64,000 bases of DNA, from contig CAMPDV010000292.1 of NCBI GenBank assembly GCA_946699065.1, positions 62,001 to 126,000 on the forward strand, in the 5' to 3' direction. The position numbers were made by a program, and so were the translations under genes. The notes below the pieces were generated by a model that did not search any database, was not told the origin of the DNA, and saw only the letters and a list, made by a program, of their open reading frames with translations. The DNA is from Loxodes magnus. Its lineage: Eukaryota; Ciliophora; Karyorelictea; Loxodida; Loxodidae. How positions within the stretch are numbered: position 1 is the first letter of the stretch; every line of letters begins with the position of its first letter. Shown piece after piece: positions 1 to 64,000 of the stretch.

Positions 1-1
1 G

Positions 2-205
2 GTACATCTTGAATTTTTTTTTAATTTAAAAGAAGAAAATAATTTAGACGAAATAAGCATTTATTTTGGTCTCATAGAAGCTTATATGCAAATCTATTCA
101 AATTTAAAATATGATAAAATGTAACAAAATCAGAGAAAAAACTAAAATTAGAAACGATAATTTTTTTTGAGCTAATTTACGTAATAAAATAGAAGAAAAA
201 TATGA
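2..205 (+). CDS. partial open frame at window edge, unrecognised
   Basis: In the ciliate code this frame is open from the first bases of the window to a TGA at 203-205 (68 codons). The first half is rich in Glu, Asp, Asn and Lys (LKEENNLDEI, IEAYMQIYSNLKYDK), like the helical C-terminal part of a soluble protein. The second half becomes Gln/Lys/Asn-rich, as expected for AT-rich sequence read in any frame. The start lies outside the window. It converges with the minus-strand relic that ends at about 130, so one of the two may be an antisense shadow. No family is recognised. Confidence 0.22.
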
Positions 206-3200
206 AATTATAGAAATAAATAAATCTTAAGCTAAATGCAATAATTAAATTTTGTTTTTTTTATTTAATCAACATAGAAAAATTTAAAATTAGAGCCAAG
301 AACTATGCAAATTCTTAAATATACTTTGCTTATTTTCCTTTTGCTTCTATAATAAAACTTATTTTTTAATTTAGTCTTAATTAAAATAAAGCAAATCATG
401 TTTCTTAAACTTTAATATCTAAGAAGATACGTAATTGTATTTTTTGGTTTCACTAGTTATTAAATTTTTTAACATAAATATAAGATTTATTCAGTCTGTT
501 TTATTTAGCTTAGCAAAAATTGTGATTTCTATTAGATGGATAATACATAATACAGTTATACATTTTATAAATAGGTTTAAATATAGCAATGAATAGGATC
601 TTATATCTAAGTTATATCTAATTTATTTAACTTAAAGGTGAAAAATCTTATATCAAGCGAATAATATCCAAATAATATGAATCTATTGCTTAGTTTTTCA
701 ATTTTTCAATTTTTCTAAAGATAATTATGTAGAAAAATTATATAAGATGCATTATAGCTTTGAGTAAGTTAGATAAATTTACTATATTTATAATAAAAAT
801 ATTAAATCTAAGTTTTCCAACTTGCTTTTTTAATTTAATTATAAACTCTAAAATTTTTATCTGAGTAGGATTCTTTATTGACTATATCTAGATAATAAAT
901 ACCAGAATAAATAAATTCCTAAAAATTATATAAGAATATTCAGAGTTCATATGAGATTATATTAAGAGTTTAACTTTTTATAGAGTAGCTTTTATAATCA
1001 AATACATGATTTTTAGATTATATTAGTTTGAAAATTTTATCTTAGTATTATTTTCCCCTGTTTTTATATTAACGAAGAAATACTATTTTTTTTATTAAGG
1101 AGGTATGTCTTAGTAATTATTTAGAGATTTATATTAAGAAAAAATTCAAAAATATTTTGCTTAAAAAAAGGAAGAAAATCACTAAATAAAGATTAACTAG
1201 ACTTCTCTTTCTAAGCTTCATTCTTAAGTATTTTATTATAATGGATCTTTAAATTATGTAAGACTCTTCTGGGTCGACATTAGTTTAAAAAATTGATTCC
1301 TATATTTAGAAATTAAAAGCAACTTCAATGATATTATTTATAAACTTATTTTCTGTTAAATGTCTTAGATAGGAAATAGATAATTCACTAGATAATTAAT
1401 TAATTAAAAAATATCTCTCTGATGTAAATTTCTTTTATCTTAGTTCTTTAAACTTTTTGGTTGTAAACTATTTTTTAGCTTCCTCTTAGATAATTTCCTC
1501 GATTCCTTTATGTTTTTTTATCATCTAGTTCATAGCTTTATTATTAAAATTTCTTAAATCTAAGCTTTCTTTTAGATCTAAATTTTTATATTATTTGCTA
1601 CTTGCTAAATCTAAAAATTTAATTTTAGTTTTGTTTGCTTTTTCCTTCGATTTAATTCATATTCTATTCATTGGTTATTAATTTTTTCTTTTTTAGCTTG
1701 TGCTTGAAGCTACTTTATTACTTAAATTGTTTTCAGTATTTTTAAAAAAGTTGAAAACTTCAATTTTTTTAAATATTAATTGGTTTTAGATTGACTTAAT
1801 TTCTTTTCGCGATCACTCTAAGCTTCTTTATGTAGAATACTTAGAAATTTCTTAATTTCTTTTATATATTAAATGAGATCTATTTCAATATCTAAATCTT
1901 TTTTTTTATTTGAGAAAAGCCTTTATAGCGAATATTCCCTTTTTTCATTATCAAAGTCATTTATAAGTTTAGTTATTAAGCATACTTAGGTTATTTTTTC
2001 AGATTGAATATTATAATTGTCAACTGAAAAAAGAGATCTGACAAAATTAAATTTTTCATTTGGATTATTCTATTTAAACTTAGGTATTTAATAAAGCTAT
2101 TTTAGAAAATATTTAACTTAAAGTCATTTAAGTATTTTATATTATATTATATCAATACCTTTGTTTTATACGCCTATGCTTTAATTAGAAAGTCAAGACA
2201 TAAAATATCAAAGATTTAGATATGAAAGTTTTATGACTAAGAAAATAAAAATAGAAAGCCTTCTTTAGTTCAACTTTGCAAAAACTACTAGGAAGTGGAA
2301 GTTTCTTGATATTAAATCTTCATATATAGGTTTCTTAAAAAATATCTTTATTAAGCTTATGTAATAAATAATCTAATCAGACGTAGTTTTTAAAGAGTTA
2401 GATACTCTAAAATTGATATATTTTTGTTTTGCTTAGTTTCCTAGTATATCTCTTTAACTAAGAAACAATAGCACATACAAAGCTTTCCATATTTATAGCT
2501 TTTATAAATTATTTTAGTTACTATCTTTCAATTAAAAATAAACTTGGTTTCTATAAGGAATTTATAAGACGCATTTAATGAATTTTTATTTTCCTTTATC
2601 AAAATATGGGCAAACATTTTTATAAAGAACTATCTATCGAAGATAAATTAAATATATACTGACTAGTTTATGATTTTCATTTTTTTAGCCCTCAAATAAT
2701 TCGGTTTTAACAATTAGATTTTTTTAATTAAGAGTCGCTAGATTTTTCTCCTTTCTAGCAAACCTTTTTAGCTTTACTTAATTACTAAAGTTAAATGATT
2801 ATATATATTACTTCTATTCATCATTTCATTTACCAATAAAATCCTAAATATTCATTTTATATTAATGTTTATTGTATTATAAAACATCGCAGAAGACAAT
2901 GATTTATTTAAGAGGTTAGATGAAATAAAGATAAGGATTAGTTATTTAATATTTAATTTATTTTATCTGCTGCTTTTAGATTAGACCAAAGCTATTTCGC
3001 AAATCAATTTTTTAGGAAATTCTTTATAAATCAAATGTTATATGAATGATGAGAGGCAGGCTAAAATTCTAGAGTAAGTATATTCTTGGTTTACCTGTTC
3101 AGTGTCCAAAAGTTTTAAAAGCTCCTTAAATAATTTAGTTAATCATAGCTCATTTTAAGAAAGTTATTTTATATCTGAAATTTGGATTTAAATTATGAAC

Positions 3201-3452
3201 TTCAAGTCTTTTAGTATTATAATTAGAAATGCATGAAATTTAAGCTTAAATAAAATTAAAAATTTCTTAACATTCTAAATCATTTTGCGAAAAAAGTAAG
3301 TACCTCAAATCTTAAATTTTTCAGTGACTAAGAATGAAATAAAAATCCAAGAGTGTTTACTATATAGATAGTCAATATCTTTAATACATATTATATTTTA
3401 ATTTACTTTTCGCAAACTCACACTTTAAATGAAAAACTGTCTAATACTTTCA
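130..3452 (-). pseudogene. degenerate downstream part of the 3.8-kb family gene (candidate)
   Basis: Minus-strand reading frames in the ciliate code follow one another from the family block at 3.8 kb down to a TGA at 130-132, with a frame change or TGA every 150-700 bp. Frame changes fall near 3290, 3180, 3010, 2280-2100 and 1650; in-frame TGAs include 940-942 and 706-708. Segments have protein-like composition, for example KNVCPYFDKGKQKFIKC near 2620, DLDIEIDLIQYIKEIKKF near 1850 and SYLRHLTENKFINNIIEV near 1340. I infer one decayed gene of over 1,000 codons coding a long helical, partly membrane-bound protein. The opposite strand is also open in places, for example about 2000-2670, so strand choice rests on composition and on continuity with the conserved block. 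Start, stop and introns are not resolved. Confidence 0.35.
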
Positions 3453-4172
3453 TAATAAAAGTATAGAAAATTATCTAAAAGGTGGATTTATTATATTTTA
3501 TATATTTAAGGATAATTATTTTATTAATATCAAGCTAGATCTTTAAACTAATTGTCTATTGTAGATATTACTAAAGGTGGTTAAAGTCCTTAGTAAGATA
3601 AAATTTTAATATGCAGAAGTTATATATTAAATATACTTCGAGAGTAAATAAAGCTGTTTTTATTTCAATATATATCTCATAATAAGGAAATACACTTTGA
3701 TTGATATCGTTATGAGTTAGTACTATGAGATCGTTAGTTGATGTGCATATTTAAATTAAACTATTAAATTTGGCTTTAAATTCTTCTTTAACTCTATTTT
3801 TTATAATTTTAAATGAAACAAGTCTAGAACAGCGTAATTACGGGTATGCCTACCCTTCTTAATTCAGATCATAGCTTGATTTTCGATTAGAACTGGCCTC
3901 TCAATAAACAACTTCCTGTTCCTAAGTAATTATAAGATCAACCAAGCTCAATTAAAAAGAATGAAGAGAAAAGCTAGAATCAGAAAGGAAGGAGAAGTAA
4001 GAAATTAGCTTGGAATTGTGAACACAAGAACAAGATACATTATGCAAAAGGAGTATGCTAAACATGCTATTTATCTTTATACTACCAAGTAAAAGCGAAA
4101 AGTGGTACTAGGTTGTGAGAAGATGTATGAATATCTAAGAATTTTAATAAATTTTATTGGCTTAGTTTTCAT
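3453..4172 (-). pseudogene. conserved family gene, copy 1 (N-terminal region)
   Basis: An ATG at 4172-4170 follows an in-frame TGA (4188-4186) and opens a ciliate-code frame starting MKTKPIKFIKILRYS. It then carries the family block: a TFRF-like start near 4106, a hydrophobic stretch with LAYSF, a basic LLRNRKLFIERP segment, and GRHTRNY...LDLFHL ending near 3811. The frame continues to a TGA at 3450-3452. In-frame TGAs interrupt the block near 3945 and at 3864-3866, so this is probably a pseudogene. The second TGA is shared with other copies. Copy 3 at 16.1 kb is nearly identical in DNA over the block and its downstream 100 bp. From about 3700 a small indel relative to copy 3 moves the best frame. 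The function is unknown; hydrophobic and basic segments suggest a membrane-associated N-terminus. Confidence 0.6.
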
Positions 4173-4189
4173 AAGCTTTTGAAATCAAA

Positions 4190-6025
4190 TTTTTTAAAGA
4201 CTAATTTTTAAATTTAGAAGTAAAGAAAACTCAAATAAACCTAAGATTTTCGACTTAATTTTAAATTTTTTAGTTGTATTATATTAATAAATTTTTAATT
4301 CACTGCACAGAAATTCATTTCCACTTCAAGCACCAAATAGAATATTTTATTTTATTAATAGCAAAAGACGCTCTAACTAACGATTTTATCTCAACTATAC
4401 ATTTTATAGCCCTAAGCTTAAAAATTAATTTTAAATATCCTTTTTATAATTATATAGTAATTTTTATCATTATACATCTCGTTATGCTTTTTACTTTTAT
4501 AGAACCTTTATGATGTTTTAGATCTAGTCCTTAGACTTACAAATAAAAAATATCTATTGAATAAATTGTTAGTGACTATATATCATTTTAATTCTAGCAA
4601 TCAAAAATAATAAGAAATATATATAAATCTCTCAATATCAATTCTCCAAAAATGTAATTAATGATAATATTCGCTTTCATATAACTGATTTTAATATCAA
4701 ACATTTATTTCTAACTTAAAGCTTAATTCTTATATATGATAATTCAAAATTAGAACTCCATAGTTGCTTTTTATCCGAAGAATTTTTATTTTATTGACTT
4801 ATCTCCACAAACTCTAAGCTCTCTTGTAATGTTAATGCCTAAAAAATTTACTATATAGATCTAAGATTCATTCATAATTAAAAAAATCAAATTCTTCCTT
4901 CCCTCCCTCTAGGATTATTTAAGATATTAAAGTTAAGAATATAATACCAAACTTATGCCATATCTAAGCTATTTTCACTTTATTAGAGCAAAACTCATTA
5001 GGATCATTGTTCTATTTAATTTAAATATACCTTAGTTTTTATTAGTTGGTTTTTCGTTAGAATCTATATAAAAAGTTTATAATTAAACTACAGAAAAAAA
5101 ATTGCACAACAATAATTTTTCAAATGATAAGATTTTAAAATTTTTCTATATCTATGATTAAATTTAAGCTTTCTAAGCTTAACAAAATCAAAGGTATTTA
5201 TTTAAGTTTTCTCAATCTTAAATATTTAAAATTTTATTATTTAGACTTAAATAAAGATATATTGATGGCTTTGGCTGTTGAAAACAAGCATGAGACTAAG
5301 TTTTGATTTAATAATTATATAATTAAATTTTGCACTTATTTACCACTAGTTTTTATTGTAGCACAAAGGCTAAATTTAAGCAAGAGTTTGAGTATTACTA
5401 ATTTTATATAATGAATATCAGAAAAATAAGAAAAATTGATTTCTTTCTTTCCATATATATCATAATTAATAGATTACTCAAAGTCAGGCTGGTTTGTTTA
5501 CACAAATAAGAAAATTCTAAAAGAAATTTGATATCTCAGAAAAATACCTTCTGATCTATTTTAGCCAACTCTTTAGTCAAATACATCTATGGTTTTTCTT
5601 TCTTTTACTCAAATAAATCATTTCATATTTAAGGAAAACTCGCAATGATTTTACCTTGTTAATTTTACCCTTAAATTAATTCAAATGATACTCAATAATG
5701 AAGAGATTTCTTTGTATAAAGCATTTAATTAAAAAAGAATCGAAATTAAAAGCTGAATTCCCTGGATTATCTAAATCAAGCTTATAAGTATATTAGAGTA
5801 TTATCTTTATAAGCTTATGATTAAAAGAATAAAATTGGAATAAGCTGAGAAAGATAATTTTATGTGCTTACAGAAGAATTTATTTAACTAAGTCAAATCT
5901 ATAAAAGGAAGCAGTTATAGATGCTTTTTATATACTTTTTTAATTTTACCTATATGCAAAAAAAGAGATCGAAGCACTATCTAAGAAATCGAATTATCCC
6001 TTTACACTGGTTTATGTACCAATTA
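4190..6025. other. AT-rich stretch, no supported gene
   Basis: Mostly A+T with no repeated block or recognised motif. A plus-strand ciliate-code frame covers about 4127-4512 (hydrophobic, Phe/Ile-rich), but it overlaps the start of copy 1 on the other strand and has no homologue within the window. Confidence 0.5.
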
Positions 6026-6211
6026 CTATCAAAGCTTTCTTAATCCTTTTGAACACAGATTTATATGAAACATTTTTCTAAAGTTTCTAGTTATCTCACG
6101 ATATAATGTTGGTAAGACAATTAAAGATATTAAGGAAAAATAGTTTGTGTGTTCATTTCGTAATAGTGAATAAGTTTTAGCTTTATAGTGTATATTAAAA
6201 ACTTTATGCAT
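6026..6211 (-). CDS. small ORF with ATG and TG A stop, unrecognised
   Basis: A 61-codon frame with an ATG at 6211-6209 and a TGA at 6028-6026, using no TAA or TAG codons. The product is basic with a short hydrophobic centre (SLISLIVLPTLY) and a basic end (NFRKMFHINLCSKGLRKL). The absence of reassigned stop codons is mildly unusual here. There is no recognisable domain, no second copy and no neighbouring gene, and it could easily be chance. Confidence 0.18.
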
Positions 6212-6359
6212 CTAATAAATGAAGGATCTTAAGAAGGGAATTGCGTTTATAAATAAGAATCGCCTTTAGTTGATCTTCAATTATTCAATATTAACCTTAT
6301 ATACCAATTTAAATGAATGATAGTTATCTAATATTTGTATAATAATAATAATAAAGCCA

Positions 6360-6851
6360 ATGTATTAATAAATAAAAAATGACTAAGAATAGAGTAAAAA
6401 CTAATTTTAAATAGTTTAATATACATAATAGCGAGTGCAAACTATTTCTTTTAATAGCAGAACAAATTACTAAGCATATTAAAAATTGATTAAGGACTCT
6501 CTAGAAATATTTTTAATTTCTTCAAACAATTTTTATTTAAATTTAATGCAAATATTGATCCTGCTTTTCTACAAAAATGAACATACAAGTCTCAATAGAG
6601 AATGGAAATTAATAATTAATTCTCTAAGAGATAAACGATATAATGATGCTATAATATTAAGTTTTAAGATCATTTTTAAATTTTCTAAGAATGTAAAGGC
6701 TTTAAAAGTTATTTCTTTTTATTGCATTAATTTAAATGAACTTGCAAATTGGGTTCACAGTAAATAGAATTTTGTTTTTAAGAAATTTTAAAGCATAAGG
6801 TTTTTCTTTATTTTAGCTATCTTTTATTATTATTATCTTGCTTAAATTTGA
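6360..6851 (+). CDS. 163-codon hypothetical ORF (ciliate code)
   Basis: An ATG at 6360 opens a frame running to a TGA at 6849-6851. A standard-code reading shows only the central 93 codons because TAA/TAG codons flank them. The first 45 residues are Gln/Asn-rich. The middle has mixed, protein-like composition (REWKLIINSLRDKRYNDAI, then FSKNVKALKV and ELANWVHSK) resembling a helical repeat protein. The last 30 residues are Phe/Tyr/Ile-rich and may be spurious. No homologue was seen elsewhere in the window. The function is unknown. Confidence 0.3.
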
Positions 6852-8378
6852 CTATTCTCTTTACTCTTAAAATTAATTTTAGCAACTTGATTTTCAATTA
6901 ATTTAGCTATAAAAGTTTTAAGTTTAAACTTTAACAAGCACTTATTAAAATTTTTTGATATGGAACCTTGACTTTGAGATATTATCTCTACTCTTATTTG
7001 ATACCTTTTTATCAAACAATTTTTTTAAAGATTTTTTAGAAGATTATTTCAAATCATTTTGACTCTACTTCAGCTATTTGCCAGTTTTCTTCATTATTTG
7101 AAAGATAATCTAAAAAGCAGGAAACTTTATTATCTTTAGAAAATATACAAAAAGCCAATCTCTTAATATTTTATCTCATTTGCTACTATAAAAAAACTAA
7201 AAATTTTTCTTTATCTTATTAACTATTTTTATGCTTATATAGTTAACTATTATCAACATAATTCCAGCTTGATAGTTTCCTAACTCTTAACACTTTAATA
7301 AATTTTAGCTTTATTATCTATATAATTAACCTATCACATCTATCTTGCTTCTATATATATTTCTCTTGCTTATTAAACTTTTAAAATCAAAAAATGTAAG
7401 TCAATATTTTTTATGGCAATTAGATTTATTGACTCATGCTTCAAAGGTAAGGTAAACCATCTTAGGTTTATTAATTTAAGAAAAGTAAACTTTTTTAAAG
7501 CTATTTTTACATTAGCAAGTAGATACTTTCTTAATAAACACTTCTATTTATTTATTTTCTTATAATACTCTTTCCTATCAACTTAGTTTGCTCTAGACTC
7601 TATAGTTAAGTTTATTTTAAGGTTATAATAGAAAATAGGATTTTAATGTATTATATTAATATTCCTTATTATGGAGCTAGGACTAATAAAAATTGGGGAG
7701 ACTCTTTGCTTTCTAATTTATTTTAGCTTTTAATTATATTTAACAGGGTTATATTCAAATCAACTTTCAGTTCTCTAAATAGCAAGTAGATGCTAAACTT
7801 ATTTATAGAAGAAGAAAGAAAATAAAACTAGAAAAGGAAGAAAATTGAATTAAAATAAAAGAATATAATTCTATTATACTCAGAGATTAGTTAATTTTAT
7901 AGAAGATAAGGAAATTATATCAAACTTTGAAAATATTTATTGTCACATATTAATTTTTTTGCTGTAGGTATAGATTAAAGATAAAGAAATTAATAGAACT
8001 AATAGAATAAAATAGATGCTAGCTATAATTTAATTAAATAGTGCTAAAGAAATCTATAGGACTATTTTTAAGGATATACTTAATCTTCACTTCAAGGTTA
8101 ATGCAAGTTATCAACTAAAATCAATTAGTCTCTTATTATTCTTTATTAAATTGCACAGTTTCTTCAATAGAAATGAGAAAAAGAAAGCAAGCATGGAGAT
8201 ATGCTCATAAAAAGTAGAATTATATGAAAGGGGTATATCAAATATAATAATTAAGAATTTACTACCAACTAAAGGGAAAATACAAAAATAAGATGTGAAC
8301 AATTATCTTAGAGAATTAGATCTTTTATATATAATATTAAAAAAGCCAAAACAAATCAAACTTGACATATTTAAATAA
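6852..8378. other. AT-rich stretch with one weak minus-strand ORF
   Basis: No repeated block is present. A minus-strand frame at 8111-8302 could encode a hydrophobic segment (PLVGSKFLIIIFDIPLSYNS) that looks like part of a membrane protein. It has only a TTG at its apparent start and no second copy, so I list it only as a possible fragment. Confidence 0.4.
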
Positions 8379-8424
8379 AAATCGAAATCGAAATCGAAAT
8401 CGAAATCGAAATCGAAATCGAAAT
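8379..8424. repeat. (AAATCG)7 microsatellite
   Basis: Seven perfect tandem AAATCG hexamers (8379-8420) followed by a partial AAAT. The repeat is isolated in AT-rich DNA and not associated with a gene. It is not the CCCCAA telomere repeat of Tetrahymena. Confidence 0.95.
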
Positions 8425-10394
8425 ATATACCTGGAAAACAAGGTGGCAAGTTAAAGTTATTCAAGATCGCATTAAATAATCTCCAAATATATAAATTTAA
8501 TTTAAATCCGCAAAAATAATTTTAGTTGCACGATTCAAAAGAGAAACTATAAGATACTAACAATTAAATTGATATAGTTGCTATATGAATTAAAAATTTT
8601 AAATAATTAATCTCCCTCTGGAAAAATCTTGTTAGGGTATAATGAAAATTATGAAGCATTTGCTTTTGATTATTATGAAAATGTAAAGGTTTAAATAATG
8701 AAATAATAAACAAGTTCTGATGCTTTTAATAAAGAGCTCCTGTCAGTTTAAATTTTTGAACTTAACTTTTGAAATTTGTTAGTAGATATTTAATAAAAAT
8801 ATATTGAAAATTTCATATGCATTATTGATATATTTATATGACCCAAGGTTTATCATTTGAAATAAAACCTTTAAAATCATATAAATTAAGTATGTTGAAG
8901 GGAATAAAATTCTTAGTTATAATAACTTAGCTAAGTTTATTCATTCTGTGGTAATTAATCTAAAAATAAAAAAGTAAATATTAGTCTCATTTCTGATGTA
9001 ATTTAGCTTTAAATATGATAAAATAACCACTCTTTGAATATTTATTGGTATGATATTTTAATAAATTTAGCATACCATACCTTTATTTAATACCAAAAGG
9101 TAGTTAAATTTATTTTAACTTAATGCTTTATAATTAAGTTAAAAAGCCCCTTAATTATATCTTCGTTTTTTCCCTCTTTTATTTTCAAACTGAATAGACC
9201 TTCTTTGAACTAATTTTAAAATAAGTTCCTAATTCTCAATTTATAACTATTTTCAACATTAAAGCTTTCCTTTTTACTAAAATTAGTTAAATAAAAAAGA
9301 ATAAAAATACATACAAAGGATATTCATATAACTAGAGCTTTAAATTAAAAATAAAGACAAATCTGCTTTTCCTAGATTAAAATCAACTCTAATGCAACAT
9401 AGTTTTCAAGTAAAACTAATTAACACTTAAATCTATGATAAACTAAAATAAAAGAACTTTTACTCAAATAATCAATTTAATTAAAGTATGCATATTTATT
9501 TATTATATCTATGTATTAAATCATACTTATATCCAATCTTATTATTTTATACAAATCCTATATTAGATATTCGTTGAAATTAAAAAAAAATTTCGTTGCT
9601 TTTACAAATATTTAAGGAAGAGCCAACCTTCTAATTAACCCTTATTATGATTAATTAATTAAAGTATATTTATGAAATTCTCTAATGCTTAGCTTTATTC
9701 TACTAATCAATTATCTTTATTTTTATCTAGAAAGTAATGGCTATTACTATAAACCTTTGCTCTATTCCACCCTTTAAGTTTTTAGAAGCTTTAAAATTAG
9801 AATATTATATATAATCTCTTTTTAGTATAATGGCTAAGAGAAGGATTAAGCTTTTAATAATTTCTTATATAACTGAAAATAGCTTATATATTTCTAATCT
9901 TTATAAATATAATAGATATCAGTTATTACTAAGAGCTAGCTTTCTATGGTTTTATTATTATTAAAGATTAAGTCATTACTAAATAATAAAAATAAGCTAG
10001 TATTAGAGAATTTCAAAACTTATCAATATTTATTGGAGAAATAAAAGATTCGCTGCATTCTAATTTTTAGATCATTATTTAATGTTTGTACATCATTTGA
10101 ACGGAAATGAAAAGGGAATAAACTGAAAAGAAAAATAAAAGAAATAAAATAAAAAGCGCCAAATATGTTTAATAGCTACTTGGCAATTATTTCATAAAAA
10201 TAATTTGCTTAAGTTTAAATAAACCAAGACGCTTTATAATTTTTATCTGCTCTCTAATCATTAAGAACTAAATAAAATTATCAAAATTAATTTAGGTGAA
10301 TTAAATGACAATATGAAATAAAATAAATTCACACTATTTAATTTTTAGTAATTAAGTCTTATATAAATAAATAAATAATTAATTAAAAAATAAA
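8425..10394. other. AT-rich stretch, nothing identified
   Basis: No repeated block, motif or convincing ORF is visible. The last 30 bp before 10395 are A/T-only and abut the 3' end of the retroelement. Confidence 0.5.
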
Positions 10395-10398
10395 TAAG

Positions 10399-10436
10399 AT
10401 TATAGAGTGCGTAGCAATTAAATGGCGCGAGGCTCT
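10399..10436 (-). repeat. retroelement 3'-terminal hairpin, copy a
   Basis: Plus-strand text GATTATAGAGTGCGTAGC ... GGCGCGAGGCTC is a degraded copy of the hairpin better preserved at 30.35 and 54.06 kb (GAGC...GCTC outer stem, CACC/GGTG inner stem). On the element's strand it is the last unit before the A/T-rich tail. Confidence 0.6.
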
Positions 10437-10446
10437 TTAAAATAAA

Positions 10447-10950
10447 GAATTTTAAAGTTGAAATATTTTTTCTGAAGTCTTCCACAGTTCTAACATTTCC
10501 TTATTAGTCTTGTCTTCTATAGGGTCGTGATCGGAATACCCCCTAAGAAAACTTAGTATCTGACATCTTTCTTCATTAACGTTATTTGATGCCTCTTCAG
10601 TCTTGTCTTCTCTTGATTCCTACCAAGATTCTTGTTGATTTTTCGCACATAGGGTACATTTGATACCAAAATTTAAAACGATCTCAGTTGGAGGATTGCT
10701 TCCCCTATTTAAAATATATATAATAAGTTTATAATACAAGTACAAATACAAAATTAAATTTTTGGAGTTCTTGGAGGTATTTCAACCTCTTTCCCGCCAA
10801 TTTCTAGAATATTCTAGAGACTAAATATATAAATTTAAATGCTTCTACGACTCTTCTCCTTTCATGGATATTGTCGCTGAGGTTTCCATTCATTTAGATA
10901 AAGATTGATATCTTTGATCTTGTATATTTTCCCAAATTTATTGCAATATA
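10447..10950 (-). pseudogene. retroelement ORF2 C-terminal fragment
   Basis: Two ciliate-code frames. The upstream one (about 10950-10745) runs out of the hexamer array and reads NGNLSDNIHERRRVVEAFKF, which matches the layout of the region after the catalytic core of non-LTR reverse transcriptases, where a G-x-hydrophobic strand precedes R-rich helices. The downstream one (10706-10447) reads GIKCTLCAKN followed by an acidic segment (SWQESREDKTEEA) and YSDHDPIEDKTNKEMLELW. The CxxC fits the C-terminal cysteine motif of LINE ORF2 proteins, although the expected H/C partners are not clear. The frames are offset across a 40-bp AT-rich gap, which could be a small intron or a frameshift. No catalytic YxDD motif survives. 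Confidence 0.55.
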
Positions 10951-11212
10951 ATTTTTTTTTCTTTTTCTTTTTCTTTTTCTTTTTCTTTTTCTTTTTCTTT
11001 TTCTTTTTCTTTTTCTTTTTCTTTTTCTTTTTCTTTTTCTTTTTCTTTTTCTTTTTCTTTTTCTTTTTCTTTTTCTTTTTCTTTTTCTTTTTCTTTTTCT
11101 TTTTCTTTTTCTTTTTCTTTTTCTTTTTCTTTTTCTTTTTCTTTTTCTTTTTCTTTTTCTTTTTCTTTTTCTTTTTCTTTTTCTTTTTCTTTTTCTTTCT
11201 CTTTCTCTTTTT
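10951..11212. repeat. (CTTTTT)n hexamer array, about 40 units
   Basis: An almost perfect array of CTTTTT (GAAAAA on the element strand) from 10961 to about 11196, with slightly degenerate edges. It lies inside the retroelement relic between ORF1-like and ORF2-like frames. On the element strand it reads as Lys or alternating Arg/Lys, and both flanking frames run into it open, consistent with expansion of an A-rich coding or inter-ORF segment. The poly-Phe frame on the other strand is an artefact. Confidence 0.97.
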
Positions 11213-11874
11213 AGTTTTAGTTATTGCTGTATCTCCTTTCTATTCTCTAATTTATTCTTGTAGTTTCAGTATTTTATTGAAAGTTTAGAATCTTCTAGCA
11301 TCTTTTTCATAAATGCTTTCAAGATTTACAATAATAAAATCTTTATGATTCTCTTTTAGGCATAATCTTGAGTTATTTTCTCCTTCGATTATTATTGGGT
11401 CGTTTCCTTATTCTTTTAGGTCCATTTAACGTTGCAGTTTTCGCTATTTTACTTCTATTTTGTTTACCAGTTTTTTCTACTTTTATTTTTATTATTATGA
11501 TTAATTGTTCTAGTCTTGTAAATGCTTCAAAATGCGTTAAGGTTGCTTTCTTAGTAATGAATCTCGATTCTATTTCCTCTGCAAGATCAAGTTTTTCCGT
11601 AAACTTCTTATTGTCTTTCTTCAACTTTTTGACCTCTTCCTGGAGGTCCAAAAACACTTTAATCAGCTAATCATAGCTTATTTACTATTATGCGATGAGA
11701 TTCGAGACTTACTAGCGCATTATATTTTTAGCCTATTTCCTATGCTTTTCTACAGAGGTTGGAGACTGCAGGGTGACTTTTTTTGGTACCCTTTTCCTAG
11801 TCCTAGCCTTTCTAAGATTTCGTTAACTCCTATCTTTTTGAAGCCGCGAAGAATCCTGTTTTAAATCCTGACAT
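11213..11874 (-). pseudogene. retroelement ORF1-like coiled-coil protein, frameshifted
   Basis: An ATG at 11874 starts a hydrophilic N-terminus (MSGFKTGFFAASKRQELTKS). The frame hits a TGA near 11673. An overlapping frame from 11720 to a TGA at 11319-11321 carries a heptad-like Glu/Lys/Leu segment (FLDLQEEVKKLKKDNKKF, then DLAEEIESRF). A third frame, open from about 11440, carries NDPIIIEGENNSR, DFIIVNLESIYEKDARRF and a KTKKRKRKK tail running into the hexamer array. A coiled coil followed by a basic end fits LINE ORF1 RNA-binding/chaperone proteins. Two frameshifts make it a pseudogene. It lies immediately 5' of the ORF2 remnant on the same strand. Confidence 0.55.
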
Positions 11875-11889
11875 ATTAAAAAAAAAACT

Positions 11890-11940
11890 TTGATTAAAGT
11901 GCGCATAGCACCTCAATAGTGCGCAGCACTATATAACAAA
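11890..11940 (-). repeat. retroelement 3'-terminal hairpin, copy b
   Basis: TTTGATTAAAGTGCGCATAG followed by CACCTCAATAGTGCGCAGCAC matches the terminal hairpin in the same orientation as copy a. It directly precedes the 5' side of the 10.4-11.9 kb relic, so it is either a very short 5'-truncated second insertion or a direct terminal repeat of the relic. Confidence 0.65.
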
Positions 11941-14340
11941 GTTCATCAGAAATAAAAATAATTGAATGATTTTCTCTAATTTGAAGCTACTTCATAGATA
12001 ATATAGAGAAATGATAGAATATTCTCAAAACATATATTAAGATAGTAGGAATTTTAATTTATCTAAATTTTGTTTATATGAAAGCTTATACATTTTATTA
12101 AAGGAAACTTAATAATCAACATAGTGTGTCTACTATTATTTTAGAAATCAAGCTGCAAAAGCTTAAAAGAAAATCGAACTGGAAATAATTAATAAGCAAT
12201 ATAATTATTAAAGGAATGATTAAGGCTATCTTAATTTAGTTTGTTAGAAGATTGAATAAAGAAGTAATTTATTAAAAATAAAGCATCTCATTAAGAAGCT
12301 AATAGAAGTTGAATCTTAATCGACTAAATGATGAAATAATTAACAAAGATATATAAATCGATCTAACTAAATTAAATATCAGTATCATCTTCCACTCCAC
12401 AATGCTTTTGCAGAATAAACTCTAGAAAGCCTTTTTAATAACTTTTAATCCATAAGGCTGAACTTTATATGACTTAAATATACATATTTAATATCTTTAT
12501 ATCTATTTTGAATTAGGGGATGTATAAGCATTTTATTGCTATACAATAAATACACTTATAATGAATATCCAACTATAAGAATGGTTATTAAAATTTAATG
12601 TTTAACTATATAATAGGAAATATTCCTGATGAATACTTTAAGTTTAGTTAAGTATCTTATTTATAATTATTAGTTAAGCAAAACAATCATAAGTAAGTTA
12701 AACTTAAAAAACTAATAAATGAAGGTATTTAAAAGTAAAAGCCATATAAAATTAATTTTCGTCAAATCATTTTCTATAAAAAATGAAACAAAATAAATCT
12801 TTGTATTTGAAGCCTAGAAATATGAATGATTAGATAATAAAATTTCGCTTAAATATAAAATTAATTGTATATATCTAGGCAATTTACAGAAGGAAGTTTA
12901 AGATAGAATTAAAAATTGAAATTAATTTAAAAAACAAATGTTTTCTTTTTTCTATTTTTAAGGTCAAGCTGAAAAAATGTAAGTGAAAAACGATAGAACT
13001 CTAATTAAATAGGGTATAAAAATTATAGAATGTGGCTAAATTATTTGAATAGCTTCTATTTTCGTACTTTAAAGCTCAAAATTTGAAAATCATTTATATA
13101 TCTATATACTCTTCCATTGTTAAAGCATTTCTATCTTAACTTAATAAAAGTCTCTTTATTTTACTATATCAATCAATCTATTTTCATACATATTTTTGTA
13201 ACATTTTAATTAGCAATATGATATATGGGTATATATATAAGTATAAGCAAAGATTATAATAAACTTTAAATTTAATATTTAAAGATACTGTAAATAAGCA
13301 AAGTGATAAGACAGTTAAATAGCTGCTTAATATTTATAAGCAGTTGTATTAAATAAAAATTATAAAATAACTAGTTAATTATCATAAGATTAAGCTTTTA
13401 CATTTATTTAAGAATTAAATTTATAACTTTAAGTCTAGTTATAAAATAATTCTTTGATAAGTAGGTTAAAATAATTACTCATAAACTGGAAAATAAAGAT
13501 AGTAACAGAAAAACTGGTTTATTATATAAGGATATTATATATAAAAGTGCGATCGTAGAAAGCTAATAAAGATTGAAATTTATCTAATAACTTAAAGATA
13601 TTTAAAATAAAAAAAAGAATAAATACTAGGTTTATATAGTTATTTTATATTTGCACTTAGATTAAAAATTGGAATAGATTTAACTATTTTTAAAATTAAA
13701 AAATGTAAAATATTTAATTTAAAATTGGATTCACCTATAATTTATAGGCTTATGCAATTTAAATCTGATGAAGTCTAATTCTCAATTTTCATATTCCTTT
13801 TGCTTAAAATCTCATATCCAATAATTTTAAATGAGGATTATAGGAGAAATGAAAATAGAGTTATTAATCAATAACAAAAGAAGTACTTTAAGCTTGATAT
13901 TTTGGGTGCTTTTAAACTATAACGAGAATCAAAAAATTTAAGTATTAAATGGTAATAAGAGTAGTTCTTCATTCTTAATATAAGATTTGAAAAGAAAAAA
14001 AATTAATATTATCATAAATAAATGTGTTGAGTTTAGTTTCGAACTGAATTTTCAAGTTTGTCTTGTGGATGCTGAAAATGTATTATAAATATTTATTTGT
14101 AAAAGACCGATCATTTAAATATTAATTTAAAGGATAGAGTAAAAGAAATAATTTTTTATGAGCTTCAATGTAAAATAATCATATATTAAATTATAAATAA
14201 ATGTAAAATAGGCAATATGAAATATCTACTAAAAATGTTTAATATATCTTAATATTTATTCGATTTTAATAGCTTCTGACTAGCTTAAAAACAAGAAAAT
14301 AATTTAAAAAATAAGCAGCATCAATCTTTACTCATAATTT
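11941..14340. other. AT-rich stretch, nothing identified
   Basis: No repeat block or convincing ORF. Plus-strand open frames occur but are composed mainly of Lys/Asn/Ile/Gln codons, as expected by chance. Confidence 0.45.
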
Positions 14341-14766
14341 TATACTTTCTTTCGCTTTCACTTGGTAGTACAAAGATAAATAACACGTTTAACATACTCC
14401 TTTTGCGTAATGTATCTTGTTCTTGTGCTCACAATTCCAAGCTAACTTCTTACCTCTTCTTCCTTTCTGGATCTAATTAGTTTTTTCGTCCTTTTTTATT
14501 GGAACTACTTTAATTGATAGTTAAACAGGAATAGGAAGCTATTTAATGAATGGCCAGCCTTAATCGAACATCAAGTTTTGGTTTGAATTTAAAAGACTAG
14601 GCATGCCCGTAATTACGCTGTCTTAGACTTATTTCATTTTAAATTATAATAGATTGAAATAAACTAGAATTTATACCAAATTAAATTAAACAAGTTTATT
14701 GTTTAATACTCATAGAAGTTTAACAATTCAGCAACTTACAATATTTATAGAGCTAATTAATTTTGA
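14341..14766 (+). pseudogene. conserved family gene, copy 2
   Basis: A plus-strand copy of the family block. In the ciliate code it reads RFHLVVQRQITRLTYSF, a hydrophobic stretch (MYLVLVLTIPSQLL), NRNRKLFNEWPALIEHQ, then RHARNYAVLDLFHF at about 14595-14640. It continues as KLQQIEINQNLYQIKLNK to a TGA at 14764-14766. In-frame TGAs occur before the NRNRK segment and at 14584-14586, the latter matching the interrupted column of copies 1, 3, 9 and 10. The closest relative is copy 10 (48.8 kb), which shares the block and the adjacent TATAAACTAGAATTTATAC-like flank. It faces copy 3 across 1.5 kb in convergent orientation. Function unknown. Confidence 0.6.
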
Positions 14767-15712
14767 AATCATATTTAAATAATAAAATAATAAACTTACT
14801 TAGATGTTTACTTCCTAGCATCTTATTTCAGCAAATTTGCCAACTTTACTATTATTTATTTAAATTTTATATAGGCTTTGACTAAAAGGTAATAATTACT
14901 TTGATATTTCAACTTTTTAAAGAGTTATTATGCTTAACAAGGTTAAATAGAAACTTTAATTTATTTTGATCTAGGTTTTTAATTTTCTTATATTTGAAAG
15001 TTTCTTTAAATCTAAAATGTGGACCTTACAATCAAAAATCATTAGATTTTTCATTTTTCACGCGAACTTTATTATTTATATCTTTTCTAATAAAAGATCA
15101 GATAGCATTATATATTCTATTTTAACTTGTCATTTAGTTTCTACCTTAATGGATTCCAAATTTTTGATTAAATTATAATGATTGATGCAGGTTAATTTTA
15201 TTATGTAGTTAGGCTATGTTTATAGTTAAAAAGGGATAATAATAATTAGTTATTGAGTAGTTAATTAGATAAAATAAAGCTTACTTTTCTAATTTTTCAT
15301 TTTTATTTTCCAGTCTTTGGAATATTTCTTTTATTCCAATGATATATGAATATCGACCAACAAGCTAAAACTATATCTGTAACTAAACTATTAAATCTCC
15401 AACTTTTATCCAAAATATTAGAAGTTCCTAAAAGCCTTGCGTATTTGGATATAGCTTAAACTTTATTAAATACCATGATGCTTAAAAGTAATTTAAAGTT
15501 AATTATTATAGTTATTTGACTATAAAGATATAAACTATTTAATAGACGTATAATATATAAATGATATATCATTCTCTGGCTATCTACCAAAATAATAATA
15601 ATAAGCTAAAACTACCAGAGATAGAAGAAAAGTTAAGTTGTAGATTAATAACTTATATATTTGAATGACATCATTACTTTATTATATATCCTTATTCTTA
15701 ATTATTAGATAA

Positions 15713-16430
15713 TCAATCTATCAATATTTCTAGGTAAATAAAGTCATTATTTAATAAAATAAAGCTAAATTATTAAGAGTATTTATAGAATATATTTGTA
15801 TATAATAACTAATTTTAACTGTATTATGACTATTAAATTTTAATTGGTTTGCTTAGATTTTGCTTTTTGTTAAATTTAGGAGTTTATATGGCTTATTAAA
15901 ATAACTAACTAAAATAAAGGATAAATATAAAGAAATTTTGTCTTAATATAAGTATAAGAGATAAATAAAGTTTGTCTTTCATTTCGTTATTTATCTAATA
16001 TAGCAAATCTTTTAAGGTTTTGGATTTTGGTATATCTATGAGTAAGTACTGCGGGATTGCTAGTCGATATGCATATTTAAATTAAACTATTAAATTTGGC
16101 TTTAAATTCTTCTTTAACTCTATTTTTTATAATTTTAAATGAAACAAGTCTAAAGCAACGTAATTACGGGCATGCCTACCCTTCTTAATTCAGATCATAT
16201 CTTGATTTTCGATCAGAACTGGCCTCTCGATAAACAGCTTCCTGTTCCTAAGTAATTATCAATTCAACCAATCCCAATTAAAAAGAATGAAGAGAAAAAT
16301 TAGGCTCAAAAAGGAAGAAGAAATAAGAAACTAGCTTGGAATTGTGAACACAAGAACAAGATACATTATGCGAAAGGAGTATGCTAAACATGCTATCTAT
16401 CTTTATATTACCAAGTAAAAGCTAAAAGTG
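15713..16430 (-). pseudogene. conserved family gene, copy 3, longest clean reading frame
   Basis: The minus-strand block begins near 16430. After in-frame TGAs at 16259-16261 and 16190-16192 the frame stays open for 159 codons to a TGA at 15713-15715. It reads IKKGRHARNYVALDLFHLKL, then a Lys-rich segment, NLIVQFKYAYRLAIPQYLL, IDIPKSKTLKDLLYQINNEM, a hydrophobic segment (LSLILILRQNFFIFILYF) and a Gln/Asn-rich end. This copy best shows what follows the block: a basic linker, then probable helices and a possible membrane segment. Copy 13 shows a similar FKYGYYFSIPLII at the corresponding place, which supports the frame. The DNA is nearly identical to copy 1 over about 400 bp. Function unknown. 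Confidence 0.62.
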
Positions 16431-19400
16431 GCATAAGTTTATGAGTATAATCGTGCATCTTAAGAAATTGAATAACTGTATTTATCTATTTTTGTCATAT
16501 ATTTTAAATAAAGCATCTAAGAATCTTAGTTATACCTAAACAATAAAAAATAAAATAAACCTGATTCAATCTTTAATTTTAAATTATTACTAATTTTTAA
16601 TTTTTCCTTTTAAATAATTTAATTAAATTTTATTAAATAAGCAAGTGAATCAAAAGTATAATCATAAATTTACACTATTTTGCTATATATTATAAAGTCA
16701 GTTGAACATCAACAAATTAAAGCTTTATATAATGAAATTTAAACTTAACTTTATTTATATTTTCCTTACTATTCATTTTATTTATTATCTATTACTTATT
16801 CAAGCTATTAATTACCATGCAAGCATTTTAAGGTTTAATAAATAACTTAAATAAAGAGATCTAATTAAGAAAGTTGCTTATTTAACATATACAATATAAG
16901 AGCAAATGTATATATATTTGTAATTACCATCTCTACTATAAAATTAGAAATGATACTACTCTCTTTTAATATTTATAATAAGGTTCACAATGGTTAGTTA
17001 TATTCTATATAATCATACTTATTAATATACTATTTCTTTTTAAAAGCTTTAGTTCATTCTTTAAGGATTTTAGCTTTATTCTTAGTATTATATTCAATTA
17101 TTGAAATTTTGCTATTAATATGCTTTTCATTAATAACCTAGGAATTTTATAGGACCACCCCCAAACGAGTGCAAGAGAACTAAGATTCTCCCTTTAGCTA
17201 GATTGGATGCTAAATTTCTATAATAAAACTGGAAAAAGGAAATTAGTTGATTTATTTATCTAGCATGCCAAAATATTGATAAAGAGATAGATATACTGAA
17301 ATATAATAATAGGTAAGCCTCTTAAATTAGGGGTTTAGGTTGGTAGTAATAATAAGGCTTAATTAAAGAAATATTTTATCAATTTATCAAGTACTAAGAT
17401 TCAAATCTTTCCATTAAAACTTTCTTAATTCAATAGAGAAAAGAAATAAATAGATGTGATATGTCTATAAAAGAAATGCTTGAGAGCTATTATTTTATTA
17501 ACTCCATTCTAAAATATTTTAGGTTCTAGAGATAAAATTATATCATAATAAATATAATAAGCAATCCCATAATTACTCTTTATTTATTAATAGATAAATC
17601 ATTATTATACCTTTATTTAATATTTATTTTCTTTATTTGGTAGACTGGAAACTATAATGAGAGAAATTTACTTTTCAACTTATCAAACGAAAGGAGTTTC
17701 TACTCTGATATTTTATGGATGGTATCATTTTAATTATTTTACAACCTGAAGTTGATTTTTTAACAAATGAATAATGAAAAATTATTTTAGGTATTTTATT
17801 AAATCAATTTCCATGCTTATCAATTAAACCTTATTACCTAGATTAGTAATAAATATAAGCTTATGAGTTAATTTTAAAATAGACTCTAAGAAGCTAAAAA
17901 TTATCTTAGAACACGTAAATATTTATAAGCCTTCAATTTATTTTATTTATTAGTTGCTAAATAAAATTTATGGTAGGCTATATTGATTATTTTGTATAAC
18001 TAATGACAGGATATATCATATAATGAAGTTTAGCTATTTTGCTTATATATCAACTATGAATATTATCTAAATTAGAAAAGATTTTAACTCTTAAAAATAA
18101 CAATTTCTTAAAGATTTATTAGTAAATAAAACTTAGATTTGATGCAGCTTTTTAATCAAGTTTAATCTAGAAGTATTTACTCCTATCACTATAAATATTT
18201 AATGTCTAAATTTAGAAAAGCATTCAATTATCTTTTTATTTTTATTTTCCTTTCTACTATTTATATCAAACTATATATAAATACATCTGCTATTTCTTCA
18301 GTTATTTTAAAATTATATAATACGTAATAGTTAAGGTATATGAGAGTTTACTAGGAAATAACTAATTTTAACTAATAATGATGATTAAACTTTTATAGAT
18401 ATGAACTATGGTAGTTTTATAATTTTAAATAATACTTTAATGTACTAGCACTCATATCTTAAGGTATTATATTATTAATTCATTATGCTAACAAAGATTT
18501 CTAACTAATTCCTTTATAAGCAAAAAAAGTTTGAATTCCTTTAGTTAGCGATACAGTAGAATGAAAGGTAAAGAAAAGATTAATTATAGAAATAAAAAGA
18601 AGAATTAAAGCATCATATAAATGAAGGATGCTTAAAATAGCTTGATGCAAATATCGAAATTACTCTTTTATATATAAAATCTGAAGTTAAAGCTTTTGAT
18701 AATTAGTATTATAAGAGATTGTCGTTTTATAATTTTGAGTTAGTTGAATAGATAATCCTATAATAGCAATGATTTAAAGAGTTTAAATAATTTTTTTAAA
18801 GTTTATTAATTTATAAAAATTATTGATTATAACTTAATCAGCTAAATAGCATGGCAAATGTAATTTTTAAAAGTAGATTTTGCTTTGTCAATAAAAATTC
18901 AGCCAAGCATGTCATATGAAAAGATTAAAGTTGCTTGATTATTGAGCTTAAAATATAAAAAAGCTATTAAATAAAATTTATTTTTAGTAAATTATTTTTC
19001 ACTAAAAATTTTGCAGACAATATAAATAACTAAATTCCATTAGCATTTCACGAGGAAAAAAATTAAAAAATTTTAAATATTTTTAAACAAAAAAATAAAG
19101 TTTTTCTAAATAAATTAGCTATTGTAAATTATATAAATTTTAGCATGACTATAATTGTTTAAATTATTATTCTCTTATAAATTTTAATTAAAAATATATA
19201 TCCTTATAAATTTACTTTTAAGAAATTTAATAGCATTTCATTTCTGTTAAAACAAGTTCCCTTAATCTTAAAATCTAACTTTGCTTATTCTAATTTTAGC
19301 CAAGCTTTATAATTAAGAATATAAAATTTTTTAGACTTTTAGAAATTTTTATAGAGCAAATTGTTTTAAATCTTTCTTATAAATTTTACATCTTTAATTT

Positions 19401-22400
19401 AAATTTTATTCATAAATGATTTCTTAAAATTAAATGTATTATTATTATAAAAGTTGAAACTAGTTTGCATACCTAGCCTTGTCAATGATTTTGCTCTAAG
19501 CAATTTTCTTTTTGTCCATTGAAAGATAAAAATATTTCCTTTTAATTAATTTAGCAATTCACATACTTTCATTAGCTTATTCATCTTCAAAATTTCATCA
19601 GCTTTTTAAAATTAATTTGGAATTTTAGTTATAATTTGCAATTCTGATAAAACATAAAGATTGGAATATTTATGAGCTTGCTTTTATAAAGCAGAATAAA
19701 AAGCTCTAATTATAGATTAAATTATTGCTTAAAATGCTTATGAAATTAGATAAATAAATGATAACTATTTATATTTATTTAATTTGAAGCTTTCAATTGT
19801 TTTTCTCTTTATTTAAGTTTTTTACTTTTTAAAATTAATTTCTCCAATTTGCAATTTTTACTTTTTACGCTTATTTATTCTTTTTTTGTAGTTTCTTATT
19901 TCGAAAGAAGTGATATTATGCTAATTTTTTAACTAGAACTTCAAGTTTCTCCTAAAGATTTCGAATTTAAATTATTAGCTAAAAAATTATTTTTATATCT
20001 GTCTAGAAAAAATAAAAATGATTAAGTTAAATATTTATCTAGCAAATGCTTTTAGTTTAAAAATTAAAAAATACTCAAAAATAAAATTTTAACTAAATCT
20101 TAATTTTTCAATCTAAATCTAGAATTTATTAATTAATATATCTTCTATTTCCTTCTTGCAAATGCTTGTAATAAAATACTTTGAAAAAGTTAAGTTTTTT
20201 TTATTTTTATTAAATTAAATTGCTTTAGCCTTTAAAATTCTTCCATTCCATTAATACTAAAGATTTAAATTAATTTTATGAATATTAAGAGTTAATAAAC
20301 TGACTAGCTCAAATTGAAATAAATTCTCTTTAATTAATTATTTTTATCTAAATCTTAAAATTTAAAAATCTTTGCTATTTTAATATTTCTTAAACTTATT
20401 TAAAGATATAATTCTACCTTTAAAAAATATTTTATTCTTCCAAATTAATTAGGAAGTTAACAATCTATTCTATGATTTTAGCTGGAAGCTATTGATAATT
20501 TAATCTTAAGTAACTATAGAGTTTTAGTATTTTATAATTTTACTATTTCAAAATTATTTAATATTATATAGAATTTTTATTTTCTAGAAACTATGCAAAT
20601 CATTTTTTTTTCTTTCATATCGTTTTTAAATTTTTTTAGCTTTTTTAAATTATTTTAGTCAACTCAAAGCTTTCTTTTTTTATTTTTGGATATAAAAATA
20701 CAAATTATCTTTATTAATACCATCAAATTTTCTTATTAAAATAACTAATAAAAGCTTAATTAATATTTAGTATAGTTATAAGCTCTAAAATATAAGAATT
20801 ACTATATTTAATTATGTTTAAATAGTGAAATAAGCAGTTAACAATAACTTTTGATATATCTTTTAAATTTTGCTTGCTTGTAGTTAAAATGGATTTTTAT
20901 TTACTCAAAGCTTTTTCTAATAAAGATAGAATTATTCCTTTCTGTTAAGTAATTTAATTTTTATTTAAATAATTAGTTATTTAGAATCTTTTCAATAAAT
21001 AACTTAATTTTTTAATTTTCTATTTAATATAAATCTAATAGAGCGAAATGAAGTTTAAAATTTAACCAAGTAAAAGAAAAAAAACTTTATGATTGAAATA
21101 AAAGTTAAATTTAGGAGAATAGAGTTACTATAAAAAATATTAGTTAGATACTAGGATTTAATTAGACAATAATCTCCATCTTCATCTATTTCTTACATTT
21201 CTATCTTTAAAGAAAAATTCATTTATTATATGTATTTGTGTAAGGTAATTTCCATTTCTTAATGCTATCAAATTTATAAAATAAATCCTTATATTATTCT
21301 TAAGAACTGCTTAGTTCCCAATATAGATTATGATATAAGTAATTTTGAAACAAAACTTTCTTAGTCAGATATCACATAAATGCTAAGATGAAAATACTAG
21401 TTAAAATATATGAAATTAAGAATAAATATGAATACCGATGACATTAGAATAGAATGTAGTTTTAGAAAGAAGAACTATAAGCATTATATTTTATTTATGC
21501 TATCCTTTATAAACGAAATGAATTAAATAATAAAGGCTGAACTTATTTATTATAATTAGTATATTGAAAGTATTAGTCTGATAATTAAATAAATGATGAA
21601 TGAATTGCTATTTATTTTAAATTAAACTAAGATAATTCATAAATACTAAAACTTTAATATCGCTAAGGCTAATTGTTTATCTATTTTAATAATTATTGCT
21701 AATATTAATTATCAATCTTTATAAGCATACCAAATATAAACTAATTAGCAGGTTAGAGAAAAAATAAATATTGATTGTCTTAATAAATTCAATAGAATAT
21801 AGATTTGTAATAGCATAATATTAAAGTTAATATCAAATTAAAATTTTTTGATCTATTCTATTAACTTTTCGAATGTTCGCACCACTCTTTCAAAACCCAT
21901 TTAATTATATAAAAATATTTAAGTTTAGTAATAAATAAAAACATAAAAACATAAAAACAAAAAGTAAAGATGATAACCAATTTAATCTTTTACTAATATT
22001 TAACTTAGAAATCCCAAAGCAATATTTATTATTTATACTGATTAAAATACTAGTTCTGCAATTTTTTATTATAATATATGGCTTAGACTTTATAGTTACA
22101 GGCTAAGACGTATTTTAAAACTAGAAATTAGTCTTTGTCAATTTTTCATTTTTTTAGATAAAAAAGCTAAAAAGCACTTTCAGAATGATTTTATTTATTT
22201 ATTGCTATGTAAAAATTTATCTAATCATAATAAAAGAATCAAGCTATTTTTATTAGAAAAAATTTAAAAATATATATCCAATAATTTAATTTCTTTAGGT
22301 TAGCCATAACTTTGTCCTTATAGATTATGAAAATATTAACTTGACATTTTTGTTTTATTTCTATTATTTTTTAATTTAATTTTTTCAACCTAAAATAAAG

Positions 22401-25400
22401 TTATATATTTTAGGAGTAAATGAAATAATTTTTTTTCTAAATTGTAGTTGAGAACTTTAAGCAATTCTTTTGCTTCTTTTCTTCAATTTCTTATTTTTCA
22501 TATAATAGATTTAAACTATTCTTAAATTTTTATTTGATTCATTAAATAGATTTTATTTATTTAGACATAAAGGATCTCTATACTTTTTGATCTTTTCCCT
22601 TTTTAAATCACAATTCATTGTGACTGGAATCTACAATTATTGGATTTAAAATTTTTCTTCATTAAATATCTTTCTTTCAAAACGAAAGTTTTAAATTTTT
22701 CTTTGGTTTTTTCATTTTATTAACTTAAATTTTCTAAGCTATTTTATAATGCTTATTTCCTTCTATCAACATTTACAATAATGCTTAAGACTTCATCTGT
22801 ACAAATTTAATTATAAGTTTTATACTCACAACCATGCAATGAATTTCCTTAAACAAAATTTCAGAATTTAGGATTAAAAATTTTGACTATATCTGGTTTA
22901 TTCGATTTCTCTTCTTACATTATATTTATCGAATAGAACTAAATCTAGTTCTATCTTAAAAGCCACAAGATCAAAATCCATCATTAAGAATTCTTAGCTT
23001 TATACTTATTATGCCTATAAAATATTTATCAATGATCAATATCCACCACATTAAAAATATATAATAAAACTCTTAGATCTACCACTTTTTAATTTTCTTC
23101 AATTGACATATAAGAAAAAATAACTAATACCTATTAAATTTAACTTTCATATGGATAATAACTATACAAGCTTTTAACTAATATGTTTAAACTCCTATAA
23201 TCTTCTATTTAGAATTTCTCAAAATTTTAACTATTTAAGAATTACTCAATGTGAAATAAAGGATTTAAAATAAAAAATTTTTTGCGAAATTTTAACTTAA
23301 AAACTAGAAAAGTTTCCCCTTAGTTTATTCAGATAATTCGAGTAAGCTTTGAAATAAATATTTATATCTTCATAAATAGCTATAAAGTGGTTATATCTTA
23401 ATTTTTATATATCTGATTATGAAATTTATAAATGCAGCTCTTAGTTATTAATACTTGCTAGTTATATTTCATTTATAGTTTAGTAGTTATTATAATTTAA
23501 ACTACCTTTAATATAATAGTCTCATGCCTATTATAAAAGCCTAATACTTTTTTATGAAATATAAATTTTTAAAGAGATTAATGATATTAAATTTTTAATA
23601 ACTACATATAATGAAAATAGAGTTTTGCTAATTAATAATATATTTGCTTTTTATACATTTACTTATTATGCTAATTTAAGTTTTAATGACCAAGCTATCT
23701 AGGTATTAATCCAAAGCTATTTTATTTATATTCTTAATTAAATATTAATGCTAGATTTTAGAATTGAATACATTTGTATTTAAATCTAAATTCCTATTAA
23801 TTAACTACTTTTTATTTTGGTCATAAATATAATTAAGAGTCTTTCAAGTTTAATAGCTTTTGGTATATATCATTTTGATTTTTTTTAAATATATAAATAT
23901 TAACTTTGTGATTAAGGTTTCTTTGGCTAGAATCATAAATTATTATAAATAAAAATTTAAAATTATTAATATTAATATCTACATAATGCATTAAAGGGTT
24001 ATGGTAAAAGCTAAATAAGCTAATGAAAATAGTTAAAAGAAAATAAAATTTACACTTAGCTAGACAAAAAAATAAGCTACATTGAAATGCAAAATGTTAG
24101 ATTCTTTATTGCTTTAATCGCAGTGAAGAAAAGTCAGAACTTAAATATTTTAATTATAGTAATACCGATTAAGCATATTTAATACAACTAATACTAAAAT
24201 TTTTTTCTTAAGTGAGCTATTATTATTATTTTTAGAATTAATAAACATCATTTAATCACTAGGAAAGCATATTTAAGCAATAAAAAATAGTTAGGTAGAG
24301 TATAAAAGAAAAAATAAAAAGCAGAAGATGTAAGTTTTATTTATAAAAAATACTAATTTATTGTATATTTTGAAAAACTATAAACGAGAAAATTGTGTTC
24401 GCAATCTGCTTAAAAATTAAAATATCTTCATTAATTCATACAACTATAAATTCTAGATTGTCTTAGTAGAGAAGAAAATAAAATGGCTTGAAAATATTTA
24501 AATCCTTAAATAATAGCTAGAAAATAAGTATCTAATTATTAGTGAAGATTAATAATAAATAAATTTTTAAAAGAAAGAATTGGCAAATGATAAAGAGAGA
24601 ATTTAAGATGAGTAGAAATTAATAAGATATATAATATATTTTATTAAATGATTTATTGTTGAGGGAATCTTAATGAAAAACTAATAAATAAAATATTTAA
24701 TTTATTTTAAGGAATGGATTAAACTCATTCATTTATAATTCATGGAAATCAAGAAAATTTATGAATAAATATGATGAAAATCGATATTACGAAAATAATT
24801 TCTCTAATAAACAAGCATTCCATCTATTCTGAAATTTGTAAAAAGAATTAGTATAAAAAATTTTTAATAGTTGGATCATATAACTTACTATTCAGAATTT
24901 GTTTGATTAAAATAAATTTTTTGATATATAAGAATGTAAAGCATGCTTATATCTTTTTTCTGAACACTTCGAAACAGATAAAATTCAATTAAGATTAAAT
25001 ATTATACTATATACAAAGCTTAGTCATAATTTGTAAATTAAATTTAAATTATTTACAATATGCTTAGACTTTAAAGATAATTTATTATCTTTTTATTTAA
25101 TTTTCGATAATTTCTTAATTTTAGTAAAAGTTTAAAAAAACTATAACTAATTTATTAATAACTAAAGTTGATTTTTATTCAAAAAATCAATTCGCTGAAG
25201 AGAAAATTAAAAATTAATTGTTTTGTCTCATTTAAATTTAGATAATCTGATCTCTTTTTATTTTTTTTGGTTTTTAATAACTTTAAAAAATAATTTTTTT
25301 AAATTTTTCTTTCGCTAATTGTTAAAAAACTATTTAGATTTTTCTTCTTAATTGAAAATTTAATAATATTATAAAAATTTTATAAGATAAAATTAAAACT

Positions 25401-25544
25401 TTAATTTATAAATAAATATTTATAAATTAATTGATTATTATATGAATTTTATCAAAATATTTATTTAAATTTAAATTTGTCTTAAATATATTAATTTAAC
25501 TCTTATCAATTTTTCATTTATTATTTATGTTCCTTCCTCTAGTT
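16431..25544. other. 9-kb AT-rich stretch without supported genes
   Basis: No family block, retroelement hairpin or structured repeat is visible. Long T-rich and A-rich runs alternate. An imperfect ACATAAAA repeat occurs near 21,940. Open frames exist on both strands, but none has motif or copy support. Confidence 0.45.
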
Positions 25545-26077
25545 TATTAAATAAAAAGGAAGCATAAACTTTTGTCTTGTTAAATAGTTATTATACATTA
25601 TGGAAACTTAGTTAGTTTTACTTTAGAGAAAAATTTAAGAATAATTAATTTCTTATTTTTCTAGAAATTAAGTTTTGCTTTGTTCAAATCTTTAAAATAA
25701 ACTTAAAATAAACGTCAACAAACTTTACTCACACTTTCATATTTTCGCTTTCTCTTGATAGTAAACTGACAAATAGCATGTTTGACATACTCCTTTCGCA
25801 TAATGTGTTTTGTTTGTGTGTTGACATTTCCAAGCTTACTTTTTACATCTCTTTCTTTTCTACTTAGAATAGAAAGTATTATCTTTTTTTAATAAATCTA
25901 GTTCGTTTGATAACTAATAAGGAATGGGAAGTAATTTTGAGAGAGGTCAGTTGGGATGGAACTGTAAATTAGATTAGACAAGACTGGGCATGCCTACAAT
26001 GACATTGTGGATTTCTTTCATTGAAATTATAATTAAAAGGGATAAGCTAGAATTTATGCTTTAAATTCAATATGGCA
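25545..26077 (+). repeat. left inverted arm of unit 1
   Basis: The match to the right arm starts at TATTAAATAAAAAGGAAGC and ends at TTCAATATGGCA. It contains family copy 4. Confidence 0.92.
25737..26023 (+). pseudogene. conserved family gene, copy 4
   Basis: The block reads SYFRFLLIV, then IACLTYSFRIM, a hydrophobic stretch (FVCVLTFPSLLF), RNGKQF, ERSVGMELQIRLDKTGHA and NDIVDFFH in the ciliate code. The TGH motif is intact but TGAs interrupt the frame after LLIV, before ERS (where other copies have AGA) and after FFH. It is a decayed member, with the interior ORF of unit 1 downstream on the same strand. Upstream, the arm reads as a Lys/Gln-rich leader without a certain start. Confidence 0.55.
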
Positions 26078-27050
26078 GATCCTTTTTTAACTTAATAATT
26101 AATAGTTAATGAGATCTATATTTTTAAAGAAAAACTTTCCAGCATATATAATAAAGTGGAAAACATTAAATTATTTATTATTTTATATTTTCTAAATTTA
26201 AATTGAAACTAAGACAAAAATATTTTCCAAGATTTACTTTTCACTGATTTCTTTCTGAAATTAAAGATAAAATATTTAAATATCATATTTTTCAATTAAT
26301 TATTAATTATTTTTCTCATTATGATAAATGAAACAATTTAAATTTTAACAAAAATTAACTAATAGTTACTACAATAATACATTATAATTACAATTTTCTC
26401 TAGCAAGGAGTTATTTATTAATGCCTTTTGGAATCTGTTAAATTTTTTTATTATTATAATTAACATGAAAGAATAGTGTTAGTTATAAACTTTGATTGAT
26501 AATTATTAATTTTTTATTTTTGTAATAATTATTAGATTGTAATTCCTCCTATATTTCTTTATCATTAAAAGTATATTATTGACTTATTTTAAATCTTTAA
26601 TCCTTATTAATTATTCTTTTAAAAAATTGCTATCAATTTTATTCTTTTTTTCTTTATATGACTAATAGAAATTTATAAATTAGTTTTTATTTTGCTATAT
26701 CTATAAAATTTTATGTTTTTAGCTTCTTCAATGGTTTTTATCAATTACTAGTCTTCTTTTTCTATTTATTTTTTATAAATAAAAATTGGTGCTAATTCCC
26801 GTTTAATTTTGATATGCTTTCTTTCCTATCAACTATATATCCTCATTATGCATCCTTTTTGAATAAAATTAGGATTTTTATTCCTTTTCTTAACTTATTA
26901 AAAATATAAATTTAATTAGCTGCTTTATAAATTTACGAAAGCTATTTTTGGGGAACCTTGTAACTCAAATAAATAAATTGAAATATTTAAAATTAAAAAT
27001 ATCTAAAATAATAAAAATTTAAAATTATTAGAGATGCTTATAGAAATATT

Positions 27051-27085
27051 AATCCCTATTTGCTTTATTAAAGCAAATAGGGATT
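27051..27085. repeat. perfect 17-bp hairpin
   Basis: AATCCCTATTTGCTTTA is followed after one base by its exact reverse complement. It stands alone in the interior of palindromic unit 1. It could be a snap-back structure or a bidirectional terminator-like signal; no evidence favours either. Confidence 0.9.
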
Positions 27086-27667
27086 ACATTATATGTTTAT
27101 CTTACATACCAGAATTGTTCAAATAAAGCATATAGAAAAAAATTTGGTTATTGATGCTGAATTACATATAATGCAAATCTAGAAAAAATAGAGTTTATTT
27201 TCTCCATTTAACGGCAATTAAACTAATTTTATAGTTTTCCTTTTAGCAAAGAATTTTAAATTATTTATTTCCTAAAAAAGTCAATTTATCGTAAAATTAT
27301 GGATCAAACTTTTCAATATGGTTATAGATGTATAAACTTATAAGCTTAATTATTAATCTTATTCTTTAGTAGCAAAGAAATTTAAAAATTAATTAATTTA
27401 TCGATCTAAATAAGGATTTATAATAGCTAAGAAATTCAGAAATTTAAGGAAAAAATTTTTTATGCTAAATTTAACTTAAATAATTATTTAAATTTTTTGC
27501 TTTATAATTAAAATGTCATAGCAAAAAGTAAATCATACACATTATAAATAAACTTGAAAATAATTATTATTCAATTAAATAATTCAAGTCAAAATAATTT
27601 AAAATGAAAATTAAGATATAGCCTTTCATTTTTTAAAATAGCTTAGCTTAAATCTAATTTTAATTGA

Positions 27668-28477
27668 AACTTTAAGACAAAATGGCATTAAAAAAATATG
27701 TTCCATTAAAATAGAGAAATAGATTTAAAAAAATTATAAGATTAAGAAAAAATTTTATTTAAAACGAATTAGATATTTATTTCAAAAAGAATCGAAAAGT
27801 AATTAGTTGAGTATAATTGTATAAAATTAAGTCAAAAATATTTTAAAGAATCTAAAAATAGAATGAATAAATATCACTTAAAATTTGAAATAGTTTTCAT
27901 CGAATATGTTTTCAAAATGAAGGAAAAATTGAATGTTGCTCACAAAATTTTTAAAAAAGATGAGTATAAACAAAAAGATCTATTTTTAAATAAAAGTAAA
28001 ATATTAGTATTTTTTATTAATTAAAAGTATGAAATTAAGAAAAAAATTAAAAAAGTTCTAAAATTCAAAGATAAAAATCTAATAAAAATATAAAATTTAA
28101 GAGATCAGAGTTTAATACATTAGGATGAATCATAATTCGTAATTTAAAAACTTATGGAAACTTCATTTTAAAAAGTGCAGACAATATTTATCTTCTTTAT
28201 TTTTTAAGCTTATGGCTTTTTTATTTATTTAGCAATTCAGAATTTTACAATGAAATTTTTCAAAATAAGTATTCATTTAATATATAAAAAAGGATATAAA
28301 ATAAATATTTTAGTGAGAATCTAAAAGTATATTATGTTTTTCGTTGTAATTTTAAGAATTTATCAAAAGATTTTAAAATTGTTAATAATAATGAAATTCA
28401 AAAGAAAATTGTATATTTTTGAATATCTGCTTTTTTTATGTCTATAGTAAATAAAAGATTATATATAAATCCTATGA
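27668..28477 (+). CDS. interior ORF of unit 1, long helical protein fragment
   Basis: A ciliate-code frame open for 269 codons between TGAs (27665-27667 and 28475-28477), with internal ATGs at 27698 and 27917. It reads DLKKLQDQEK, ISKRIEKQLVEYNCIKLSQK, FKMKEKLNVAHKIFKKDEYK, SLIHQDESQFVIQKLMETSF, then hydrophobic segments (TIFIFFIFQAYGFFIYL and IMFFVVILRIY). A helical basic region followed by candidate membrane segments resembles the long multi-membrane proteins common in ciliates; I cannot name the family. It lies downstream of copy 4 on the same strand and may be the middle of that gene. A related EYN-containing ORF occupies the same position in unit 2. No clear start or splice sites. Confidence 0.42.
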
Positions 28478-29274
28478 TCAAGAAATAAAAGCAAACAAAT
28501 GTTTAAATTATAGGAACTAGATTCTTAAGAAATTATTTTTTTGAAAAATAACTTAGAAATAACTTATAACAAGTTTTAGTATAATTAAGATAAAAAATCA
28601 AGTTGCAAAAAAAATTAAGCTTAGAAAAGTAAGTTGAAAATTTTTTTAAAAGAGAACCACACATAAATTTAAATAATAATTCAATTTTATTTCATTTAAA
28701 GTTTTACTTATTAGAACAAAAATATTTTTAGTAAAATATGCAATTAAGGGGCAAACAAGTTTTTAAAAAAGTGAATAAAAATTCATTAAACTTATCTTAA
28801 TAAAAAATCATAAACTTAATTCCTTTTAATAGAAATAAGATTATGCTTAATAAAGAATTATGATATTTTTAAATTAATACAATAAAAATAGCTAACACAT
28901 ATATTTAAATAGAAAATATCACTAACCTAGGATATTGTCCATTTTTGAATTTTTCCTTTCTTTTTTAAATTTCTTAAATTATTATGTATTTTAATTAATT
29001 TTATAAATTAAAAGTAGTGTTGAGTTATTTATTTAATTAATAATTATTGTTTACTAAAATTTTTATTTATATATCTCTAAAATAAAAGAGCTAAAAACTT
29101 CTTTAATTTAACCATGAGATAAGCATTTTATTTTTACTTTTTGGTAGAAGTTTTTAAAATTAATTTATAAAGTATTATGATTTATATCTGCTTTCGAATG
29201 TAAATAAATCTCTTCATTTTCTCGATAAAGTTATTTAGAATAATTATTGATGAACTATGAACTTATTTAGCTTT

Positions 29275-29807
29275 TGCCATATTGAATTTAAAGCATAAAT
29301 TCTAGCTTATCCCTTTTAATTATAATTTCAATGAAAGAAATCCACAATGTCATTGTAGGCATGCCCAGTCTTGTCTAATCTAATTTACAGTTCCATCCCA
29401 ACTGACCTCTCTCAAAATTACTTCCCATTCCTTATTAGTTATCAAACGAACTAGATTTATTAAAAAAAGATAATACTTTCTATTCTAAGTAGAAAAGAAA
29501 GAGATGTAAAAAGTAAGCTTGGAAATGTCAACACACAAACAAAACACATTATGCGAAAGGAGTATGTCAAACATGCTATTTGTCAGTTTACTATCAAGAG
29601 AAAGCGAAAATATGAAAGTGTGAGTAAAGTTTGTTGACGTTTATTTTAAGTTTATTTTAAAGATTTGAACAAAGCAAAACTTAATTTCTAGAAAAATAAG
29701 AAATTAATTATTCTTAAATTTTTCTCTAAAGTAAAACTAACTAAGTTTCCATAATGTATAATAACTATTTAACAAGACAAAAGTTTATGCTTCCTTTTTA
29801 TTTAATA
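29275..29807 (-). repeat. right inverted arm of unit 1
   Basis: Reverse complement of the left arm over the full 533 bp. It contains family copy 5. Confidence 0.92.
29329..29615 (-). pseudogene. conserved family gene, copy 5
   Basis: Inverted duplicate of copy 4 with the same TGAs, so it carries no independent coding information. It reads inward, towards the 3' end of the interior ORF. Confidence 0.55.
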
Positions 29808-30233
29808 CACAAGAGGAAAGCTAATCTATTATTTAAATTTAAGTTTACTATTAAAATTAATTTACTATAAAGTATTCAGTTATATCAACTTTAAGGAATT
29901 ATATCCTAGCATTTATTTAACTTAATTTTAACTATAAAATAAATTAGTTCTTATATAAAATTGAGATATTTCCTTTCGATTTTTTCTATCGATGCCTGTT
30001 TTTTACAAATAAATAATTAATTTTTAAATTAAATTATTAATATTAATTTTAACTTTAGATAGATTTAATAACTAATTGAAAGATATATCAACTATTAAAA
30101 ATAGATTGATAGATAAAGGTTCGATATTTTAAAAAGTAATTAAAATTTGCTTCATAAAATATAAAAAATCTTTAATTAACTAATAAGCTTAAATAAATTT
30201 ATTTATAATTAAAAAAATATTGTAAAAGTTAAA

Positions 30234-30253
30234 GATAGATAGATAGATAGATA
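30234..30253. repeat. (GATA)5 microsatellite
   Basis: Five tandem GATA units, about 100 bp before the retroelement insertion. Confidence 0.85.
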
Positions 30254-30343
30254 AAGATAAGCTTTATAGGAGCTTTCTTTAAATAAATTTTTCTATAGAT
30301 ATAAGCTAAATTTTTAAAATATTTATCTAGAATATAATAAATA

Positions 30344-30386
30344 TGGTTATAGAGCACGTAACACCTCGTTGGTGCATAGCTCTTTC
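30344..30386 (-). repeat. retroelement 3'-terminal hairpin, copy c
   Basis: Plus-strand GGTTATAGAGCACGTAAC followed by CTCGTTGGTGCATAGCTC: outer stem GAGC/GCTC, inner stem CACC/GGTG, with small bulges. It is among the best preserved copies. Confidence 0.75.
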
Positions 30387-30473
30387 AACATTAATATTTA
30401 AAAAATGTTTTCATACTTTTTGTTGTTCATTCTATTTGTCCAATGAGTCACATCAAGATTCTTCAAATGGGGA

Positions 30474-30731
30474 TCAACTTATTAAAGATTATACTAGAAT
30501 CTTGAAACAAATGATCTATTCTTCTTTAATAAGAGTCAAATAAGAATTATTAAATAAGTTATTAATAGGTCCGCCAGTCAAACTTTCATACTGCTAGTGA
30601 GAATCTTCGGGAAAGTTAGGCATGACTCTTACTAGCTTTTACATTCTTCCCGTGGTGGCATCTAGTGAGAGATAATTCGTAATGCAGTATGCACGCACCA
30701 GATTACCTACTATTTTTTCAAACCGCGGCCG
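30474..30731 (-). pseudogene. retroelement ORF C-terminal fragment
   Basis: A minus-strand ciliate-code frame, open from the truncation point to a TGA at 30,474-30,476 (85 codons). It has strongly protein-like composition: RFEKIVGNLVRAYCITNYLS, DATTGRMQKLVRVMPNFPED, YESLTGGPINNLF. It is followed by a short 3' UTR and the element's hairpin, so it is presumably the C-terminus of ORF2 or of a single ORF in this lineage. It does not align by eye with the ORF2 tail of the 10.4-kb relic, which suggests a different subfamily. No catalytic motif is present. Confidence 0.55.
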
Positions 30732-30749
30732 ACATTCATATATAATAAA

Positions 30750-32489
30750 GCAAATAAAAAATAACTTGAATTAATATAAATATTTTTTTATTTTAAGAAA
30801 ATGATATATAACTAATATTTTAGTTATATGATTATTTTAAAATGTTTTCTCTTTATTCAGATCATAAGTTTGCCTTGTAAATTTACAAAAATTAAGAAAA
30901 TATAATCTGAAAAATTTAATAAAAAATAGCTATTAATCTTTATTGATTAAATTAAAAAATAAGAATAAATTAAAATAAAAAAATCCTAAAATTGATTCAA
31001 CATAGATAAGCCTAGTAAATGCTATAAAATTTAGATAAACATTTAATTAATTTCTATAATTAAAATTTGTTGGCGTTGTTATTGGATAAAATTAAAATAT
31101 ATTAACTTAGCAACTCATTAAAATTTATATTATTCTAAGTATATTAAAATTTTTTATTTATGAATATGAATATTTAACTATCAAATTCTTATTTAATTTT
31201 GTATAATTATAAAGCTATTTGTTTATTTTTTATATTCGATATAAAATGAACTTAAAGATAAAATTCTTTAATATTTATATTTTTTATAATTTTAAATAAG
31301 AAAAGCTGATAACATATTATATAAATCATATTTAGTCCTTCCTACTCTGGCATTATCTTACTCTTCGTTTTTATCTGACCGACTTTTTTTTTTTAATTTT
31401 ATAAAGAAAGGCAAAAAGTTTTCTTTGATTATTAAAATAAAATAAAAGCTCAAAATAGTAAGTACAATTATTTATTTTTTAATATTTGCTAAAGAATAAA
31501 CTTATTTTTAAACATAAGCTAGTTGCTCAGACATGCTTTGAAAATAAAAGTTATTTTTATCTTTTAGATTTAATAGATAATTAAACTTAGAAATTGATAA
31601 TATTAATATTCTAGCCTAAGATTTTTGACTTTTGATCCTTACAAAAGGGATAAATTTGCTTATATTAATATTTTTAAATTCAACATGAAATAAAGTTCTT
31701 AATTTCTTCATATAAATATAAAATTAATCTAGCAGACTCTTCTTTTTTTCTTCCAAAAATGCTCTTATTTTGAAATTCAATTATCAAAGGTAAAAATTAA
31801 TGCTTTCCTGATTTGATTGAATAGTAATATTCCATCAAGTAGAAAAATCAATTAGATTTTAATTTCTTAATTGAAATAAAAATGAATTTTTAAAACTTTT
31901 TCTTAAAAATGATTTGGAAGATAAAATGGTTTATCCTTTATAAGATAATCATGAATTTAATTGAAACATTAGCTTATTTATTGAATCCTTTTAATTCTTA
32001 AAAGTACATCATATCAATAGTTTTATGAAATTTGATTACATTCGTATTTAATTTAAAAAAATTATAAAAGTAATAAAAATTTTAAAAAAGTGATCTTAAG
32101 AACCAGATTATTATTAAAAAAATAAAAAAAGTTGAATAAAATTTATTAAATTTCTCTTTACGAAAAAATTAAGGATTTAAGACAACATTATATTCAGCGT
32201 CTAATTAATTAAATAATAAAAAAATAAATAATTTAAATTTATAAAATCTAAAATTCAATTTTAAAATTTAATAATATAAATTTGTAGAAAAATATTAAAT
32301 AAAAATAAAATGATTCTGATAAAATCAATTTGAAACAAATAAGAAAATAAATTTTTTTTAAAGATAAAGAAAAAAGTAAAATACGAAAATTATTTTAAAC
32401 ATTTTTAAATTTTTGTTAAGATTTAATAATATTTTTTAATTAAAAAATATTATATAAATTAAAGAAAATGTTTATTTTTATAAATTTAT
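30750..32489. other. AT-rich stretch, nothing identified
   Basis: No family block, hairpin or supported ORF. Confidence 0.45.
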
Positions 32490-32498
32490 ATATAAATA

Positions 32499-32541
32499 AA
32501 TTTGATTATAGAACACGTAGCACCTCGTTGGTGGCCTCTCT
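32499..32541 (-). repeat. retroelement 3'-terminal hairpin, copy d
   Basis: TTTGATTATAGAACACGTAG followed by CACCTCGTTGGTGGCCTCTC matches the hairpin and its AAATTTATTTA-type tail, in the same orientation as the other copies. Nothing of the element body remains beyond it, so it is a very short truncated end. Confidence 0.65.
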
Positions 32542-32898
32542 TAATAATAAATAAAATATGATAAAATGAATATTGTATTTCTTTATTGTAGGAATGAAAG
32601 ATTAGAAACTTTGCTAAAGAATTAGAAGAAAAAATTATAATTATTTACTTTAAAATTTATTTATTAATATTTGTATTATTTTCAGAAAATATAAATAAAT
32701 AAAATAATAAATTAATTAATTAAATTAAAATAAATTTGAAAAGCTAGTGCATTAATCTTTCTAAAAATTTATTAATATTTACAATTATCATTATTTTCAA
32801 ATTTTTGTTTAAATTTTTAAGGCTGAATAACTAATTTTTATTAACTTAGATTTAATAAAAGTTGAAATTAGTTCAACTATAAATTTTTTACAATACTT

Positions 32899-33155
32899 TA
32901 AATGAAATTAGTTTAAAACAACGTAATTATTGGCCTGTTCAGCTCTCTAATCTGGCACTAGCTTACTCTTTCATACTAATTGACCACTCTCTATAATACT
33001 TCTTATTCCTATCTAGTTATTTACTAAAATAGAAAAATTAATAGAAAATAAAAAAAGATATACTTGAAAGTTTTAATACTAGAGCAAGGCATATTTAGAA
33101 AGGAGTATGTAAAAAATACGATTTGATTGTTATTACTAAGATAAAGCGAAAAAAG
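32899..33155 (-). pseudogene. conserved family gene, copy 6, divergent
   Basis: Recognisable from AAATGAAATTAG, ACAACGTAATTA, the ACCACTCTCTATAATACTTC segment and AGAAAGGAGTATG in the right order and spacing. It is diverged and lacks the GGCATGCC core (here GGCCTG). The frame is broken, so it is a relic only. Confidence 0.5.
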
Positions 33156-34854
33156 CATGAAAGCTTAAGTAAATAAATTGATGATGCTATATATCTTAAT
33201 TTATTTTTAAGTGATTTGCTTACACCAAAAATAGTTTTTAAGATAATTTATTAATATATTTTTAGCTAATTTTATACAAAAATACACAAGTTTTTTCCTT
33301 TATAAAAAAAGTTAATTTTATCAAAGTCTTAAAATTACCATTGATTTAGAATCCAAGAGAATTTCTGTATTAAATATAAAATTCTAATTTTAAACTAAGA
33401 AAACAAAAAAATATCATTCTTTCAAGCTAATTTTCCTTCAGATCTAAGTTCAAAGCATTATAACTTTATGGATATTAAAAGCAAATCTTAAATAAATCCA
33501 TTTTAATTATTTTTTGCATGTTTAAGATCATATAGCTACATTAAATTTATCTCACAATTAAGTTTTTTTATTTCTTAATACTCTATTTTTGTAAATCTTA
33601 ATAAACAAAGCATCATAAAACTAAATTTTTCATTTATTTGTTTCAAATAAAATTAAAAACCTTTAGCGACATTCTCAATTAGTTGCTACTAGTATAAAAT
33701 TAAAGAATATCTAAGATTAATTTAAACTTAGCCTCTAAATTTAAAAACAAATCTATGAGGTGATATAACAAAAATATAAATAAATGCATAAATTTAATTA
33801 AATAGTTATAGAATTTAGACCTAAACTAAGTAATGATATATATCATTTTTTATTTTTTATGTTGCTGATTAAGATAAAAGACTTCATATATCTTACTCTA
33901 ATCTTTTATCTATTGCTTAGTTATTTTTTTATTTTGAGATATGAAATTTAATTATAAGATAATAAATTAAAAGAAAACTAGAAGAAAACTTAAAAAGCAT
34001 TAGATAAAATTACAATTTATGAAATGTAAAAGAAGTTTATAATTAAAATAAAGGCTAAAATAAAATAATTAATAATCAATGGAAAAATATCATGCAACAA
34101 AGTTTCCTACTTGCTAATAACTTTTAATCTAGAAAGAAAATTATTGATAAGTAAATTTAGTGAAAAAGATCTTCCGAAGTATTTTTTATGGAGCAGAGAT
34201 TAGAAAACATCAGCAAATTTTGATGCATGACTATGAAGTGTAAAATTGGATTTAAGTTGAAAATTAATTCTTAAAAGAAAATTGAAGATTATATGGAACG
34301 AAGAATCATTTGTGATAAGCTAAAAATAATCAAGTATAATTAAAGATATAGTTCTAGTATAGTTCTCAAGTTATTTAATTAAAAGAGAACAAAACAATAA
34401 CTAAAAAAGGATTGGTTTATAAATTAATTTAAAAATAATAATTTTTTAATTAAGAATATACGAAAATTAATTTTTTTAAAAATATTTTTTTATTAAAAAT
34501 GAAATAATGCAAAAGCTTTTCAAACTATCATAGCGAATAGATGGAAAAAATAAAATGAATACTAAAATTTAAATAATATTGTAAAGAAGAGATAAAAAAA
34601 TTTATTTTATATTTTTTGACAATATAATCTTGGGTTGCTTAATAAAGAATCCTAATTTAACTTTATTTAAGAAACCTTAAATGCAACTTTATTTTAATTT
34701 TCTTAATGAAATATTTTAAACTTATAAATCTTTAAAATTAGAAGAAGCTATTAACTATAATTATTTATATCTATTTTTTATATAATTATGTATCTTATAG
34801 TAAATATATCTTTATTAATTTTTAAATAATAAATTTAAAATTTACTAGGATAAT
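33156..34854. other. AT-rich stretch, nothing identified
   Basis: No repeats or supported ORFs seen. Confidence 0.45.
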
Positions 34855-35253
34855 ATTTCAGCTAAGTAAATTAAAATTCTTAAAAATAATCAACTTTTTT
34901 CTTTAATCTCACTCATACTTTCGCTTTCTCGGAGTAATATATCGATAAATAACATGTTTAACATACTCCTTTCGCATAGTGCATCTTATCATTGTGTTAA
35001 CATTTCCAAGCTAACTTCTTACTTTTTTTTCCTTTTTTCGTTTAACTAGATTTGTTATTCTCTTTCATTGGAGCTTCTTAGTTAGTTAGTTATTTGGGAA
35101 GAGGAAGTTCTTTAGAGAGAGGTCAATTGGAATCGAAAAGCAAGCTAGCATTAGGTTATAGAAGACTGGGCATGCCTGTAATTACGTAGTTTATTAGTTT
35201 CATTTATTTTTATAATTTAAATAAATAGAATTTTTAATTTAAGTTTAAATAAG
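34855..35253 (+). repeat. left inverted arm of unit 2
   Basis: The match starts at ATTTCAGCT and ends at AAGTTTAAATAAG. It contains copy 7. Confidence 0.9.
34915..35253 (+). pseudogene. conserved family gene, copy 7, uninterrupted block
   Basis: The best preserved block: open throughout the ciliate-code frame with no TGA. In order it reads YFRFLGVIYRQITCLTYSF, HLIIVLTFPSQLLTFFSFF, RFVILFHWSFLVSQLFGK, RKFFRERSIGIEKQASIRL, QKTGHACNYVVYQFHLFLQF. Upstream in frame lies SKLKFLKIINFFLQSHS, resembling the N-terminal IKFIK segment of copy 1. It defines the column where other copies have TGA: here AGG (Arg) before LQKTGH. The intact frame suggests it is younger or closer to a functional progenitor, but no full gene is present. 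Two hydrophobic segments then a basic region suggest a membrane-anchored N-terminus. Confidence 0.62.
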
Positions 35254-36379
35254 TCTGTCTTCTTTCGATATTAAACATTGTTGTATGGAACTTGCTTTAA
35301 AAAAGAATTATAAAAGATATAATTGATTAGATAGTTTTTCTAATTTTTATTTAAATTTTGAATTAAACATTTTTTACTTATGAAAATATGCTTTATCCAG
35401 CATTATACTTTCTAATAAATTTAGAGATATATGAGAAAAATAATTAAATTTTTAATCTTCAATCAATATATATCATTCAATTTTTTACCCAAGGAAATAT
35501 TAAATATTTTAGCAATTTAACTTAAAGTTGCTATAATTAATTATTATAAAGTTCAAGCTTCTCGCACAATTAACTATAAGAATAGCTTAATTTTTAAATT
35601 AAAAAAAAAATAGCGACTGACTTTTGAGAAATCAATATATTAAATGAGAAATATTAGTTAAAATATTCTTTTAATTCATAATTTTGAATAAGTATGATTT
35701 TTTTCTTTCTAATAAATTTAAAAATTGATTGCTATATAGGCTTATTTCAAAATTTGCAAACTGGATAAATTTAATTTTATATATTTTATTAATTATTTCT
35801 CTTAATTTATCTCTTGCAATAGGCTTTTCAGAATTTTTGCCTTTTTGGTTTTAAACTTTTTCACTCCTTTTTATTTTACACTAAAATTTCAAATTAAAAA
35901 AAAAATTTTTTCTCACTCGCTAAAAGACAATGGATAATGCTAATCCTAGTTTCACTTATTTCTGTTCTTTTTTCTTATAGTTTTAACTACTCATTATTTT
36001 CTTTCATTAATTTTAATTTCTATTTTTATCTCTCTTAACTTTAACTTTCTTTTACAATTTTTAATTTTCATAATAATTAAAGCAGAATATCATAAAATGT
36101 ATAATTTTTATTTAATCACTTAAGAACTCAAAGAATAAACTCATGAAGCAAAAATTTAAAAAAATAAACCATTCTTTTAAGAAATTTTTTTAATAGTTCG
36201 CTACTCATTTAGCATCATAAGAAAATAGTTATTAGTAAGTTAAACTTTATATTTATTTTTGTATAAAACAGATAAAATTAAAATATATACCCAAGGAGAA
36301 TAATATTTGTTCATTCATACCAGAGTAATCTAATTTTTACATTCGTTATTTTTAGAAGATTTAGTTTAAAAAGCATTTT

Positions 36380-36628
36380 ATGAGCGAAAATAGAAAGATT
36401 AAAAATATAAATATCTAATAAAATATTCAAAGCAATTTAGAAATTTTATTTTGGATTGAGAACTTCAAATAAATTTATTTCAATTATATTATTCTTTTAG
36501 TCAAACAAGTAAAATTTTTAGATAATAAAATAACTATATAAATAAAAACTATTTTTTACTAAATCTTAAAGAAGAAAAAATCCACTATTTACAAATTATA
36601 AATCAAACTAGTTTAAGAGTATAATTGA
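36380..36628 (+). CDS. interior ORF of unit 2
   Basis: An ATG-started ciliate-code frame of 82 codons: MSENRKIKNINIQQNIQSNL, EILFWIENFKQIYFNY, then a Lys-rich end with KLQIKLVQEYN before a TGA at 36,626-36,628. After the TGA the same frame continues with IISEIQELKEMKKQNKFF. The EYN segment followed by a charged helix parallels KQLVEYNCIKLSQK in the unit 1 ORF at the same relative position, supporting common origin. The TGA implies decay. Family and function unknown. Confidence 0.35.
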
Positions 36629-37875
36629 ATTATTTCAGAAATTTAGGAATTAAAAGAAATGAAAAAATAAAATAAATTTTTTATTTCAGAGTGAAAAAAG
36701 AAGTTTTTTATAAAATTTAATATAATTATTATAGATTAATTTTAAAACAATTAAATTCGGGGTAAATTACTAAGTTCAAATTGAAAATTTGTTCTTCTAT
36801 CTGCTATTAATTATAAAATTGAAACTAACTTAAAGTTCTATGATAAATGAATTATTAAAATAGAAGAAATATGAAATTAAAATTATGAAATAGTGTAAAA
36901 ATAATATTTATTTAAGCACCAAATTCTTTGGTTTTTCACAGTTATAGTTACTAATTATGAAAAATTATAAAAAAGTTACTAAGGGAAGAAAATAATAAAA
37001 TCTTAAGAAGTAGAAGATAAATCAGGGAGATTTAAATTAATAATAAAGGATTGAAATTTATAATATTTTTCAATGAATACTGCTTCAGGTTTAAATAAAA
37101 ATATATAATATGCATGAACATTTTAAGTTGTAGAGAGCTTTTTATAAGCAGATAAAATACAAAAAATTAAAAATGAATTTATTTTCTTATTAAATCATAT
37201 AGTGAGATAAAAGGTAATAAATGTTCAAAATATAAAAACTAAAATTCTAAATAAAAAAATAAAGTGTCAGGTAGCAAATTGCAAGGCTATTTGTTTATAA
37301 TATAATAATCTAAGAAAATATGATTTAGGAACATTTTTAGTTAATCAATAATTTTTTAATTTAAAATTTATAAACTAAATCAGCAAAAGAAAATTAAAAA
37401 AGAAGGAAGAAACTTCAAGTTTATAAAATAATAACTAATCAATAAAATAAAATAAACCAAACGGAAGATAGTTTTGTATGATATTAAAATAATTATAAAA
37501 GGAATTAAATCACTAATGCATTTAATTATAAATAAAGCATGACTAAATTAAAACTTGAATTATTTTAAAATAATTATCACTATTTCAATTTAATTCTTAG
37601 ATAAAATTATTTACTTTATTTATAAAATAAACTTTTAGATATGACAGTTAATAATAAATTTTAATTTTAATTTAGTATAAAAGTGAGAATAAAAATGTTC
37701 TATTTACTTTAGTCTATGTTAAAATAAGTTTTTTATGTATTCAACAAAATAAATATTAATATATTATTTTATTAAGATTTATATCTTTTATTCTTATGTT
37801 TGATATATAGATAAATTATTCTACTAACATATTATAAAAACTTGTCGATAGTACTAAGCATTAATAAACACAAGG

Positions 37876-38274
37876 CTTATTTAAACTTAAATTAAAAATT
37901 CTATTTATTTAAATTATAAAAATAAATGAAACTAATAAACTACGTAATTACAGGCATGCCCAGTCTTCTATAACCTAATGCTACCTTGCTTTTCGATTCC
38001 AATTGACCTCTCTCTAAAGAACTTCCTCTTCCCAAATAACTATCTAACTAAGAAGCTCCAATGAAAGAGAATAACAAATCTAGTTAAACGAAAAAAGGAA
38101 AAAAAAATAAGAAGTTAGCTTGGAAATGTTAACACAATGATAAGACGCACTATGCGAAAGGAGTATGTTAAACATGTTATTTATCGATATATTACTCCGA
38201 GAAAGCGAAAGTATGAGTGAGATTAAAGAAAAAAGTTGATTATTTTTAAGAATTTTAATTTACTCAGCTGAAAT
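37876..38274 (-). repeat. right inverted arm of unit 2
   Basis: Reverse complement of the left arm over 399 bp. It contains copy 8. Confidence 0.9.
37924..38214 (-). pseudogene. conserved family gene, copy 8
   Basis: Inverted duplicate of copy 7 with the same uninterrupted frame and only a few base differences (for example GGTAGC for GCTAGC in the core). It reads inward. Confidence 0.58.
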
Positions 38275-41200
38275 CTTGCTTATTAAATAAAAAATAATAA
38301 TAATTTCTCAAATCATGCTTGAAGAAAAATTAAAATCTTCATGCTTTTAACTCATAGCAGCTTTTTTAAAGTGGACAAAACATTATTAGACTATTTAATA
38401 AATAATAAAGAAATAAGAAATAAAAATAAGTTCAAAAATTGATTTAACTTACATTTATTATGAATTAAATATTATATACAGTTTTTAACAAATTCATAGT
38501 AAAATATTTTATAATTAAAAAATCTTTAATATATCTACAATTAAGTGATAAAACATAACTAATATGCTAAAACTTCGTTTCTTACACATCCACCACCAAC
38601 ATTTTTCTAAATTGTAAATATATACACGAAAAATTTAGATATAATTTCAATTGTTAGTAGTAGGAATTTTTAAAATTTGTTAGATTAAATAAGGCTACAA
38701 AATGAATAATAATAATAATAATTGCTTATATTAAATAGTTTTAATTAAAATAAAATAATTTATTGTTCTTTAAAAATATTAAAGCTTTAATGTAATTAGC
38801 TCTTTATCAAAAACCAATTTATTTCTTTAACTTAAATTTATAGAAAAAAATTATCAAGTTTGTTTTGCACTCCTTGTTAATAAATATAACTAATTTTAAA
38901 ATGCTGAGAAACACTAAGTCACATGATTCTCAATTTAAAATAGATTTATTTTAAATTTTTAGCAATTTTCTTTGTAGGAAGTAGAAAAATACTGTATATG
39001 AATTCTTTTTCATTTTCTTCATTGTTATATAACTAAAAATAATCAAATTTTTTACTATGAATATTTGAAATTTATTTCCTTTCTTACTAAAAATTAATTA
39101 TTTTTTAAATTATTTTATTTTTAACTAAGCTCTTTCTCTACCAAAAAAAAAATTTACTTATCTCAATTATTTTTATTTAATCAGATATTTTCCTTTATTA
39201 TTTAATTATTATTATTTTTAAGAACTATATTTATATTCTTTAGTTATAAAAATAAAATAACTTTTTATTTTTGTTTCCTAACGATTTAAATACATCTTTC
39301 TCTTAATTCCTATTAAGATAAACTAAAATTAATTATTTTCCTTCTTTTTCATGTTTTCTTTTTAATTGATTGCTAGTAAGAGCTCTCATTTATAATTGAT
39401 TTATTTTATAAAATAAAACTAGGATATTTTATATTTAAGCTTATATTTTAAGATGAAGTATTACATTTTCTACTTTTATGAACTTATTCCAATATACTAA
39501 ATACATATTTTCAGTTATAGTTATATTTATTAATTATTTACCAGATTTACTATACTTCTTAGAATAAGCTTTAGAATGAGTTTATTATATAGAAGTGAGG
39601 CTACTGAACCTAAAAAGGAATATGCATTTTTATATTTTAACTTTCTCATGTATATTTAGAAAGTATTAATGAATAAATTAATAGATAAGCATAATGATCT
39701 AAATATAAAGCTTATGCCTAAACTTATCTTTCTTTTAACTAACTTATTTGGTTTAAACAATAGCTTTTAATAAATTTGCTAGAATAATAATTTGAAAAAG
39801 TAAGTTATATTAATATTTTCCTTTTTATATATAAGAATCTATGTGATATATTTCCTAGAGTTATTAGAATTATTATTTAATACTAAAGAAATATAATGCT
39901 ATTTGAAATAATATATAACCCATGTAAGGTAATTAATTATAAAGATTTAACACTTAATTTTATCTCAAAATGTTAAAAAGTTAGTGACTTAGCAAAATAG
40001 TTGTAAGGAAAACCGAGATAAAACTTATCAAAAGCTCTTAATAAATGATTTATAAAGCTTAACTGATATAATGCTTATTATAGCTATTTATTAATATACC
40101 TATCAATTAAAAATAAGTTAGATTTTAATTACTTTTTTAATTTTTTAAAACTAGAACATGATGTACTTTAATATTTAACTTTAAATAAGAAAGGAAAGAA
40201 TAATTAAATTTATTAATTTAATAAAATTAAGAATCAAAGATATAAAGAAATAAATAGAAATAATTAATTTTAATTATAGATTTCTTAAGAGATGATAAAT
40301 ACCAAGTTATATGAAATCCTTTAGTATTAAATATTTATAATCAATTATATCTAGTTTTATTAAAGTAAATAAAATTAAAGGAAAATAATACATTTTTGTA
40401 GTTAAATCCTATGTAGGTTTTACAGTTTTAAAGAATAATTAGTTATATAAGTAGAAATGACGTTTAATAGTTAAAATTTTTAAATAACTTTCTAAATAAG
40501 AAATATTAATGAGATGTAGAATATGAACTAAGTTTTATATAATTAAAAGCTTTAAGTCAATTTCATTTAATAGATTAAATTTATTTTTATTTCTAATTTT
40601 ATGAAATAAGTAAGAAAATAAAATTTATGTGGCTTATAGATTTTAAGCTTACTTATATAAAATCAAATATTAATGACAAATAAGCATCTAATTGAAATTT
40701 ATTTGTCCTAATAAATATAAATAAAATAGTCTCAAAAATGAGATTTTGCTTCTATAATTTTTAAATTAAAAATAAACTTAACACATTCAAGGAATATAAG
40801 TTTATAACACTAAAATGGCATAATGCTATATAATATTTTAACTAAAATTAGTTCTTAGTTATGAAATTAGAATCAAAGAGATCCAAAATTTGTGGATATT
40901 TGAACTTTAAAAGTATTTTTGCAAGAATAATTTAAAAGTAAGAATTTAACATTTCATAGAAAAGAGACAAAATGACAAGAGATGCTTGAAATTGAAATAA
41001 AGAAGACAAAATATATAAATATAAATTAAAGAAATATAATTGTAAACTTGGAATTATAAGAAAAAACATTAATATCAATATCTATAAACCCTTGTTCAAA
41101 AAATTACGATTTCAGAATGAAAAAAGTAATATATCCTATGGAACTATAGATAAATCTAAATTATGACAAGATCTTTTTAATAAATCAATTAAAAATATAA

Positions 41201-44200
41201 AGTGAGACTAAGTAAAAAGATACTATTTATCTAAAATTTGAAAAAATCCAAAATAAAATCACTTCAAACTCTCGACTATAGTAGAAAATTGTTATAATTA
41301 TTTCGAATTTAAAAATAAAAAATGATAAAGTTAATTGAAGAAATGAAATTAGGATAAAAATAATAGTAAACAAAATGCAAAGAAAGGAAACTATAAGATT
41401 TTACTTCAATTAATAAGATAAAGTTAAGGCTGCACTTAAAATAAAATAAATGAATATGATGTTCTTAAAAATCTAATAAAATAAAAAGTAAACTCTGAAA
41501 GAAAAAGATGAATTTTAATTTACTTTTTATAATTTCTATCATAGCAATTTATAAATAAATATCTCTAAATTTTATTTTAAGTTTTTGAAATGATAAAGTT
41601 GAAAAGGAGCTTCTTAATTCTTATTTTTAATTTTAGGATATTTCATAGCCTGTAATATAGGTTTCAGTAAAGTCAAATTAAAAGAACTCATTTAAATTAT
41701 GATATATTTGTTAATTATCTATACCCTTAATAATCAACTTGTATATCTTTTTATTCTAATTTTAGATCACCAATTTACTTAGGGGATTTTTCACTTAAAA
41801 ACACCAATTTTATATATTCTAGTATTAAGATTACTTAGAATAAATAAATATCTATATGCATAAAATGTAATCCTAGCCTTCTAGAAATTATTTAGTTTTT
41901 AAAAAAAATAGTAGTAAGCACTAAAACCTTGCTAAATTTACTATGCTTCATTTAACTTTTTAAATATTTGACTGTCAAGCTTAACTATTTTTTATATACA
42001 AATATAGCTTTAAAGATGATACAAAGATTTAGAAAAACAATTGACTATATAAAAATAATTTAAATGTATATCAGCTAGATATCACATTATTATAATTATA
42101 TATTCTTATCAATGTTTTAACTAGCTAGGCTTATTTTTATTTCTAAGCAGATACTATGACTATTACTCTTCCAAAATTTTATATTAATTAAAAAACATTA
42201 ATGACCAAGCCTAAATAAATTAATAGCTTAAATTAAATTATTTATTTCATTTTTATAGAACACATAATAATTGGTATATCACATATTTAATATTTATGAA
42301 AATAACAATAATTATCATAAATTAAAAGACTCTAGCATGTATCTAAATTTATTTTTGTTTGAGTTTGATAAAATAATGATAAATTTAAGGTTAGGCCTAC
42401 TTCTCAAGATGGATTTTTTTTATGCTTATATTTCCAGCAACTTATTCAATTTTTTTAATTAAATTTCTTTTTTTTATTTTTTAATTTAAATTTTTTTATT
42501 TTTAATATCTGAAAAAGATGTTAATTTTAAAATTAAATTTAACATCATTATCTCAGCTAGTGTGAGTTGGATAGATACGACTTTAATAAAATTTTTTTTG
42601 CTCTTATTTTATTTATCTTATAACATCAAAAATAAATGTATATTGCTAGATGTGATTTTATATATTTATTTATGACCAAGTTATCAATAAAAGAAATGAA
42701 ATAGAAGCAGAACCTATCGCTATATTAATTCTTTTTAATTTTAATACTTATATCTGATTCATTTACTATGTTGCTTAAAAAGCTTAACTATTATCGGATT
42801 ATTTATTTCTTTTAGTTTCATAAATTTTTAATTTTATAAATGCTACAAAGTTCACTTAAGGAGAGAAGGTATAAATGTTTAATTTTTGTTAATTTTATTA
42901 GTAGCAAACTAAATAAAACTTTAAGAAAAATGAATTATGAAAGCTATTTATAGAATTATAAGATTCTTAATTATATAATTATTTAAATGCTTTTAAGAAC
43001 CAAAAAGCAAAACAAAAATATAATAATTTATATTAATAAACAAATCCCCTTAAAAATGGAATAAATAGATTTATGTTCCCTTATTAAAAGCAAACAATCA
43101 AATACTTTTTAGCAAAAACAGACTGATATTAAATAAAAGCCACAATTGGACTTAAGAAAATAGTAAACAAATATTCTTTATGCTTGATATACAATTTAAA
43201 GAGAGATAAGCAACTATATATAAATTTTATATATTTCAAAATTAAAAGCTTACTATGTAATTATTAAGTGTTATTAATAAATTATTGTATAATAATTTGA
43301 ATATGATATGAATAAATTCTAAGGAATCTTAATTTTTATTATCTACTAAATAAAAGTTAAATCACTGAAATAATTTCATTATATCTGAATATTATCAATC
43401 AAAGATACATGAAAAAAGCATTTTATCTTAATTTTTTCTTAATTTATGAGAAAGAAATTTCTTTGAGTTCCGAACAAAATAAAAACTATAAAGATAATAT
43501 TTCATACTATTTTATAAAATCTAGTGTTTTATATAATTACTTAAATGATATTAAATAATAAAATCCATTTAAATATATAGAGTAATTTGTCTACTATCTA
43601 ATAATATAGAAATTTAAAGGTTTTTTATATTAGGAGATTTATAAATTTAGATAATAATTGTGATATATAACTAAAAATAACTAAAATTATTTAATTTTTA
43701 AATATTTAGCTAAATAAAGCTACCTCATTGTAAGTATTTTCATAAATTTAGCTATTAAATTAAAATATTCAATAAAATGTTATTTCTTTCCAAACAGAAA
43801 TAAAGAGGATGTATTAATAGACTTTTAAAGATATAACTTGAGTTAATATAAATTATGCTTCTTTATTATATTAATTTCCATCTATTTGGAATAAGAATGA
43901 ATCACCATTATATAGCTATATTCCTAATTTACACTATATATATTCTAATTCTTAATATTTATCATTCCTTCAGATATTATTACATAAATTAAAATATAAT
44001 TATACAAATCTGATAAAATAGAAAGTTAAAATAACTGAATCTAGTAGAAATTTAATCAAGTTAGAGGAGCGAATTTACGCTTATACAAAGAAAAAAAAAT
44101 TAATTTTTAAGAGTGAAATATTTTTATAATTAAGTCTAACTTCAGCTTTTTATCATATTCTATTAACCATAAACATAATGACGAAATTAAAGAAACTTAT

Positions 44201-46824
44201 AATTGAAGTTTAGGATAAAATTTATAAAGATTATAAAATAATTTGAGAGATAAAAAGTTACTAAAAGTTGTAAATTTATTATATTTATAGTAATATAACT
44301 ATTGAAATTGGAATAAGCTAATTTAGTTGCTTCGGATTATCTTTATTAGTATTATTTTTGAATTTATACACTTAGATATAGCTTTAATTATTTATTTCTA
44401 ATTAAATGCTTTTGAATGAAGAAGCTCTTTTGTATATAAATGTAATAATATAAAAATTATAAAGAAAACTAAAAATAATAAAGCTTAGGCATTATATATA
44501 TCTCCTTAAAATAAACATAGTTTATTTAAGTTAAATACTTTTAAGCGAAAATCATACTAAGCATTATATACGATATTTGATTATGCAACTACTTGAATAA
44601 ATAAAATTTTTATTTTAAATAAGTATTAGATTTTATTTGTTTTGATATCTTTATTATTTTAATAAAAATTAAACAAACCTTAAAATAATCTGGTATTTAA
44701 GATTTACTAATAACATGCTTAAATTTTAATTTTTAGATACCTTGTTCATAAAACATATATAAACACTTGCAAATCAGTTTTCAAGTTTAAAATTAAATTT
44801 CTATAAAAATTAACTTGGGAAGTCCAAGTAAATAATTCTTTTATAAATAATAGTAAATTAATTTAATATGCTTAAAGCTATTTAATATATTTAATTAAAA
44901 TATTCTATTTAAATAAATCAAAAAAGAAGCTTATACTTATTCAATAAGTAATTTATAAAATAAGGATGATATAAATTAGGTGTTAAGGATTTTTTAATTT
45001 CTATGCTAATAAATAAATTTTAGTTAATACACTATCTAACTTAATACTTGCTTCAAATAAAATTTAATAATATTTATTTATATCATAATGAAATTACTTA
45101 AAAAAATATTATATTTGTTATTAAGCTTTGGATTAATAATTATAATGATTCTAGTTTTAATTCATGTAAATACATTCAACAAGTATTAATAACCTTAAAG
45201 TTAATCATTTAGTTATCTTTCAAATATATTAAGTTTATAGAAACTTTCTAATAATTAATTTTAACTATAAAAATAGAAATTCTAAAAGATTAATTTCGTT
45301 GCTAAAACAAACAATTAATTTTCAATACTTTATTATAGAATTTATATAATTAATAACTCTAAATAAAATTTATAAGATAATTTAAAATAGCAAAGAATCA
45401 CTTTATTTGATAAGCTTTAGATTTATATGGATAATAGTGCGCCTATTTTATATATTTCTAATTATCTCTATACAAAAACAGCATATCATTTTGAATAAAA
45501 CGTTTTTTTTTTTTATTTCTCTTAAGATTAACATTTTCAAAGATTTCTAATTAAAACATTTAAAATTTGTATATCTTTTTGCTTGTTTTTACCAATTATA
45601 TAAAAGATAGGCTTTGTATAGAATTAAATAATTAATTATCATAAATGTTTATCATTATAGCTATTAAAATTTTAATTTCTTTATTTAGTAATAAATTATT
45701 TTATTTAAATCATATTAAAATTGTTTACTAAACACATAGTTAAAGTTATTGCTTTATTCTAAATATCTATTTTGCTTATTCTTTTGGAAAATATGATAAG
45801 TTTATTTTATTTTAAAGATCTTATTAAGAAAAGTGCAATTAGATAAGTTTTTAGTTAAAAGTTTATAGTAAAGCTAGTATAAAAATGTTTGATTCTAGTT
45901 TTTTTTATTTTACAAGATTCTTAAAATATATTAGTGTAAGAGTTATAATTTACACTTATAACACAAACATTTGATTTTTCCATTTAACTTAAATTAAAAC
46001 TTTATTTTATTAAGGAATGTATAACCAAATAAATATATAGTTACACTCTTTAATAGAAATGAAAAATACTTGATTATGCATTATGTGTGGAATATAATTT
46101 TAAAAGCTTATTTAAATAAAATATTAAGCAATTTATAAAGAAACAAATTTAAAATAAATCACTAAAAATATAATGAATTGAGATAATATTCTATCATTAC
46201 TATCAAACATAAAGGAAATATAATAGATAAAAAGAGTTATAATTTTAGTTATTAAATCATATCTAAAAATAATTAAACTAAAATTATCTTCCTTAGAGCA
46301 TGTAAATATTAATTAATAAAAGAAAATTTAGATACAAAATAGTATAAAAGACACTAAAATTAATTTATTATCTTTAAAGTATAAATCTTCAGGAAATTAA
46401 AAAAAATTATAAAATAAAAAAACGAATTTTCGACTTTTTTATTTTATAATTTATGCTTTAAGCTGATGCTAGCTTTTTATAGATTATGCTTGCTTTCTTT
46501 ATAAGCATTAAGCTAATAAAAATTTTAATTAAATTAAAATAATTTTTTTCTAAATTCCTCATTAATGATAATTATTGGATTTCTTAAAGTAATAAGTAAA
46601 AATATTTAAATTAAAAATTAACAATATCTTTTTGACTCAAATTAATAGAAAAATATATTAAAAAAAAGAAAAATAAAAATATCATAAAAATATTTAGAAA
46701 TAATTAATTTATTTATTAAATTTAAAGTTTTAAAATAAGTATTTTAAAACTTATAATTACAATGCTTCTTTAAACTAAACTTTAATTTTACTTTAAATTC
46801 TTTTTATTTCTATTTTTATTTCTT
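38275..46824. other. 8.5-kb AT-rich stretch with weak ORF candidates
   Basis: Contains (AAT)6 at 38,705-38,722. A degraded hairpin-like sequence near 42,253 is too weak to call. Apart from a candidate ORF at 41,138-41,338 nothing is supported. Confidence 0.45.
41138..41338 (+). CDS. short hydrophilic ORF, possible family remnant
   Basis: An ATG-started ciliate-code frame of 66 codons ending in a TGA at 41,336-41,338. It has charged composition (KIFLINQLKIQSETKQKD, YLKFEKIQNKITSNSRLQQ). Just upstream another frame reads KYNCKLGIIRKN, loosely like the EYNCIKLSQK segment of the unit 1 ORF. It may be a decayed internal part of another family gene, but similarity by eye is weak. Confidence 0.22.
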
Positions 46825-47165
46825 AAATGAAACTAAGCAACGTAATTACAGGCATGCCTACCCTTCTTAATTCAGATCATACCTTAATTTTAGATCAAAG
46901 CTAGCCTCTCGATAAAAAACTTCCCGTTCCTAAATAACTATCAATTCAACCAACAAAAATTAAAAAGAAGGAAGAGAAAATCTAGAATCAGAAAGAAAGA
47001 AATAAGTAAGAAGTTAGCTTGGAATTGTGAACAAAAAACAAGATATATTACGCAAAAGGAGTATGCTAAACATATTATTTATCTTTGTACTATCAAGTGA
47101 ATGCAAAAAGAGTATGAGATCGTGAGTCAAATGTATATTAAAGAAATTTAATAAATTTTATTTGT
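46825..47165 (-). pseudogene. conserved family gene, copy 9
   Basis: Same subfamily as copies 1 and 3. The block reads QLFRNGKFFIERLALIQNQ, then MI, TGA, IKKGRHACNYVAQFHL. The TGA before IKKG is the same as in copies 1 and 3, and a second TGA precedes QLFRN as in copies 2, 3 and 10. Upstream (to about 47,165) KQIKFIKFLQ matches the KPIKFIKILR start of copy 1, showing that conservation extends into the N-terminus. The first part of the block is frameshifted. It is divergent with copy 10, 1.65 kb away. Confidence 0.58.
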
Positions 47166-48763
47166 TTAGCTATTAAAAAAAGTATTATATATTTAAGTTT
47201 GTAAATATGATAAATTATAGATACATTGATGGTCTTGATTTATTATTTTTATCTGACCAATGAAATTTTTTCTTTAAATCAAGTGATTTATATATCTCAA
47301 ATTATTAATAACTAGATAACGAAAGAAATAAAAAATTAAGAACGTTAATCCAACCCAAAAAGTTTAAGCATAATCTAAATATTTATTTATTTATTTTTAT
47401 TCCTTTATTTATTATACTTATCCACATAAAAACTAAACAATATTAATTATCTATATCACCTATTGTTGAGACATATAAATCCTCTTTTGTATTAAAGATA
47501 GTTTTATTATGCTATTACAATCAATCTATATAATTTATTATTTTCATTAAGTTTATTAGTAAAATGATATATAGATATGTTTATCATTGCTTGATAAGAT
47601 TTAATATTCATTTTAAATTGAACATAAAAAAGCTTATACCAATAAATTCAGTGTTCGAAGCAGTTATAAGCTTTATTTTAATTTTTAGAAAAACTGTAAT
47701 AATTATAAAATTATAAAATAAGTGTATCTAACTACTACCATATAAACTTTTATGATTTTATAAATTATATCAATAATTATAAAAATATTATTATAAACTA
47801 AATTATAAAATAAAATCTCTATATAAGGCTAACTATTTACTCAAAAATAAAATATTAAAAGCATAAAGTAAAAATGTATTTGATATTAGAACTTAAGATA
47901 TTAATGTAATATTAGAATATCAAAAAGATAAAAACATTTATAAAATAAATAATAATTAAATAATAAATATTTAGGTTGGAATATTTATTTTTATATTTAA
48001 TTTAAATCATAGAACTGCTACCATCTTAATTGCATAAATTAGAAGAAAGATAGAAATTAAAGTTAATAAATACAGATTTAATAAATTGTATGCTTATATA
48101 ATTATATAAAGGCATTATATAAGGCTTAAATATCATTAATATAAACTAATTCTTAAATTTCTAAATTAGTTAAGTTGCTTGCTGATTCAAAAGCTTTATC
48201 TTTTTATAATTTCTTCTTTAGATAAATAAAATGAATCTCTATAAGCAATAAGAGAAGGTATTAAAAATAAATTAAGAAGTGTATTCAGAATATTTATATA
48301 TGAATTGAAATATGTATATAGACTTTAATCATAGTAGATTAAATATTTAATGATAGTAGTATTAGTTTATTATATCAATATTAGATTTAAAATAAATAAA
48401 TTTATAAATATACTTAGATTTATATTATTTTATTTAATAAGCAAGCTAGTCTTCTAAAGGTTTAAAAAGGTTAAAGTTATTTTAAAAATGTATCAGAGAA
48501 AATAAATAAAAATTAAGTTAAAGGACAAATTAAAAGAAATTTAAAAAATAGCTTCATTGAAAAGATAATAAATTATAATTATAAAATAAGTTAAAGTAAA
48601 ATTTTGATGTATATTTTAAAATAATTAATAAATAGCTAGCAACTTTAAGCCTCTATAAAATGTGCTGAATATATAAATATATATGTATTTATCTTTTTAT
48701 ATTTCATGAACTTCTAAAATAAATAAATAATTAATAAACAACATCAAGCTTTACTCATATTAT
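47166..48763. other. AT-rich spacer between divergent copies 9 and 10
   Basis: The spacer separates two oppositely oriented family starts. No conserved promoter-like motif is visible. Confidence 0.4.
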
Positions 48764-49318
48764 CATACTTTCTTTTGCTTTCACTTGGTAATACAAAGAT
48801 AAATAGCACGTTTGACATACTCCTTTTGCATAATGTATCTTGTTTTTGTGCTAACAATTCCATGCTAACTTCTTCTATCTCTTTCCTTTTTGCATCTTAT
48901 TAGGTTTTTCATTCTTTTTCATTGGAACTTCTTAGATTGATAGTTAGATTGGAACAGGAAGTTGCTTAATGAGTGGCCAATTCCCATCAAAAGTCAAATC
49001 TGGACTTGAACTTAGAAGGCTGGGCATGCCCGTAATTATTGTGTCTTAGACTTGTTTCATTTAAAATTATAATTGTTTGATATAAACTAGAATTTATACT
49101 AAATTAAATTAAACAAACTTAAAGTTTAATATCAATAGAAGTTATTAGTTTAGCTATCTATATTATTTATAAAATCATATTTATTTAATAAGGCACTGCA
49201 TTATAATCATTCTTATTATTTAATCCATAAGTAACTTAACTCTAAATTAGTCATTTTAATACTATATATCCTTATTTTAATAGAGGCTTTGATAAAAAAA
49301 GCAAAATCATTTATTTGA
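48764..49318 (+). pseudogene. conserved family gene, copy 10
   Basis: The block reads HLVIQRQIARLTYSF, a hydrophobic stretch (MYLVFVLTIPCQLLL), RFFILFHWNFLD, TGA (48,938-48,940), QLDWNRKLLNEWPIPIKSQ, then TGA (49,007-49,009), TQKAGHARNYCVLDLFHLKL. After the second TGA the frame stays open for 102 codons to a TGA at 49,316-49,318, with DINQNLYQIKLNKLKV, a hydrophobic LSILFIKSYLF, and LILYILILIEAL. Both TGAs fall in the same columns as in copy 2, its closest relative. The order of hydrophobic, basic, GHARNY and a second hydrophobic region matches copy 3. Confidence 0.62.
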
Positions 49319-52072
49319 TTCAAACTTTTTAAGATTTTATAAATTAGAAATCTAAATTATAAATAAAGCTTTTAGTTAATTTTTAAGAAGAAATTTAATT
49401 TATTTAAGCAAATCCCAAATTTAGTATAATTTCAAATACTAATAAACTTTTATTTCATTCTAAGCAGCTAAAGGTATAATACAATTATTCTTAAGTTAAT
49501 TCTAATATTTTCTTAGTTAATAAATAAATTGATATAAAGATAAAAAACTCTTAAATACTAATCTACCTTATAATTAGTTTATTCTACCTTAGCAATTCTT
49601 AATTTAATTAATTAGCAAATCATTTAAGATCATGTTATTATTAACAATTTTCTTTTATTTGAAAATATAAATAAGCAAAATTAAAAAAGCTATAAAGCAT
49701 CTATAAATCTAAGAAAAAAGAAAAATTGCCAGATTTACATTCCTATTTAGCTAGTGAACTAAAAGCCTAATTATTAAGCTTATACTTTATATAAATAAAT
49801 ATTTATCTAATATTGCTTATATATTTACCATACTAAGTAAATAACTATAATTCTATTTCCATATTAAATAATCTATCTATATAACACTCTTCCCTGCCAC
49901 ATATAAGAAAGCTACTTCAACAAAGAGAAATAAGAAAAAAGTTTAGTTAGAAGCATTTTAAAAAATATTAAAGAATAATCTTTTAATTAATACACAAAAG
50001 CATAATAATTAGCAGAAAGTAAACTTGAAAATTAATTATCTTTATGGTTAAAAGGAAATCTAAAAATAAGAAGAGCTTAAGATTTGTTTATTTCTAGTTA
50101 ACTTTTAATAAGTTAAGTTTTCATAGTAAATAAAATCAAAATTATTGTAAATAAAAAGTGTAAACACTTTTACTTAGGGATAAAAGTCTATATTTTTATA
50201 TTTATTTTACTATTTCATAAACACTTTCTAGTAAACGTTTTTAGAGAACAAATTGAGAAGGAATATCTTTAATATAAATATAAATATAAGAATAAAGAGA
50301 ATAAAAATAAAGCAACTAAATGATATAATAGATGGGTTGATTATTTTAATAATTTGATTAGTATAAAATCTAATTATTGTAAAATATTCTTTTTACTAAA
50401 ATTAAATTTATACCTCTGTATAATCTTTTTAAAGCATTCGTAACTATCTTATATTTAATTAACTACTTATTAAAGACTAGACTTATCAACAATTTTTTTA
50501 ATTAGTATGTATTTTTAAATTTAAGTATGTAAATTTATTTTATAACTAGTTAAGAAATGCTTATTCATATAGGTCACTATGGAAAGTGATAAATTAAATT
50601 TTAGTCTTAGTAAAAATAAACAAATTATAAAAAAGTAAAGCTTTAAACATTTTAGTAAAATATAAAGCGTAATTTTTATCTAATATGTTTAATTATATTT
50701 AATTAAGATTTAGTAAAAATTTCTCATAATTTAAGGAATGAGAAAATTATTAATTTTAAGTTTTAAATAAGCAAATCTTTTACTAAACTAAGAAATATAA
50801 AAATAAATTGAGTATCTTTATCAGTATGATATTCTTTCTATTTATGAACAATCTAGATGTACTTAATCTAAAAATGTTTAATAATAATTAAATTAAAATA
50901 ATTTAATTTTATCTAGTTTGATAGATATTTAATTTTAGTTATGTTTTTACTTAAATGGATTTATATAATTTATTCCAAAATTTATTTATTCTGTATAAAT
51001 GTCTTTAATAGCTAAATCTTTATATTTTATGTATTTTTTTAGCTTTCATAAACAACTTTTTAACCAATTTAAACTATGCTTCGAAATTTTTCTTATAATA
51101 GTTATTAATAAGTAAAAATTTTGATTTAGTAAGTTTGAAATTAATTTATTACAATGAATAAAAATAAAAAGGTTGCTAATAACTAGAATTTAAATAAAAA
51201 TAGGATATAATCAAATACTTAAAAAGTAAAAGCAAGCATAAGTAAATTAGTTTATGTGTATGTAGTATAATAAGCAAACTTATTTAAAATTATTAAGATT
51301 ATTATTTCTAGAGAGAAGCTATTATTTATATTTAACTTAATATATAACACATAAACTTTCTAGATTTAGTCAATCATATTGTTATGAATCCTTTAATTAA
51401 ATTAATAATTTAATTAAATTTCCTTAATCATTAAGAGTAAATTCTTATAAATAAGTTAAGTTTAAGTTTTAATTTCGTTCCTAAAATAATAACTCTAATA
51501 GACTTATAAGATGATTTTAAAGTCCTATTTATTAGTTATATTTTATGAAATTATTAATTGATTAAAGGTAATTATTTATTTAATATTAATATCTTTTTAA
51601 AATTACTATAAAAAAGCTTAAGAAGTCTCTTAAGCTCTTAACTTAGTTAGTATCTTCTAATAATTAAAAATTTATAATATAAAGCTAAATTATTGAGATC
51701 TTTACTAATAAATTTCCTATCTATTGTAAATATATTATGATATCTCTTTTCTTTATTTAAAGTCTATAAATCACTTATATAATATATCTAAGCTTTTAAA
51801 TATGATTTATGTTTTAACTTTAAACTAATTTTAATCTAATTCTTTAGTTTTATTAATAAAAAGCTTTAATTTTTATAATAACTTTGATACCATTTTACTA
51901 AAATTAAGATAAACTTTATATTAATTAATAAAACTGGTAACTAGATAAATAATAAAGGCAATCAATTTTAATTAAGAAGAAATTAAATAGAAATATAAAA
52001 AGTTAAAGGTATATAAAGATATATTGGAATGTAAAAAAAACATAATACATTAAGCTAAAAAAGTATCTAAGT
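49319..52072. other. AT-rich stretch, nothing identified
   Basis: No repeated block or supported ORF. Confidence 0.45.
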
Positions 52073-52312
52073 CATGTTATTTATTTATAAGCATAATATA
52101 CCTTGTTCTTATACTCAATGTGCACGCTAATTTTTTTTCATCTTCTTTATTTCTTTCTTTCTAAACATAAATTTCTTGTTTTCTTTAAGAAAATACTTGG
52201 TTTGATAACTTGATAAGAATAGCAAGTAATTTATGGAGCGGGTAATTAGTTTATAAATTTAAGTTAGAGTTAAGGAGATTAGACATGGGCATAGTTTGAT
52301 AGTCTAAGAGTT
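52073..52312 (+). pseudogene. conserved family gene, copy 11, strongly degraded
   Basis: Order and spacing match the family: CATGTTATTTATTTATAAGC, CCTTGTTCTTATACTC, GCACGCTAATTTT, the GATAAGAATAGCAAGTAATT segment (RNRKFF region) and GACATGGGCAT in place of GGGCATGCC. The frame is broken throughout. Confidence 0.45.
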
Positions 52313-54045
52313 GTTAAATAACGATAATTTAGATAGAATGATGAATTTATATAAACTTAATTTAAGCATAATATCATATATAATTATTATTGATATATTT
52401 TTAATTTGTTTCTAAGTTTAGTAGTAATTATGTAGATAGATATTTCTCTTTTATCTATCTTTTATATTTAAAGAGTGCTACTATCTAATTATAAACATTT
52501 AGGGAGTGTTATTTAGTTTCTATTTAATTAATAAGCTTGAACATCTAATTTAGTAGTACATTTCAATTTTTTATTTATTAACTTTAATTAAGTTATTTTA
52601 ATTAAAATTATATAAAAATAGCATCAGAGCCTTTTAAAGCAATCTAAAAACTAGGAAAAAATAAATGTTTTATTATATATCTTAGTATTTTGTTGTAAGC
52701 ATCGCACTGAAATTAGATATTAATTATTTAATATGCGTAATGAAGTAACCTATGAAATTTACAAGACTGTAAGATTATTATTTATTTTAGAAATTAAATA
52801 GATTTTCAACAAGGCTTATGTACATAATTAACTAAATAGATATAATTATATTAAAAGTCTAATATGCATATATCACTGAGAATATTCAACTTTTCTCTAT
52901 AAAGTTAAAATGTATAAAATATTAAATATTTGAGCTTTTTTACTTTATGAAGTTTAAATAAGTTATTCTTAACATGATTTATCATTCTCACTTACTATAA
53001 AGCTAGCAATATAAATTTAATGATAACAAATCTTTAAATCTTTTCACCTTAAGTTTGAACTACATTATCATCTTTGACAAACAAAATTATTTGATGTTCA
53101 CATCATTGAAGGAATAGTTAATTTTTAATATTTAATAGAAATTAACTAATTAGAGTTTATAAGAAAGAGAAACTCCTATAGTATCATTCAGAATATGTAT
53201 AATAAATAAAATTTTAAAGCTAATTATTTAAAAACAAATGATCACTACAAATTATTTAGCAAATTATTTAAAGTTAAGGATAAATATAAATAAATTGATA
53301 GTAGAAATGAATTATAACTTTATTAAATTTATTTAAGCGCAAAATGATTGAAAAATATTTAATTATTAATTACCACTTAAAAAGGAAACTATAATAAAAG
53401 AAAATTTTGCCTGCTAGTCTATAGATATTTAGTACTTTAAAATTAAAAATGTTTTGAAATATTTAGCTTTTATTAAACTTTTAAATATATCAAATAGATT
53501 TTAATTTTAATTTTTATATTTTTAAATTAAGCTTTTTATTTAAACTCAAGGTATTCTTTTAATTAATTAAATAAAATATATATGAATAAAGGATAAGCAT
53601 GCTTAAGTTTAGAATTTTTAGATATGTAAATTCTGTATTATTTAATCAAGTTTTTAATTATTCTTTTAATTTAATCAGCTAATTTAAAATTAAATCAAAT
53701 CTTTTTCTCCAAAAACCAGATAATTTGATCTATGAATTTACTAACTTAAAAAACTTTTTTTTATATTTATGAGATCAGTATAATTTAATCTATAAAATTA
53801 GACTTTTAGTTTAGGAATTATTAATAAAAATAAAAATAAGCAAAAGATAAATTTATAAAGGATGTATACTTTTAAATTTAATTATTAAAAATCACAATAT
53901 TTCTAGAAATATAATTTATTTTAGAACTATCTTATTTATTTTTTAATCTAATACAAAAATAAATTTTTAATTTATTAGTAATAATTGCAAAATTTTCATA
54001 GTTATTGAAATAATTTTATGAATTTCATAATTTATATAATAAATA
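52313..54045. other. AT-rich stretch, nothing identified
   Basis: No repeats or ORFs with support. Confidence 0.45.
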
Positions 54046-54055
54046 ATAAATAAAT

Positions 54056-54100
54056 TTGATTATAGAGCGCGTAGCACTCTCATTGGTGCGCAGCTCTTTA
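54056..54100 (-). repeat. retroelement 3'-terminal hairpin, copy e
   Basis: Plus-strand TTTGATTATAGAGCGCGTAG followed by CACTCTCATTGGTGCGCAGCTC. The stems GAGC/GCTC, GCG/CGC and CAC/GTG are all intact, the most complete of the five copies. Confidence 0.78.
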
Positions 54101-54114
54101 AAAAAAAATGTTTC

Positions 54115-54248
54115 ATACTGACAAGAATGTTTGTTACTGATAAAATTATCAGATACTGATAAACCTTGTTCAATACTGGTATACTTATTCAGTACTGATA
54201 AAAATGTTCAATACTGATATAATTTTAGAATACTCATAATCTTTAATA
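54115..54248. repeat. 19-bp tandem array, seven units
   Basis: Seven imperfect units of 19-20 bp with consensus ATACTGATAAAAATGTTCA. The core TACTGATA is the best conserved part. Confidence 0.88.
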
Positions 54249-54255
54249 CTTGCTG

Positions 54256-54514
54256 GAGGTCCAAGGACATGGCAGGATTGTGTCTCATTGCATCACCAAA
54301 GCAGAGGACGACATGTGTCAATTATGGGTACTTAAATTACACACCTCTGATGAAGCTCGCAATATTATTTCTTTTTAGTTCCAGAATTAAATTAAATTTA
54401 AATAAAGCCAGTGCCGAAGGTCTAAGAATCTTATGTCTCGGGGCCAAACCAAAGCAGAGGAAGGCATAAAGTCGATTATGGGTACTTAACTTCTCCAACC
54501 TCCGATGAAGATGA
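54256..54514. repeat. internal direct duplication
   Basis: Two related copies of about 100 bp (54,256-54,359 and 54,416-54,514), sharing ACCAAAGCAGAGGA, ATTATGGGTACTTAA and CCTC/GTGATGAAG-like ends at an offset of about 153 bp. They are diverged by substitutions and a small indel. Confidence 0.85.
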
Positions 54515-54540
54515 CCTTGTTTTTCACCTTCGAAAAACTA

Positions 54541-57500
54541 TGATGATTTTAAAATATAAAATATTTTATCTTTAAATATTAAAAAAATTAGTCAAGATAT
54601 TAAAGACTGCAACTAATTAATAATAAGCTAGCTATTTATAAATAAAAGTCAACCTTTTATTTTTTTCATTTATAAAAATTTATTAATTTAAATAAAATTT
54701 AAATTATTTCATTTAATCTTTTTAATATTGATAAAAGACAACCATATGAGAATTTATTCACATGATTCTCTTCTATTTAGAATACAATCTTAATTATTTA
54801 ATTACCTTTTTAGACCATTTAGTTGATATGGCTTTATTATTTGGCCTCTTATTTTGAATAATTTTCAATTTGTTTTATTAACTTAAGACAACGAAGCTTT
54901 TAATTTATCATTCTTATATAAACTAAACAATTAATAAAGTTTAAATTAATTTGTATTAGCTAACTCTTTTCATTTGACTGTAAGTATAATAATGATCACA
55001 TTAGATAATTATTTTATAGTATCAATAGAGATTCTTTAGAACTAGAAATTATTGATAAAAACTCATTTTAGCTTGCTTCCTTTATACTTGTATTTTACAA
55101 TCATAATTTTTTCTTTTATACTGTAAATTACATTCATTATAGCTTTAAAAACCTTCAATCATTGTTTAATAATCATCTTTTAACGATTAAAATCAAGTAG
55201 ATTATGCTTAATTCCTAACTTTTTTGTTTTAATTCATACATTCATTCGTTATATAAATATGGTATATGAAACTAAATTAACTGATAAACTTAAAAAAACT
55301 AAATAAATAATTTCTTTACTCCGGATAACTAACTAAGGTAGTTCTTAGTCCTATTTTATTCTAGTTTTTACTTTGTTTCTCATAGATTGATAATATATAA
55401 AATATTTCTATTGAATATACCATGCTACTTCAACTTAAATTAATCACATTTCCCTTTTAAATTGCGCTTATAACTTTAGTTTTTATTCATATTCATTTTG
55501 TTAAATAATTTATAACTAGAAATTTAAATAATATAATAAAGAGTAAAAGCATCTTCCATTACTAATAGAATGGTATATTTACTCAAGAGTATACACTATA
55601 AAATACTAATTATACATTAAGATACATACTTCAATAAGCAATCTTTCATTGCTTTCTTCCCTTAAATTGCTTAACTTAAAATAGAAGATTTAAAGGCTTA
55701 AAATAGATTTATAGCTCTGGTATTAGTTTTGATTGTCTATGCATTTGATTAAACATTCATCTCTTTAAATATATAAAATATCAAATTAAAAGGAATTTTT
55801 ATCAGTTAGTTTCATAATAAAACGCTAGATAAGTATTTTACATTAAAGCTAGCTTTGATTTTCTAAATGATAAGCTGATTTTAAAAAGGTTGATATCATA
55901 TAAATAATCATTTTAAAACTAAAAATCTCTTTAGTTAGATATACCATATCATTTACAAAAATCATAGAGATACTAAAAATAAATGATTTGTGGAAAATAC
56001 AAACTTTATCTTTTTTCTGGTTTTATTAAAAAATAAAAAATAAAAAAAATGATAGCGGAGCTAGTTTATCAAATGCTCTTTAGATATTCAGCTAAAATAA
56101 ATGAAGTATTAAAGATATTTCAAAGATACATAAGGATATTGAACTAAAAGCCAGAAAAGAGAATTTCTTTGCTGAAAATAGATATTTTTATAAAAATTAG
56201 CTATTACATAGTTGGTATGTCTTACTATTTATTTTGTTAACAGGCTAGTTAATGAAAAATAATTTAAAAGAAGGCATAAATATCTATTAGCTATACTACA
56301 ATATTAGTGTATAAATATTTATTAAATTTAAAAGTATATAATATATAAAATTAGTATAATGTTATTTAAATAAATGAAGAAACTATGTAGATAGAATAAA
56401 TAAGAATTCGAATGTATAATTTTTAATTATAGGTATTATGTTTATACAATTAAGCTGAAAATTATGAAATGGTTAGTTTTAGAAATTATTGATATCTGAG
56501 TTCTGTGGATTTTTTCATTGTGTGATTTTAGAAAGATAGAGTTAAATGGTAAATATACTTATAAATAAACTCCATATGAAGATCTTTTAATGTATATCTG
56601 ACTTAATGATAGTACAAAAAATATAAATTTTTAAGGCATTTGATACATATGAATGTTGATTATTATATATCTAAAAATATTATTTCTTGAGTACTTTTAG
56701 AAATTCTTAAGCATAGAGAGCATTACTAAATAAAATACATCTAAACTGATAGAGCTTTTAAGTATTTCTGAAAGAAATTATAAACAATTGCACAATAAAC
56801 GAAATAAAATGTTTTTAAGTAGAAAATTAAAATTTGAAAAGAAAAATAGAAGAGAGTAGGAACATTAATCCTTCAAAATTAATAAATTTGATGACTCTTT
56901 TAAGTGTATTAGTACGACAAAATAAAAAATGGAATAGAAAAAATTGTTAATTTTCCTTTCTTTTTTTTCTAATATTTTCCTCATTTTATATTAAAACCTT
57001 AAAATACTAAATAAATGAGAATGCTATCTGATTTATTAAGTTCTAGCGTGTTTAAATTAAGATTCTCTAATAAAAATATTTATGATGTCTATATCTAAAT
57101 TAGATATTTCGAAAAAAAGATTAATTATATCAGATTTATATAAAGGAAAATTTTAAATTTAATTCAAAATTTTTCTTGAAAGCTTGCTAAGTTCTTTTTT
57201 ATAAAAAGTAATCAAAGCATAAAGGAATATTTACATAGTAGAAAATAGTTAATTGTCGAAATAACTAGTTATATCTATCATATTTAATTGTAAGAAAATC
57301 AGCTATAGAGAGTATTATACTAAATCAAAAGCATAAAAAAGCTTTTTAAATCAAAATGATAATAAATAAATTAATAAGAACGAAATTTATATTATATGAT
57401 AGAGATGATCCCTATAAAACCAAAATTAAATCTATGAACTTCGAGTATTATAAGAGTTATCAATGTTAAGATTATCAAGAAATAGTAAATGCAAATAAAA

Positions 57501-58899
57501 GATTTATTAAATAAGCTATCAAGAAATTTTATCAAAAATATTGTAAATAAATTTGGATATAAATGAGAGAATGAAAAATGATGATATTAAATCTCGAAAA
57601 ACAGAATAAATATTTAACATTTAAGTAAAATACTTTCAATTGTAAAATGAAATAAAAAAAAAGAGGAAAATTAATAAGCCATAGAATCAAATTTTATAAA
57701 GCTGAGAAAAAATTTCAAGTATATAACTTTTAAATTAAGAGTAAGTTTAATAAAATAATAAACCATATTTTCTTATAAAACAATAAGTATCTATTACCAT
57801 AAGATTAATAGCTTTTGTTTCATAAGTTACCTTACTAATATTATTTATTAAATGAATATTGAGCCACCATATAATACAACTACTAGATTTTTAGTACAAT
57901 TCTAATAGAAAAACTTAAAATTACTTTAAGATTTAAACTGAAGATAGCTAGGAATTCAATTCAAGCTAGATAAACTTACTAATGTTCCAGAAAAATTCAA
58001 TCGATCGATTTATTTTTAAACTATTTTTATTTCTCAAAATCATTTCCTCTAATAGGAATTTTTTCGCATCATAGTTTTTATCAGTTGAATATTCCATTTT
58101 TTGAACACTTTAAGAATTATTTAATTTTACACCTTCATAATTTTCTAATTTTTGCTAAAAAATTCTTACCAATATAAACAAAATATAGCTTTAACAAAAC
58201 TCATAAACTAAAAAAAGAATGAAAAAAAATTCCTAAAATGTTACTAAAAGTCTTGAGATAAACTTAATGAGTCACTTATATAAGTAATAAATTTTCATTT
58301 GCACGGATTTAATAGACCAGTTTATAGAAAATAACATCAATAAAAGTTTTATAAATCAAACCTTTAATTCTCTACCTTAACCTCTCGTTATTATAAGAAA
58401 CAACAATCAATCACATTTAAATAATTTCTTGCAACATAAAAGTCAATAAATTTAGACAATTTATAAAAGTTAAGCTTGATAAAGAGAATAGTTTCAGAAT
58501 AGGTGGATTAATATGAATCTAATTATTTGATAGACTTAAGTTAATTTGCAAATAAGATAAATAACTTAAAATCATAATCATATAAAGCTTTAGAAGCAAA
58601 ATGACTACAAATACGCTTTTTAATATTTATAAAAAGTATTCGTAAAGTATTTGAATCTAACTTTACTACTATAATCTAAATAGAGTTAAGATTAGGCAAT
58701 AAAGTTTTTCTTAAAAAACTATTTATTGATAATAACTTTTAGAGGCTAGTTACTTGGTTCTTTATGTATGCAAACTTAATAGTTAAAATTCTAAATTAGA
58801 GGAATTTTAATGATCTGATATATTAGATAGAATTATATATGATTTCGTAATATAGAACCAAATCATAAATTATGCCTTTAGTTATATTTCTTGCCTATC
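54541..58899. other. AT-rich stretch, nothing identified
   Basis: No family block, hairpin or convincing ORF. Confidence 0.45.
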
Positions 58900-59107
58900 A
58901 CATAAAATCGCGTTTAGCTTACTACTGATCTTTTATTTCTGCTCCTAATAAATTAAGAATCAAATAGACTTAATAAACACAGATATAATAACTGAAAAAA
59001 ATTAAAAGAGAAGCTAATAATTGTGAACAAAGAGTAGATGAATATACGGAAGGAGAATGTTAAGCAAGCTGTCCGATTTTTATATTACCAAGTAAAAACG
59101 AAAATAA
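58900..59107 (-). pseudogene. conserved family gene, copy 12, partial
   Basis: The minus strand begins YFRFYLVIQKSDSLLNILLP and IHLLFVHNYQLLF, matching the first half of the block (GGAAGGAGAATGTTAAGCAAG on the plus strand). The second half is degraded and lacks the GGCATGCC core. A TGA lies near the middle. Confidence 0.48.
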
Positions 59108-61337
59108 AAAAGATTTAAAGGAGAAAGCTTATCGATTTATGTATCAATCGATTTTTTATAATCATCTTTGAAGTATTAAAAGAAGAGCCTCTACCAAAAT
59201 AGATAAACTTTAAAATTTATTTGCTTATATCTCATTATTTGATACAAAACTTTATTCTTGTTAATTTTAATAAGTTTCATCGAAAAATTAAGATATTGGG
59301 TAGTATATTTGATTTAATAGAAAGAATATTTGAAAATAAATATTTATATGAATATATATTAAATTTTTTTAATATATTTTATCTATATATCTGTTCGTAT
59401 GCATAGCTTGCTACGTTTAACTAGCCTTAAGCAAACTAAATTTTGAAATAGCATTCTTTAACTCATATTAGTCTTATTAGAGTGACTTACAAGGGATAAT
59501 CTTAGTAGTTTTACAAATGTAATGAGATAAGTAAATTAAGAGGAAGAAATTATCTCTGATTTTATACTAATTTAAATAGCAGAAATGATCTTCATACATT
59601 AGTATAAAAGCGAGTTTTAAAAAAGCTTAAATTAAATTTATTAAAAGCTTAGTTATTTAGAGGTGATAGAAAAATAAGCTTAAGTGGTTATATTTAAGCA
59701 TAGATAATCAATAAATTGTTAAACACAAGTTTATTTAGTTTTAATTAAAAATTCAAAAAAAAAATATAGTTGATCTTAATAAATTGAATATAGCATCATC
59801 GATAGAATTATAGGGTTATATATAATTCCACTAATAAGGGACAATTAGGTAAGTCATTTAAGAATTCAATACAAAAAGAAAGAAAAATAAGCTAACATTC
59901 TATAAGATTGGAAACTTTAAAAAAATATTGAAAAAATGTTGATCTCTGAAATTATGAGAGATAGTAGATTTAATATTTAATGCTACTAAATCATATCGAA
60001 AAACTTGGTTATTAGAAAGGTAATTTAGTCAAATAAAAATCAAATTAAACATTTAAGAACTAATTAGTTATTTAATATACTTTGTTATAAATAAAAGGTA
60101 ATTAGGTAGTAGCAAAGATAAAAGTTTTAGGGTATTAATAAAATAAATAAAAGAGTCATTTTATCTTTGCTGTATTAAGAATAAATTAGGCGAATGTTAA
60201 TAAGATTAGATTGAGGTATAAAAAAATTTAATTGATAGTGAACTTGGTTTAATTCCCTATGTTTTTAAATTTCATAATCTTCTTCATGCTGAAAAGAGTT
60301 TTAGTTTATAAATAGACTCTTTGAGATCTTAATTAATAATATTAGAAGTCATTTTATAAATAAAATTTATCTCCTTTAAGTGATTGTAACTAAAGACTTT
60401 TATGATTAAATTTACGAAATAGGTGAATTGAATACGAAATTAAGCTTTTAAATTATTTTTAAGTTCATAGAAAGTTAGATTAAAGTTTCATAGTGATTAA
60501 CATTTAGTAAAAAATGAATTTCTATTTCATTTGAATTTCTCAAGGAAAATTAAGAAAAAACTAAGAGGTCGATGCTTTTTTTGAAAATTCCATTGAGACA
60601 AAATAAGATCTATAATTTAGCAAAATTTGTAGTCCAAATACAGAATTAAGTCCAATAAATCCTCTTTAAAAGAAAAAAATTTAGGCATGCCTATATCAAC
60701 AAAAATTTCGATAGAAATTTCCTAAATATCAAATAAAAATGAATTAGTGAAATTATACAGAAACAAAATTTTAGAGACAAAATTGATTGACAATAGAATT
60801 AAAAAACATAAATATAATTGCTTAAATTACTTCAACAAGAACTAAATAGTTAAAAAATAGAAAAAAAATAGGACCTAACTTAGACATCAAATTCTCAAAT
60901 AATAATAAATAAATCTTTATTTCAATTAATAGGCTTTAATTGTGACGAGAGGACTTTTAGGAGCTAAAAAATATTTTTAAAAATCAAAGAAAAAATGCAA
61001 TAAATTTATTCATAAACTAACAAATAAATACACAAAAAAAATTAAATAAATAGCAAGAAGAAAATATAAATTTAGACTTTCATCAATGTTTGAAAATAAA
61101 AATATTAATTTAAGGAGAAAGCTAATCAAATTCATTTCTATTTAGCTTTTAATATATGAGCCATGAAATTAAAGGAAAAATAATACGAAATTATTAGTTA
61201 AAATAAAAGAAAATAACTAATAAAGTTAAAAATATCTTTCCTTTGATTTAAAAAAGCTTGCTTATATTTGTTTTTTCTTAAAAAGTAAATTACTTAAAAA
61301 AAATTATGGCTTTAAATATTTATTTATCTAATAAAAA
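59108..61337. other. AT-rich stretch, nothing identified
   Basis: A GGCATGCC palindrome at about 60,684 is not accompanied by the rest of the family block. A hydrophobic frame at 59,221-59,406 lacks an ATG. Confidence 0.45.
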
Positions 61338-61952
61338 ATGAAAAAACAATCTTCTACCGTAATAATCACAGAATAAGATAACTATTCACTAAAAAAAGAC
61401 TTAAATAATCATCTACCTTAGTTTAGTATTATTATGCCAAATAGCGTTGATACTTCTATAAAGGAATAACAAATAAAATCATCAAACTTAGAAAACTCAA
61501 AATAAATATTAGTGAAGAATTATAAATTCTTTCTGGAAAAAAAGAATGTACTAGAAGGAAATTAAAAAGCATATAAGAATCATAAGTTCTATATTTTAAG
61601 ATAGAAAATTAAGGTAATTTTTTAGCTTTATGTATTACTCACATACATACCCTTTTATATAATAATTAGCAAATGTAAATATCTAAATTTAGATTTTGAC
61701 CATGATATATATTATCAGATTATCTATACCTTTCTATTGAAGAGTATTTCAGATGTAAAAATTAGGCTATTTCATATGGTTCTTTCTTATTTGTTTATAA
61801 AGTTCATGCTAAAATACTAGAGGTTTAATTCAGTGCGAGAAACCTCTTTAGTTATCATTCATTAAAATGCTGATGTAAAGTAAGGAGCTGAATACAATAG
61901 AGAAATTTCATTATGTAAGAATAAAAATGGTAATCAATACACTGATCAATGA
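61338..61952 (+). CDS. ATG-started 204-codon ORF, strand uncertain
   Basis: An ATG at 61,338 preceded by AAAA opens a ciliate-code frame to a TGA at 61,950-61,952. The first 90 residues look like a real hydrophilic N-terminus: MKKQSSTVIITEQDNYSLKK, DTSIKEQQIKSSNLENSKQ, FFLEKKNVLEGNQKAYKN. After about 61,620 it becomes Leu/Ile/Phe/Tyr-rich (LYVLLTYIPFYIIISK), which could be membrane helices or the antisense of the minus-strand family gene, whose frames there look better (EPYEIAQFLHLKYSSIERYR). Past the TGA another plus frame (61,949 on) gives DPKGINFNIPQLEENQ and KGDCTGCKIKS. One or both strands may code; I cannot decide. Confidence 0.3.
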
Positions 61953-62349
61953 AATTAAGTGAGGGAACTTAAAGAGATAGCTTATTTAAGAAATACTTCT
62001 AAGTATTTGCTTTTAAGATAGACCCAAAAGGAATAAACTTTAATATTCCATAATTAGAAGAAAATTAAATTAAATTAAAATTTATCTATTTTAATAAAGG
62101 TGACTGTACTGGATGTAAAATAAAATCATTAATATCAAATATTTCTTTAAATAACTAAACTTACGATCTTGAGCCTTATGTTGCCAAAACTATTAAGAAA
62201 ATACACAGATACCATCTTACATGATTTAGTTCAATAATTCATATGAAATCTATAAAGATAACTAGCTAAAATAATACATTTTGTTATATAAACAATAAAG
62301 ATTTAATATTTAATACAATTCAAATATTTTACGTTAAAGAATCCAATCA

Positions 62350-62907
62350 AGATAAATACCATTTAACCTCAAATTTTAGATATTCCTTAATTAATTTATC
62401 AGAAAGTTAAACTTCTTCAAACTTCAAAATCAAATTGCATCTATATAAAGCTGCTCTACTGATGGCTGAAAATAACTGATGATTCATGCGGTATAAATTT
62501 TAATGTCTATCATTTTAAAGAATAATTAGTGGTATAGAGAAGTAGTAGCCATATTTAAAATTACCTATATAAACTCCTAATTTCCTTCATTTTTATAAAA
62601 TCTAATGAAGCAAGTCTAAAACTCTATCTTTGCGGGTATGCCCAGTCTACTCAATTCTAGTTTGAAATTCGATATCGACTGACCAATTTATTAAAAACTT
62701 CCTGTTCCTAAAGAGATTTCGCATCTGGTCTAAGTAGAAAATTCTGAAGGCTTGGGGTAGAATGGAAAGAAGCTTAAGAAATAAGCTTGGAAGTGTATTC
62801 ACAAGTACAAGAAACATTACGCGAAAGGAGTATGCTAAGAATGCTATATACGATTTTACTATCACATGAGAGCGAAAATAAGAAGAAGTGCAGTTGTTTG
62901 ATATCAA
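62350..62907 (-). pseudogene. conserved family gene, copy 13 with downstream region
   Basis: A minus-strand frame open over 62,907-62,587 carries the block: SSYFRSHVIVKSYIAFLAYSF, a hydrophobic stretch (MFLVLVNTLPSLFLKLL), RNLFRNRKFLINW, FQTRIEQTGHTRKDRVLDLLH. A TGA at 62,587-62,589 is followed in the same frame by GVYIGNFKYGYYFSIPLII, RHQNLYRMNHQLFSAIS, LILKFEEVQLSDKLIKEYL and a TGA at 62,347-62,349. The FKYGYYFSIP segment aligns with FKYAYRLAIP of copy 3. The apparent start at 62,907 is a TTG, so the true start is probably further upstream. Diverged in DNA but similar in protein, it is the best evidence that the family was under coding selection. Confidence 0.58.
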
Positions 62908-64000
62908 ATAGATAATTGATTTTGACTTTTTAAAATTTAATTGATTTTAAATAAATTCATGCTATTAAAAGAGAGAAACTAATTTCTTATATATGCTTTA
63001 TTAATTAAATAATTGATGTGTCAAGTATTTTAATCTATGCTTGCATTAGTAAAAATATATCTATAATCTTAGAAGTTAAGAAAAAAATTTTAATGTAAAG
63101 ATATTAAATAGTTGATTAGAAGGTATAAATGAAATGGAATTAATATTTGGAAGGTATTTATAAGTAGATCTTAATGAATAACTACTTATAAAATATATTC
63201 AGTTTTAAAAAATTTAAATTAGAGGGCGTATGGTGATAAGATCTTCAGATTGAATATTTATAACAAGATTGAGTTAATAAAAGTATGCGAATGCTAGAAA
63301 GTATATCATTTTTGTAGATATAGTACATTTCATAAATGATATAAATTAGATAGTTTGATGACTATCAATTTTTTTTAATATTCTAATAAATTCCTATTTT
63401 TATAATTTAATTTAATGTAGCAAGAATCCTTCATAAAATTGAATTAGAAGAAATTAACATGAACATTAATTTTATTTATTTTAGAATTATCTTGTGGATA
63501 GTCTAATAAGGAGTTTCAATTTTACTTTTGATTTTTTAGGAAAAAAGAGACACACTACCTGCTTTTCTTTTAGATTTACTTTCAGTCATTTTAATTAAAT
63601 GAGACGATCCTGCAACTTGACCCGTTTAAGTTAAATTTTAATAGAACTGTTTTTTCATTCATCTAATGCAAAATATTCAAATACGCCATTTTTTCAAGCC
63701 TTTTATTTATTTTTCTTAAGCTTTGAAAATACGTATTAATAATAACTTTAACTATAATCATTGTCATATAATTCCTTTCAATAATTAGCTTTAATTCACA
63801 TGTTAATTATGAAAAATATCCAAAATTGCTTTAAAACAATTATAAAAGTACTGATACTATTAGCTAACTAATTTAGATAAATTGAATACCTTCTAATTTA
63901 TTATTTACCTAAGTAATTATAAAGGAAAATTTAAATAATATACAAAATCCATCATCATCTTATAAATACCTTCAATTATTTAATATTAGTCCAGATAAAC
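62908..64000. other. AT-rich stretch, nothing identified
   Basis: No repeat or supported ORF up to the window end. The N-terminal exon of copy 13 may lie in the first 100 bp. Confidence 0.4.

Follow-up and report, generated by a model that had tools for sequence, protein, structure and literature searches.

A 64,000-nt stretch of the Loxodes magnus genome (hereafter the window; positions 62,001 to 126,000 of contig CAMPDV010000292.1, C292) carries a recurrent block. We interpret its copies, with a probability of about 85%, as a clustered, amplified gene family under purifying selection in this karyorelict ciliate, growing by inverted and palindromic segmental duplication. The signature of selection, the clustering, the segmental duplications and the pattern of in-frame TGA codons together argue for a gene family that has been amplified and kept under selection; nothing observed points to a mobile element. 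The coding strand, selection, homology, absence of a first module, clustering and position-restricted TGAs are all directly legible in the DNA.

Using an nhmmer DNA profile built from 9 copies, we identified 14 copies of the block in the window at E < 1e-4 (Table 1), 10 of them strong (at least 200 bits each) and 4 degenerate; 13 of the 14 were recovered at E 1e-3 or better in a search of 256 kb of C292. Self-BLAST placed the block on both strands. These searches confirm the dispersed family of about 13 copies given in a preliminary description of this DNA, and its near-invisibility under the standard code was borne out by the 4-7 standard stop codons in each of the nine open frames. The inverted pair containing c4 and c5 is 99.6% identical over 544 nt and the pair containing c6 and c7 is 98.3% identical over 405 nt (self-BLAST). 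No Rfam families or tRNA genes were found in the window.

Table 1. Copies of the block in the window (window positions; residues numbered as in c9).
Copy	Positions	Strand	Description
c1	3813..4118	+	open, 101 aa, TGG at W28
	8175..8280	+	degenerate remnant, Cys ligands lost
c2	14332..14637	-	open, 101 aa, TGG at W28
c3	16139..16444	+	open, 101 aa, TGG at W28
c4	25737..26021	-	open, 94 aa, in-frame TGA at W28; inside inverted repeat arm 25534-26077
c5	29331..29615	+	open, protein identical to c4, TGA at W28; inverted repeat arm 29275-29818
	32902..33159	+	degenerate, frame broken, Cys ligands lost
c6	34913..35203	-	open, 96 aa, TGA at W28; inverted repeat arm 34852-35256
c7	37926..38216	+	open, 96 aa, TGA at W28; inverted repeat arm 37873-38277
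c8	46829..47119	+	decayed: frame broken, W28 codon TAG, C85 lost
c9	48755..49060	-	open, 101 aa, TGG at W28; reference for residue numbering
	52091..52314	-	degenerate
	58908..59106	+	degenerate
c11	62605..62901	+	open, 98 aa, most divergent of the open copies, TGA at W28

The true frame, encoding 94-101 aa, runs opposite to the strand that was first read. In seven distinct open window copies (7 of the 9; c5 and c7 were omitted as near-duplicates), pN/pS was 0.38 in this frame and 0.59-1.43 in the five other frames. None of 500 column shuffles gave a value as low; the sense frame of the shuffled alignments had a mean of 0.80 and a minimum of 0.56. Together with the homologs described below, this value upholds the earlier view of a protein-coding family read with TAA and TAG as Gln, and the copies are presumably translated. 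Within the coding sequence, every difference between c6 and c7 is nonsynonymous. The GC content is 33.4% in the CDSs and 19.6% in the remainder; the published values for L. magnus are 33.5% for CDSs and 18.6% for 3'-UTRs (PMC11441545). The protein motifs quoted in the preliminary description are present in the sequence, but in a register antisense to the true frame. Two of them, YFRF and LTYSF, were found there by translation, while TGHARNY and LDLFHF were matched to the alignment by eye only. The suggested membrane protein therefore falls away, and the frame test rules it out on the strand first read. Unaided sequence reading can thus detect a real gene family and yet pick its antisense strand.

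Reading TAA and TAG as Gln, as in the originally proposed code 6, was right but is insufficient alone, because 5/9 open window copies require TGA to be read as Trp. The codon for Q83 is TAA in 6/9 window copies, and this residue is Gln in 52/53 aligned homologs; W28 is Trp in 31/53. Among 41 open copies, defined by a regular-expression filter on the translation that requires the zinc motif, so that a copy with a Cys codon turned into TGA is not accepted as open, all 19 internal TGAs fall at W28 (n = 16) or W67 (n = 3). Parsimony on a tree built without the W28 and W67 columns gives four switches between TGG and TGA at W28. Downstream of the TGA, three TGA lineages are jointly constrained (0/1000 shuffles as low); c4 against c11, one of three pairwise tests, was not significant (66/1000). 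In the nine window copies, each taken to end at the first TGA downstream of the module, the terminal TGA lies 1-7 codons past a conserved AK with no TAA or TAG between, and the coding TGAs lie 70-73 codons upstream of it. TGA thus seems to be read as Trp inside the frame and as stop at its end. In PMC11441545, the karyorelict code of Loxodes (NCBI table 27) is given as TAA and TAG for Gln and TGA for Trp or stop, with coding TGAs well upstream of the terminal TGA. We saw no difference between the window copies and table 27 as described there, and the copies provide an internal confirmation of it. Since close paralogs alternate between TGG and TGA at the same two Trp positions, read-through could be measured against matched controls, and the paralogs constitute a natural experiment on an ambiguous stop/sense code.

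If TGA were instead always a stop, the TGA copies would be pseudogenes and the constraint a relic of active master genes. Decay is indeed frequent, with 21/45 places on C292 failing the open-frame filter, which scores copies cut by a slice end as broken. Decayed copies also have TGA at Cys codons in two cases, and in the two-module paralogs of the same genome one of the nine internal TGAs (locus L015) occupies a site that is Tyr in other loci, so TGA is not limited to Trp sites across the wider family. We nevertheless regard this explanation as improbable, given the confinement of internal TGAs in the open copies to two Trp sites, the constraint downstream of them and the position of 8/9 internal TGAs of the two-module paralogs at the same two sites; furthermore, in a midpoint-rooted protein tree (7 window and 22 homolog rows, long branches flagged), the TGA copies fall outside the clade of TGG copies. 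It is more improbable still, to the point of being hardly credible, that the strand first read also encodes an overlapping antisense gene: that register is free of TGA in c6, c7 and c11 but contains it in 6/9 copies, and its pN/pS (0.756, seven distinct copies) is within the range of the shuffled alignments.

Alternatively, the block could be a conserved portion of some mobile element, such as a terminal inverted repeat with a gene in it, and the inverted pairs could be element ends. The copies on both strands and the near-identical inverted arms, which form two pairs spaced 2.6-3.2 kb apart, would fit such an element. Between the interiors of these two young pairs, however, we found nothing but brief AT-rich similarities (the best spanning 45 nt, E 1e-5), of the kind that other, unrelated AT-rich parts of the window show to one another. 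The boundaries inspected by eye showed neither a target-site duplication nor a common terminus, and homology between window copies barely reaches past the gene (self-BLAST). A Pfam scan covering six frames at 1-15 kb, 15-29.4 kb and 54-64 kb of the window, two of six frames at 29.4-43.8 kb and none at 43.8-54 kb contained no transposase or reverse transcriptase; its only two rows were below cut-offs. In the genome, 40 scored matches to the window gene (of 67 candidates, thus a lower bound) lie on 3 of 7,843 contigs. We therefore consider a mobile element very unlikely, and the earlier suggestion that the block is the gene of an undescribed one gains no support: neither a common interior nor common ends were seen, and no transposition domain appeared in the frames scanned. 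Nor is there support for germline amplification: the assembly, at 705,730,643 bp, matches the published 706-Mbp somatic (MAC) assembly of L. magnus in size, and also in composition and code, and extensive DNA elimination was not detected in this species according to PMC11441545.

On C292, 45 copies or remnants lie at 48-252 kb, with weak remnants included, and none at 1-48 kb; the contig was covered to 256 kb of 385.7 kb, and the copy number is accordingly a lower bound or includes remnants. As assembled, this contig contains a 19.7 kb palindrome (C292:133,944-153,601) and inverted segmental duplications of 6-8 kb. Further copies were taken from C187 (15 of the 16 matches listed) and C399 (5 of 7). 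On our interpretation, segmental duplication, both inverted and palindromic, enlarges the array. In old copies only the coding sequence, kept by purifying selection, would be retained, while their AT-rich flanks would have diverged beyond recognition. The close inverted pairs appear either to have undergone gene conversion that kept their arms alike or to be recent duplicates. A speculative extension, to which we give little credence, is that the arrays form a fast-turnover ampliconic locus, with palindromes and gene conversion, supplying a large set of small factors that bind particular sequences or chromatin. Vertebrate KRAB zinc-finger clusters are comparable in logic. If so, in Loxodes, where many LINEs are kept in the somatic nucleus, the array factors could recognise or silence repeats.

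The window protein has an N-terminal motif GMPSLL...WPLxKxLP and one Cys/His module CxH...HYAKGxCQxCYL. C69, H71, C82 and C85 are present in 7/7 window rows and 53/53 homologs (alignment A4), a pattern suggesting that the protein probably binds metal; these four residues would be the zinc ligands. The AF2 model of the window protein has a mean pLDDT of 75.7 and a pTM of 0.37, with pLDDT 89-97 at residues 61-100 and about 49 at residues 41-60; a homolog model has a mean pLDDT of 79.1 and a pTM of 0.45. Foldseek returned no matches for the window model, a missing fold match being weak evidence, and for the homolog model one row only, a ribosomal chain at E 9.9 that was not used; VIA-align of the models gave nothing usable. 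Searches of Pfam, NCBIfam and PDB zinc-finger families gave only matches below curated cut-offs or at E > 0.02. The product would be a small basic protein in which a conserved N-terminal peptide is followed by a variable linker and then by a single predicted zinc module ending in a helix. Tentatively, a short docking peptide may present the zinc module to a nucleic acid or protein partner.

A profile search yielded 395 homologs (threshold E <= 0.001); among the 120 listed, those with an organism name come from Moneuplotes crassus, Blepharisma stoltei and Stentor coeruleus. With a two-module eukaryotic transcript (P0101) as the query of a further protein search, 22 matches were recovered. Pattern scans with alignment A2 produced 45 pattern matches in viral contigs and 23 in genome contigs, with no relative confirmed in either, and phage DNA gave no match. 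Two modules are present in 99/125 homologs compared. The motif MxSLL...WPxxxxLP, present in the window copies, marks a subset of the HYAKG-type family (35/125 homologs, with WP in 27 of those 35). Heterotrich two-module proteins (B. stoltei P0026, P0045, P0060 and P0090; S. coeruleus P0063 and P0067) share with the window copies the motif (M/I)xS(L/I)L...WPxxxxLP and the module CxHxxRxHYAKGxCQxCYL, but have two modules in 131-157 aa, whereas the aligned window copies, at 94-101 aa, are without module 1 and its Cys/His residues. The tandem layout joined by GRxKxAW is correspondingly absent from the aligned window copies. Two-module paralogs in the same genome (L009-L020) share GMPSLL...WPxxxxLPxPF and the second module, have TGA at the same Trp sites in 5/12 loci and differ in having two modules; all 12 translated loci carry the same N-terminal motif, L017-L019 being near-identical copies. 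The one-module gene is a relative of the two-module family and would, most simply, have lost its first module.

No description of the HYAKG-type family was found in the main texts of the open-access literature searched, and the main texts of PMC11441545 and PMC6935857 contain the word zinc 0 times. The window copies belong to a large, unnamed and apparently ciliate family with no Pfam or NCBIfam match in the members tested. It has at least 150 matches in one genome, in clusters of a dozen to dozens. The two-module matches (150 scored of 726 candidates, a lower bound) are spread over many contigs with clusters of their own, 20 of the 150 lying on C173.

Self-comparison of the window confirmed that one common block lies on both strands, as the preliminary description had stated. 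With a DNA profile built from nine copies, 14 places in the window scored E below 1e-4, and ten of these reached 200 bits or more. Nine of these ten strong copies have an open frame; the tenth and the four weaker places are decayed. Two inverted pairs are 99.6% (c4/c5) and 98.3% (c6/c7) identical; their flanks show no match. The motif strings first reported for the block do exist, but they are antisense, codon register for codon register, of a better frame. Among seven distinct copies, the third positions of this better frame are the most variable in every pair but c4-c11 (20 of 21), and the pooled pN/pS is 0.38 versus 0.59-1.43 in the other five frames. Column-shuffled alignments averaged 0.80, and 0.38 was reached in 0 of 500 trials. 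For the copies singled out earlier, at 34.9 (c6), 48.8 (c9) and 62.6 kb (c11), Nei-Gojobori dN/dS was 0.365 for c6-c9 and 0.212 for c6-c11, with dS saturated for c9-c11; the protein-coding claim stands.

The better frame encodes a protein of 94-101 residues, in which an N-terminal part, MKxxx..ITGMPSLL..xxLxFDxNWPLxKxLPxPxQL, is followed by a variable basic linker and then KKxAWxCxHxxKxHYAKGVCQxCYLSxYYxxKAK, containing a putative zinc-binding Cys/His module. Pfam, NCBIfam and PDB sequence searches with this protein gave nothing above chance level. A first protein profile search found 15 relatives and a second, which took in 12 of them, found 395 at E<=0.001; the organisms named among the 120 matches listed are Moneuplotes crassus, Blepharisma stoltei and Stentor coeruleus, most others being environmental sequences. 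By regular expression, 99 of 125 homologs have two modules and 35 have the N-terminal motif, 27 of these with Trp-Pro. Across a 60-row alignment, all 53 homologs share the second module's four putative ligands, and this invariant pattern suggests that the module binds zinc; its second histidine is probably not a ligand, since it is kept in only 30 of the 53. The first module is absent from the window copies aligned. The predicted structure model places a helix directly after C82 (numbering of c9), and no known-structure match to the model was found. A basic protein that combines a conserved hydrophobic peptide with one putative zinc module would fit a nucleic-acid or protein-partner adaptor, as would conserved ends joined by a variable linker.

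A DNA search of the genome assembly (705,730,643 bp, 7,843 contigs; 706 Mbp reported for the Loxodes magnus MAC assembly, PMC11441545) scored 40 of 67 candidates, all on the window's contig C292 (17) and on contigs C187 (16) and C399 (7). Over 1-256 kb of C292, where the window occupies 62001-126000, we counted 45 matches at E<=1e-3, all copies or remnants. The first 48 kb has none; from there to 252 kb they occur on both strands with a mean spacing of about 4.6 kb. Besides a large palindrome (Table), the 60 longest matches listed include five segmental duplicates of 6-8 kb, of which three show 92-93% identity and the other two 84%; three of the five are inverted. In the simplest reading, the array would grow via inverted segmental duplication and the flanks of duplicated copies would decay while the coding sequence is retained, with occasional gene conversion between copies. 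The GC content of the nine window CDSs is 33.4% and that of the remainder 19.6%; 33.5% for CDSs and 18.6% for 3'-UTRs are reported for the species (PMC11441545). The suggested label "germline-amplified" would have no special meaning here because, according to the title and abstract of the same study, L. magnus shows no extensive DNA elimination (PMC11441545).

The two-module homolog P0018 gave 150 scored matches of 726 candidates in this genome, spread over many contigs and clustered in places (among those scored, 20 on C173 and 12 on C1109). Translations of the 12 two-module loci returned contain the N-terminal motif and both modules; given such loci in the same genome, the one-module type of the window would most simply be a derived branch. 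More arrays matching the two-module homolog were seen on C173, C1109, C1195, C541, C677 and C598, with identical match scores for some copies.

TGA occurs at W28 in five of the nine open window copies, and 31 of 53 aligned homologs have Trp there. The open-frame filter retained 41 of 65 places (C292 24/45, C187 14/15, C399 3/5), and their 19 internal TGAs fall at W28 (16) and W67 (3) and nowhere else. Parsimony on a tree of 36 distinct CDSs, with the W28 and W67 columns left out, requires that W28 switched between TGG and TGA four times. A midpoint-rooted protein tree with homologs (several of its branches weak, the long ones flagged) places TGA in the most divergent copies and the TGG copies in a later clade. 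Downstream of the TGA, three TGA lineages (c4, c6, c11) have a pN/pS of 0.43, with 0 of 1000 shuffles as low; the c4-c11 pair alone is not significant (66/1000). The 12 two-module loci have nine internal TGAs, eight of them at the same two Trp sites; the contrary one, in the first module of locus L015, is at a position occupied by Tyr in other loci that share the motif CQHYFRKHY, and is either a Tyr-to-Trp change or the mark of a broken copy. Against the Trp reading are two cases of TGA at Cys codons in decayed copies. All nine window copies have a TGA 1-7 codons past the conserved Ala-Lys, with TAA and TAG absent between. Trp-site and terminal TGAs together make it most likely that TGA carries both meanings within single genes, as the karyorelict code (table 27) predicts; UGA is reported as Trp or stop in L. 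magnus (PMC11441545).

The homolog P0004, on a contig of 874,944 bp, has Trp at several family Cys sites, as if a TGA standing for Cys (Euplotes-type code) had been translated as Trp.

Table. Coordinates of repeats and of the decayed strong copy (window positions unless contig C292 is named)
Feature	Position	Remarks
Decayed strong copy	46829-47119	frame decayed; DNA profile at least 200 bits
Short GC-rich repeat	10372-10446	about 45-75 bp, hairpin-like
Short GC-rich repeat	11879-11940	as above
Short GC-rich repeat	30310-30374	as above
Short GC-rich repeat	32474-32551	as above
Short GC-rich repeat	54030-54107	as above
(TTTCTT) array	10952-11212	43.5 units, 98% matches
Palindrome in array	C292 133,944-153,601	19.7 kb, 97.1% identical

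No other gene families were found by Pfam in six frames at 1-15, 15-29.4 and 54-64 kb of the window and in two of six at 29.4-43.8 kb. ARAGORN and Rfam gave no match for the short GC-rich repeat; by eye its reverse complement resembles a tRNA 5' half, and it is perhaps a SINE. A GC-rich island at 11.2-12.2 kb adjoins the (TTTCTT) array, and its minus strand, judged by eye, translates into what looks like a coiled-coil-like protein. An imperfect palindrome (86.7% by BLAST) lies at 32411-32468 and a 38 bp tandem repeat at 54115-54239. The contig start, C292:1-13391, consists of tandemly repeated DNA of about 97% identity, the period being about 133 bp.
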